DNA of 64,000 nt, from NCBI GenBank assembly GCA_030549335.1, contig CM060187.1, positions 59,292,203-59,356,202 on the forward strand. The letters are read 5' to 3'. Positions within the stretch are counted from its first letter, which is position 1. Each line of letters begins with the position of its first letter. The notes below the pieces were generated by a model. That model searched no databases. It was given only the letters and a program-made list of their open reading frames with translations, and was not told the DNA's origin. This stretch comes from Pontederia crassipes. Lineage: Eukaryota > Streptophyta > Magnoliopsida > Commelinales > Pontederiaceae. The position numbers and the translations under genes were made by a program. Positions 1 to 64,000 of this stretch are shown piece after piece.

Positions 1-440
1 TTTTAAAAAAACAAGTACTGTATGTGATTTTTAATATTATATTATTTTATTTATCATTTTTTGTAATTATTAATTATTTTATAAATAAATATTGGGTTTG
101 GAATCTTTTTGAAAAAAATGGTCTATCCAGAAAGACGAGGAGTAAGATAAAAATTAACACCCTTAGTTTCATGAGTGAAATGACACAAATAATAACGAAT
201 AATTTTATTTGCATTAAGCAAATAATCTGACACATAAGTGCTTTTAGTTTTTGAAATCAACAATAATTAGCTGGCGTCCTTGCCACGTCCAAATTAATTA
301 ACGCTTAAAAGGTAAAAGAGATCTCCAAATTTAAAGCATGAAAAAAATGCAATCTTCTAAATTAAATGGGCCATCCAAATTTTGAATTTTTACAATAAAT
401 AAATAGATAATCAAAGCGTTTTTTTATATGTCCATTTTTT
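1..440. other. AT-rich upstream DNA, no gene seen
   Basis: AT-rich sequence ahead of the receptor kinase. The one open frame here (24-230, +) is a run of Ile, Phe, Asn and Lys codons without a recognisable domain and I do not accept it as a gene. The last ~100 bases are the likely proximal promoter of the kinase gene. Confidence 0.6.
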
Positions 441-445
441 TTTTG

Positions 446-453
446 TATATATA
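446..453 (+). promoter_or_regulatory. Putative TATA box of the receptor kinase gene
   Basis: TATATATA follows a T-rich run and lies about 118 bases before the chosen start codon at 564. Transcription would then begin near 480, giving a leader of about 80-90 bases. Inferred from position and sequence only. Confidence 0.45.
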
Positions 454-528
454 GCAGCATTTAATTTCCGCTTGTTGCTTAATTGTTCGACTCTTTTTTA
501 GTACCACAAGCTCCGCTTTATTTCTCCG

Positions 529-564
529 ATGCGGGAGCGCAAGGCTTCCAACTCGATGCTCTGA
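529..564 (+). promoter_or_regulatory. Upstream ORF whose stop overlaps the kinase start codon
   Basis: An ATG at 529 opens an 11-codon frame (MRERKASNSML) that ends at TGA 562-564. The A of this stop is the A of the main ATG at 564, so stop and start overlap by one base (TGATG). If transcription starts near 480, ribosomes would meet this frame first, and the kinase would be made by leaky scanning or by reinitiation at the overlap. The sequence arrangement is direct; the effect on translation is inferred. Confidence 0.5.
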
Positions 565-2954
565 TGAGGCTTCTTACGCTCGCCGCCGCGGTGACAGCAG
601 CAGCTCTCCTCGTCTCCCTCCTCCTTGCCGCCGCCGCTGACGCCGTCGGAGTTGCCTCCACCGTTGCCATCGTCCCCGGAGACACCCCCGTCGTCTGCGG
701 CGTCGTCGCCGAGACCTCCCCTCTTACCGTACGGTGCTCCGCCTTATCCACCGCAGGCGCCGGCCAGCCCTTCGCCCTCCTCCCTAGCGTCTCGTTCTCC
801 TCCGTCTCCGGCGGCTCCGACTCCATCTGCGCCCTGAGGTCCGACGGCGCCGCTTTGTTCTGCTGGAACTCCAGCGGTCCCGGTGGCAACTTCACCGGCC
901 AGAGGCGCGTCTACCACAACGACACCGCTCCACTTCGCGACCTCGCCGTCGGGGACGCCCAGGTGGCGGCCTCCGGCAGCAATGGCACGTTCGTCAAGTG
1001 GTGGCGCGCCGACGGGAGCTTCCCGTCCGGGGTGTACGGGGACTTCCGATCCCTCACCTCCGGCTGGGGATTCTCCTGTGCGCTTGACCCCAAAGGCTCA
1101 GTAGACTGTTGGGGTCCCCGAAGCGACCTGATCCGGGACAACTTCACCAACCAAACCATGTCCACAATTGTCGCCGGCGAATCCCACGCCTGCGGCATCA
1201 CTACTGCCGGGCTCCTAATCTGCGACCGGAGCAACACATCGGACGGATGGACCCCACCTACGTCGGCAGCCTACGAGTTTGGGAGCCTGGCTCTGGGTTC
1301 GAGCCACGCATGCGCCGTCCGGCGCTCAAACGGCACGGTGGTCTGCTGGGACGCCGGGGGCGACCCCCCTTACGCTCCCGCAGGTGACACCGCGTTCGAA
1401 TTTGTGGTTGCGGGCGGGAACCTCACCTGTGGGCTGACGACGGCGAACCATTCCGTGCAGTGCTGGAGTGCCGACCGGAGGAGCCTGCCGCTGACGACGA
1501 TTCCGTTGCCGGAAATTCTTCCGGGGATGTGTACTTCTAACCAGAGCTCTTGCGAGTGCGGCCCTGTTTCATTATCTGAGACGCTCTGCGCCAATACAGG
1601 CGTCATATGCAAGCAATTTTGCGACTCTCAACCGTCTCCGTCAACGCCGTCACCGCCGTCTTCGCCATCTCCGTCCTCTTCAGAGAAGACGAGCAAAAAA
1701 TGGTTAGCATTCATGATCGTTGGCGCCGTCGGAACATTCGCCGGAATCTGTTCGATAGTTTTCTGCTTATGGTTCGGAGTGTGCCGAAACAAGAAAGTTC
1801 ACAATTCAGTTCAGCCGTCCATCACGGCCACCGGAAATGGAGGATCACACGCCTTGACCACCTCCCCGCCGGGAGTCACCAGCCCATTCACCTCTCCGAA
1901 TGGGTCCAAATCCCGAATTTTCCGGCGGCAGGGATCGAGGATCATGAGCCGGCAGCGGAGTGGCCCGTCCTCCTTCAAGGACCGAGCTGTGGAGTTCAGC
2001 TTTGCGGAGCTTGCCGCAGCGACCAAGGACTTCGCATTGGAGACCAAGATCGGTGCAGGGAGCTTCGGGACTGTGTACAAGGGAAAGCTCACCGATGGAC
2101 GAGAGGTGGCCATCAAGAGAAGTGAATCTGGTGTAAGGACGAAGAAGTTTCAGGAGAAGGAAAGTGCATTCCAGTCGGAGCTGGAATTCCTCTCTCGGCT
2201 CCACCACAAACACCTGGTGGGATTTGTAGGATACTGTGAGGAGAGGGAAGAGAGGCTCTTGGTGTATGAGTACATGAAGAATGGAGCTCTGTATGACCAC
2301 TTACATCCCAAGGATGACAAGGCTCCATTTACCTTGAATTCATGGAAGATGAGAATCAAGCTAATGCTGGATGCAGCTAGGGGGATTGAGTATCTGCACA
2401 ACTACGCCGTCCCGCCCATCATCCACCGAGACATTAAATCGTCAAATATACTGATCGACGGGAACTGGGTTGCTCGTGTTTCTGACTTTGGGTTGTCGCT
2501 AATGGGGCCGGAGTCGGAAGGTGTGCATCTCTCGATGAAGGCGGCCGGGACTGTTGGTTACATGGACCCTGAGTACTATGGCTTGCACCATTTGACAGTG
2601 AAGAGTGATGTTTATGGCTTTGGGGTGGTGATGCTGGAGGTGTTAACAGGTAAAAGAGCAATCTTTAAGGAGGAGGAAGGTGGAAGTCCATTGAGTGTGG
2701 TGGATTACACATTGCCCTCCATTGTTGCCGGGGAGATCACCAAGCTGCTCGACACAAGGGTTGAACAACCTGGATTACACGAAGCCGAGGCATTGGAGCT
2801 GGTGGCGTACACGGCAATGCACTGTGTGAGGCTTGAGGGTAGGGAGCGGCCGAGCATGTCTGACATTGTAGCAAATCTTGAGAGTGCACTTGCTCTCTGT
2901 GAGGAAGGGGATTCTAGCATCTCCAATGCAAGCATCTCATTTGCTTCAGATTGA
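564..2954 (+). CDS. CCR3: CRINKLY4-related receptor-like serine/threonine kinase (CCR3/CCR4 type)
   Basis: Single-exon gene, 796 aa. Residues 1-27 are a signal peptide. About 30-320 form a CRINKLY4-type beta-propeller ectodomain with repeated motifs such as CALDPKGSVDCWG, CGITTAGLLIC and CAVRRSNGTVVCW. A short Cys-rich stretch (about 320-355) and a Pro/Ser linker follow, then a membrane helix at about 381-406. The kinase domain has the glycine loop GAGSFGTVYKG (497-507), VAIK with Lys518, HRDIK with Asp623, DFG from Asp641 and GTVGYMDPEY; all key catalytic residues are present. The reading frame is open back to 483 but has no earlier ATG, and the ATG at 564 begins the signal peptide, so I start there. 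Family members act at the plasma membrane in epidermal and developmental signalling; the ligand is unknown here. CCR3 is preferred over CCR4 partly because of the neighbouring phosphatase gene. Confidence 0.93.
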   Translation: MRLLTLAAAVTAAALLVSLLLAAAADAVGVASTVAIVPGDTPVVCGVVAETSPLTVRCSALSTAGAGQPFALLPSVSFSSVSGGSDSICALRSDGAALFCWNSSGPGGNFTGQRRVYHNDTAPLRDLAVGDAQVAASGSNGTFVKWWRADGSFPSGVYGDFRSLTSGWGFSCALDPKGSVDCWGPRSDLIRDNFTNQTMSTIVAGESHACGITTAGLLICDRSNTSDGWTPPTSAAYEFGSLALGSSHACAVRRSNGTVVCWDAGGDPPYAPAGDTAFEFVVAGGNLTCGLTTANHSVQCWSADRRSLPLTTIPLPEILPGMCTSNQSSCECGPVSLSETLCANTGVICKQFCDSQPSPSTPSPPSSPSPSSSEKTSKKWLAFMIVGAVGTFAGICSIVFCLWFGVCRNKKVHNSVQPSITATGNGGSHALTTSPPGVTSPFTSPNGSKSRIFRRQGSRIMSRQRSGPSSFKDRAVEFSFAELAAATKDFALETKIGAGSFGTVYKGKLTDGREVAIKRSESGVRTKKFQEKESAFQSELEFLSRLHHKHLVGFVGYCEEREERLLVYEYMKNGALYDHLHPKDDKAPFTLNSWKMRIKLMLDAARGIEYLHNYAVPPIIHRDIKSSNILIDGNWVARVSDFGLSLMGPESEGVHLSMKAAGTVGYMDPEYYGLHHLTVKSDVYGFGVVMLEVLTGKRAIFKEEEGGSPLSVVDYTLPSIVAGEITKLLDTRVEQPGLHEAEALELVAYTAMHCVRLEGRERPSMSDIVANLESALALCEEGDSSISNASISFASD

Positions 2955-4510
2955 TTTCCGATTTTTTAGGGAAGAGGAATTTTTTCTCAATTCTTTCTTT
3001 TGTTTCTCCAGTTAATGATACCTTTGTTTCAGACATTCTGTAAATAATTTATTCTAACACCTTGGATTATCATGGAGGTGAATCAACATTTGTTTTAATT
3101 ACTTGAACATTAGCTTTAAATTATACCTTTGGTTGAATTGCTGTCTTGACATTCAGAAAGGGGTCAAACTTTTTTAAGTCTTGATCTGTAGCTTTGACAG
3201 TAATGTCTCAGTTGCATTCTTAAACTTAGAAGGGTCTCAGCTCAACATTGTTGAAAGTTTGTAGTCAATTCATCCAGAAAATGTGTTTTCATCACACAAA
3301 TTGTGTTTGAAGACTGAGTCAAACAGCTATTTCTAATAAGACTCAGTCAATTCCCTACAGCATACTTTATTTATTATGGTCAATTCTGTCTCACTTTTCC
3401 TGTGGGACAGGGGTTACACCCAGTCAAACCTTCTTATGACTGCAGAGGCCTAGAAGAAAATGTATCCCAATTAATTGCTGACATATATAAATATAATTGC
3501 ATTCTGTCGCTTTTGGATGCATGTGATGATTGTCAAGCTGAAATAAAAGTATAATGAACTCGTGTTCATTGCTTCAGCTGGGGAAACAAATTTGTTTTCC
3601 TCTTCATTGAGGGTTTGATCTGACTAAAGATGAAAGCAAAGCATGGAGTATGAACATCAAGTTTGCCAATGTTTAGTTATGCCCAGTAAACAATATCAAA
3701 GTTGCTAAAACCAAATCAAACTACAGGTCCATGTGGACATACATTTTGAAAAATCATGATCTACGTCATTTTTGTAGCTTTCGGTCAATGTTGCCCTATC
3801 AAAAAGTTCACATGAGTTCCAAGTCTCTTCATGCTTTTCTCTTCAATTATTGCTCATATTTATATCTTCTCTCTTTGTTTTTTTAGTATGCATCTTGGCT
3901 TCAGTCTCTGCTTTCTGATCTTTCAAACCTTCTACATATACATTTGGGTTTTGCGACGTTACTTAATTGTCTAATTAAATCATTGGTGCGGTGATACCTA
4001 AAATTAGTTCAGTTTGATAAAAACAAGAGCGGGCACAATGAGAACATAATCCGCAGTGTCCTCTTGTTCATAGAATTCAGACTTTGTCCCACTCTCTTAA
4101 AACCATTGTATTCCTTACATTAATCTGCCAAAACAAATTTTTTTTATGATCTAATAGCTCCGGATTGGTTCATTGGAATAATCAGTTCTCATTTGAGATC
4201 AATTCCTCCAGATGGTTCAGAAATTTTATGGAACTGGGCATACAAATGCTTGCTAAACTAGCTCTCTGCAGATATTGCAGTCCTCAGATGACAGTTGGAA
4301 GGGTATTCTTATGAGGATTGGAGTGACCAAAAGAATATGAGAGATTACTTGCATGGGACATGTGATATCAAACTATCATTTGCTTTCTTCTTGTATCAAC
4401 TTCTGGTTCTTGTAGGTCCATCAGATAGCCAAATTTCTGTGATTCCAACAACTTTGCTCCTTTGATTAGCTACATGTACTTCTGTATATAGATGTCATGA
4501 TAACTCATGA
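2955..4510. other. Kinase 3' UTR then intergenic DNA, nothing further seen
   Basis: The first ~100 bases after the stop are T-rich and probably 3' UTR. The rest is unremarkable intergenic sequence: I found no long open frame, RNA gene or repeat with clear ends. Confidence 0.5.
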
Positions 4511-4687
4511 CCTGTAAAGTGTAAACTCCTCCGTATGCAAACATGGAAAATATTAATAATTGTAAAAATAACAAAAAAAATGATAAACAGTGACGAACAA
4601 TTACGTTTACATGTCCATTTTGATCATTCAATTAATTTGTGGAGAGTTTAGTCTAGAAGGAAACAAAGCGTTTTTACACTTTACAGG
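4511..4687. repeat. Small inverted-repeat element (MITE), about 177 bp
   Basis: CCTGTAAAGTGTAAA at 4511-4525 is repeated as a perfect 15-bp inverted copy at 4673-4687, and a looser match continues inward. Size and arrangement are those of a MITE. I see no convincing target-site duplication, so the family is not assigned. Confidence 0.55.
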
Positions 4688-4962
4688 GCATATGTCTTCT
4701 CGTGGGAATAAAGTTTCATTCGATTTTCCTCTTGTTATCTGCTTTGCTCTCTAAATTGTAATTTTGAAAACACTTTTACTTAATCCCGAATATTTAAATT
4801 TTAGTTCATTAAAATAAGATTTTTCCTCTTTATATTTGATTTTATATAATTTGTTTTAAATTAAAATATAAAAAAGGACCATCCATAGTTTTATTTATAT
4901 TTTATTCTATTTTATTAAAAAATAATTAGATAAGATTGGATAAGCACACAAAGATAAATATG

Positions 4963-4965
<3 letters not shown>

Positions 4966-4999
<34 letters not shown>
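4966..4999. repeat. (AT)17 microsatellite
   Basis: Uninterrupted AT dinucleotides, lying 41 bases outside the left end of the Mutator-like element. Confidence 0.9.
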
Positions 5000-5001
<2 letters not shown>

Positions 5002-5040
5002 ATTTAAGGACTAGGGTTTAATGGAAGTGTTTGAAAAGTG

Positions 5041-5793
5041 GGATAAATTTCATTAAATATTTTCAAACTTTACTTTGTAGTTAGATTATTCTTCAACTAT
5101 GAACTTATTTTATCGACTATCTTTTTTATCTGTGATTGTCTATTTCTTGATTGCTCCACCATGCGTATGGATGTCCGACGTGGCAAGTTAAATAATACTA
5201 AAATATAAAATTTTAGAAAATAAAAATTTTGAGGTGTGCCCTTTTTTTCTCCCTCCAACAGCCTCCCTTTCTTCCGGGCATTCGAAAAGGAAGGGGGAGG
5301 GGGTGGCCGCCCCCTCCTTCTCTGGGCGTGATCGTGCGAGGTGTTGGGGCCAGGCCCCTTCCCCTTCCCCTTTCAACGTCAGAGAAGAGAGGGGAAGGGA
5401 GCGATCACCCCCTCCGAAGAAGAGAGGGGGTGGTCGCCCCTCCTCCTTTGGAGTCATCCTCCCCCTTCTCTGATAGCCGGAGAAGGGGAGGGGGAGGGGT
5501 GGTCACCCTCTCCTCTGGCCAGCTGCCGGAGGGAGAAGAGAAGGGGGCACGCCCTCTTTTTTATTTTTAAAATTTTTTCATATTATTATTTTAACATGTC
5601 ACATCAAACATCTACATACATGAAGGAGAAAGAAATATTCCATGTAGATGGTGCACTTGGAAAGGGACATTTAATGAAATTTAGTTGGAGAATAAGTTGA
5701 TAACCGGTGAAAATAAGTTGATAGTTGGAGAATAATTTAATTACAAAATAAAGTTAAAGAATAGAATTGAAAATGGACATTTAATGAAATTTA
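5041..5793. mobile_element. Non-autonomous Mutator-like (long inverted repeat) element with GC-rich core
   Basis: About 753 bp bounded by GAAAAGTG at 5033-5040 and 5794-5801 (9 bp if one mismatch is allowed), a Mutator-sized target duplication. The two ends form diverged inverted repeats of about 200 bp: the left arm (5042-5230) matches the complement of the right arm (5560-5793), differing mostly by C/T and G/A changes, as expected from decay of methylated cytosine. The right arm carries an extra internal duplication (two copies of TTTAATGAAATTTAG). Between the arms, 5235-5560 is GC-rich and made of alternating G-runs and C-runs, unlike the AT-rich surroundings. No transposase is encoded; open frames across the core are composition effects. 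Confidence 0.75.
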
Positions 5794-5801
5794 GAAAAGT
5801 G

Positions 5802-6125
5802 AAATGCAAAGTAGATAGGGTGAAGTGAAAATGTAGTACAAGAATTGATCCCAAAAAAAGGTTAAAAATGTTATGGAAAGGTATGTGCATTTTCTGGGAG
5901 GAAAAAATGTTGAAAAATGAGGAATGTGCACCTTAATCATTGAGGATTTATTATATCAGACGTTATAATTTAATTATATATCTGGGTTGAAAGTCCTGCT
6001 AATAATATACATGGGAAAGAAATGGTTCATTGAGCCTTGGCCACCACAGTCCATTGGTTCAAGGATAAATGCAAAATCATGGTTTAAAAGTAAGAGGAAA
6101 CGGCATTTGAATCGTACCAGATTCA
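5802..6125. other. Intergenic AT-rich stretch
   Basis: Lies between the Mutator-like element and the RTE/Au retroposon end. Nothing recognisable. Confidence 0.5.
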
Positions 6126-6224
6126 ACAACAACAAAATCTTATCCCACTAGGTGGAGTCGGCTACATGATTCATACGACGTCATATTCGTTGTCATAAGA
6201 TTCGACAAGGTTTTACGCTGACTG
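6126..6224 (-). mobile_element. 5'-truncated RTE-LINE/Au-SINE type retroposon with (TTG)n tail
   Basis: Read on the minus strand it ends in the plant retroposon tail TAGCCGACTCCACCTAGTGG followed by GATAAGATTTTG and TTG repeats. It is flanked by a 17-bp duplication with one mismatch: GAATCGTACCAGATTCA at 6109-6125 and the same with T for C at 6225-6241. About 99 bp remain of a unit that is near 190 bp in the copy at 45580. This tail is shared by Au-type SINEs and RTE-type LINEs, so I cannot tell which. Confidence 0.75.
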
Positions 6225-6241
6225 GAATCGTATCAGATTCA

Positions 6242-6991
6242 TTGTATCATTTAATAGTAGTCATATATTTTCGTTTTTTCTGTTCATTAACATAAATATT
6301 CAAATTTCATATGAATAAATTTCTCACTCATAATCGTCGCTTGCACTTACACTATTCAAATAAGTGACATCTTGATAGTCATTTGCAGTTAGTATGTTTC
6401 AAGTTGTTGCCACTTGCTATCAAACCTTTTGCTAGGTTTCGTTTCCTGTGATCAAGTGAAGTCCTTTGATTCATGAACACTACAATCTGTTTTTCTTTTC
6501 TTTTTTTTTTGTTTTTCAGCATGCTGACTGCAACATGTAAACTGAGTATTCCATCCCATCATAAAGTAATCTGGTGCCTTGGATATACTTTGCAAATCAA
6601 TAATTTGTAACCAATGTACAGTTCAATCAATATCCATAATAATACAATATTGATACTACCTTACATTGCAATGTTTTGCTTCCTAAATGATTGTGGTGCC
6701 CAGAGGTTTATTACAATAGCACCAGCAACTTGGGTACTTGCAGTTCAGAGAGGTGAATGTGCTAATTGGGGTGCAAAATTCCTCTTCAGAGCACTAAGCA
6801 ATGCGATACTGTACAAGAATATTTCCACTTGGCATTTATGTGGCCTAATTTCTACTGCTAAGACCACCCGGTTTAACAGCCTCCGAATCTCATTCAGCGG
6901 ACCTTACAATTTGGTAACTTCATTTGAAAACATGAAAGACTAGCCATTAGGAGTTCTTACAAGGACAGATTTTGACATCGTCGGAGAAATT
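6242..6991. other. 3' flank and probable 3' UTR of the phosphatase gene
   Basis: Sequence beyond the minus-strand stop codon. An open plus-strand frame at 6614-6943 has no family resemblance and lies antisense to the probable UTR, so it is not called as a gene. Confidence 0.5.
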
Positions 6992-9900
6992 TCATGTAGT
7001 ACAATCAGTGGTAGGAATTCCATGCTGAGTGAACCACTCTGGCATGTGAAACTTCTCATGCAGAAAAGGCCTGACATCTTTCTGAAGAGAAAGGTGCTTC
7101 AGGAGCGGAAGAATAACACCCACGAGCTGTAGACATCAATTAAAGAGGTTGAAACGGATACAATTTAAGCGGAATTGCAATGCTACTTATTTATGTATTG
7201 ATAAATGAGTAGAAGAGGACAATATCCACCTGCTCATCAAAAGGTTGTCCAGCAGAAAATGGAACACAAGGTATGCCATTTAATGGTTGTAGCACGAAAG
7301 AAAATGGATTGTTATCAACAATGACGATGCGTCTGAAATCTTTTGAAATGCAAGAAAGATCTTTAACATGCTCTCGGTATTGCCTGATTCGCAAAATTCA
7401 GAATACCTTGTAAGTTAAGCTACTGAACGTTGGCCAATGCATTAGGAAAGAAAAAAGAAACAATAAATGTTACATATTTTGGAGAAAAACTGTAGATATT
7501 AGTGTTCTGAAAGCACAGGCAAATAAGAGCTATATTTGATGCAAATGCATTTTAATTATTTGAAATATAATGCTGTAGGAAGAGTTCTGGCTGTAATTTA
7601 TTGAACTCAACTCAAGTGTGGAACTGATTGTGACATTTAAATGCAATGAAACTGAAAAGACAAAGTTCATCACAAAATAAGAGAGAAATTATTATGAAAA
7701 AAAAAACTTTGCATTTTTATATTGAAGAAGTATTGCAAGCTATTAGATGGGATTTAAATAAGCTTCCATGATAAACAAATTACTGACAAAGGAATTATAA
7801 ATCAAATTACTGACATTTTAGAATATGAAAGTTGTCATATTTGTTTCCATATCTTCAGTAAGCATGTTTTACTGGTGAAGATGTTACTACCTTAGGTATA
7901 AGCTACAAAAAAATCTGTCCTACTCATGAACAAACATCAAATCACATTGGACATACCATATGTGCCAGCCAAATTGATTTTTTAAAGAGGTTAGCCAAAT
8001 CGATTAATAAGTTTCTTTAGACATTTATTGATATTCAGAAACATCAAAGAACATAATAAGTGACAAATGAATATTCCATGAGAATGTTATAAATGATGAG
8101 TTTCAAGTGAATATGAATTCCAGGCCAAGATTGGCCAGTGAGTTGACTGCAGCAGATACACATGAGCAAAGTCTACAACACATTTTCCAGTAAATTTTTG
8201 TGAGACTACAATAAAGTACACACAATTGTCACTACCTGAGAAAGATTGTCAGAAGTAAATATAAAAAGGAGAAAAGTAAAACGTACGTGCTCACTGTTGC
8301 GGGTCGGTAGAGGCGATGAGCTAACTTATTATCAACATCTATTCTATCAACGACTGGTCTAGCATAATCTGTCGGACGTAGAATATAAAGGACACTTAGA
8401 TTACATTAGATAAAACAAAATAGAAGGTAACTAGTTCCTACCTTCCAGACCAGCAGTGAAAAGAACAAGATCAGCAAATTCACTACTCTGTTTTAGAAAC
8501 TCGCGCAAACCAGGGCGTTCAAAGACTGTCACATAGTTCATCTTTTGTTTTCCATCAATATCCTACAACAAAAATAAGTAAGATGGAGATTCTCCTTTTA
8601 AGAGAAAAAGGATAACTAGACAGATGGAGCTTAAAATTGGCAAGTAGAAGAAAACAAGATGAACATTATAACACCAACTAATAAACAACCTTCTCAGCAG
8701 ATAGGCACTCCAGATCAAAGCACTTTAAACCAGCTTCCACAGCCTGATTACGGACATTTGAGGGAAGGCTAGATGTTTCATATGCACAAATTAGAGTTTC
8801 ATCCAAGTCAAGTACAATCTGCACATTAGGCAACCTGATATTAATGCATGGGAGCTTGCAAATTTTTACATAATTGCTTTATGAAATGACAAAAATGAAT
8901 ACACCCTTGATCTAAGAGAATTACTACAAATGAACAAAATATGTGCAGAAGCAAGTATTAACATGGAAGGTAATAAGGTAACACGACATTTAAAATGGAC
9001 CTTCTCCTTCTGGAGTGTCTCAAGGGCATCTCACTGGACAATTCAAGACTGGACTCATGGACATTGATGCCTGCCCAGTTATCTGCCTGCGCAGTGTATC
9101 AGCTTTTGGATGAGGACAACAGGTTGGAAGGCACTGAGATGAGGATTGACAGCAACCATAAACAGCAGCTAAAGATTCCTCTCTACATGAAATCCTTTTT
9201 ATGGTTCTTTAGGAATCAATGGGCAAGGGAGATGAGTACCACTTGTGTCATGTGCGATGCTGCCATGTAGGAATTGACCATTTGTGATTTCATGCCCTGT
9301 AGCGAGAGCAGTGTGGCGACCGGCCTGCTGGAATTGGATTGACACCAGGTTTTTTGAAGGACCTATATGGCTGGGTGACATCATCAACATAATCACTTAT
9401 GTTTCAAAACACCGGCGAACTATACCTTTTGCTGTCTTGTAGGCCATCCAGTCACAATGAAATGTTTTTTTTTTATGGACAAAAAGATGACTAGCAAGCT
9501 GGTAGTCATTCTGGTCCTCAATCGATAAGTTAAAATAAACTTAAATAGCAAGAAGTTCACAGAAATCGAAATCAAACAGTTACGAGTGGACACCCTAGTC
9601 CCTGAATATCGCACTGTGTCCACATAAACACTCTCTGAAAAATTGCACTGTTGCATTGAGCCAGTCGCAATGAAATGTGGTTATGTTCAGGATACAGAGA
9701 TGATATGTGGAGGATATTGTTGGCATGGTACATGAAGAGAAAATGGAGGGAGAATATCTCGTCATTTCTCCAACTTGATGTAATCAAACATTTAACATGG
9801 ATTCCGGTTAGCATTAATAAATCTGGATGGATGCAATTCAAGGCAATCACCCTTCAGTCTCTGAAAGAAAACGTAATACCTAAAATTAAACTCCTGTGTG

Positions 9901-12900
9901 TTTTTAAGTTCTGTCCCAAGTCTCTGTCGGGCACTTAAATCTATGGTTGTACTATGAGGTGAGGAAGGCAAAGCAGGCATACAATTTACCATATAAAGGA
10001 AACCTTCTGCTTCAGAAGTTGAGCATAAGCTAATACAATACCATCTGACTTCCACGAATTAACACTTTCACCAAAAATTCCATCTAGCAAGAATAGATGA
10101 ACTTCGTTAATCCTCTTTTTGTACTAACTCACTTTTGTCTGGGAATGAGCGATCAAGGTTTGATGTTCAAAATCCTATGAGAAAAATGCACTTTCTTTAC
10201 TAGAATGAGAAAATGGAATGGAAGTTTCAGATAGAAGTGTTTCCATAACTGTGGATACATATTGCAGAAAGCATCAAAACTTGCATTTCTGTTGGATATA
10301 AAACCAGATCCTGAACATGATAGTCCAAGACCAAAGAGTGCAATGTCTCACTCAACACAAAAGAGGAGTACGTTAAGGATGGTTTTCAACGGACGGACAA
10401 CTTAAATGAAGCTTGTATGCCTTTTAGCACTAATGTAACTCTTTTACTCATCAATTAATATAGCATTTGATAGAGCATGTTGTTCAGACTCTATGCCAAT
10501 TTTCAAAAGGAAGGTGTTTAAACATGGAATCCACAATAAATGATGAGATATTCAACAGATACAGAGCATTTGCATCCATGACACATAATTCACTATAACT
10601 GGATTTTCAAGTTGTTGGTTGGGATGACATGCGAGTAGTTCCATCATATACAAACCATTGTGCATCCCTGATCATGGTTCACAAACTCTCGAGTTTGAGA
10701 CGTAAACTCTTACGAGTTCACAAGTTTAGTCATGAAATCGAGTCAACTCGGAGTGGAATCGAAGTTGGTGCTAAACTCGGGTAGACTCTGGTGGTAGACT
10801 CGAGCAAACTCGGACGAGTTTACTGGTAGAATCATCATATGCAAAACTTAGGCATTGAACCAAGATTTCCTTCTAAAAAAAACAAGATTTGAGGTCAAAA
10901 TTGAAATGAAAATGTCATTGAACCTTCATGATTTAACAATTAAGAATACTTTATGTTTTAATTTGTGTAACTAGTGGACTATTTTAGTAATTTGATGTAT
11001 AAACTTTGAACTCTTTACATTTTAACGTGTGTTGCATCGACTTATAGAGTGTACTTGTAGAGTGTGATGAATTGTTAAAAATGATGAATTCTTATGCATT
11101 TTAGTTCAAATATGAGCAATGAACCCATTACTTTTGAAACGAACATATAGAAACTTTTTTTCACAAATATTTTATAAACATATAATATTAATATATATAT
11201 ATAGTCATGTACGTAAACTCTAATAGGCAACCGTTTGGATGTCTAACATATAATCCAAGATCAGGGTTTTGAAACCCATCAGATAATCTCATCTTGCTAA
11301 TCCAGCTGGAGCAGCAAATTCCTGCTGGACCAAAGAACCTGTAACCCACCCCATTTTCCTTGTTCCTGCATTTATTGACATGGGACCAAGGTAGTCAAAA
11401 ACGCGCTTTGACTCGTAGAATCGTACGATTCTACGAGTCTACCCCGGCGAAACGTGCTCGATTCCACCCGGAATCGCGTTTCGCCGAGACGCGGTAGAAA
11501 CGCGCGTCTGGACGTAGAATCGGCAAAATCGCGTCTCGTTTTTTTTTCTCCTCCCGCTTGTTCGCCCACGTGAGACACATGACTGCCTTTTTATCTCCCA
11601 AATCGCATATGCCCTAATCTCTTTTGTCTGCTCCAACTTTCGTTACCTCCACCACGACGCCGCCGTTCCAACTCTCGCCGTTCGTCGATGACTGCCGGCG
11701 TTCACTTCTTCCGGCGCCCTGCTCCTTCTGATACTCTCTCGCTCTCTGCTCGTGCTGCTACGCCCTCGCTCCCTGCTGGTGCTGCTCCAACTCCGGCATT
11801 CTCTTGCTTCCGCTGCTGGTAGCTTGGTACTCTCCTTCAGTCCCTCGCTCTCTCTCTCTCTCTGTCTGTCTCTTTCTCTCTTTGTATGTGGCTGCTCACT
11901 GTCCATCTCTCTCGTTTCTATGCGTGACCTCACTTTGCCTAAGGATGCTCTGCTCGTGTTCAACCCTATAGCCACCGCTCACATCGTTCGCCTGCTGACC
12001 TCCTACAGCCGTTCGTCTCTGCTGGTACGCCCTCCTCCTCGTGCTCTTTCTCTACAAGTTTATGATTGTGCTCGTCCTCCGTCCTTCCTCTTGCAAATCC
12101 TCTTTTTTTTATGTGCGAACAGCCGAACAAGTTCCTCTATTTGTTTGCGAACATAGGATTCTTATTTCTTTGTGCCTCCGTCTATTTTTTTATGAACGAA
12201 ACCTCCCTCAGTTTTTTGATTGTTTGTCACTTAATAATTTGCAAGTAGAAAATTTTAATGGCTTCTGCTGGTGCTGGCTCTAGTTCTGGAGTTGGAGTTG
12301 GAAATTCAAATGAAGTTGGAAGTGGAGCATCTGGATGTGCAACGGCAACTGCAACTGTAAACACAAAAGTGCCAAGAAAAAATGCACCAGGGAATAGAAG
12401 TGATCCAGCTTGTAGCCTCTAGGCATATTACATTTGACAATTTGTTATTTTGTATGAACTTGGTTTTGACAATTTGCTATTTTGTATGAACTTGGTTGAT
12501 GGTTTGATGATTTCAAGTAGAAAATTCTGCTTCATTTTAAAAAAATGTCATATATTATTTGGGTCTATGCTAATTAATATATAAAATATTTTTCTGGTAG
12601 AATCGGCCGTGTCGTGTTACGTGTATACGATTTCGTGTTTTCTCAGCTTCTCCGTGTCGTGTCCGTTTTACATGTTTGACAACATTGCATGGGACCCATG
12701 TGGTAATAAAAAAGCTGTTTGGATGAATTGATAGGAATTAGAGGATAACCCATGTGATATTCCGATGCCAAACGATGCCTATGAGTTTCGGTCTTGAGTT
12801 TAACGAACGTAAAACAAGTCAGCGTAAACTCTCGAGTTTGAAAACTTTGTTCCTGACTATGATATATTTTCTTATGACCAATATGTTTTAAAGTCGTCTA

Positions 12901-13943
12901 TGGGGTCAGAAGTAAGTAATCATATTCCTATGAGCATTCAATGCTAATTCCTAGTAATTATATATCGCACAGCTTATACTGCTATGTGTCTTACAGAACA
13001 GGGAACTTTGCCTCAGGAATATGCAGACACACTTTTAGTAATCATGTCGAATTTAAAAAATATTCCTTAATGCTGAGTGACAATGTCATCCTCCAATTTT
13101 TCATAATTTATCTCAATTGCAAATGAATAGACGTTCTCCTATCTTAGAATATCTCATTACACTGAAAACTCCAACAGATCTGACGAAGAAAATAATTATT
13201 TTAAAATCATAAGACCTCTTTGGATAGCTCATTCCCAGCAAGCAATCAATGTTAACTGACTATCATGAATTTGCAAATATGCAGTATATATGCCTCTTTG
13301 ATTACTAATAGAGCGGAATGGCGTCGTATGATCCATGTAGCCGACCCCACCTAGTGGGATAAGGCTTTGTTGTTGTTGTTGCAGTATATATGCCTATGAT
13401 CACATAAACAGCCTAATCAACTATGCTTGTCTTCTAGCAACAACCGAATCCAACACGGCAGCATATAACCCTCCAAATATCCACAAAACCAGCTCCAAGA
13501 TTACATCTTTAACATGAGCAAGCACTCATCAGAGAGCCACTGAATTCGGATAAAGCGCACAGCCGAAGCTATTGCATAAAAAGTTTGCCCAAACAAATTG
13601 GGAGTAGATCGAAGCATACCGTGAGCTTATCGACCGGTTCGGCAGACAAGATGGCCGGTGAGGGAACACGGACCGAGGTAGCCTCGGAGGGAGTCTCAAC
13701 GGCAGCGAGGCGCTTGTATGCCGGCGAGGATGCGGCCGCGGAGGAGGAGAGGAGAGGGTGGCGAAAGCCGACGAAGGAGAGCAGCTGGGCGAGAGAAGGG
13801 GTACCCTTCAGGATCTGGAGCAGGAGCCCGAAGACGACCCCCACCAAGCTCACCACTGCCCGCCACGCCTGCACGCTCCTCGTACTCGTTGCGGTCGCCG
13901 CCGAGGTGGGTCCCGGCGTCGTGCACAGACCGGCCTCCGCCAT
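6992..13943 (-). CDS. SCP/FCP1-type HAD phosphatase, six exons, 314 aa
   Basis: Exons read on the minus strand: 13943-13620, 8818-8690, 8562-8442, 8368-8287, 7383-7230 and 7126-6992 (with stop). All junctions are GT-AG and phases agree, summing to 945 nt. Residues 30-47 are a hydrophobic, possibly membrane-anchoring segment. The NIF/FCP1 domain starts at IVLDLDETL with the DxDxT nucleophile Asp112/Asp114; it includes FTAGLE (Thr187 region) and the motif VIVDNNPFSF with Asp242. The family is metal-dependent and removes phosphate from serine or threonine, in other eukaryotes from RNA polymerase II C-terminal repeats or lipins; the plant substrate is not known to me. Closest remembered homologue is Arabidopsis At3g55960. 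The first intron (8819-13619) is 4.8 kb because of transposon insertions, while the other introns are 73-903 bases. Confidence 0.92.
8819..9464 (-). other. Phosphatase intron 1, promoter-distal part
   Basis: Intronic DNA just upstream of coding exon 2. A plus-strand open frame at 8995-9270 (91 codons) shows no known domain; it is antisense to the intron and I treat it as chance or decayed repeat. Confidence 0.5.
9465..9660 (-). mobile_element. Short poly(A) retroposon (L1-type mobilised), about 196 bp
   Basis: A T-run at 9465-9474, which is a poly(A) tail on the minus strand, opens a 196-base insert flanked by the 17-bp direct repeat CCAGTCACAATGAAATG (9448-9464) and CCAGTCGCAATGAAATG (9661-9677), one transition apart. 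Tail plus long duplication is the signature of target-primed reverse transcription. The body has no recognisable reverse transcriptase, so it may be a truncated LINE end, a SINE, or a fragment of a processed transcript. Confidence 0.65.
9678..10672 (-). other. Phosphatase intron 1, middle part
   Basis: Intronic sequence without a recognisable gene. Short open frames on both strands (9675-9938 and 9792-10055) overlap one another and have no domain signature. Confidence 0.45.
11387..12687. mobile_element. hAT element, 1301 bp, with perfect 8-bp target duplication
   Basis: CATGGGAC occurs immediately outside both ends (11379-11386 and 12688-12695). The termini are inverted: CAAGGTAGTCAAA on the left and CAATGTTGTCAAA on the complement of the right, typical of hAT ends. 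Subterminal regions carry repeated CG-rich motifs (ACGCG, GAATCG, CGTGTCG). Inside are a pyrimidine-rich stretch (11840-11885), a short piece of hAT transposase at 12258-12422, and a 33-bp tandem duplication at about 12430-12495. It cannot move by itself. Confidence 0.85.
12258..12422 (+). pseudogene. N-terminal remnant of a hAT transposase
   Basis: 54 codons from an ATG, beginning MASAGAGSSSGVGVG and reaching KVPRKNAPGNRSDPA before a stop. Gly/Ser-rich leaders followed by RNAPGNRSDPxW are typical of the segment just before the BED zinc finger of plant hAT transposases. The rest of the transposase, including the catalytic domain and dimerisation region, is missing. It lies inside the 1.3-kb hAT element and in the same orientation as its right end. 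Confidence 0.6.
13296..13380 (+). mobile_element. 5'-truncated RTE-LINE/Au-SINE type retroposon with (TTG)n tail
   Basis: 85 bp between perfect 15-bp duplications GCAGTATATATGCCT (13281-13295 and 13381-13395). It contains GTAGCCGACCCCACCTAGTG, GATAAGGCTTTG and a TTG tail. One frame reads AEWRRMIHVADPT, which resembles the C-terminus of plant RTE reverse transcriptases, supporting derivation from an RTE LINE or a SINE sharing its tail. It sits in phosphatase intron 1, 240 bases from exon 1. The exact duplication suggests a fairly recent insertion. Confidence 0.8.
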
Positions 13944-14400
13944 CTCCGGCTCGTGCTAACGTGCACTTCGGAGGGGAGCGGTTGTTTCGGGAAGGTGGGC
14001 GGCGCTTCGTCGGAGAGACGGCGAAGGCGCCGGCGGAGGAGGAGATTGGGATCGGATGCGGACGGGCGCGGACGAAGGCAAGTAAACAAATCCAATCAGG
14101 CGAGCTGGGATTGGCTAGGCTGTGGGACCCACAACTGTTGACGTAGTTGTTTTCGCCCACATGGATCCCGTGTCCGTTGGGAACATCAACCACCGGGAAA
14201 CAGCGAATCAGACATCTCGGCCATCAACGATCACGGACGACGAAGATGAATCGGACGGTGGCTGTTAGCGTTCGAGGTTTGGCGTTTCGGTGTGGACTGC
14301 GCTGCGTCGGTCTTCTAGATTCGTGTCGAGGTGTCAGATCGTGATCTCCAGCTGTGCTATTCCGTAAGGACCGTGCATTAAACGTCGGATTTATTTTATT
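13944..14400 (-). promoter_or_regulatory. Probable leader and promoter of the phosphatase gene
   Basis: GC-rich sequence directly upstream of the minus-strand start codon at 13943, turning AT-rich beyond 14370. Open frames on both strands here run through the GC-rich exon-1/leader island and are composition artefacts. No TATA box is obvious, as in many housekeeping plant genes. Confidence 0.4.
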
Positions 14401-15430
14401 TTAATTTATCTTTCAACGCCAGATTTGAGGATGATTTCTTCATATTACAAGTCCAAGCGTGAACAAGTATAAGTAGTATAATTGGGATGTTTGATACATG
14501 CATGATAGGATCAATAAAGAATATTTCATTTTTGTACTTATAAGAGGAACAAAAGTGAAAATATTTTATGACAAAAAAAAATTAATAATATTTGAATGCA
14601 ATAAGAATAAAAGAAAAATGTAAAATAATAATATTATGTAGCTATTCAATAATAAAAATTAATATTCATGTAAAAAATGTAAATACTTGGGTGAAATAAA
14701 ATAGGATAATTTATAAAAAAATATTAGCCATAAAATAAATTTAATTATTCAGAGAAACAATTTTCCGAATATATAATCGGTCTAGTTCATTTCACTTTTT
14801 AAAAAAAAATATTATATATTAAATAGTAATTAGATAATAATTCAGTCACATTTCTCATTATTAATATTTCAAATATTAGCTTTAGTAATCATTCATTTAT
14901 AATGTATTTTATTTTGACAAGAAAATATGGTAATTTTATTTTGTTCAAGTTTATTTTAAAATTTCAAAAAGTTGACTCGAATAGTAAATTCTTGAGATGT
15001 TTGAATGGAAAAATCTAGATTTTGTTCAAATACCTTCTTAATGATTTTTTAAAACATATATATATATATTAAATATATCATCTAAAATGATAATGGTTCA
15101 CGAAAGTGGGAACACATATTTATTAGGTACAGGTTCATAATAATTACTTCTGCTTAATTATACGGTTGTATTCTTTTGTAGGTGAACTTTAAAAATAACT
15201 AGTCGGACGCTTCTTTTTTTTTTGTTCATGACACGAGGCTCGTAGTCATTGATATTGAAGGCTTTAACTAATTTAACATTTAGATGTGAATATAAACGGA
15301 AGTTATTAACACCCTGCCATCTTATAATATAATATGTTATGCAATTGTAGCAATCATTTCTAATAATATGGTGGAATCTATTTTTTTATTTATAATATGT
15401 AATAAATAATAGATAATTTAGTGGACATTT
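14401..15430. other. AT-rich intergenic DNA
   Basis: Strongly AT-rich with short A and T runs. Nothing recognisable. Confidence 0.5.
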
Positions 15431-15689
15431 GGATTCCGTTTGGTTGGGGGTTAAGTTTGTACGAGGTTAACATATATAATTAAGTAGATTAGTCAATTTT
15501 TGAAATCTGCGTCGAATTACTTCTATTTCATCTTATATAAAGAATATGTTAACTCTTTTTTCATTATTCATGAGATTAATTTTTTTTTAATGATAACTTC
15601 GCCCTTTGTACTTTTAAACACTACGCTTGATTATAATTCACGAAATATTTACGTAATTCATCAATTAACCTGAAACCAAACGCCACCTT
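15431..15689. repeat. MITE with CGTTTGG-type ends, about 257 bp
   Basis: The left end GGATTCCGTTTGGTTG and the complement of the right end AAGGTGGCGTTTGGTTT share CGTTTGGTT and then GGTTAA. The ends resemble PIF/Harbinger-like MITEs. No clear three-base duplication is visible. Confidence 0.5.
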
Positions 15690-16207
15690 GATATCGGAAC
15701 AACATCCAAGTTGTGGGTCTCAATGCAATAAATGTGAGAACTCAAACAAGTAGACACAAAAATGTTCTTATATATGAATAAAATTAATCTCGTTGTATTC
15801 CCACGATTGACCTTAGTCTAGGGACAATAACGTTACTTGAAATTTTAATTTTTTAGGAAGATAAACATTTTAATATTTTTATCCTAATATTAAAATATGA
15901 TTTTAGCCTAATGATAAAGATGTGAATTCTTGCCTTAATATTCAAAATAATCGTTCTTAATAACTTTATGAAAATCTCATTATATATCATATTAATCTCA
16001 TTATATATCATATTTCAACTTTCTATTAATATTGTATCAAGTAAAATTGAGTAACTCGAAGAGATATGTGTCAATCTTCATTGCTCATTCATCATATTTT
16101 GATGCAATAATATGATCCTCCTATAAAATTCCAACACAATTTTGAATCTAATGAATTAAGATTTGTGATTGATGTGAAATTTTATGCAAGAAATTGGAGG
16201 AACTAAC

Positions 16208-16915
16208 TAGCGTTGTAATAATCGGTCCAGACATTGATCCAAAAAAGTCTTCGTTTCAGATCAAATCGATTGGACTGGTCAGACCGAATAAAAATAAAAT
16301 ATTAGAATTGTAAAAGTATGTTAAGTCAAATCACATATCGTCCATAATCATATAAAATGGCATGATAAGTTAAATTTAAAAATTATACATATTAATTTAG
16401 TAGCTACTAATTTTATATTAATATTTAGCCATTTTTAATGTAAAATGTTCATATAAAAAATAAAGTCATGATTAAAATATTTGTTGAAGTAAAATATATG
16501 TATTATATATTAAATTGCTACAAAACAAGAGTAAAAGGAAAAATACATAGCTAAAATAGTTTAGTATTGATAAATAAAAAGTAAGAACAAATTAATGAAT
16601 GAAAAATGTACAAAGACAAAGTTAATTATTAAATGAGAAAAGTAAATAAAGAAGATAGTTCCAAAAAGTGAGAACAAGGCAACTAATATAAAATGGTCCT
16701 AAAAGGTGATTTTGGGTCAAAGTAATTAGATTGGTAAAAAAACAAAAAAAAATTGGTCGGTTCAGTTCATCTCGATTTTGATTGGTTCTCATCGATTTTG
16801 ACCAGTTTGAAATGATCCAATGGCACTCCCGATTTTGGAATGAGCTAGGGGTCGATCGATGAATCGACGGTCTGACCAATCCGACCGGCTAGATCGATCG
16901 TGACAATGATGCTAT
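16208..16915. mobile_element. Probable non-autonomous hAT-like element, about 708 bp
   Basis: Flanked by GAACTAAC (16200-16207) and GAACAAAC (16916-16923), an 8-mer with one mismatch. The left end TAGCGTTGTAATAATCG and the complement of the right end ATAGCATCATTGTCACGATCG align with small gaps. GGTCAGACCG-like motifs occur near both ends in inverted order. The interior is AT-rich and has no transposase. Confidence 0.5.
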
Positions 16916-16923
16916 GAACAAAC

Positions 16924-19650
16924 CATTGCAAACAAAAATTTAATGATAAATTCCTTATTTGTTTGTAAAAAAATGCCTTAAGAGGAAGCTTCAGGTAGGA
17001 TGCTTGGGGGAAGGCACATCACGGAGAAAAGGGCTAAGAAGTTGTTGTCCTCCATCTATTGCAATTTATTTATATTTTATTTATCTTTTGTTATGTAGCT
17101 TAAGATGGATATTGATGTACGAATGTCGTCATTTGTTTTTATGAGATGTAATGGCTATACTTTAGTTTCAAAAATTGTTGTAACGGAATAATTATTTATG
17201 TTATATTGATGTTCTACACTTGTATTATGGATTAGTCGATCATTTTATTCTCCTTGTGTTACATGTTTTGTGTCATGCTTCATGAACTTATGTTGATTTT
17301 GATGAAGTTAAGGTGATTGAGCTGATTTCTCGGTGCAATTTTTTCATGTATACTCATTAAGACAAGATATTTTATTTCAAAGCTACTATAATTCCAAGAT
17401 GATAGCATCATTAAAAGGAATACACTAGGAAGGAAAAAATCACTCTACATAAATTAATAGTCTTTTTTTTCTCCATTTGTAAAGTGAATTATAATAGATT
17501 TTGGGACTCCTCTATTAGTATAATCTCTTAACTTAGTTTTCCCGGGAGAATGACTTCTTATTTTAAGCTGTAATTCTAGGAGCATAAAAAAATAAAGAAT
17601 CTATTGAAAGATAAATATTTATTTGAAAATTAGACTAAGAAGATTTTGTCTCTTTTTAAAATTGTATGTTAGGGTCAAGAAGTTTGTAGTTCACAAATTC
17701 TTAGAAAGAACATATGAAAATATTATGAGTTAGGAGAGTAATAATTTATGTTTTAGAGTTCAAAGTTACTTTAATAAGCTATCTGAAAAAAAAACAATGA
17801 CTAGAGTAGATGAACTCTTTATATTTAATGAAACTATAACAAAAAAATGATTAATGATCAATTCCAAGCAGTGTGACATTTTCTCGTCACGAGTAACTTT
17901 TTCTTTACTTTATTTTGATATTTATGTTTTAATTCATTGTGTCTCATTAAACTGAAGATTCTAAAAACTATTTACTTAATTGCTTAAGCATGCATTACTG
18001 GGACTAAATATCCTTTATTTCATTTGGTTTGATTTTAATAGTTTTTTAGTGAATTTGATATCTAATATACCAACTTAGCCTTGTACTACGTAGATGTCGT
18101 CAAGATATTAAGCAATTGCATTAATTTGACTTTTTTCCATTTCTTGACGGCTATGCAACAAATTAGAGAAAGAAAATGATATCATTATAAAAGAGAAAAT
18201 ATATAATTTTTTTCAATTATAGTGAATATGAAAATTTTAAATTTTTTTGTAGTCTTACATTGTGGCTCCATTATTATATATTTCATTAAGGCATAATAGT
18301 CATAATATGGAGAAAATTGTCACAATTCGAGTAGTGTTCATATTCATGCAGTTTTTTTATAGAATAGTTGCATAGTATTATGCCTAGTAGAAAATAAAAA
18401 CGGTTCAGACTTAACTATTGGCACAATGATAAAAAAGACTTCTAAGTTAATTAATATAATGAACTTGATCAATGATCATAAACTCAAAATTGCATTTAAA
18501 GACACATGTAAGGGAACTATTTGTAACGACCAAATGTTAAAAAATCAATGATATCAATGCATAATTTTAGATGAGCAAAATATGAAAGCGATCATGAGCT
18601 TATATGTAATTTTTTTCATATACTAAGACACATTTTAACTATGTAATAAGATCCTAAAACGAATAATATCTTAATTGTGCGGGGAATGCTATTGAAAGTA
18701 TCAAAGTCGATGTCGCATGCAAACTTGAGCCATGCATGTGATTTAACACAGATTATTCAACAAGGATGCTAAACCTCCTAAGTTCTAACGGAGAAAAATT
18801 GTAATGACCCAAAATTTGAGGACCAAACATATTAATGTAATGATGGTGACTTAGTTTGTTCAACGAGGATGTTGAATCTATGGAGAAAAAAATGTAATGA
18901 CTCAAAATTTAAGAACCAAACATATCAATGTATTGTTAGGATCTTAATCCAAAGCTTGAGGAACTTAATGCTTTTTATTGAGTGATCGAACTTTATCATG
19001 CATAAAGATTGAAACGAAGTAGCTTCATATCACATGTAATACGTCTCATATGATATCACCTCGTATCACAATAATCTATTGTTCTTTTCAATTATCTGCA
19101 CTTTGTATGATATTATTTTTTGTTTTGATTGATTTACTAGAACTAACTTAAAGCTTTTTTATACAACTAAGAGAGAAAGAAAGTGGTTTTAATTTTATAT
19201 AGAAAATTTTAAGTGTAGGATTCATATGGAATCTTACTATCACGGCTACAATTTTTAATTTAAATAAAACAATAAGTTAATGTAAGATATATTTATTGAA
19301 TTTCATTTTATTACTCTAATATTTTTCTTCTATAACTTACTAGGGTGAACATAATACCATCCAATAGTTTTCTTTATTTTGACACATAAAAGTATATTGT
19401 CTTACAATGTTGCACTTATTTAAAGTTTAAAATAATACTATTATTATTCTGAAAATATATTCAAAATTATTATATTGTACGCAATCTATAAAAGTATATA
19501 ATAAATTTGAAAAAGTTATGAATAAAACTAATCATATACATATTTTTTTGAATAAATATTTTTTATTATTTTTAAAAAAATTCGTTAGGTTTATCTCCAA
19601 TTGATGGGTGCCCGAAAAGCCATCATCCCACCCAACTTATATGGCAACAC
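16924..19650. other. AT-rich intergenic DNA
   Basis: Long AT-rich stretch between the hAT-like element and the RPL13A promoter. A 61-codon open frame at 16959-17144 has no recognisable domain. Apart from the duplicated segment at 18756-18932 I see no structure with clear ends. Confidence 0.5.
18756..18932. repeat. Imperfect tandem duplication, about 103-bp period
   Basis: TTCAACAAGGATGCT (18756) and TTCAACGAGGATGTT (18859) each lead into AATGTAATGACYCAAAATTT and RACCAAACATATYAATGT. The TGTAATGACCCAAAATTTGA motif is like the start of some plant LTRs, so this could be decayed retroelement sequence, but no end can be fixed. Confidence 0.5.
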
Positions 19651-19699
19651 CTATAAAGTAATGAAATAAGTCTCTAAAGTCCACAAATGGATCGAGCCC

Positions 19700-19719
19700 G
19701 GCCCAAGTAAAAACCCTAA
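19700..19719 (+). promoter_or_regulatory. Site II element plus telo-box of the RPL13A promoter
   Basis: GGCCCA (19700-19705) is followed at once by AAACCCTAA (19711-19719). This pairing is well known in promoters of plant ribosomal protein and translation genes, where TCP factors and telo-box binding proteins act. It lies about 90 bases before the start codon at 19806, as expected. Confidence 0.75.
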
Positions 19720-19736
19720 ATGGAGAGGATATATAA

Positions 19737-21782
<2,046 letters not shown>

Positions 21783-22560
21783 GATTGCCTCGGCTAGTTT
21801 TGTTGTCATTGCAACATGAGTGATCTTTTAGACATTTCGTGCATGTTTGAACTTCCTGATAGAATCATGGTTTTGATTTTTGAATCTGTTTATGCAGCAA
21901 TCTTTTTGAATCTGTTACTCCAGTTTAGATTATTCATCTGTCTAATATATTATGGCTACTGCTTATTCACGGTACAAAGTCCATGTTGGTTGTGCACTAC
22001 GCCGATGGAAACAGGCGATGGCAATATGGCATTGAACTCGGCTAATAGGCAGTGAAGTGTGTAGCTATTTCAAATATGAACTTGTCGACAACTTTTTTTA
22101 TATAAGCAAAAGGTATCATTCTGTAATCGAACAGCAACTTTCTCGGGGAAAAGCAGAGAAAAGAAAAGCGAAAACAAATCTATTTTTTCCCAAAAAAAAG
22201 GTAATAAATATCAATTACAATTTGTTTTCGTTTAACTAGGACTCTAAATTTGCTAGGAGTCTGAGACGAACTGGACTTTTATAAAATTTTAATCATTACA
22301 GTTCCCTTGGAAAATGGAAATTGCGGTATGACATTTCATTTATATGATCGATATAAATTTTTGTTATAACGAATGTTGTTAAACTCAACGGACACGAATA
22401 TTTGTTCTCTGGGCCGTCGGATCATGAGTCTGCCGCAAGGTATTAAGTATTAACCCGATCAGCCGAGGCCATTGGTTGGTTTCAGCTGGAGCAGGAGGGT
22501 TCGACTGAAGCCGTTAGATTAAGATATCAACGATCCCGATTAAAGCAAGAAAATATAACC
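21783..22560. other. RPL13A 3' UTR and intergenic DNA
   Basis: T-rich 3' flank of RPL13A, then intergenic sequence leading to the DnaJ promoter. GGGCCGTCGGATC at about 22411 and the nearby CG-containing motifs belong probably to the DnaJ promoter. No gene seen. Confidence 0.5.
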
Positions 22561-22599
22561 TTAAAAGCAATCGGCGGACCCCCTCTCTCCTCACCCACG

Positions 22600-22792
22600 A
22601 AATCACCCGATCGGCGGCAGATATCTCGTTCCCTTCTCTACTCCGCGTGCTACAACTGCGACTCAGCCATCGGCGACGGCGGATCTCTCTCCTGGGAGAC
22701 GTCGAACTCCTCTCTCCCCCTCTCTTGCGCGCAGCTTCTCCTGAGATACCTGCAAATATAACCTCATTGCCGCTGCAAATCCACAGGATGAG
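22600..22792 (+). other. Probable non-coding first exon of the DnaJ gene
   Basis: Pyrimidine-rich, GC-richer leader-like sequence ending in GATGAG|GTGAGG, a good donor site at 22793. An acceptor TTTTGTAG at 23615-23622 precedes the exon containing the DnaJ start codon, giving a leader intron of 830 bases. Leader introns are common in plant genes of this kind. The first-exon start is a guess; the intron is inferred from splice signals and composition. Confidence 0.5.
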
Positions 22793-23742
22793 GTGAGGAT
22801 TTCTGTCAAACGTAGGGCTTTTTTTCGCCTTTCTAACTGATTGTAGTCCACTCAGCGAGTTGCATATCTATTTTCTCAATGCTTGCTGGGTGGAATTTTT
22901 AAATTCGGCTTTTCGGATGACTGTAAACACGGAAATTTTTATACGTCTTGAGCTCGTATGCCCCCTCGTGAAAGCTTCAAATTAGACTTCTGTTGATTGA
23001 TCGTTTAAGTATGAAAACTGCAACTTCATAAATGAACGGGAACGTTAATGCAATTGATGACATTGGTAGTTTCCCACGATATAACTTCATAGTGGTAAAA
23101 AAAATGAAGCAGCTTGCGAAAATATTAGTATTTGTGCTGGGAGTGAAATCTAGTTAGCCAGTGTGATGCTGACCATTCAATGTGTAGCAATGCCAAATTC
23201 GTTTGATTATATCTTCAGGAGAAAATTATCATTGTGGACCTTGCCTAAATGCCCTCATCAAGTAGCATTATTTTAGGGGGACAATAATGTTTACCAGTGC
23301 TTGTTGACATTCAATTTTATTGATGTGAACTTTGTTAGGCTACAATGAAGACCTATATGCATGAAAATTCATAATTTGCTCACTATTATCCAGCCCACAA
23401 TCTAACCAACTTCATAGAATACACTATTATCCACACAACATATCTCACTCTGGAAGACACAAACATTTTGCTAGAACCAGATAGTCCATAGAAGTACTGC
23501 AACATTCTTTTGTGTCGAAACCCATACATCATGATAATTATGGACCAGGAATAGCACGTGTAAAGGTGCATATTTTCATTATTATCTGGTGAGTTATTCT
23601 ATTTTCTTCTTATATTTTGTAGGCCAGAGAGGTAGCCAGAAAATATAAATAATTGGGGAGCAGGAGTTATCTTGTTTTGACTCCATCGCCACCAAAAATA
23701 GGGAACGGGAAAGGTCAAAAGTGAAAGCAGATATAGGAGTCA

Positions 23743-26700
23743 ATGGGTTTGGACTACTATAAGCTGCTGGGCGTCGACCGTGGTGCCAAAGACGATGACC
23801 TTAAAAAGGCCTACAGAAAGCTTGCAATGCGATGGCACCCAGACAAGAACCCTACGAATAAGAAGGAAGCCGAAGCCAAGTTCAAGCAAATTTCTGAAGC
23901 ATATGATGTTAGTTTTCCTATTTGTCCCCTCCTAGAGACCTTTTCTTAAGCTTGTTGCTTTTACTGTTGTTGCTGTTTATTCAGTTTTTGTGCTACCCTT
24001 CTTACCATGTTTGATCCCATAAATCTTGTCTATAGCTTCAAACTTGGTCTCTACCTTTCAGCACGTATTTTGTTGTTATCACCTTATATTTTGAACCATA
24101 CAGCTTGTCCTAAATCTTCCAAAATTCTTTTTTTTTTAGCCTTTTTTTCTCCTTTTAGTTTTTGAGCTCATAAAATTCTGCCTAATACCCAGTAGGGTTG
24201 GTCAATTTATCTATTTCATTTAATAGAAACAATATCAAATGACCATATTATTGGCGGTCTAGTTGATAGTCATCCTTTTCCTAACAGTAATCTGTATTCC
24301 ATTACTCGTAATATTCATAACCTGCCATATAACCCTTTAAAGTTTGATGTTTTTCTACGTTTTCTTCCAGATTTTATTTATATTAAATTCCTCTAACCCT
24401 CCAATTTAACCTTTTTCTTTGTCTCATTTTTTTGTACAATATCTCTTCCAAGACTTTAAGACTAAGACATTAGATTTCCAACCAGGAGTTCCAGAGAAAA
24501 ATCCAATTTTTTGTCCTTACAAATCCGCATGGATTGCTTGCTTCTGAATTTGTGTTAAACAAAACGTCCTCTACTATCTTAAAGATTTGATATTCTGGTG
24601 ATGTTAGAACTGTATGTCCATCTTGTGTTTTCCTAAATGTTTAGGTGCTAAGTGACCCCCAGAAAAGGGCCATTTATGACCAGCTTGGTGAAGAAGGCCT
24701 CAAGGGCCAGGTACCACCCCCCGGAACAGCTGGCCCTTCTGATTTCTTTGGTGGTACACCTGGGTTCACCAAGTTCAAATTCCATCCGAGAAGTGCTGAT
24801 GAGATTTTCTCTGAGGTCTTTGGAAGTGGAGGCACAAATTTTCCCAGGGGTATGTTTGGAGAAGATATGTTTGCTGCATTTGGTGGTGGGAGCGGTGGAG
24901 AAGCATCTTATAGTGGTCAAAGGAAAGGTGCAACTATAGAGAAGCCACTTGTTTGCAGCCTTGAGGATCTCTACAAGGGTACCACAAAGAAGATGAAGAT
25001 TTCAAGGGATGTACTTGAAAATGGGTGAGCTGCGTTAGAATTTTTCTGATCTTTGTTAAAAAAAACATATGATTAAGTGGTAGTGCATCTTTTTACATTA
25101 TTATTTTATGCCACAAATTAGAGTTGTGATTATTCATACTGTTTCTGAAGTAGGTTTTGCGTGTCTTATTTATTTATTCTTTTTGGGAAAGAAACTTGTA
25201 TGGCTAATAATCCTCACTACAAAAAAATAAAGATTTATTAAGATACACCATATAAATTTTTTTGTTATCCTAAAAAACTGTTCTTTTTTGTGCTTCAGAC
25301 TACATGTCACTACAAACCTTACTAGAGAAATCTTCTAATTATGTGAAATGAAACCTAATATAAACTGAGTTAATTGCATCTGATGATCGCTCTTATCACC
25401 ATCACAGTAGAAACTGCACCTTTAACTCTCGACCTGTTTCCACCACGCAACCACCCCATCCACACCCAAGCACGCACACAAAGTTCTACAAGTTATAGCC
25501 TAGCCATTAATGTGTCACCAACCTCAGCATAACTAGAGAAATCTTCTAGTTATGTGAAGTGAAACCTAATATAAACTGAGTTAATTGCAGCTGATGATCA
25601 CTCTTATCACCATCACAGCAGCAACTACACTTTTAACTCTCAACCTGTTTCCACCACCCAACCACCCCATCCACACCCAAGCACACACACAAAGTTCTAC
25701 AAATCATAGCCTAGCAACTAACGTGTCACCAACTTCAGCATAAACCACTCATGATAGAGTTTGTGAAAGGATTCTGGTGACATTACGACCCTGTTTGGTA
25801 CAAGAACAAGACCTTGTTCTCACTTTTTTTGCCAAACACCAATTTTAGAAACATGCGAGTCCCATATTAATCATTGTATAATAAGAAAAAGTAGAGAACA
25901 AATTGTTCTTGTCCCACCATAGAACATCCTTGTTCTCATCATAAGAACTTAGTGAGAACTAATGAAGATTGTTCTAGAATTTATTAACCCTTTATCGAAC
26001 AGAGCCTACAAGTGCTGCTGCCACTATAAATACTCCAGCAACAGAGTAGGTGGCGCCGACTTGACGGAGTCTTATCTTTGAAACAGATATATTCTTGCTT
26101 CAGGGTAATTGTTTTGGAAACTGACATAAAATAGCCATGAAAAAAATTCTTTTATCAAATTTTCAAAAGGAATGACAAGAACATAATAACCTCTCTTGTT
26201 AGTTCCATTATGAGAGGCAGTACAATTTGGATTTGGTGTTGGGAGGGATGATCCGATTAAAGGGATTTAAGCTTTTTGGCTAAGTGGGCACAAAAAATGA
26301 ACTTCCGCTCTCATTTTCTTCTTTTTATAATGCATCTATGGTTGACTTAGAGGGCTGTAAAACTTTAAATAGAATGAAAGCAATTCTCTGTATATTCTTC
26401 TCACATTTCTCTTGTTTGCAGAGATGAGGGAACTGTGTCCTCTTCCCATTATAGTTTACACCTATTTGTTACAGATGTCGAAAGAAGTTTTTTTGCTAAA
26501 TTATGGAATTTTCAGTGTATTGACGTACTGAGATTCCTGCCTTTTGCAAGTGTCAATTATCTAGTTTAGTAATGGACACATATATATGTAATACTATATT
26601 GTGCCAATCTTCTAGTTGTGTGTTGTATATTGTGGTCCATCAAATTCTGCACTCTGCAGCAATTAATCATAAACTATTGTACTTCATGTTTGGTCATGAT

Positions 26701-27189
26701 TAATTGCATGGAATAAATCCAATTGTTTCTTAAATTTGTCTTTCCAGGAAACCATCCACCAAGGAGGTGCTGTTGACCATTGAGATCAAGCCTGGATGGA
26801 AAAAAGGAACAAAGATCACATTTCCAGAAATGGGAAATGAGGGTCGCAACTTAATTCCAGCAGATCTGGTATTCGTCATTGATGAAAGACCACATGGCGT
26901 GTTCAAGAGAGAAGGGAATGATCTGATTGTCACACATAAAATATCTCTCGCTGAATCTTTAACTGGTACCACTGTGCAACTGACAACTCTAGATGGCAGG
27001 AATCTAACTATTCCTATCAATTCAATTGTTAGTCCCACTTATGAAGAGATTGTTCCTGGAGAAGGGATGCCAATTACAAAAGAGCTACCAAAGAAAGGAA
27101 ACTTGAGAATTAGGTTTCAAATTAAATTCCCTTCCAGGCTTACACCGGAGCAGAAGTCCGGTCTAAAGAAGTTGCTGGCCCCTTCTTAA
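23743..27189 (+). CDS. Class B (type II) DnaJ/HSP40 co-chaperone, 328 aa
   Basis: Coding exons 23743-23907, 24645-25024 and 26748-27189; GT-AG junctions, phases fit, 987 nt with stop. Residues 1-66 are a J domain with HPD at 32-34, which stimulates Hsp70 ATPase. A Gly/Phe-rich linker (about 75-150) follows, then the two C-terminal substrate-binding beta-barrels ([22 protein letters not shown] and later segments). There is no zinc-finger Cys cluster, which separates it from class A, and no signal or CaaX motif, so a cytosolic/nuclear protein is expected. Length is usual for the plant DNAJB1/B4-like group. Intron 2 (1723 bases) contains a 211-bp tandem duplication and a MITE. Confidence 0.95.
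25322..25743. repeat. 211-bp tandem duplication in DnaJ intron 2
   Basis: Two head-to-tail copies, each starting CTAGAGAAATCTTCTA (25322 and 25533) and ending near GTGTCACCAAC-TCAGCATAA. They differ by scattered substitutions, mostly transitions, and have no obvious length change, so the duplication is moderately old. Each copy holds CCACCMAACCACCCCATCC and an AAGCACRCACACAAAG stretch. Confidence 0.9.
25787..26006 (+). repeat. MITE, 220 bp, family copy 1 (in DnaJ intron 2)
   Basis: Ends GACCCTGTTTGGTACAAG and, on the complement of the right, GGCTCTGTTCGATAAAG; flanked by TAC on both sides. The body (AACAAGACCTTGTTCTCAC, a GAGTCCCATATTAAT segment, then AACAAATTGTTCTTGTCCCACC) matches the copies at 41362 and 44679. 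Confidence 0.75.
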
Positions 27190-30100
27190 TTTATGAACAT
27201 CATCTGCCGATGGTGAAGTTTATCCGATTCTTTGCTACTTTGTTAGGGTTTTAGTAATATATGAAAGAAGCCATAAGCTGGTTGTAGGTTCTCTTTCCCA
27301 TGTTAAGCGTCTGTTAGTAGCTTACTTGCTAACATAGTTTTAGTTTGAACAGTTGAGTTACCATGTTCCACGCAATCTGGTGCCTGCTTTGGATGGATGT
27401 GTCATGTGAATGTTCTACATTTCAATTATTAGGGAACTATGAACGAACCATGCAGTGTACCCCTCGACCCATACTAATCTGTCTCATTGTAATTGATTTT
27501 AAACCACTGGCGAAACTTCTTGAACCCTAGAATGATCCATGGATGTCGAAACGGCTATTACTCTCTTCGTCATGTAAATTTTAGTCTCTGTTCTTCAACT
27601 CATGAAGCAGTGGAGTCCTTGATCTGAGTTATGCCTTAAACTGACAGTCAGCCATATTATTTACCTGGGTTTGTAAACCGGTGGCTTCGTTCTTTCTTTT
27701 TTGGTGCAGAATCAGCATTCATAAATTTGGTTTGCTTATTTCTCAAAACTGTATATCTTAATTCTTCATATTTGAGGCACATTTTTGTTTTAACCAAGAC
27801 CATTCAGCCAAATGTTGAGTTGCCTGGTATGTACGCTCTCTGCCTCTCTCTCTTTTTTTTTGGGTACCCGTTCCAGTTTTGATGTTTACTATTAACTAAT
27901 GTGAAAAATAGTATTTTCCTAATCAAAATGATGACTCTACTGATCAGGTTAACAAGGTTATTAGCACTCTTATTAGCATCCAATGACTCAGAGAAATTCT
28001 GTTGTGCCAATCAGTCTATTTTTTCCCTTTTTATTTTAGGCATCATTATTCATGAGCATCAATTTTAATTTCCCTTGTGTATAATTTTGAAACCTTTAGT
28101 GCATCAAAGCTCAAATAAAGTTACTGAGGCCGAAGGCCACTAATGTGTCGTGTCAAAGCTCAAAACTATTAAACCCTGATTGCATTAATTTAGTACTGTA
28201 ATTTATGTGAGCTTTCAAGCTTATAAAGAGACAAGAATTGTCATCGCCGTGGAAGTTTTATAAGCTTGATGCTTTTGACCCGGGTTGTGTGAACGATCAT
28301 TTTGCCTTCTACGCCCCCTCTTTTTATTTATTTATACTTAATTGTCACTGTCCAAATTAAAATGCAATCAACGTGTCATCGACAAGGGAATTCTTCTTTT
28401 TTTTTTAAGTCAGAGGGTACGCATGCAAAAATTTCATTCCAATTTGTTTAGAAAAAAACAAGATGATGAAGGTAGCTTGTTTTGCACTTTCCTACTGCCA
28501 TTTTATTTGGGATAAATTTATAGAAAAGCAACGAGTTTTTATTTTTATTTTTTTGACGTTTCTAACTTTTCTATTATAAGACAAAATGTCGCCAAGCGTA
28601 ACAATTGCCAAGCCCCTTTTCTTTATCTACTGCAGTCCACTTCCAGTTTTTTCCGGTCATGGCAGTCTCGCACATGGCTTTGATGAGGTTCAGCACCTAA
28701 CTCAACAGTCGAAGACTAGTATTTTAATCTTTATCGTCTTTGAAAGCACAAGATCGATGTGCACTTCAGTTCTCTGATTTGGATTATAACCTTTGGACAA
28801 AATTTTCGTAAGTTCTGTCTCTGATTAGCGGGGCAACTTCCGCAGAAAAAGTTTTGATAGATCGTGAGAACTTACAAGTTCTCGTCGCAGTTACCCGAAA
28901 ATCCGTCAAATCAAAGCGAAAGTTCTGACGAGCACTAAAGCTTAACATAAACATAAACTTGACAAATATTCAAGAACTTATCGAAACTTCGGTTCTTCAA
29001 TCCAAACACTGCTTTTAGGGCCATTGGGAGAGAACTATGGCAGGCTTCAAGATAGCGTTCAACAATATGAGGGTCACCTCGGCTTTATGTTGTGCGATCT
29101 TGCAGTGCTGCAAGATGAATTACCTCAACATCTGCTACCAGTCGGACTCTTTCACTCTCATTGCAATACTCAGGCGATCGTCCAAAATGTAATGTCCCTG
29201 GCACATATTAACTTTTCTACCCACCTATTAGAATTCTAAACACTGCAACTGATTTTTCGACCAAGCAAGGACATTTCTTATCTTTGAAATTTTTTGTGGG
29301 TCGGAGATCCGCCTCCTAAACTTGTCCAAATCTTACTCTTAACTTAATCTAATGCAATATCTTTATAAAAAAAAGATCCAATGTTTTAAAAAAGTAGGAT
29401 TAAAAACGTGACTATTCCCACTTCAAAAAGTTTCAAAATTCTTGCCTTTGGAGAATGTCGATAATGTTATTCTTGGACTTTTTTTATATACGCGATCCGT
29501 TACGTACGTATATCATCTTTCGTTACATGTGTTGGACGATAATAGCGTAATGTTGCAACTCTCTTTGACATGTGGCCCTTTGGATTCTTGTCGACTAATT
29601 TGTCGTTGTCGACGTCGTCGTCATGTTACGTTGTCCCCATACGACGTCTCCAACTCGATTGGTCGCAAATGGAGTCTCTTGTCATGACCGGCGATTATTA
29701 TAATTTGTGAAAAGGTCCGTTTATAATAATAATAAGGTTTCTCCCTTTGAATGATTCCTCAACACAATAATTACAAACCATCACAATATAATAAATTTGT
29801 AAGGTGTCTTGTCATGCCATTTTGGAAGACAAAAACCATCGCAAAGTCGTCGGGGTCCAAGCTCTGTGAGTTGTACATGTGCAGGCCAAGTGTAAATGAT
29901 CCTTTGGTATTTTGTTGAACAATTAGTTAGTTCCATTGGGTTCTCTCTCTCTCTCTCTCTCTAAAAAAAAAACAGACGTATATTAAATTTGTTTGATTTT
30001 TGTTTGCAAAGACCAGTGCGATTTAATTAACAGATACTTTTCTCAAAGTTTGATTACTCATGCCATGAATTATGTAATTAAAAAATGGTGTGCTACATCA

Positions 30101-30680
30101 CATGTTTCACATTAAATGAGAGAACCATCAGGTTATTAAACTTGTTATCTAATTTCTTAATTAATCGTATTTTCTTGAGCTACATTTGTTCCTAATATCA
30201 ACGAGAACTCTACGACCTTCTCATATTTCGTAGTGAAAGGCAAGTTTTAGTAGAGATTTTGGGACTAATTGCCGCATACGTAATTAATAAATTTGGTCAA
30301 TTACCCCTGAAATCATACTATTAAAAGTGCACGAGAAGACTAACAGCAAACGCAAGAGAAAAGAAAGAGAAAATGACCCAAAGGACTATACAAAGGAAAA
30401 CATAACTTTTCTTCTCATATTTAATGAAATTTATTATAAAAACTTATCATCTAGAAAAAAATGCACATTTTCTCTATGCACATTAAGAAGATATATTATC
30501 CAACTTTCTTCTTGTCGGTACGAACCTTAATATAAAATCCAATTAATGCTACCTAATCTTAGTTGCAAAAAAATAAGAAAATACTACCCTGATCCTGATG
30601 TTTAATATAGTGAACTAATATTTTATCGAAAAAACAAATACTATCTCGAAATTTGTTTGTCTTAAAATTCTAATCTTAAT
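27190..30680. other. DnaJ 3' UTR and intergenic DNA
   Basis: The first few hundred bases are probable 3' UTR. Beyond lie short open frames (28586-28777, 29024-29239, 29442-29687) without known domains and a (CT)11 run at 29942-29962. I see no supported gene in this 3.5-kb gap. Confidence 0.5.
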
Positions 30681-31479
30681 GACTGTGTTTGGTACGGAAA
30701 TTTCGAGTTTTCGTTGGTTCTCGAGAACTAATTGATTTGATAGATATGTTTAGATGTCTCGTTAGTTCCCGAGAACTAATTGATTTGACAGATAAGTTTA
30801 GATGTGATGTTTGAATGAAAAAGTGTAATGATGAGAATTTAAAAGATTGATTTGATAAATAAGTTTTAGTATGTATTTGAATAAAAAATAAGAATTAATG
30901 ATATAATTTATTATTTTATAAAGTATAAAATTATAGTAAATTAAAATATTATTTATTTATATAGTTAAAATAATTATTTATGAAAATTATTTATTTTAAT
31001 ATTTTATTTTATAATTTACAAAAAATACTTACGCTAATATTATAATTTATGAAAAATAATATTAGTATAGTTTATTATTTCCCTATGTTATTAATATTAT
31101 AAAAAATATTCATATTAAGTTAAAGAATTTATTTTATAAGTTAAATAATATTATAATAAGAAATAAAATATTATAATTGATTATTATTTAAGTTAGTATA
31201 ATACTATTTTAATGAATAATATTACCATTAAATAGTAATTATTAATATCTTATTAATTAAAATAATAAATAATTGAAAGAAAAAGAAAAGCAAAAAAAAA
31301 AAAAAGATAAGGCCATGTTCTCGCGGAGCTTGCTTCTAGCGAGAATTTTCTATTCTTCGTTTTGGAAAACATGGATTACGTGATCCGAATTTTGCAAGTT
31401 CGAATTAAGTGACTCGTTTGACAAAATATTTCCAAACTTGAATTGAGTTCTGGTCCAAGTTTCGAAAACAAACACGACC
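30681..31479. repeat. Large MITE-like element, 799 bp, AAT target duplication
   Basis: AAT lies on both sides (30678-30680 and 31480-31482). The left end GACTGTGTTTGGTACGGAAA and the complement of the right end GGTCGTGTTTGTTTTCGAAA are inverted matches. The left arm has a roughly 47-bp tandem repeat built on CGAGAACTAATTGATTTGA (about 30723 and 30770). The interior is extremely AT-rich and non-coding. Three-base duplications and TGTTTGG ends suggest PIF/Harbinger ancestry. Confidence 0.65.
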
Positions 31480-31482
31480 AAT

Positions 31483-34400
31483 ATTCTTTAAGTTGAATAT
31501 ATTTTATTTATGAAGATTGGCATGCTATATTATATTACCCACTTGAAAGTATATGTATATTTATAATTAAGGAGTAGGGCAGTGCATTAGATGCTACGAT
31601 CTTATCACAAATTAAATAGAGGTCGTTGTCATGGCCATGGGACAAGTTGGATGGGGGAACATTAAAAAGTTTTTAACTTCGTGGGTTCACACAATGCACG
31701 AATACGGCCGGCCATGACGGTGGCAATGATGCAATGCACCACCTCGACATCCACCACCACCATCACCATGACACCATGGCCATTGCCCACTACAAACCAT
31801 GACAAGGAACGAGGAGCGCCTAATAAAACCAGCGTTATCCGCACACGTCGCAAGAAGCAATAGGAACATATTTAACACGTTTATCTTGCAACCCCAATTA
31901 CCCCTCTTTTACTTTACTTTCTCCTCCCTCTATCTTTTTATCTTTTAAAGTGGGTGCAATGACCACCCATTGGTGACTTGACCTTCCTTCCTCCCTCCCT
32001 CCCTCCCTCTAAACCTTTTCAATTATCAATTTATTAAGCTCAATGGGTGGATTAGAACGAGAAAGATATATATGCTTTGACAAGTTAAAAAAAAGGTACC
32101 GGATAATGTTAAGCGTTTGATAAATATTTTTTTAAAATAACATTTAGAGATTTAAACACAAAATATTATAAATTACTTCCACTAATTTGTTGAAAAAATA
32201 TTTTATTTTATATTTTATTTTTACTATATTCTTATTCTTTTTTTAAAAAAGAATATTTAATTATTAAACCTTGTATATCAATTTTTATTTTAATACATCA
32301 CATGTTTAATTTTACTCACAACCCAAATAGGATTTTAATTTTAAAATAATCAATATTTTTTTATATTAAACTGATATTTTTAAAAATATTATTCATAAAA
32401 ATATTATACATTAATTATTATGAATATGATGTAAGTAAAAATGATCGTAAATATCTTATGCATATTTTTGTCATTATATATAATATATTAATTTAATCAC
32501 TATATTTATCAGATATTTTTTATTAAATTTATAAATAAATTATTATCCGCTATCTGCTTATAAGTAACCACTATTCTCTAATCAAATTATTATTCTCTAG
32601 TCGATCCTCTATCCTTTGGTCGAACCTCTAATTTTGTCAAATAGAGCTACAATATAGTTCCAAATGTCGAGTAAAAATTAAAAATAATGATCCTACACGT
32701 TTTAATTAGGCCCTCCTAAAAATAATTCAATATTCCTAGTTATCCTTTTCTAAAACATATGTAACCATTCTTAATAAATTAAAATATATTTATTCACTAA
32801 AAAAATAATTTTCCCATGACTTAACCAGTAAAAAAATTATTAGAGTCGTCGAAAAATCTAAATTTTAACGGGACAATACCGTTAAAAAAAGTTCATCGCA
32901 AAGAAAAAAAAATCTCTCTAAAGTCTCGGCAGTTAAATTCATCATAAAAGTGACATTCAAAATTGAGAACAAGAGTATAACGCAGTGATGCACACCAAGA
33001 GACTGAGAAGTCACAAGTTCAAATTTCACGATAAAAAAAGTGGCATTAGAAATTTTGGACGGGTGTGACTTGAATACAATTATAAAGCCTTTTACATATG
33101 GATTACAGTAAAATACGTTTTGTTCATCATTTTTTTTATATATACATTGACTTCGTGGTTCTTGATTCTCTGATATATTATATTCATAAATCATAACATA
33201 TTCTCACAATTGATCTTTTGCATTTATTTTAATAATATGCTGGGTTATTAACTGAAAATGAATCAAGGAATGTTAGGGTCCACGTGAGAAGAGCATGTAC
33301 GATGGCTATAACTCAATCGTATATGACAAAAAAACGTACACACACTCATTGTACGTACGTGTGTATTGTACGGGATGAGGACGTCAGCATCCATCAACAG
33401 TTTCGGAATTCAATAACGATGTTTACAAGTAGTTTAATTTTCTTAATTTATAAATAGTTCGATTTAATTTGATAAGAAACATAAATCGTTTTGAGATCCA
33501 TTTAAGACATCATAAAAATTCCCACATCACAAAAAAAAAATACGAAGCTTATTTTAAAAATAAATATTCAAAATCTTATTCCGTTCTTACTAATTTTGCA
33601 GAAGATTTTAACTCAAAGTAAAGCAACTGAGATCCGGACGATTGAACGGTCTCACAATTTAACATATTTTATTTTTTATGATTAAAATTAATCTTATCGG
33701 ATACCGATTGATACAATGGCATTGTGGAAGATGGACAGCTATTTATTTGGAGTTGATAAAAAAAATTGCTATGATTTGAGTTATCCTGAAATTCACATGA
33801 TCCACCGAAAATATTGTGGAATTAATGTATCTTCATAGCACTTTCCATATTGAACGCTTCTCAATCAAATTCTATTAATCTGAACCATTGATCGATATCA
33901 ACATTTTTTTGAACGAAAATTGTTTTAGAGGTGCATTAATTTAAAAAATTGTAAATTCACGTGATAAAGGAACATGTTTGAAAAAAAATAAAATGCTTCG
34001 TAATTCTTGCTTCAAAACTAAACAGAAGTTTCTTTGGCATGTACCGTGTGGCTTTCACTTATTAATCCCTATGTATTATAGACAAAAACTATTCAAATGT
34101 CGAAAGTTATGCGCATATATGTTCTAGAGATTCCTTTCTGTTTTGTGCTTTATATATGAACGATGGATTACAAAGTGGACAAAGTCGACATGTACTCGAA
34201 TATTCAAATCTTCATATGTATCCAGTCTTTGGAATAAAACTCATGGTTTCAAACCGGGATTACCCACAACTACCACATTGATAATTAAATGATATATCAC
34301 AACAATAATAGTGCACGTAAGAGATTGTCCACATCTATAAAAACCTGGTCAGAATGACACGGATGAAAGTCTAATAAGAAAAGGTAAATTATATATTTGA

Positions 34401-34490
34401 CATGTAAAAATAATATTTACCTTAATGAATAAAAATTGCGCATCCAAAGTCCAACTAGAAGAGTTTTTTTCGAATGGGCAAATATTCTTC
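31483..34490. other. AT-rich intergenic DNA with minor repeats
   Basis: Includes a (CCCT)n-like run at 31983-32010. The paired small open frames at 31662-31878 are antisense to each other and driven by CCACCA-type repeats. I find no gene. Confidence 0.5.
32980..33040 (+). repeat. Possible tRNA-derived SINE remnant
   Basis: AACGCAGTGATGCACACCAA resembles a pol III A-box region and, about 30 bases on, AAGTTCAAATTTC resembles a B box, as in tRNA-derived plant SINEs. No tail or target duplication was found, so this is only a hint. Confidence 0.28.
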
Positions 34491-34499
34491 TCAATTTAT

Positions 34500-35740
34500 C
34501 AAGAAATTTTTTTATCGGGTGCTAACATCCTTCGGAACTAGCGACGATAATGTTCGTAAGAATGAATGCATCAAGAAAGGGAGATGGTGAATTGGTGTAT
34601 TAACAATTAATTAATTATGTCGACTAAAGTCAATTTTCGAGAAATCACAATAATCTGCAAATGGAGAAGATAACAAATAAGAACAGGAGGCAAATTATTG
34701 GATGATGATGTTCTAACGCCTATCTCCCACTCTGATTCCTAACCCCTTGAGAGCCTCGAAGATCCATTAACAATTTTTCTTTTCAAATAGAGAAAGGAAC
34801 TATTTACACCACACTACCTTTTCTCCGCTCGACACAACTCTTACATATAGCTCAATGATATTTCTAAGTGCTTCACCAATGTATTTCCAATGTGCATACA
34901 CATTTGAATGTTGAGCCTTCAACTTCTTTTATAATAGATCTTTAAGGAATGAACCTTGTGCAACTTTTAGACAAGTGAAAAAGCTGAAAATTGTCGTGTT
35001 GACTTTGAATTGGGCACTTGTTACGATATCAAGCATTAAATATTCATTACATTTTTTGTCTTTTTTGAAGCGGGTATCCGTTCCATAACCCAATCATCCG
35101 TTCTGAAAATATAGTCGTTACTAAACGCATCCAATCATCATTCTTCATGCTTCGGTCGTCTGTTTCACATGGTTTTCAATTTTGATGTTCGATAGTGGGC
35201 ATCCACCCCATAATCAATCGTTCATTCCAGTAAGACACGACTCTAATTAGTGGTTGTTTTGATAGGTTCCCGATCTTCTTTTCAATTTTTCAACGGACGT
35301 CCACTCTGTGGAGCAGTCGTTCGTGCCAACAAGATCCGAGTCACAAAAATTGGAGGATGTTCTAGTAGTTTCTCGGTCTTCTATTTCATCTTTCAATGGA
35401 AGTCCGTTATGCTGAGTTGTCATCCGCTCAAGAACATCCCGTGTCTAGGAGATTTGCGAACATTTTAACACTCATCTGTTGCCTCTGTCTTCTGATTTAA
35501 TGCTATCGGGCATTCGATTGTTCGAACAATCGTCCACTGTCTTGACATTTTTCTCTAAGTTATCTTAGCGGGTGACCTCCAACTTCACTGGGTGTCCGTT
35601 TTGCTGCATTTTAAAATGATATTTCTTTTGAAAATAAATTAACACGTTAGTTTTAACACTTCAACCAATGTTAGTACATCATCTTTCTTATTTGTTATCA
35701 TCGAATCACTTGACATATAGTACTCAGACCAAAAATACCA
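34500..35740 (-). mobile_element. Possible LTR-retroelement fossil (non-coding)
   Basis: About 1.2 kb of mid-GC sequence in AT-rich surroundings, with phrases such as TTATTTGTTATCATC near 35690 that I associate with the ends of plant Copia (SIRE/Maximus-type) LTRs. No protein domain is readable and no ends are fixed, so it is broken and old if real. Confidence 0.3.
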
Positions 35741-35759
35741 TCCACCGAATGTTTCGAAG

Positions 35760-36400
35760 GTCTTGGCTCGTTGTTATATTAATTTATTAATTAATATTAT
35801 AATACTATAACAAAATGTTAAAGAATAATAATTATATATTATAATAATAGTTGGTGCTGTTGGAACTACCGACGGGGCTTGCCGCTCATCAGAATTAGGA
35901 TTTATTATATTATATTATATTATAATAATACATTAACACATTAATGGTCGACGCCATCGGAACTACTGATGGAATCCACCGCCCACTAATATTGAAATTT
36001 ATTATTTTATATTAGAATAATACATTAATAGCTAATAATTATATATTTATAATAATAGTTTACTGAAAGTTCATGTCATCAGAACTATTGACAAGAACTG
36101 CCACTGTCGAAACTTCCAAGGGCGTACTCCGTCATTATTTTGAATTTATTATTTTAAATTAGAATATTATAATAATGCATTGACAACTAATATTTGTATA
36201 TTATAGTAATAATTTATCGATAGTCGACGCCATCAGAATTGATGATGGGAGTCGTTGTGGTGGAAACTTTTGTCGACTCCACTCGTTGGTATTTAAACTT
36301 ATTATTTCATATTATAATAAGATTTAATGACTAATATATAATTATAATAATACATATTAACGGCCATTATATTGTCGATAACGCTATTGAAAAAATCATT
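35760..36400. repeat. Four degenerate tandem repeats, about 105-165 bp each
   Basis: Each unit joins a CG-containing part (GTCGACGCCATCGGAACTAC at 35947; variants near 35850, 36075 and 36222) to an AT-rich part rich in TTATTATTTTATATTA and ATAATAATACATTA. Units start at about 35845, 35940, 36055 and 36205. They have diverged by substitution and small length changes. The alternation of CG-rich and AT-rich halves is regular over the array. Confidence 0.6.
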
Positions 36401-36500
36401 ATAAAATATTTTTACAATGAAACCAACAAACACATGAACGAAACCAAAATGAGAATGGGGGGGGGGGGAGTGCGCAAAAGGTAGTACGTGAAAAATAAAA

Positions 36501-36510
36501 TGTGTGCGCG

Positions 36511-36541
<31 letters not shown>
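36501..36541. repeat. Compound (TG)(CG)(TA) microsatellite
   Basis: TGTGTGCGCGCGCGC passes into TATATA repeats. Alternating purine-pyrimidine over 41 bases is compatible with Z-DNA in the CG part. A G-run of ten lies at 36459-36468. Confidence 0.85.
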
Positions 36542-37700
36542 CAAAATTTTTAACAAATTAAGAAAGAAATATTGCTTTAGTAACAATATATATGAAAAAA
36601 TCACTTACAATTATAAACTTTATTGTATTTAATTTAAAGTATCATTTTGTTATTCACCGTGCATAATTTTTTTTTCTTTTTGTGTTTATGATGTTAAAGG
36701 AAAATACATGTAAGTAATTTTGTCATGACTTAATTAATTAATTTGATTAATTATAGAAAGGAGTCAAAATTATTAGTACATACACTATGTTTGCATAAAT
36801 GCATGTATTATTCTATGTATATACATTACAATTTTTTTCTATAAATTATATTCTCTCATTATCTCAAATTCACAAAATTAGGGTCTTACTATATAGTCTT
36901 GTTATATACTTCAAATATGTATAGGGCATCTCGCTATACATTTTAGTGTAGGGCATTTTTTATCATTTAATTAGTTTAATGATCGTAATGCATGATTAAA
37001 TTCGTTATATACTTTTTAGATGAAATAATATATATATATATTCATTTGAATACTTTAATAATAAATATTCTAAAAGAATTTGATAATAAAAGAGTAGCAT
37101 TTAAGACTAAATAAAAATATAACCGCTGAATTAGTTATTTTTTGTTAAAATGTAAATCACGTTTACTATTTAACACATTATTTACATTAACATAGTATTA
37201 TTTTATTAGTCTAATAATTAAAATTAATGATTTACACTCCCGTCAAACGCTCTACGTATACATGCAGTTTTACACAACTTACAATAGAAGGATGATGAAA
37301 TTAGAATAAGAATACGAAAAAGATTAATTAGAAAAATTAAAAAAAAAGAACTAGTTAACTCCCTTTAATAAAAGGAATCAAATAAAAAAATATAGTATAA
37401 TTTAGAGTTGGAATCAAAGTTTTATCCATTTAATTAGATTAGTCACATATTAATAGTTGTGTCTCCGAACACTCGTAAGTCCTAATCTCTTAATCATAAG
37501 CATATATCTACAGTGCATCCACCACATCGTCGCCGTGAAGAGCAGTCGATCTTAATCCGATTCGTTGACCTTCGATCCGCCGTCCAATTAACACCAAGCA
37601 CGAGGTAAATGCACCGCGATGACGGCGACGTCCACCATATCCCCACAAGATCTACCATCTGGATCCTTTGCATATCTATAAATGTCTTCTTCGATTTCTT
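36542..37700. other. AT-rich DNA upstream of the dioxygenase gene
   Basis: Nothing recognisable until 37500, where composition rises toward the dioxygenase promoter. No G-box CACGTG was found in the proximal 300 bases. Confidence 0.45.
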
Positions 37701-37710
37701 GCCATTAATA

Positions 37711-37718
37711 TATATAAA
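37711..37718 (+). promoter_or_regulatory. Putative TATA box of the dioxygenase gene
   Basis: TATATAAA sits 76 bases before the start codon at 37794, so the leader would be near 50 bases and contains a CT-rich patch (37728-37741). A second AT-rich run at 37750-37780 lies in the leader itself. Confidence 0.5.
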
Positions 37719-37793
37719 GCTCTACTATTTCTCTCTCTCCCCCATCTTTAAATATATATATATAATATAATAGTAATAATATATACAAAACAC

Positions 37794-38948
37794 ATGGAGT
37801 GCTCGCAAGAAGAATGGCCTGAGCCAATCGTCCGAGTGCAGACCTTATCCGCCGCCAATGTGATCCCGGACCGGTACATTAAGCCGCCGGCCGAGCGCCC
37901 GAGCCTGCAGGAGGACGCCGCCGTCGAGAGGGCTCCCCTGAGCGTGCCGGTCATCGACCTCGGGAGCCTAGTTCGCCGCCGCCGTAGCCGTCCCCATGAT
38001 CAGCTCGACGACCGCCTTGGCGCGGAGGCCGACGAGGTGGAGCTGATCACGGAGAGCTCCCGGCCAGACGGCGACGCCGACGACGGTGCCGCCGCCGAGG
38101 TAGCGAGGGCGGTGGCGACGGCGTGCCGGGAGTGGGGCTTCGTCCAGGTGGTGAACCACGGGGTGCAGCCGGAGCTGCTGGACCGGTTCAGGGAGGTGTG
38201 GAGGGAGTTCTTCCATCTCCCCATGGAGGCGAAGCAGGCGTACGCCAACAACCCGCGGACGTTCGAGGGCTACGGCAGCCGCCTCGGCGTGGAGAAGGGC
38301 GCCCCGCTCGACTGGGGCGACTACTACTTCCTCGTCTACTTCCCGGAGGCCAAGCGCAACCGCGCCCGGTGGCCGGCGCTGCCTCCTTCTCTCAGGTAAC
38401 TATGTCGTATACCATGTCTATGTCGACGATGACATGAATATACAGTGAGTTGTACGTAGGTACCTGACGCAAAGTGCATATATTTGGAGGATGCAGGGAG
38501 ACGGTGGACGCCTACGCGGCGGCGGCGACGGAGCTGGCGGAGACGATGCTGACGGCGCTGTCGCTGGGTGCGGGGCTGGACGGAGGGTTCTTCCGGCGGA
38601 CGTTCGGCGGGGAGGGGCAGCAGGACGCGAGCCTGCGGGTGAACTACTACCCCAAGTGCCCCCAGCCGGAGCTGGCGCTGGGGCTGTCGGCGCACTCGGA
38701 CCCCGGCGGGATCACCGTCCTCCTGCCGGACGACCACGTCAAGGGCCTGCAGGTGCGCAAGGACGGGAGCTGGGTCACCATCGATCCAATCCCTTATTCT
38801 TTCATCGTCAACATTGGCGATCAGATCCAGGTATTCATTCATTCGGTCAGTCAATTTATTGCTTTTGCCCTTAAATTCAATTAATGCTCTCTGAATTTTC
38901 ATCCAATTGCTCGCATTCGATAATATCCAATACTTTATACATCTTACA

Positions 38949-39000
<52 letters not shown>

Positions 39001-39831
39001 CATGCATTGATTATTCATTCACCAGCTCATTTTTAGGAAATAATTCCATTATCAGCTTTCATGTGCAATATTTATTTCATAATTGACTTGGGATTTCATG
39101 TTATATAGATTGATCAGAGTTAACTGGATGTTTGTAGGGTTAACAAATATATACTTCACTATGCCTATACTTCTTTTCTTTCTTTTTTTTTCAGTTGGAG
39201 TACTGCACTATGTCTATTGCCTTATACGTAATAACACAAATAATGGTGTGCACACATGATATATTAGATATACATGTTTGATTCAAGATGCCTCGTAGGG
39301 CTACTAGAAGATTAAAGTTGGCAAAAAGAACATGCCATACATGTGATACAATCTAGGGATATTATCATTATAGAGATTATGTAGAATATTTCTCGTTCCA
39401 TAGTTCTTAATTAATCTGAATATGATGGATTGAGATATATCTTAACTTTTTAGTTAGGCTAACTTTTTTGGTGTCACATATCAATGATTGATTTGTCTTT
39501 TTATCAAAGATGCTTTAATATGTGCACGTTTCGCATATTTTAAAATTTGTTATTATTGAGCTACGTAGCATCCTAGGGTTAGATTATGAATGGTCCAAAA
39601 ATAGTAGTAATAAGGAACCCTTTATATTATTTCATCAATACTAGAAATAGTGATAAAAATCGATTTGTCATTTTAAAAAATTGATATCATTGCGATCAAT
39701 TAAATATCCTGAATAAAAGTTTTTTTTATCAAATAAGTGGTATTACCTTATTCTCTTCACGATGATTAGATTAATTAATTTTGTTATATATTGTTCATTC
39801 AACCAAACAAATATCACCGGTGGAAGTAATG

Positions 39832-39896
<65 letters not shown>

Positions 39897-42242
39897 CTTT
39901 TAGCTTTATAGATTCACACACACACATATAGAGTTTAATGGGCATGTAATGCCCATTTGGTGAAACATCGTGAAACGTCTATATCATGACCCTTCCATTT
40001 CAGATCTACAGCTAGATCAAAACCACCGTCATTCCCTCTAAATCACTCTCTCTTTTTCTCACCCCACCGTAAAATCGTCGGCCGCTAGATGTCGTCGACC
40101 CTGGCTGACGACACCGAATCTTGGCGAACTTCCCGGTCAACGTGGTTGGCGCAGATCGGGGACAGAGGCGATGATCGGAGGAGAGAAGAGAGATCAGAGG
40201 GGAGGGGAGGCGGTGGTGATGCAGATCGGGGAGCGGAGAGAAAAGAGGAGAGCCGAGGAGAGGCGGTGACGACGATGACGGCACATATCTGTGACTGGGG
40301 CGGTGAACGCAAAGAAGAGAGAGATCGAAGGGGAGGGGTGGCGGCGGCGGCAGAGATTAGGGAGCAAAGGAGAGGCGGTGGCGGCGCATGCATATCGGGG
40401 ACAGAGGTGGTGATCGCAGAGAAAAGAGAGATCGGAGGAGAGGGGCAGCGGCGGCGTAGATAGGAGAGCATTGGAGGGAAGAGAGAGGAGAGAGAAGAGA
40501 GAGAGGGCAGAGAAGAAAGAGAACCAGAGGGGGGAGGGGGAAGTTGTTTAGTGATTTTGATCTCAATCGTAAATTTGAAATGAACAATTATGATAGGAGC
40601 ATTTCACGATGCTTCACCAAATGGGTGTTACACACCCATTAAACACACACATATATATATATATATATATAATTTTTTAATCGTATCTTGCATCACTATA
40701 GATTCATCGACTTGAAAATAAAATTTTATTATATAATACGTCGATCGACTTATTGTACAACACGATATACGCTCAATTAGGAAATGATGGTAGTATACTC
40801 TGATTAGGAGATTATAGTAGGGCAAGTTCGTTCATTGCACACTAGAAGACTGTAGCCACAAAAAAAAATTTGCATTTATTTTATGGTAGTAGAAGCCAAT
40901 TTAAGAGTAAACGTTTGAGTGCATGCGCTGCAGTATCTACGCTTAGTCCACATTATTTGTCCTGTTGCAAATAGAAGACCCAAAAGTGGAATACACGAAA
41001 ATACAAAAAAAAGTAAAAAAATAGAAAGCCCGATGAAAATAATAATATATATCGGTGGATGAAACATTACATCACACTCTTTTCCCTTTCGCAACATATA
41101 TTTTATTTAAGAAAAAAAAATCAAATCACGTGTTCCACATTGGTCAGTTCAAGGGAAGGGTGTAGCATGCGAAAGCATGAGCTCCATTACCACGCGATTC
41201 TTTTTTGTCGTATACCTTGCAGTTGAATAATTAGGACTATTATTATTATGTTGGTGGATAAGTATAATAAATTAATCACTTGAGTAGTAGGATAATTACT
41301 TGTCATATTGTGAGCTTGTCGATTTCGTTTTCGACGAATTTAAAAGATTAATCTTCTTATTGATCCCATTTGAAATCATTAAAGTTAATAAGTTTTAGAA
41401 CAAGATGTATTTGTTCTCGTTTTATTCTTTGGATGAGAACAATGAAAATTTTAAGGTGAGACAAGAATAAATTTGTCTCTATTTTTTTTTCTATTTTGTA
41501 ATTATTAATGTGGAGTCCACATATAAAAATAGAACAAGACCTTGTTCTCCTATCAAATAGGTCCTAAACGTTTCGGAGTTGGATCCTAAAAAAATAGTTT
41601 AATATGGTAGTCAATCGAAATAAAAGATTGTTGATTAATTAAGCTGATCCATCGCTGAGAGAGGAGCATTAAATCGACGTGCGTCAACTATCAAATGAGC
41701 TAATTCGGTGGGTTGTTTGTGTCAAGTGGAGCTTTACACTTTTAAATTACTTGCAAAACTCATCTCACTTCGTATTTGTTTTCATATAGAAGATTTGGGC
41801 TATATAAGACGAATTAATCTTTCAAAGTTTTGTTTTTTAATTCATCGACCAAATTAGAAATGGAATAATTTTGTTTTATTGGTGTCGGCCGTTATATATA
41901 TCCCTCGGCATATGAGTACCCGTTAAGTTTGATAATTGCACATCCCTGATATCATATTATATAACACGATATATATGTTTTGGATTAATTCAGTTGATGA
42001 GTAACGGGATATACAAAAGCGTGGAACATCGCGTGATTGTGAACAATACCAAGGAGCGCTACTCGGCGGCGTTGTTTTATAACCCGAAGGGCGACGTGCT
42101 GCTTGAGCCCGTTAAGGAGTTTGTGACGTCGGATCGGCCTCCGTTATATAAGTCGATCACCTCCATGGAGTATCGGATGTTCGTAAGGAAGATGGGACCT
42201 CGCGGCAAGTCCGATTTGAAGTCTTTAGAGATTAAGTCATAA
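37794..42242 (+). CDS. JOX: 2-oxoglutarate/Fe(II) dioxygenase, jasmonate-induced oxygenase (JOX/JAO) type
   Basis: Exons 37794-38395, 38497-38830 and 41994-42242, GT-AG, 1185 nt, 394 aa. The start EEWPEPIVRVQTL and the tracts NPRTFEGYGSRLGVEKGAPLDWGDYY, NYYPKCPQPELALGLSAHSDPGG and YKSVEHRVIVN are those of JOX proteins, which hydroxylate jasmonic acid to 12-OH-JA and so damp jasmonate signalling in the cytosol. Iron ligands His267, Asp269 and His324 and the 2-oxoglutarate-binding Arg334-x-Ser336 are present. Residues 61-98 are an Arg/Asp/Glu-rich insert not typical of the family, between IDLGSL and VARAVATACREWGF. Exon 1 is very GC-rich. Intron 2 is 3163 bases because of repeats and transposons. 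A related LBO or SRG1-like role is possible, but the N-terminal and substrate-loop motifs favour JOX. Confidence 0.92.
38953..38998. repeat. (AT)23 microsatellite in dioxygenase intron 2
   Basis: Uninterrupted AT dinucleotides about 120 bases after the exon-2 donor site. Confidence 0.9.
39832..39895. repeat. (GATA)16 microsatellite in dioxygenase intron 2
   Basis: Sixteen perfect GATA units, 64 bases, 38 bases outside the Mutator-like element. Likely polymorphic. Confidence 0.92.
39934..40643. mobile_element. Non-autonomous Mutator-like element with purine-rich core, 710 bp
   Basis: The left end TTTAATGGGCATGTAATGCC matches the complement of the right end TTTAATGGGTGTGTAACACC, and the match continues (CATTTGGTGAARCATCGTGAAA) for at least 45 bases and more loosely for about 80. 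Both flanks are CACACACATATA-like, so a target duplication cannot be told from microsatellite. The core (40140-40545) is almost all A and G on the plus strand: GAGAGA and GGAGG blocks plus interspersed CGGCGGTGG pieces repeated around ATCGGGGA. It sits in intron 2 of the dioxygenase gene. Open frames across the core are composition effects. Confidence 0.7.
41362..41564 (-). repeat. MITE, 203 bp, family copy 2 (in dioxygenase intron 2)
   Basis: Inverse orientation to copy 1. The left end GATCCCATTTGAAATC and the complement of the right end GGACCTATTTGATAGG are paired, and the body repeats AACAAGACCTTGTTCT, the TGTGGAGTCCACAT segment and GAGACAAGAATAAATTTGTC in the same order as copy 1. Target duplication unclear. 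Confidence 0.65.
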
Positions 42243-44678
42243 CGATTTGTCTACGTACGAACATGTACTTGCTTGCGATCAAAACATTATGTACGCGTAC
42301 ACATGTGAATTATTTCGACATCGAATTGTATCATAATTTGATTTTTTTTCCGTCTTATAGAAAAAAAAAAGTTGAGATGGGAACTTATGATGTTATTTAT
42401 CTTTTCAATTACAAAGGGTGGATTGATGGCCTATGTAGGTCAAGATAAATAAGAAATAAGAAGAAAAAAATTTCACATATATATAGTCGTCATGCGTTTT
42501 TCGTAGGAAGCACGTACCAAACGATTTTACACATACTATTTTTATTTTTCTAGATATCTTATTTTCATTAATAATTTAATGATAATTAATTATAATAAAA
42601 ATATGATTTAAATTATTGACAATAATTATATTCATCATTTTCAAATTTTTACTAATTTATGCACATTATTATCATTCATAATAGATATGATTATTTTTTT
42701 TATAACTTTTTACATTATAAAATTATTCTTTGTTGTTATGAATGATACTCTAAATTATTTATGAAAAAAGATATCGAAAATAATAAAAATAGTTTGACAC
42801 GTGTTTCAAATTCTAAAACCACCTAATTTCATAGATCTAAAATACCCTCTCCTGTAGTTGATGATCATTATTGATCTACAGGTAGACTAACAAAACATAA
42901 TCATCATAATCATATTTTCTTTTTCAGCAATTGCTAATCTCGAAAGATGATTAACCATTCCACTAAGGGAACATAATCATCTTTCTTTCTAGTGATTATG
43001 AACGAGTCCTGAGCCACCGGCAGATCCAAGCTTTTGGATTTCGTATCTGCTGTCTTTAGTCGTCATTAGCTCATCGCCTCGGTTGCACATTCTTCACATT
43101 TTTCTTTTCCTGTTGTCTGCATGTTTGTCCGAGAAGTTGCAGGATTTGGATCGATGATAGGATTCATGTGGCTGCAGCTACCTCTGTCCGGAGCATTATC
43201 ACACAGTTTTCAGTCATCTCCCCGTCATGAATTTGGACATGAACTCAGAATTATATCAGCAGAGATCAAGGCCCCAAACTAAAAAAAGAAAGGTAGAGAA
43301 ATCAATCACTCAACAAATTGATGGCACTGGGTCAAAAGGACGTATCATATTCTCCGTACCACTGCAATTTCTCAGGTCCTGGTCTCTGTTTGGTTGTTCG
43401 ACATCATTGTCGATCTTGTCGGCTTGGTTAATTTGCAGATGACTGTTTAACTCCCTGATCACCAAAAGTGTCCAACCAAAAGTAGGAAACATAATTTAGT
43501 GATAAAGAGAAAAGAACTGGTACTTGAACAGTTGGACGTGTGAACTTGCAGCCTTATGATATCTGTACACACTTCAATATTGAGCAGTGACGAACTGATT
43601 CAATGTTTCTGGCCAAAATCCATCTCAATTATTCTCCCTTCACCGAAGAATAGGGTTTTCAGTTATTTAATTGAGCATGGAAGAGAGAATCTTATTAATT
43701 CGCAGAAGCACTCAAAAGAGTCAAAACACTACCTCGACCCACAGTTATAATCTGTTTCCATTCTCTCTCTCTTCCAAATGTGTCGTCATGCTTTTGGTGT
43801 CAGAAGCTGTGTTGCAATATGGCAATGACTATTACAGAAAAAATATGCTTTTGTTCACTGATGCTGGTGGCATTCACGGGATGCACACTCACATGAGCAC
43901 TCTGATTTTTTACTACAAGAAGTCGAATTTGATTTCTGTTGGTGCTTGTGACTTTCACTATATTTTTTAAGGGATATCTCATCTCGGCTTTAATTTGACT
44001 GTACAGTAGGCTTTGATATCAATTGTAATGCAGAACTGATGGTTTGGACTTTGGAGACAGCAAAAAACCAGGACATTTTCTGATGTTGTTTTATGCAACA
44101 TTCAGTTTAAATCCATGCCTACCTTCAATTACATCTGCATTATGAATTATATATTAAGCAGGAATCAGTATGACAATAGTCTTATACTTACTGTGACGTC
44201 ACAAAAAAAAAAAAAGAAAGAAAGAAAGAACGGGTCATGAGCAGGGAGCGCTTCTCACCGTCGTTCCTATTTTGTCGCCATTAACCTTCCACACAAGATG
44301 AAATTTCCCAAGTTTTTTCTTTCCCACTCACGATTGAGAACTTACAATAGGAGATAACAGAGAAACAACTAGACGGAGCAAAGGAAAAAAAAAGCGAAGA
44401 AAGAGAAAAAAGAACAAAGAATACGAGGAAGAAAGAATTGTCAAAAAAAAAAAAAAAAGAATTGTCAAAATGAGATGTAAGGAGAATCCAATATTATTCA
44501 ATTGAAGATGGTTCAGATTGATTCCAGAATTATCATAATTTAATTAATGATATAATTCATGAGTAGTAGATAAATTGATAATATTATATGTGTACTCTGT
44601 GTTTTTGATAAATCTCACTGTGTACTCCTTTGTCATTCCCCAAGTAATATGACATGCTAAACTGTATTAGACTATTAT
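42243..44678. other. Dioxygenase 3' UTR and intergenic DNA
   Basis: Probable 3' UTR for the first ~200 bases. Open frames at 43227-43442, 43556-43750 and 43671-43970 lack known domains and splice partners; I cannot support them as genes. A-runs with AAAG units occur at 44207-44235 and an A15 at 44443-44458. Confidence 0.45.
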
Positions 44679-44903
44679 GGGGCTATTTGGTATTGGAACA
44701 AAACTCTTACTTTTTCATTCGAATATTATTTTGAACATTACGTGGGATTCACTTTAAATAATTATAAGAATAATATAAAATAAAGTTAGAAATATTCTTA
44801 CCTCATTGGAACTTCTTTACTCTCATTTTGTTCTTATCGTAGAAACATTATGGGATAAAAAAAATTTATTCTCAAATTATTCTTACGACAACCAAACATC
44901 CCC
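44679..44903 (+). repeat. MITE, 225 bp, family copy 3, TAT target duplication
   Basis: TAT flanks both ends (44676-44678 and 44904-44906). The left end GGGGCTATTTGGTATTGGAA and the complement of the right end GGGGATGTTTGGTTGTCG are inverted matches. The body shares the GGAACAAAACTCTTACTTTT, GTGGGATTC and CTCATTTTGTTCTTA blocks with copies 1 and 2. Confidence 0.75.
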
Positions 44904-44906
44904 TAT

Positions 44907-45565
44907 ATGTGTGCAACTGCGGGTGGGAACCATCATTCCATTCTCATAAATGAATAGCAACATACGAAATTGTACTTTGGCATTATATGGTGCTAGTAAA
45001 AATAAAAGCATCGGGATGCATGGCCTAAACTTATATATGTTTATTAATTAGTAGTAGATCGGCGTAGTAAATGGAATTCCTATTTGAAGATTTATTTACT
45101 GATCATGCACTTTGTATTTAAATTGTAGTCCTTATTGACTACTGTTCAGTTAAACTAGAAAGATATGATTTCATCTTTAGCGTAACTAAGTGTCAGCTTA
45201 TCTTATTGTTAATAATTATTATGTTTATTGCATGATGCTTATTAAAAGTATGTATATATTTAATAGCGTTCTCGACAAACATAAGCTAAGGACGCATAAA
45301 CTAGGGATGTATTTAATTTATATTCTCCATCATATTCTTAGGCCCCTGCACCAGTCGACATGTATAAAGTTGTTATTTTACCCATGTCACCACATGTTAT
45401 TCTTTGTCATTATTGTCACGTATTATTTCAGTAGTCTACTAGTGGCGACAACATATAAATGGAGTTCATTACTATGTCGGCATCGCATGAGTGTGTCAAT
45501 GCTAGCATTTTTTCAATTATTTATGAGTAACTTAGTGTTCATGCTTTAATTAATTATTTATTTTT
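44907..45565. other. Intergenic AT-rich DNA
   Basis: An open frame of 119 codons (45190-45549) is rich in Tyr, Ile, His and Met with no domain; its composition follows the AT content and I reject it as a gene. Confidence 0.45.
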
Positions 45566-45579
45566 AAAGTCGATGTTCA

Positions 45580-45771
45580 ACTCCACCTATATTTTATAGC
45601 CGATCCTAAGCTCGGTTAAAGGAGGAGAGTTGTGTTAGGCCCTGACAGTCAGCATAAAATCCTGTCGAATCTTATGAACACAGATCGACGAATATGAGCG
45701 GAATGGCGTCGTATGATCCATGTAGTCGACTCCACATAGTGGAATAATGCTTTGTTATTGTTGTTGTTGTA
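45580..45771 (+). mobile_element. RTE-LINE/Au-SINE type retroposon, longest copy, 192 bp
   Basis: Perfect 14-bp duplications AAAGTCGATGTTCA at 45566-45579 and 45772-45785 bound a 192-bp insert. It contains GCCGATCCTAAGCTCGG, AGGAGGAGAGTTGTGTTAGG, GTCGTATGATCCATGTAG and the GTGGAATAATGCTTTG-(TTG)n tail. One frame reads ADPKLG-RRRVVLGPDSQ and then AEWRRMIHVVDST with stops between, like the far C-terminus of plant RTE proteins. No pol III boxes are evident, which favours a 5'-truncated RTE LINE over a SINE. Confidence 0.8.
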
Positions 45772-45785
45772 AAAGTCGATGTTCA

Positions 45786-46900
45786 GCCTTTAAATTATTT
45801 AAAATTAAATCATTATGCTTCCGACAATTAGCTGTAGTTAAGTTGGGATTAAATTATGCAAATGTAATGTATATGTTTATGTCTCTTGATTATGCAATGT
45901 TTCGAACTGTTAGGTGTGGCAAGTTTATTATAAGAATCAAATACATATTAGTCTAATTAACATAAAAGATGAAAAAAAGGTCATCATGCTATGGGAGAAT
46001 GAAAGTGCTAGAACGAAAATTAAAGATAGTGGTGATTAGTATAAATGATGGCAAAATAGTGAAATTGCGGGTCAGTGAAGGCAACCTATTGATGACCACC
46101 ACTCATATTGTACGAGACCCTCCATCCTGTACAATAAATTAGAATCCTTGGATTCTTAGCCCGTTATGGTGTGTATCATCGTTGACGAGATGATGCATGA
46201 AGTGATATGATGCATTCTAAGAGAAAGAAGATCTCTTCAAGGTAATAAAAACAAAGGAAGAAATTCTATATATAACTCCCGTGACACAAGTTAAAGAAAG
46301 AATGATGAAAGTTAAAGAAGATGAAGATAAGAGGAAAATAAAAGAGAACATGATGAAACATAAATGCATATTTCAAGAGCTTGTAGCAATAGTTGGTGTC
46401 ATGTGCAGCGTTCTCCAAGTTCTTAGTACATCCACTCCTTATTGATTAGCATTCTCACCTGCAAAATCCCAATGCAGGAGAAATCGAATACCCATGAGCA
46501 AGGAAGCCCAGTACAATAGAACATAGACGACGAAATAAGATTCAAAGGAAATATTGAAACCATATGCCCATGATAAACAATTGAAATCTTTGGCTTTTAT
46601 GCAGTGACTATAATGGGCCATGCCTTATACTTTACATTACGCAGATCGATACTTTATTCCTTGTTTTAATTATATTTTGTCTTTACAATACTCTGCAATA
46701 TCTTTACAATACTATGTTCCATACTTTACTTTACAATGTCTTTGCCATACTATACAATACTTTACTTTACATTTGCTTTACAATGAATTGCACTACGTCT
46801 TTTATATTACTATAATATCCTTACAGTTGATTGTCCTATGCGAGCTCGACTTTATTAATTGGGATGACAGAGGTGCCTCTCTGAATATCTGAAATCAGTA
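45786..46900. other. Intergenic DNA with degenerate TTTACAATAC repeats
   Basis: From 46625 to 46800 the sequence is built of loose repeats around TTTACAATAC and TACTTTACTTTACA, which create a Tyr/Leu/Phe-rich open frame (46620-46892) that I do not accept as a gene. No other structure is seen. Confidence 0.5.
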
Positions 46901-46930
46901 AACCCCAAAAGGGAAAATGAGTGTGTATTA

Positions 46931-47200
46931 ATGCCTCACCCAATTCGGAATGTAGGTGGGAGAGAACCTACATCCCAAGAACACTGATCAATTAAGAAAC
47001 TTGTAGGTTCACTATCTCCTCAGTTAGCTACCTGCCTCTCTGACTTAATTCTTTAATTTTTGAGGGAAGGAGTGTGACCAAAGCATCACCCTTCATTCGA
47101 GATACATGTGGAAGAAGACCTGAAATCTCATGAACAACGGTCATTGAAGACCAGTAGTTTCGTTGTCTCTTCAACTAATTACCTGCCCCTCTCTGTACAA
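46931..47200. repeat. Diverged direct repeat, about 150-bp period
   Basis: GCCTCACCCAATTCGGAATG (46932) and GCATCACCCTTCATTCGAGA (47082) begin two units that share GGAAGAAGACCT/GGGAGAGAACCTAC, the GAACAMYGRTCAWT block, TCTCYTCARYTARYTACCTG and CCYCTCTCTG. Similarity is near 65-70 percent by eye, so the duplication is old. Function unknown. Confidence 0.5.
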
Positions 47201-48343
47201 TACTATGATCTCTGCTCTATACACTGGGGGCGGCACATAGCAATTCCACATCTTTATCTTTGATTTACTTATCTTTGATCATCTTTACTTTTACTAAGGA
47301 ACCGAAGAGAAAGGGTTCCTCTTTCTCAAAGAGTTTAGTTCTCTGTAACTTTAGATTTCTAATTATGGTTTCATCTAATTCTGTCGAGAGTAGGTCCCAC
47401 TTCTGAAGGATTGTACCTAACGGAAAGAGTCCATCTTTCTGTCCGGTTGAACCCGGGTCGGGTGGATTGAACCCGGGCCGAGTCGAGTCTTATTATAGTA
47501 TTAAATATATGAATGGCTCGGGCCGAGTGAGATGAACTCGGTTCAGGTCCAATTCTGTATATAGGTCTATTCCACCCGGGCCGAGTAGAAGTTAACTCGG
47601 ACCGGGTAATCGCCGATCACCTCATGCGACTCCGGCGAAGTTGTGTTTTTGGCCGCACTTCTGCGACTTCGTCGGTGAGACTGCCCGATCCGGGTCTACT
47701 TAGACTCGGGTCAGGTTCTAAAATGATGACTTCATCTGCACATCGATGAAGCAACTCGGTCCGAGTCTATTGAGACCTGGACTATGATTAAGTTAGGCCC
47801 GGGGCCGAGTTGTTGTCAACTCGGGCCGGGTGCTTGATGCGCAGAATCACGCTGGTCATCTCTCTCTTCTCCGACGACTCTTCGGCCGTCGAAAAGAGTA
47901 GATCACAATACAAAACATTACACTAATACATTCAAGTACATGATGATAACATAGTTCGCATCAATGGATTCATATTTTGTCATCTAGGGGGATTTAGATC
48001 TAAGGAACCTCGTTATCGGTAGCTTTGGTCGTCGGTCGATTCGTACGTCGATCCGACGGCTGTCGGTTGATCCTGATCGGCGAGAAAAGTTTGCCTCTCT
48101 TGTGCGCACGTCGAGGGAGAGTCACCGCGCGTTGAGGAGCGTCGAGTGGTGCGTGTGTCGGTCGCCTCTGTTCTGCTGCTCATGCACGTCGGTCATCGGA
48201 CGAGAGGAAGAGACGAGGGGAGGTGATCGGCCGGGTTTCCAAGGGGGCGCAAGGGCGATCCCCATCGCCCTTTTTATAGCCCCGGCCGACCAAGTGAAAC
48301 GACTGCGAATCAAGGGAGGAATTTCCTCCCATGTCGTTCGACA
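47201..48343 (-). mobile_element. Possible LTR-retroelement fossil with promoter-like segment
   Basis: On the minus strand the segment opens TGTCGAACGACATGGG at 48343, reaches a strong TATA motif GGCTATAAAAAGGGC at about 48285, and continues through GC-rich leader-like sequence, as an LTR would. Between 47450 and 47850 it carries many CCGGGTCGGGT and CTCGGNCCGAGT phrases. No coding domain or second LTR was found, so if it is an LTR element it is broken and incomplete. A decayed gene promoter is the alternative. Confidence 0.28.
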
Positions 48344-48371
48344 CCCCCCCCCCCCCCCCCCCCCCCCCCCC
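48344..48371. repeat. C28 homopolymer followed by T-rich tract
   Basis: Twenty-eight consecutive C, then CTTC and a T10 run. It lies exactly at the outer edge of the promoter-like segment. The reported length may be affected by sequencing or assembly. Confidence 0.85.
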
Positions 48372-48963
48372 TTCTTTTTTTTTTATCTTTTTCCTTTTTT
48401 TTATGGGAATATGATACGTTACAGAAATGGAGAATGGCAATTTGTTTTAGACACGGCTTTCCTGTTTGATGGCAGGTCCTTAATTGTTGAAATTTGTTTT
48501 TTGCTTATGGTGAACTTTAGCCATCTTTGAGGTTGCATTTCTGCAAATTTGGTGGACTCAAAATCTATCCTGCACTCTGAAAACTCGTAGTATTCCTGGA
48601 CTCAGACCATACAAAATTCATCAAGTTGAATTTAGAAAAGATCTGGTACGAGAAGCCCATAATATTGGGCTTTCTATAATCCCAAACTTGGTAGGAAAAA
48701 ACATGGGCACCTTTTTTTTTTTGGGGTTAGTTCTTCTAATACCCCGTCTACATTATACTTTTTCGCATTTAAACTTAAAACTCGAAACTTACAAATTTTA
48801 TTTCTTAAACCTATTCAAATTTTAAAGTCCTTAGGTCGACTATCATCCACAATTGACTAAGTTATTTTTATAATCATTATGAAATATTAATTTTATATGA
48901 TATTGTGAAAACAACATTTTCAAAATAACAAAATAACCAATAAGGTTAAGCAAATTATTCAAT

Positions 48964-49501
48964 TAGGGGTGTTCACCGGGTCGGGTCGACCCGGTGAACT
49001 CGAAAATCCGACCCGACCCAACCCGACCAAGGGTCGGGTCGGGTTCGGGTTGGAATTTTCCAACCCGAGTTGACCCGACCCGACGACCCGGTTTTTTCTT
49101 TTTTTTTTTAAATTTTTTTTTATTTTTTAGTTAAATGTATAGTTTTATATCATTTAAAATCTAAAAAAATATGAAATAAATTATTTTAAATGTAGAAAAG
49201 TATGTAGATATTTAAAAAAAATTTGATATTTAAAAATACTTTATTTTGTATTAAAAAATAAAATAATAAATACTTTTTATATTAAAAATAAATGAAAAAT
49301 AAAAAAAAGAAAAAGGGTGGTTGAGTAACCCGACCACCCGACCCGGACCCGGCCCGGCCCGGATCGGGTCGGTTCGGGTCTCAGCCCAAAAAGGGCAGAG
49401 ACCTGACCCGACCCGGCCAACTTTGGCCGGGTCGGGTCGGGTTTGTTCACGGGTCGAGTTTGTTCACGGGTCGGGTTTGACCCGACCCGTGAACACCCCT
49501 A
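48964..49501. mobile_element. hAT-type MITE, 538 bp, perfect 8-bp target duplication
   Basis: TATTCAAT lies directly outside both ends (48956-48963 and 49502-49509). The termini are inverted: TAGGGGTGTTCACCGGGTCG on the left and TAGGGGTGTTCACGGGTCGG on the complement of the right. Both arms are packed with GGGTCGGGT/CCCGACCCG motifs, with an AT-rich centre (49100-49310). No transposase frame exists; open frames here (for example 49321-49617) are composition effects. The exact duplication argues for recent insertion. Confidence 0.88.
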
Positions 49502-49665
49502 TATTCAATAATAAATTTTTTAGTAATATCAAAATCTTGTGTCATGTTTTTACTTTTTATTTTACAAAAAAATATATTGATGAAATATGGATAAATTTGA
49601 TATTTCATAATTACTAAAGAAGTAATATAAGAGACTTTTGGATACAAGTTAGTCGAAAGGTATAA

Positions 49666-50277
49666 CATTACAAGAAATATGGGGATTATATACGGTCAAA
49701 ACTATCTGTAATTTTTTCGAAAATCGTCGGAAACGTTATTTTAGACGATTTTTTCGACGGAATCTATTCGTCCAAAAAATGGTCGTCGCAAATCAATTAT
49801 CGACGGTCGAGAAAAAAATGTCGGAAATTTCGACGGTCACAATCGCCGATATTTGCAACGGTCGAAAAAACCGTCGAAGGTGACCGCCGATATTTGCGGG
49901 GGTCGACGAAATCGTCGAAAGTTTCGGCAGTCACTTTCGACGGTTGCGCGTCGAAACTTTCGGCGGTCAAACCCGTCGTAAAGAATTTTTATAATATAAA
50001 AAAATTAGCCGGCCACCGGCGGCCAGCGACCAGATTCGGCCGAATCCTGCAAGCGGTCGAGCGACTGGATCCAGCCGCCAGCCGGCCGAGCGGCCGGATC
50101 CAGCCGAAAATATCGACGTTCCTAATCGTCGAAAAATAAAATAATAATATAATAAATTATATAATTTATTATTTCTATTTCCATCAGAAATATTTCGTCG
50201 CAAAATCCGTTGCAAATTGCGATGGATTTCTATCCGTCGGAAATTGTCTGTCGGAAAATGATAATTTTCTTGTAGTG
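49666..50277. mobile_element. Non-autonomous CACTA (En/Spm) element, 612 bp
   Basis: TAA flanks both ends (49663-49665 and 50278-50280), the three-base duplication usual for CACTA. The left end CATTACAAGAAAT and the complement of the right end CACTACAAGAAAATTATC match the CACTACAAGAAA consensus. Subterminal regions have repeated CGACGGT, GTCGGAAA and TTCGACGG motifs in both orientations, the expected transposase-binding pattern. A GC-rich block (50008-50105) built of CCGGCC and GGATCCAGCCG repeats lies in the middle. It encodes no transposase. Confidence 0.85.
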
Positions 50278-50628
50278 TAAGTATCAAATCTGGATAAAGT
50301 TTGAAGATAAATCGTAAAAGTTAGAAGTAGATGCAAACAACATCTCACATTTCAGATAACTGCATGCATGCAACAGCCCACCCCCATGTTCAGAAATTGC
50401 TGGTTCACTGTTCTAATTAATTTACTAGCGTAAACTAATCCTAGCTGCGTAGTTCAATCAAAATTACATGACAGATCTCTCGCTCATTTATTTGGACAAT
50501 GCAAAGTCAGAATCCATTTCAGTCAGGCATTCCATCTCAATGGCCACAGCAAAGTCCATCTGAGCAGCTAGCACATACAGTAAGCATTTCCTGATGTATG
50601 CTTTTGATTCATTCATGCCATCGCTGGT

Positions 50629-50632
<4 letters not shown>

Positions 50633-50674
<42 letters not shown>
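50633..50674. repeat. (AT)21 microsatellite
   Basis: Uninterrupted AT dinucleotides. Confidence 0.9.
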
Positions 50675-50676
<2 letters not shown>

Positions 50677-53568
50677 ACCACTTGAGGGTCAGCACTGCGA
50701 GCAATCCAATTCACAACCGTCGTAGCTTGAGCTCACACGCAAGGAATAAAATCCACCAGAAATGGACATGTTGGCAGCACATGCATGTCCAGTCTCTCTC
50801 ATATTTGGTAAACGACTGAGACTGATGCCCACATCCATTGAGTTCTTCCTGTCGTCTCTTTAGGCACAGCAAGGTGCAAGATTCGAAGTCTATGATATTT
50901 GAGCTGAATTGCCCCAGTCTGATTAACCGATAAGCTGTCTGCATACATACATGAGTTAATACATACACCTTGAGAGGGAGAGAGTCCTGCTTCAGGACAG
51001 ATCCATTGATGCTTTGCTTTGGTCAAGATCGATCTGGGACATTTGATCATCACATAATTTATGCCAGAAGCCACAAGTCATGCATGCATGTCCCACTCGC
51101 ATAGAACGCACAGTCCTAGTTGATTCTCACCCCCTCTCTTGGACAAAAGAAAACAGCGCCCCTTCTAGGAGAAAATGAGAAAATTTGAATAACACACCAA
51201 TTCAATAATTTTGACTCGTACGAATTTAAAACGCACCCTGAAAGATAAAGAAAATAGCGAATTCATAATAAATTTTTTGTTCATGTAGAACTATTTAATC
51301 AAAACATCTTGATTCTTAAACTTTGAGTTATTGCAAGTTATATGTGACTCCTCTTAGTTGAAAAAGATTTCAAGTTCAAATTTTTATAAATACTGATACA
51401 TAAAACACTTATGATAGGGAATATAAAATAAGAAAATGAAATATAAAATAAGAAAACACTGACATGATTATCAAAACCTTTTTGTTTATATTATATCACG
51501 TGGAATTTTATGATAGGGAAAATGATACCCTTTTTGTTGTAAAAGTTTAGTCTAATAAGATACTTAACACTCACATTTTAAAATACCCTTACAAGTTAGT
51601 TCCAAGATATGCTAAATTTTGTGCACCAGATATTATGTCATGTCATTTTTAGTGAACGACCTTTAATTATTTCTTAAAATTCAAGCTTTGAATGTTTTTT
51701 TTGTCTAGAAGTCAATATTTGACTAGATAATCGCATATAAATCATTTATATTTAGGCATCATCGCCTCATTTGATGCATAATTATTTTATTTCATCTAAT
51801 GTTATGTGTTATTAGTTAAACTTTTGATTCATTTGTATTTTAGAATTCATGAAAGTCAAACGAAAATCAAATAAAAAATGACCAAACATCACCTCTCGGA
51901 TCGGGTTGTGGAAACTCCATATGTATTTATTATTAAATCTTAATAAATATTTATTTGAATCGTTTGTGGGGAAAAATATTATATTATGTTCAAGCTGTGA
52001 GAACTTGCGATGGAGACGTCTCCGTGGGAACTTTTGACGGGTGCAGCCATGTCAACTTGCGATAGTTTTCCGGCCATAAAAAATTGTGACGGTTCTAACC
52101 ATGAGAAATATTTGCATCTTAACTTACGAAGGATGTCATTAACTGTCAAAAGATCCGTTGAAACTTTCAACGGATAAGCGACCGGAAAATTCCATTAGAA
52201 AAATGCATTTTTGTTGTCATGCATGTAACCAAGTTGAAAAGTCTGAAGCTTTTTTGTTAGTTCCATATTTGATGACTTTTATACTTGTTTGATTAGATTT
52301 TTGAAAATATTTTAGGTATTTTGTTTGACCTAATACGGGGACACTTTAATAGATTGAACCGAAATTAAGAGGGCCCTTAGAGTTGGAGGAAATGATGGTT
52401 ACAACGAATTTTCTCTTTTATTTGTAAATATGTATCACTTCTAATTTTAATTTTAATTTTTTTAATGCAAAGTCATATTTTGATGAGCTAGGTCACCCTC
52501 ATTATTGATGTGAGAATTGAATGTGCAATTATTCTAGCAAGCATACTAAGTGTAATCGAGTAATAAAGAGTAAGTAATAATTTTCAATTCCATGAGGGCC
52601 AATGATTTATTTATTTTCTAACCTTAATTAATGGAAGAAATATAGATTTGTGATTTAGAATAAAATAAAAATGATGTCAATCTTAAGTGCACCCTTAACT
52701 AATGAGAGAGAAAATTAAAATGCAGACTTTTAATCTCAGCCATATCTCTTAATTAACAATCAAATCTTCTTTAGAATTCAAATAATGGAAGCATATGTTT
52801 CAGTTAGGACATCCTAACTATCTTAATTAGGATACTTTCATATGCAAATCTTTGTTATTAATCACTAAATAAGTTAATTAATAATTCATAATTAACGACC
52901 TCGAAATAGATGACTGAAAATTGACTTGGGCACAACTGAACCCGACTCGATTTCAAGAAAACTTGACTCATTTTTGTCCTACAAATTTCCATTGGACAAC
53001 TTGACTCAAGTCAGCATGTGCGGCCTGAGTTGGCTTGAAAATCTGGCCAAAGTTGATCGGACTTATCCCAGATTCTGTGTTAACAGATTTCAACGTGTAT
53101 ATGATTGATTATCATGCACAAGATTAGCACATAATTATTGCTAAATCTCTAATAATTAATATGCAAGTATATCTAGAATTGATGAAAGCATTAATTCAAA
53201 GTGATATTCAAGTTCACAAAATTCTAATTCATAAAATAAATTAAGAGAAATTAAGGGTTCAAAGTCAAACTTTTCGAAACAACAAAATTACTTCATAAAT
53301 AATTAATATCATATAGAAAATATTGTAAAATTGTTGTAAATAGAAAATTAAATTCCCAGGTAGTAGATGACACCGCTGGAACGAGTCTTGACCGAGATTA
53401 TGTCAAAAATGGTCGTCCGAAATTTTGGATTCTTCAACGCTCAGTAAATTTGTAGTGGCGTACAGTAGAAATTATTTTCTCATTTCCCTTGTATTTATGA
53501 CTTCAAACTTTGATAATGCTCTTTGAATTTGTAATACCATTAGTATTTATAGATATGGTGGTCTCCTA
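50675..53568. other. Intergenic DNA, no supported gene
   Basis: Short open frames at 50711-51074 (-), 51979-52170 (-) and 52926-53108 (+) have no domain. The segment 51995-52190 has CACTA-subterminal-like phrases (CCGTTGAAACTTTCAACGG) and might be a decayed relative of the 49.7-kb element. Confidence 0.45.
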
Positions 53569-54143
53569 AGGAGCATTTGGATTGGGAGCCAGGTTGGAAC
53601 CAAGACCTAGTTCCAGCCTAGATCTCCAAACATGAGGGTGCAACCTCTTGATTCTTGAGGCGGAACCAAGCCGTATTAAATGGCGGGTGACGTAACCCTA
53701 CTTCCAACCTTAGTAGTTTTGCTTTTTTTTTATTTTGACGTGCCACTTTTTTTTTCTAATTTCATTTTTTGTCTTTTTCTTTTCTCTCACACATTGCTCT
53801 TTATAAAATAAATTATTTAATAAATATAAAATAATTTTAATAAAGCATTAATATAATATTATTTATTACTTATTATTTCATTTAAAATTTTATTATTTCA
53901 TTAGATATAGTTTATTTTAAAAAATAATTTTTTATATTTAAATAATGTATTTTTTAACAAAAAAAATTTCATAAAAAATTTATATTTTTATTTTAATTAA
54001 TAATAAAATTATACTTTATAATTATAATAAATATTTTTAATTCATAACCCACAGAAAATTTATCCATTACATTAACGTTTTTTTTCTATCACATCAATTT
54101 CGTGATTCCTTATCATTGCGTTCCACTCAATCCAAAGACACCT
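53569..54143. repeat. Probable MITE-like element, about 575 bp
   Basis: The left end AGGAGCATTTGGATTGGGAG and the complement of the right end AGGTGTCTTTGGATTGAGTG are inverted matches. The interior is AT-rich and non-coding. No convincing target duplication. Confidence 0.5.
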
Positions 54144-54424
54144 CAAACTAATATGTCAATTCAACTATTCACCGAGAACTTAAGAAGAACTATGATTTCT
54201 TTTCCAAACGTAGCCCTAGAGTTTCGAGTTGAATCCAATGCTTAAATTTGAGTGAATGTGGGTAAAAAACCACGACGATCGTCAATTCACAATTGAACTG
54301 ATTGAATCGGACGATCATATATTGCTTTATACTCTATATGTTATTGTGAGTAGTTTATAATGTCTCATGATCAAATTTCTAAACATGACATTACTTAATT
54401 TAAATTTATAAATTAATCCTAAGT
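54144..54424. other. Intergenic stretch before the LTR fossil
   Basis: Contains CCAAACGTAGCCCT near 54212, which looks like a MITE end, but no partner was found. Confidence 0.4.
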
Positions 54425-56941
54425 TGTAATGCCCTAAAATTTGACCCCATCATGTGACGAAATCTCCTTTCGTGCATTACTTTCTTCGATCATTTTTTAC
54501 TCTTTTGTTGACTCAGATAGCCAAGAAGAGACTTCGTCTAATGTTAAAGCTGAATACTTAATAATAAGATATTATAACAAATGAATATAAGACATGTGAA
54601 ACTAAAATAGATAAAATAAAGAGCATATCATATGTGACATAAAAGTCCATGTCACATCACATATCCATACATGAGTTCTAAATATAACTCGATCAATAAA
54701 AAAAAGTGACTTCATCTAAACTCTATGATAACTATGTGCACATTTCACCGAGTTATAGTTGTCGCACACACATCAACCAGGCACACATCCATATCATGTA
54801 CTTGTGAGGATAAAGTTAGCATAAAGTTAAGTATGAATTCATATAGGTCATAAAATAGTCCGCCAGAAAATACATGAATCAAGTATATAAATCAAGTATA
54901 AAAGTGAATCATCATGGGAAATCAATAAAGAGATCAATTCATACCTTTTCATTTCGTTTCATTTCCACATTCATATTTATGTTCATAAAGATAAAGTCCT
55001 TCCATTCATCTTTAGTCTTTCGTAATCTTTCATCTTGTCCATGAGTTAGATGACCTCTCCACTTTTAGGAAATACTATTGTAAAGACACAAGTGTTTAGC
55101 TACCTACACCATGGTGGACCAGTGGGGGATCAGTGTCACGATGAATGTTCCGTTGGACAAGATGGACTCGCTCAAGACGAAAATATCTGTAGGAAAAATC
55201 TCCCTTCTAGGTAGGCTATCACGAGCCTTTCTTTCGATCACATGGATCAATCAAGGCCATAGGGAGGAAATGTGACTCTAGATCATTCTTAAGTTCTTAT
55301 CAATTGATATTAATCAGGTGAACAGAAATTTGACAAATCAGGTGATTTAGGTTAAGGGCATATTCTTTTTGTCCACAGATCGAACGTCCGAAAGATCGAG
55401 CAGTCATCCATTTGTGATTCATTCAACCATCATCCGAAAGAGGTACGGACGCTTGTTTTATCTATTATCACCGGTCAACCGAAAATGGTTTGGTCAAACA
55501 TTTCATAGCATCTTTCGATCGTTGAAAGTCCGTAAAGATGTACTGTCATCCATTATAACTTGAGGTTCTCGGATTCTCGATTGAGTTTCGGACGACTGAA
55601 ACTAGATCGGTCGTTCGCTAGAATCAATTTTGTCTTCCTCAGTCGATCGGAGATGGCTCTCCGTCCACCGTCGAAATCTTTTTCGACATGATTATTTAGA
55701 TTGATTGTCCGAAATGGTTTTAATTGACCGACTGATTTTTTTTGCCTTTTCGAGTCTCGACATTTTTCAATTCGGTCGTTCGAATAAGTTTCATACTTCC
55801 GTTTTGGTCCATATCGGTCGTCTGATCCAGTTTTGGACACTTGATATGGTTGTCGCTATAGTCTTACCGAGATGATTCGAACATCCGAAAGATGTTTCGA
55901 TCATCCATTTTAGATCGACAGAGTCATAAGTCATTGCGGATTCTTAAATTTTCAATCAATTTTCGATACAACCAACGATCCAATACAATCTAACATAGTA
56001 CCTAACCTATAGAATGATCATAAATCTCATCCTAAACGTATCATTCTGTCATTTACTTTCATATAACTTAACTTGTCAATTTCTTATCATCAAGCATAAA
56101 ACAATTCCAAATCAATCACAATTCAAGATTGTAGAAGATATCAATTTAACGACATGTAATAATTCATCATTTATCTATCTAAATCATATGCCACCGGATC
56201 TTATTGTTCATCGAATGAAACAAATCATAATAGTGCCATATCATTTGATCGAAATATGAAATCCATAAAATCAGGTCTGAAACTCTATAAAACATATTAT
56301 ACGGTCTTTACCTCTATTAGAATGACCTCTACATCTAATTAGATCCATAAAACATGCATGTGTAAATCTTTAGGAAAACAACCCCTTGACTCAGATCCCG
56401 AAGACACACCTAATTTCCCGATTCCTTCGGTTGTTCTTCGTCAGTTGAGCTTTAATCTCGTCCTCCTTGCCCTCCTACGTTACTTGCGCCTGAAGGGTCT
56501 ATTGAAGCCGCTCTGTTGCCCTCTAGCCAAGATCGAATAGAGGAGTAAAGGAAGCAGAACGACAATGGAGAAAATGAGAGATGATGAAGAAAAAAATAGG
56601 AGAGAAATTAAAGCTTTTATGGTCTTTCAGCTTACGGGGTTTCGTGATCTTTTGGATCCTTCCTCTGCTCGTCATGGAGGTTACGAGATTCAGCAATTAA
56701 GTGGTGTAATAATGAAGAAAATTCGAAGTATTCAATTTTTGACCATTGCTCTTTCAAACGTTCAAAAGTGTTCGGTTGAAGTTGTCGATCGGTATCGATG
56801 TCGGACGTCCGCTTTGGTTTTGGACGTCCGAAAGTTTCAATAAATTAAAAGCGGGGAAGAAGAAAGCAATACAGTCAGAAATAGGAGTTGTTGATTCTGT
56901 TTTAAATTTTATGAAATTTTGATGTGTTACAAGTAATGCAT
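54425..56941 (+). mobile_element. Probable solo LTR of a Gypsy-type retrotransposon (fossil)
   Basis: About 2.5 kb starting TGTAATGCCCTAAAATTTGA and ending TTTGATGTGTTACA; TGTAA...TTACA ends and the TGTAAYGCCC opening are usual for long plant Gypsy LTRs. The mid-part repeats phrases such as CGTCCGAAAGATCG and CGGTCGTTCG. No internal coding region adjoins it, so I call it a solo LTR, not functional. AAGT occurs at both edges but not as a clean five-base duplication, which together with the missing partner implies considerable age. Confidence 0.5.
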
Positions 56942-57556
<615 letters not shown>

Positions 57557-57625
57557 AGTTCTTCTCTAAAGCTTGCCTTCTCCTAGGTTTCTTGCTCTTC
57601 TTTCTTTTTCCTCTTCTCCTTCTCC

Positions 57626-57691
57626 ATGCCTTCTTCTGATGGAGTTCTACTACCACCAGCAGCAACATATCAACCCTTACCTGAATCCTAG
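57626..57691 (+). promoter_or_regulatory. Upstream ORF overlapping the trihelix start codon
   Basis: An ATG at 57626, 13 bases before the main ATG and in another frame, opens 21 codons (MPSSDGVLLPPAATYQPLPES) and ends at TAG 57689-57691, inside the main coding region. Its context is weak (T at -3, C at +4), so leaky scanning is expected; ribosomes that use it would pass the main start. Confidence 0.5.
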
Positions 57692-58565
57692 ACAGCTAGA
57701 AGCCGGCGAGCGGGACCGGGATCGCGACCGGCTGCTGCAATGGAGCTCGGAGGAGACCAAGGAGTTCCTCGCCATGCGAGCCGAGCTCGACAGGAGCTTC
57801 ATGGAAACCAAGCGCAACAAGCAGCTGTGGGAAGCCATCTCCGCCGGGCTACAGCAGAAGGGCTTCCACCGGACCCCTGACCAGTGCAAGTCCAAGTGGA
57901 AGAACCTCGTCACCAGGTTCAAGGTATAGTGATCAATGTTAAGTATACATATCCTTTAACCGCATGTACCTTATAGATACGTGCGCCCTACTTATAATTA
58001 AGATCATATATGTTGTCATATGTATCCTGTACATTTTATGCAGGGAAGCGAGGCCAAGGAAGGAGATGGCAACAGGCAGTTCCCTTTCTACGAGAACATG
58101 CGGAAGATATACTCTGATAGGTCCCTCGCACTTGAGAAGGGGAAGGCTAAAGCAGTGCAAGTGCGGGACAAAGAATGCGAGGAGGAAGATGAGGAGGCGG
58201 AGGAGGAGGAGGAGGAGAACAAGGCGGCGACCACTGGGAGCAGTTCCAAGAGGAGGACGAGGAGGAGGAGGACGGGCGCGGGCGAGGAGTTACCGGAGAT
58301 CAGCGCGCTGAAAGAGTTCGCGAGGCGGCAGCTGGAGATGGAGGCGCGGTGGCTGGACGAGGCAGAGGCGATGGAGGCGGAGAGGAGGGCGAAGGACGAG
58401 GAGTGGCGGAAGGCGGTGGAGTCGCTGCAGGCGGAGAGGGCGGAGGCGGAGAGGAGGTGGAGGGAGAGGGAGGAGGCGCGGCGGGCGAGGGAGGAGGCGC
58501 TCGCCGAGAGGCGGCACGGCGTCGTCATGGCGCTCCTCGAGAAGCTCTGTGAGAAGGGCTTCTAG
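57639..58565 (+). CDS. GT-3: GT-3-type trihelix transcription factor, two exons, 268 aa
   Basis: Exons 57639-57923 and 58044-58565, GT-AG, phase 0. The trihelix DNA-binding domain spans about residues 34-95, from WSSEETKEFLAMRAELD through KRNKQLWEAISAGL to QCKSKWKNLVTRFK, with the three spaced aromatic positions of helices 1-3. The intron falls exactly after this domain. Then come RQFPFYENMRKIY, an acidic run (140-153), a basic patch SKRRTRRRR (163-171, likely nuclear localisation) and a long charged coiled coil (about 182-262) typical of the GT-1/GT-3 clade and used for dimerisation. GT-3 proteins bind GT elements such as GTTAC and GAAAAA; GT-3b responds to salt and pathogens in other plants. 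The frame is open before 57639 but without ATG in frame. Confidence 0.93.
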
Positions 58566-61263
58566 GCAGCGCCATTGTCGTCGCACCCTGCATGCAGGTC
58601 CTTGATTTTGTCACGTACGGAGAAAAGAAAACAAATGGAGAAAAATAATAATAACGGTGGAGATGGAAACAGCAACAGTTCCTAAAGGTTTGATATTTGC
58701 TCTCATCGTTTGTGTTTGCTGCATTGCTCGGTCCTGAATCGTTTCTTCTTGCAAAGTTTGGTTGTTGCTCCACAGACATGTCCTGTAAACAAAATCTAGA
58801 CATGGAAAAGACTAGATTTTGTTTTTTGGATGAAAAGTGGAAAATAGTAGATTAGAATAGATACGTGATGGATGCTCTCCCATTAATGATGATATCCTTA
58901 GAGCATCGTGGAAGCATGCATGCAAATTTGATTCTTTCAAGAGCCTCTAATCATCATCCAATACTTTGTTCAAATCCAGAAGAAAGCTGAAACGTGCCAT
59001 GAAAGTAAGAAGTGAACGCAAATGTACTTCCTTGCTCAAATTATAACACCAGTATAAATGAATTAATTATTTTTTCCCAATGATGTATATATATATGAAC
59101 TACATATCTTGTGTGTTTAATTAAGTACTCCTTAATTTCTTATAATTACTAACCATTCACTTGATGTTGTGAAACTTGGTGACAGGTATTAATTTGCTGA
59201 GAGGCTATGTTACTGGTATTAATTAATTTCCTATTGTATTGATTTCTATACCGCTATGCACGTATTGTATTCTCTCTGGCTAATTAATCTCTATAAATCA
59301 AGTAGATATGAAGCATGTTTGAAATTGGGCCCTCCCAAAATATATAATTTATATGTGCAAGATGCATTTTGATTTTCCAAACTACACAAGATGAGTGTAA
59401 ATTATTTGATATATGGACTCAACTTCCACGAGTTAATAATACGTACATATATCCTTTTTATACCCCCCATATGTACAACGTCGACTTCAATATCAACTTT
59501 ACTCGAATAACTAGAAGATTCATACATGAGAAATTCGATGAGGAGTGAAAACGAAATGCTAATTTATGGTCGAATGATTCAGATTGATGAGCTAAAACCT
59601 GTAAAAATTAACTAGAAGCATTTATTTTTTTTATGCCGTGAATAGAATTCGGATCTCACAAATTGTGCTGAGAATATCATGATCCAAAATGTTTAATTAG
59701 TTTGTTCAGTATATGTCGTCCTCAGCCTTCCTTCTATATATAGCATGCTTCGAAAAGAGACTCCTTGCATAAATCTCCGTTTAATTCACAAGTTGCATGG
59801 TTTTTATTTTCCCTTTTCATAGCACGCTGCTCTTACAATATTGAGAAGGGTAACACATTAATTCTTACTCTCTCACCTGTTTTTTTTCTTTCTTTTTCCC
59901 TGATAAATGCTCCAGAATGAAAATATCAGGAGTCTCCAAATGCTTGATGGCCAACTTAAGTTGTGTTTATTTCGAAATAGTATAGCTTATTTTTTTCTAA
60001 TATTATTGTTTTTTACAACAAAAAGAAACATATCTTGATAAAAAAAATATCTTCTTTTTTTCGTATTTTTTTCTGGTGCAATGGTATTTCATGTTTATAT
60101 GGGGGATATATTTTTATTAGACTATTTGGGCCTCTCTAATTACCTTCTAGGTTTCTTCGTTTTCATATTGGTCCAGAGCATCGCTGCTATCTATGTAGGA
60201 GGGTGGTATTCTTATGCAAAATATCTCATGAGGTGAATATTATCATGCACCTTCAACTTGGAAGTTGAAATTCTGAATGCTGCTAACAAGAGATGAATGA
60301 TTTAAATTACTCGAGCGATTTAAGCAATGAAATTAATAGGTGCCCAAAGCTGTTTTCCATAATTTTAACTACATTTTTCATGAGTCGCATCTCTCTCTCT
60401 TTCTCCCTTTTTCCCCCTCAGATTATGCAGCAAGGCAACAGATCGTTCTGAAAAACAGCAAAGGCCAATAGAAAAAGATTTCGCCGGTATCCATTTGTGG
60501 CAAAGCAGGGGATGGATAAGTTCTCTGAAGCTTCTCACGCAAATTTTACTTTTATTCACAGGAACAAGAAAAATGTTTGATCTGTTCGGTCTGAAAGAAA
60601 TTTTTGGACAACTTTCCCCTATTTCTTTTTTAATTTTAAGCTTATGCATTCATCCTTCTTCATGTTTTCTGATTTCTGAGTGCACACAGTTACAAGCCCC
60701 CTCATAGCACTGAAACCAAGCATAATTTTATGTCAGCTTTTCAGGAAAAAAAGAATGTATAATTTTAAACTACTTAAGTCCATGGGTGATCAGGTGAACT
60801 GTTTTTTCCTGAATCCAAGTTCCTGCAATTTGCAATAACCATTCCACTTGTTCTGGAGCTGCTGCAATAATGAAATGGCTCGTACAGAATGAAATGACTA
60901 AACGAGGGAGGGCCTGCAATCATTTGAACAAGGAAATGAATCATCATCTTTATGCATGCAGCTTTTTGTAGGCGAATCAGCACCAACATCATTTGTTTTC
61001 TCCACCACCAAGTTCAGGGTCGGTGGTTGTGTGGAAATGGAACTACTCTTTTGATATCTAAAAGTAAAAGTAATGAGATGATGCTGCCTCTCGGTGCTTC
61101 AGGCGTCTGACCACATAAAAACCCCCACTGAATGAGACGTTCAACCACAAAAGTTGATCGGTAGTCTACTAACAATTCGCAACGTATATGTCTCTCTTTT
61201 ATCAGGAAATATAAATTAAACTGAGAGCAGTATGAACATTGATTGTCCCCATAACTTGTATAC

Positions 61264-61296
<33 letters not shown>

Positions 61297-62216
61297 AAGG
61301 ATCAACTCCCTCCATCATCAAGAACTGATAAGCCTTTTGTAACCTTTGCAATGAGTTTGAAGACGATCATGAACGAGAACCGCGTAACAACCATTATTAT
61401 TCTCTAATCCCAGAAATCTTTGGAGCATAGCGATTGTTGTGTTCTGACATAATTCTGACACATCATTAATTAGGTCGACATTAAATTTGCCTGCAAGTTA
61501 TGGTTGTTTTGTATCGGGTGCATCAGTCATGGAATCTACTTTAATTGCCATTTGTCTCCAATTCCAATCACCATTAAGCATATGTTCTCTCTCTCTCCCT
61601 CTCCGAATACACAATTAAATATGACTGCTTGGAGCAATATTTTTACACGCCACATTTTTCTCATGCTAGTAAGTTTGTGCCATTATGCAGCATTACAGCA
61701 AGAATCTCTCACCCCTCAACTCAACACGCACTTGGAATGAAACCCCACACCAAACAGTTTTCTTACGAGGATATGGCAAATGGAACGGGAATTAGATATT
61801 CCAATGGCCCCTACACGCACAACACAACGCAGGAATAGGCTGTCTCTTTCTTTTAGTGCATGCAAGAAATTATTGTGCTAAGATCCCCGATCTTAGTCCG
61901 CAGTCCACAGCTCTGACCTGCTCAGTCATGAACTTGGACATGGTCAATGTGCAGGAAGTTTGATTTCCCACAAGAGCCCTTTGAACAGTTCAACAGCTTG
62001 CGAAGACCTCGGTGGCCAGGTCAGAGACCTCGTTCTCTTTCCACCTGGACGATCTTATCTCCCAAGGTCGGCCATGGCGGCCCTGCAGATGCAGTCAACC
62101 TCCCCCTCTGTCCCTCCCCCCGCCCCACCCCTCGTTTGTGTTCTTGTTCTTTATATCGGAGGCAAGAAAGATGTTGATTACTTAGGTTGGTGGCGTTCCA
62201 TTGAAGAGCAGTCAAG

Positions 62217-62217
<1 letters not shown>
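58566..62217. other. Trihelix 3' UTR and intergenic DNA
   Basis: The first ~240 bases are probable 3' UTR. Beyond, short open frames (60365-60707, 60774-60992, 61504-61838, 61947-62177) have no recognisable domains or consistent splice structure. A (CT)8-(TA)8 run lies at 61264-61296. A small GC-rich patch at 61960-62150 is the only gene-like composition and I could not identify it. Confidence 0.45.

Positions 62218-62313
<96 letters not shown>
62218..62313. repeat. (TTA)32 microsatellite
   Basis: Thirty-two perfect TTA units, 96 bases, followed by AACACAAATAATATATG. Open frames of Leu, Ile or Asn runs are trivial. Confidence 0.93.
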
Positions 62314-62315
<2 letters not shown>

Positions 62316-62580
62316 ACAAATAATATATGTATATACATATATATTATATATAATATATGGATAACATAATATATTTGTGTCTAGTTGAGATTTATAAATT
62401 TTGTTAATTCGAAGATACAAATTTGACCGTGTCATCCTTCCTTCCAAAATATTTGTGGAATAATGTTACAATGTCTTACACCTTTTCCTCCATTTTAAAT
62501 CCTTAATTTGATTCCATTTGGAACAAAAAAAAGGACGACAAATTGAATAAACATATTTCATTATTATTTTGAGGAAAAGT
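62314..62580. other. AT-rich stretch
   Basis: Nothing recognisable. Confidence 0.4.
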
Positions 62581-62708
62581 AAGGTGCATTAAAAAAATAG
62601 ATGGAAGAAAGATATCAAACAAGGATATTATACTTTTAAATTTGTGTGATATCCGCATGAGCAGACAACTGCATGTCTAGGGATATTTAATGCACCTTTT
62701 TTTTTATC
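62581..62708. repeat. Short inverted-repeat element, 128 bp
   Basis: AAGGTGCATTAAA (62581-62593) recurs as a perfect 13-bp inverted copy at 62696-62708. Could be a small MITE or a hairpin; no target duplication seen. Confidence 0.45.
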
Positions 62709-63299
62709 TGTTGTTATTTTTTAATTATCAAGAATTGGTTTTTCTTCGTAAAAGTGTTATTTTTATTAAAAAGATATTATCTATAAAGATAAAAGAGTCT
62801 ATTTATATTTTGTGTTTAGATTAAAATAATTTTTTTATTGAATCATCATATAAAATTAATTTAATATATTATATTACCATTTATTTAACACGTTTTAAAA
62901 TAACAAGTAATTATATCCATCAAGTGAAATGGTGGAACTTAGTTTAAGGTTTTTCCTTAACGAGATTAACTAACTTCATGTCTCCAATTTCATTGTCAGT
63001 AACAAGATTTTATTCTGTCTTTCTTTTTTTTTCAAACAAAAAACTTCTAATAATTGTTTTTTTATTAATTTGTTACATAGATATTCTATTCTTAGTTTAA
63101 ATTTTGTCGAAGAAGATAGCTATTCAATTGATTGAGTAAAAAAGTTACATTGTTTATTAAAGATATTTCATCAATAATAATAAGTAAATTTGTGATGAAA
63201 TTATTAAATTATTGTGACTCTTAAAGCCATAATATTATGTATTTGGTGGAATAAGAAAAATAAAATATTTTTTTGTTCAATCAAACTAGTCTTTTTATA
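62709..63299. other. AT-rich intergenic DNA
   Basis: Nothing recognisable. Confidence 0.5.
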
Positions 63300-63854
63300 G
63301 GATTTAATTGTTGTCCTCCTACTTATGTGGACTACGATCCACCCTATCGTCTGCATCGTTCGATTGAAGATAGAGCGTCGGATGAGAGGTGGCCGGTTCG
63401 GGGGTGGTTCAAGCACGGTTGTGCGGCTCACAGGTGTGGTCGTTTGCCTGATCGCTCTATCTCGGCGATCGTCACGATGGACTACAATAGGCTCATGCCG
63501 ACGATCAATGCTCGAAGATTGGACCTCAACCTCGAGTGAGAGGACGACACTAGACCTCGCCGCTCCCCTCTGCTCGTCGACCACCGTCCATCGTCACTCA
63601 CATCGAGTGCAAGGGAGAACTCCCCTCATCCTTGCCGATGTCGGGCGACAACCGATCTTAGTCGCAAGAGCGGCATCCTGACCGATCTTGCTCGCTCTCA
63701 ATGAGTCGTGACCCCTGGCCTACCGCCCCAACCTCATTGCTTCTGCCATCGACGAATCTCGGCCGCTTCTCATCCGAACGTTCCTCTTCGATCGAACGAT
63801 GTATATGATAGTTGGATTGTCCCCCACTTAAGTAGGGGAACAACCATTAAATCC
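63300..63854. mobile_element. Non-autonomous Mutator-like element with GC-rich core, 555 bp
   Basis: Inverted arms of about 95 bp: the left arm GGATTTAATTGTTGTCCTCC and on the complement of the right GGATTTAATGGTTGTTCCCC, continuing through CATCGTTCGATYGAAGA and TCGGATGAGA. Flanks TTTTTATA and TTTATATA differ by one base, an acceptable 8-9 bp duplication. The core (63395-63760) is GC-rich with open frames on both strands and no recognisable domain. Confidence 0.65.
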
Positions 63855-64000
63855 TTTATATACATATACATATACATACATACATATCCTCCCCTCGCGA
63901 GCGTCATCGTCGGCCCCTTCCTCCGAGCCCGCAGCCACGAGCACCACCTGGATGCACTGCAAGCGTCGGCAAGAGGGGTTGATCATCGCCGTCGTCGAGT
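63855..64000. other. GC-rich segment cut by the window edge
   Basis: After TACATA repeats the last ~110 bases become GC-rich and codon-like (GCC, GTC, GAG rich). It may be the edge of a gene or of another repeat core; too little is present to decide. Confidence 0.3.

Follow-up and report, generated by a model that had tools for sequence, protein, structure and literature searches.

The window considered here is a stretch of 64,000 nucleotides of the Pontederia crassipes genome, lying at 59.292-59.356 Mb of chromosome C5 in an assembly of 1.13 Gb. It carries six genes with full open frames spanning positions 564-58565, exactly as claimed by the first-pass annotation; the exon models were drawn by eye on GT/AG borders. 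The genes and two features of the last intergenic interval are as follows.

564..2954, plus strand: receptor kinase of the CCR3 (CRINKLY4-related) type; one exon, 796 aa; copies on C6, C13 and C14
6992..13943, minus strand: HAD/NIF-type phosphatase; 6 exons (13943-13620, 8818-8690, 8562-8442, 8368-8287, 7383-7230, 7126-6992), 314 aa; copies on C6, C13/C14 and C11/C12
19806..21782, plus strand: RPL13A (uL13); 4 exons (19806-20077, 20283-20399, 20524-20611, 21639-21782), 206 aa
23743..27189, plus strand: DnaJ co-chaperone (J and DnaJ_C); 3 exons (23743-23907, 24645-25024, 26748-27189), 328 aa
37794..42242, plus strand: JOX-type 2OG dioxygenase; 3 exons (37794-38395, 38497-38830, 41994-42242), 394 aa
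46292..47282, no strand assigned: LTR-like repeat between JOX and GT-3, dispersed in the genome; matches C14 at 71%, with the order inverted
57194..57268, no strand assigned: 75-bp stretch upstream of GT-3; 80% identity to a stretch upstream of the C16 GT-3
57639..58565, plus strand: GT-3-type trihelix factor; 2 exons (57639-57923, 58044-58565), 268 aa

Matching Pfam domains are present in all six proteins, bearing out the identities given to them. The CCR3-type protein contains kinase and RCC1_2 domains; it is encoded by an intronless 796-aa frame with an intact kinase (HRDIK, DFG), and four C-x-CW crinkly repeats, not seven, are found by pattern. The HAD protein has a NIF phosphatase domain and a DLDET motif, the RPL13A protein a Ribosomal_L13 domain, with plant uL13 among PDB sequences aligning over residues 1-206, and the co-chaperone both DnaJ and DnaJ_C. 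The GT-3-type protein is assigned to the trihelix factors by its trihelix domain (Myb_DNA-bind_4, E 1.4e-22). The phosphatase gene reads on the minus strand, from 13943 down to 6992, an orientation on which the earlier annotation was silent. A tRNA scan found nothing, Rfam has no match in the window, and ten open frames compared with Pfam gave no match.

The JOX protein contains DIOX_N and 2OG-FeII_Oxy domains. Its closest solved protein among PDB sequences is At5g05600 (6lsv), with 439 bits against 225 for the next. The metal and 2OG ligands are kept (HSD 267, EHR 323, RYS 334), and on these two sequence characters the protein would belong to the JOX enzymes. We take the jasmonate-contacting residues of AtJOX2 to be R225, F346 and R350. 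The position aligned to this presumed Phe is Ser in the window, C6 and C14 copies, Phe in C15, C16, C11a, C12a and C8, and Tyr in the C12 copy at 39 Mb, while the YR that follows it is kept in all nine JOX copies read.

The ancestry of the neighbourhood was tested within the source genome by single-gene searches. The C6 partner, which is near-identical to C5, holds all six genes in the same order. C13 and C14 carry CCR3(+), HAD(-), RPL13A(+) and JOX(+) in the order and orientation of the window, with 70-98% amino acid identity per alignment row; a diverged second segment thus shares order and orientation with the first, as expected of ohnologous blocks. RPL13A, JOX and GT-3 are retained on C15/C16, where the next best intact GT-3 adjoins JOX, RPL13A and JOX on C9/C10 and C12, and HAD and JOX on C11/C12; no partner searched for lies near the JOX on C7/C8. 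The block had been described as unbroken, which is true only of C5 and its near-identical partner, as the older copies hold two to four of the six genes.

Ks, computed for JOX alone, falls into layers: it is 0.03 between C5 and C6, 0.21-0.23 between the window and C13/C14, 0.38-0.48 between C9/C10 and C15/C16, and 0.55-0.76 between the window and the rest. When five constrained JOX trees were compared by the AU test, only the tree grouping AtJOX2 with the C8/C11b/C12b clade was rejected (p 0.01). The duplications cannot be dated relative to the monocot-eudicot split from a JOX tree with AtJOX2.

Linkage to JOX is strong for most members of the block. All nine RPL13A loci found, counted without an identity cut-off, have a JOX gene less than 130 kb away, including seven of seven outside C5/C6. 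For the other genes, where cut-offs were chosen after the hits were seen, a JOX gene is near 6/6 HAD loci (best row at least 60% amino acid identity), 4/4 intact GT-3 loci (at least 60%) and 4/4 full-length CCR3 loci (at least 74%). HAD-like rows at 32-44% amino acid identity lie away from JOX, as do seven GT-3-like places reported with stops, whose long rows reach 74%. RPL13A, which was absent from the Arabidopsis pairs put forward earlier, is the gene most constantly linked to JOX in this genome. DnaJ genes of the window class are the least replicated member, being near JOX at 2 of 12 loci, both on C5/C6. J-domain genes at C13:4.984 and C14:53.052 Mb were considered as copies of the window DnaJ and dropped, since the J domain alone matches (55%).

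Could the neighbourhood be a chance assembly, its echoes in Arabidopsis being coincidental? PDX1 and DnaJ do not recur beside JOX, which is no support of weight for this idea, and the linkage itself recurs in five further sets of places. Under uniform placement the chance of one locus lying near JOX is p about 0.003. When RPL13A is counted once per chromosome pair, with the window pair excluded, four of four are near JOX (p about 1e-10), and p is still about 2e-5 if gene clustering raises the single-locus value 20-fold. Chance can scarcely be entertained as the explanation.

Further neighbours, including symplekin, PDX1 and ferritin, were set as tests beforehand. Symplekin, the product of AT5G01400 (PMC3538716), lies between RPL13A and JOX at C15:11.614 and C16:46.839 Mb, judging by weak matches to a single exon (E 8e-5 and 4e-5). 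Two of the four C-terminal-exon loci of symplekin are near JOX, against none of three other rows, and the gene was sought beside the window itself and not found. Ferritin gave zero matches genome-wide, its short exons probably hiding the gene. None of nine PDX1 loci is near JOX; at three of them (one on C3, two on C4) there is a DnaJ gene at a distance of 266-303 kb. At5g01390 and At5g01410 are presumably close together in Arabidopsis. The proximity of PDX1 and DnaJ on C3/C4 echoes that arrangement, so the true counterpart of At5g01390 may be found there, near PDX1, rather than in the window DnaJ.

It is tempting to read the linkage in regulatory terms, with the genes, in particular JOX with RPL13A or GT-3, held together because selection acts on common regulatory sequences or on co-expression. 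The JOX linkage at every RPL13A locus is in keeping with this, as is the 75-bp stretch upstream of GT-3 common to the window and C16. However, the JOX-GT-3 interval otherwise shares only repeats with its C16 copy: the remaining shared stretches match several places or both orientations, and the longest is dispersed genome-wide. Linked genes lie between 11 and 122 kb apart, and their orientation varies. The match of about 1 kb to C14 was also considered as a conserved non-coding element or RNA gene and rejected as a dispersed repeat; positions 46820-47280 have 40 scored matches genome-wide, part of the match folds no better than shuffled sequences (z -0.26), and the open frame beside it has no Pfam match. 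Since the interval shares repeats and a single 75-bp stretch with C16, the suggestion that JOX and GT-3 share regulatory DNA is unsupported; the regulatory reading of the linkage finds no conserved-DNA support here, and selection of this kind is very improbable.

A more serious contender is that pairs or triples of genes reached new places through small segmental or transposed duplications, with whole-genome duplication playing no part. The evidence comes from single-gene searches, the RPL13A-JOX distance varies from 11 to 122 kb (107-122 kb on C15/C16 and C12), and the order is altered on C9/C10, where JOX precedes RPL13A, and on C15/C16, where JOX is inverted. Against this, the copies lie on different chromosome pairs, with both members of nearly each pair retaining them, and four genes on C13/C14 keep their order and orientation intact. 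Piecemeal duplication is considered unlikely.

The window very probably holds one of several copies of an old segment; the copies arose by repeated duplication, most probably of the whole genome, with different genes lost from each. The six genes would adjoin because they descend from one old stretch of chromosome, copied and thinned differently. Linkage within the genome indicates that the ancestral segment contained CCR3, the HAD phosphatase, RPL13A, JOX and GT-3, with symplekin a probable member joined through the C15/C16 copy; membership of DnaJ would follow from Arabidopsis, where such a gene adjoins GT-3a. The linkage has probably persisted through inheritance and slow rearrangement, and no result obtained demands a functional tie. 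The earlier proposal of an old linkage, duplicated and thinned, is thus borne out inside the source genome, rather than through cross-species synteny.

In Arabidopsis, adjacency was taken from consecutive AGI numbers. Most identities proposed for the Arabidopsis pairs and triple are in print: CCR3 is AT3G55950 (PMC4617170), AT3G55970 is JRG21 and AT2G38240 an 'Oxidoreductase' (PMC4083284), AT2G38250 and AT5G01380 are trihelix genes placed under GT-1 (PMC5526864), and AT5G01390 is a 'DNAJ heat shock family protein' (PMC6553934). Among the literature matches listed, none names At3g55960 as a HAD gene. The 'angiosperm' scope given to the block rests on AGI adjacency and one eudicot paper (PMC1201151), and is not supported as worded. 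In the available text of that paper the block contains neither At2g38240 nor At5g01380, and hence it does not establish that all three Arabidopsis pairs had a single origin. That polyploidy was the mechanism, that the segment predates the monocot-eudicot split and that the three pairs descend from it are points that we infer.

The C15/C16 copy has a further peculiarity. At C16:45.88-47.62 Mb there are 24 CCR3 ectodomain match rows against at least two kinase rows nearby, and at C15:11.54-12.48 Mb 15 against at least one. Of four array loci read, three lack a kinase, one frame ending without a membrane anchor and two in one; the fourth has a kinase in which NFG replaces DFG. This copy may, tentatively, be a nursery of CCR3-derived receptors, perhaps for recognition or immunity. 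The common bean anthracnose locus Co-1HY, with its cluster of CRR3 genes, likewise shows cluster amplification of CCR3-type genes, but in mirror image: three of four bean copies are the kinase part only, whereas the C15/C16 matches are mostly ectodomains (PMC5226810). Neither this block nor clusters of CCR3 genes lacking a kinase formed the subject of any paper among the literature matches listed, and the available text of PMC4195496, PMC8872139 (soybean CCR3 homologues) and PMC2270835 has nothing on the block.

A local order linking RPL13A, JOX, CCR3, HAD, GT-3 and probably symplekin across several duplications is well supported, and offers a practical reference point for reconstructing ancient plant chromosomes and for identifying the true orthologues of JOX and CCR3. 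The block is real, old, fractionated and syntenic, and ordinary in kind.

In fractionated paleopolyploid plant segments, the duplicates retain differing portions of a single ancestral set of genes. The present block shows no difference in kind, its RPL13A-JOX link being kept at every RPL13A locus found. The nearest published parallel is block 1b of soybean, Medicago and Arabidopsis (Mudge et al. 2005, PMC1201151), which lies on the other side of JOX, was compared among eudicots, and is described in a main text that, as available, makes no mention of crinkly, DnaJ, oxygenase, trihelix or 'ribosomal protein L13'. That paper reports collinearity between a soybean/Medicago block and four duplicated segments of Arabidopsis, the JOX genes At3g55970 and At5g05600 marking an end of two of these segments (PMC1201151). 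Shared with the plant studied here is a JOX-bounded region kept in duplicated segments that have lost different genes.

All six genes named in the first-pass annotation are present in the window as exon models drawn by eye with GT/AG borders, and the Pfam families agree for all six proteins. The block spans exactly 564-58565, with the phosphatase gene (HAD) on the minus strand. In searches of PDB sequences, the dioxygenase (JOX) was clearly nearest to At5g05600 (6lsv; 439 bits vs 225 for the runner-up) and RPL13A aligned over its full length with plant uL13; a Pfam search of ten other open frames from this stretch gave nothing at E 0.01. Declining GC3 along genes is a monocot trait, and GC3 drops from first to last third in five of the six genes, the exception being GT-3, where it rises; this pattern points to a monocot source. 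The functions are probably those of the families, namely receptor kinase (CCR3), phosphatase, ribosomal protein, co-chaperone (DnaJ), jasmonate hydroxylase (JOX) and DNA-binding factor (GT-3). It is not certain that jasmonate would be the substrate of the window JOX, because a Phe of AtJOX2, presumably a jasmonate contact, is replaced by Ser in the window copy (codon within 41994-42242) and in those of C6 and C14; of the six remaining copies read at this position, five have Phe and one Tyr.

The source assembly comprises 1.13 Gb in 43 contigs, the large contigs being paired. Whole-genome searches with each of the six proteins, the CCR3 ectodomain and the remainder of CCR3 being searched separately, returned the following copies.

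Copies of the block in the source genome (contig:Mb, except for the window)
C5:59292203-59356202, the window
C6:9.697-9.767, all six genes, order kept
C14:53.123-53.196, CCR3, HAD, RPL13A and JOX in window order and orientation
C13:4.853-4.902, CCR3, HAD, RPL13A and JOX in window order and orientation
C15:11.599-11.758, RPL13A, JOX and GT-3
C16:46.728-46.866, RPL13A, JOX and GT-3
C9:38.02-38.04, JOX and RPL13A
C10:43.21-43.24, JOX and RPL13A
C12:39.20-39.32, JOX and RPL13A
C11:7.81-7.87, HAD and two JOX genes
C12:84.18-84.26, HAD and two JOX genes

None of the partner genes searched lies near the C7 and C8 JOX genes, and no GT-3 was found near the C13/C14 copy at the sensitivity of the genome-wide search. 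Four HAD fragment rows with stops (C13:4.874-4.878 Mb) lie between JOX and HAD in the C13 copy. Between C5 and C6, the JOX exons show a Ks of 0.03, so that the pair represents either two haplotypes or a duplication of very recent date.

With 130 kb as the largest distance counted as linkage to JOX, RPL13A is near JOX at 9/9 loci; this is the cleanest evidence, because no identity cut-off was required. With cut-offs set after the results were known, linkage is seen for HAD at 6/6 loci (best row at least 60% amino-acid identity), intact GT-3 at 4/4 (at least 60%), full-length CCR3 at 4/4 (at least 74%) and DnaJ at 2/12 (at least 56%), the cut-offs leaving out, away from JOX, HAD-like rows of 32-44%, trihelix rows of at most 51% and seven stop-bearing GT-3-like places. 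The latter (C11:46.36, C16:25.29, C12:4.81, C10:63.73, C12:43.99, C16:57.80 and C4:2.18 Mb), six of which hold both GT-3 exons, are dispersed broken copies, perhaps transposon-borne.

JOX distances between copies fall into layers. The tree joins the window with C13/C14 (support 93), C9/C10 with C15/C16 (55), the C12 39-Mb copy with one JOX of the C11/C12 84-Mb pair (80), and the other JOX of that pair with C8 (95). All 14 copies show 57-65% identity to AtJOX2, similar to the window copy against other clades (58-66%), and the tree leaves AtJOX2 unplaced; the older duplications may have occurred before or after the monocot-eudicot split.

Four Arabidopsis neighbours of this block, PDX1, symplekin, CAX and ferritin, were named beforehand as predicted to lie beside the window. 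No symplekin copy does so. Its C-terminal exon is near JOX at two of four loci, both belonging to the C15/C16 copy, where it sits between RPL13A and JOX in the place that DnaJ occupies in the window; these matches are weak (one exon, 34 residues, E 4e-5 and 8e-5, exceeding the family cut-off). The PDX1 prediction failed, with 0/9 loci near JOX genome-wide. PDX1 does lie 266-303 kb from DnaJ genes other than the window's at three loci (C3:32.40/32.69, C4:13.23/12.96 and C4:51.45/51.15 Mb), a spacing that echoes the proximity of the two in Arabidopsis. Ferritin was undetectable anywhere in the genome, its short exons probably hiding it. In PMC3538716, AT5G01400 is a symplekin gene and flowering plants have a second symplekin class.

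Shared regulatory DNA had been proposed for JOX and GT-3. Comparison of the window with C14:53.172-53.200 and C16:46.727-46.762 lends this no support, the interval matches being repeats plus a single stretch of 75 bp at 57194-57268, which lies upstream of GT-3 and is common to the window and C16. Matches at 42.5-42.8 and 49.7-50.3 kb are repeat-like, with several targets or both orientations, and a 1-kb match at 46.3-47.3 kb is part of a dispersed repeat, for which five pairs among the 40 matches scored (of 3378 candidates) are 6.4-8.1 kb apart, an LTR-like spacing. A perfect CT microsatellite of 103.5 copies (57332-57538) precedes the GT-3 start codon by about 100 bp, and the second DnaJ intron holds two copies of a 211-bp unit (25321-25743, 91% matches). 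The window also carries three SINE-like stretches near 13345, 6139 and 45737 with a common 3' motif, read by eye.

Of the proposed ancient, unbroken block, the old linkage stands, since it recurs in copies inside the genome; the segment is not unbroken, having been fractionated. Its most durable link joins RPL13A to JOX, and the member with the least support is DnaJ. The block illustrates well a phenomenon that is already known. The angiosperm-wide claim draws on Arabidopsis adjacency, taken from consecutive AGI locus numbers, and on a legume/Arabidopsis comparison (Mudge 2005, PMC1201151) in which segments with JOX genes at their boundaries, lying on the opposite side of JOX, are preserved.

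The C15/C16 copy is embedded in a large CCR3-like ectodomain array with few kinases. There are 24 ectodomain rows on C16 (45.88-47.62 Mb) and 15 on C15 (11.54-12.48 Mb), with at least two kinase rows on C16 and at least one on C15 (C15:11.533) among the 96 of 3625 candidates scored. Of four array loci read, three are missing the kinase and the fourth has NFG in place of DFG; three array copies, 26 kb apart, have identical scores. The array may be compared with the bean Co-1HY cluster (PMC5226810).
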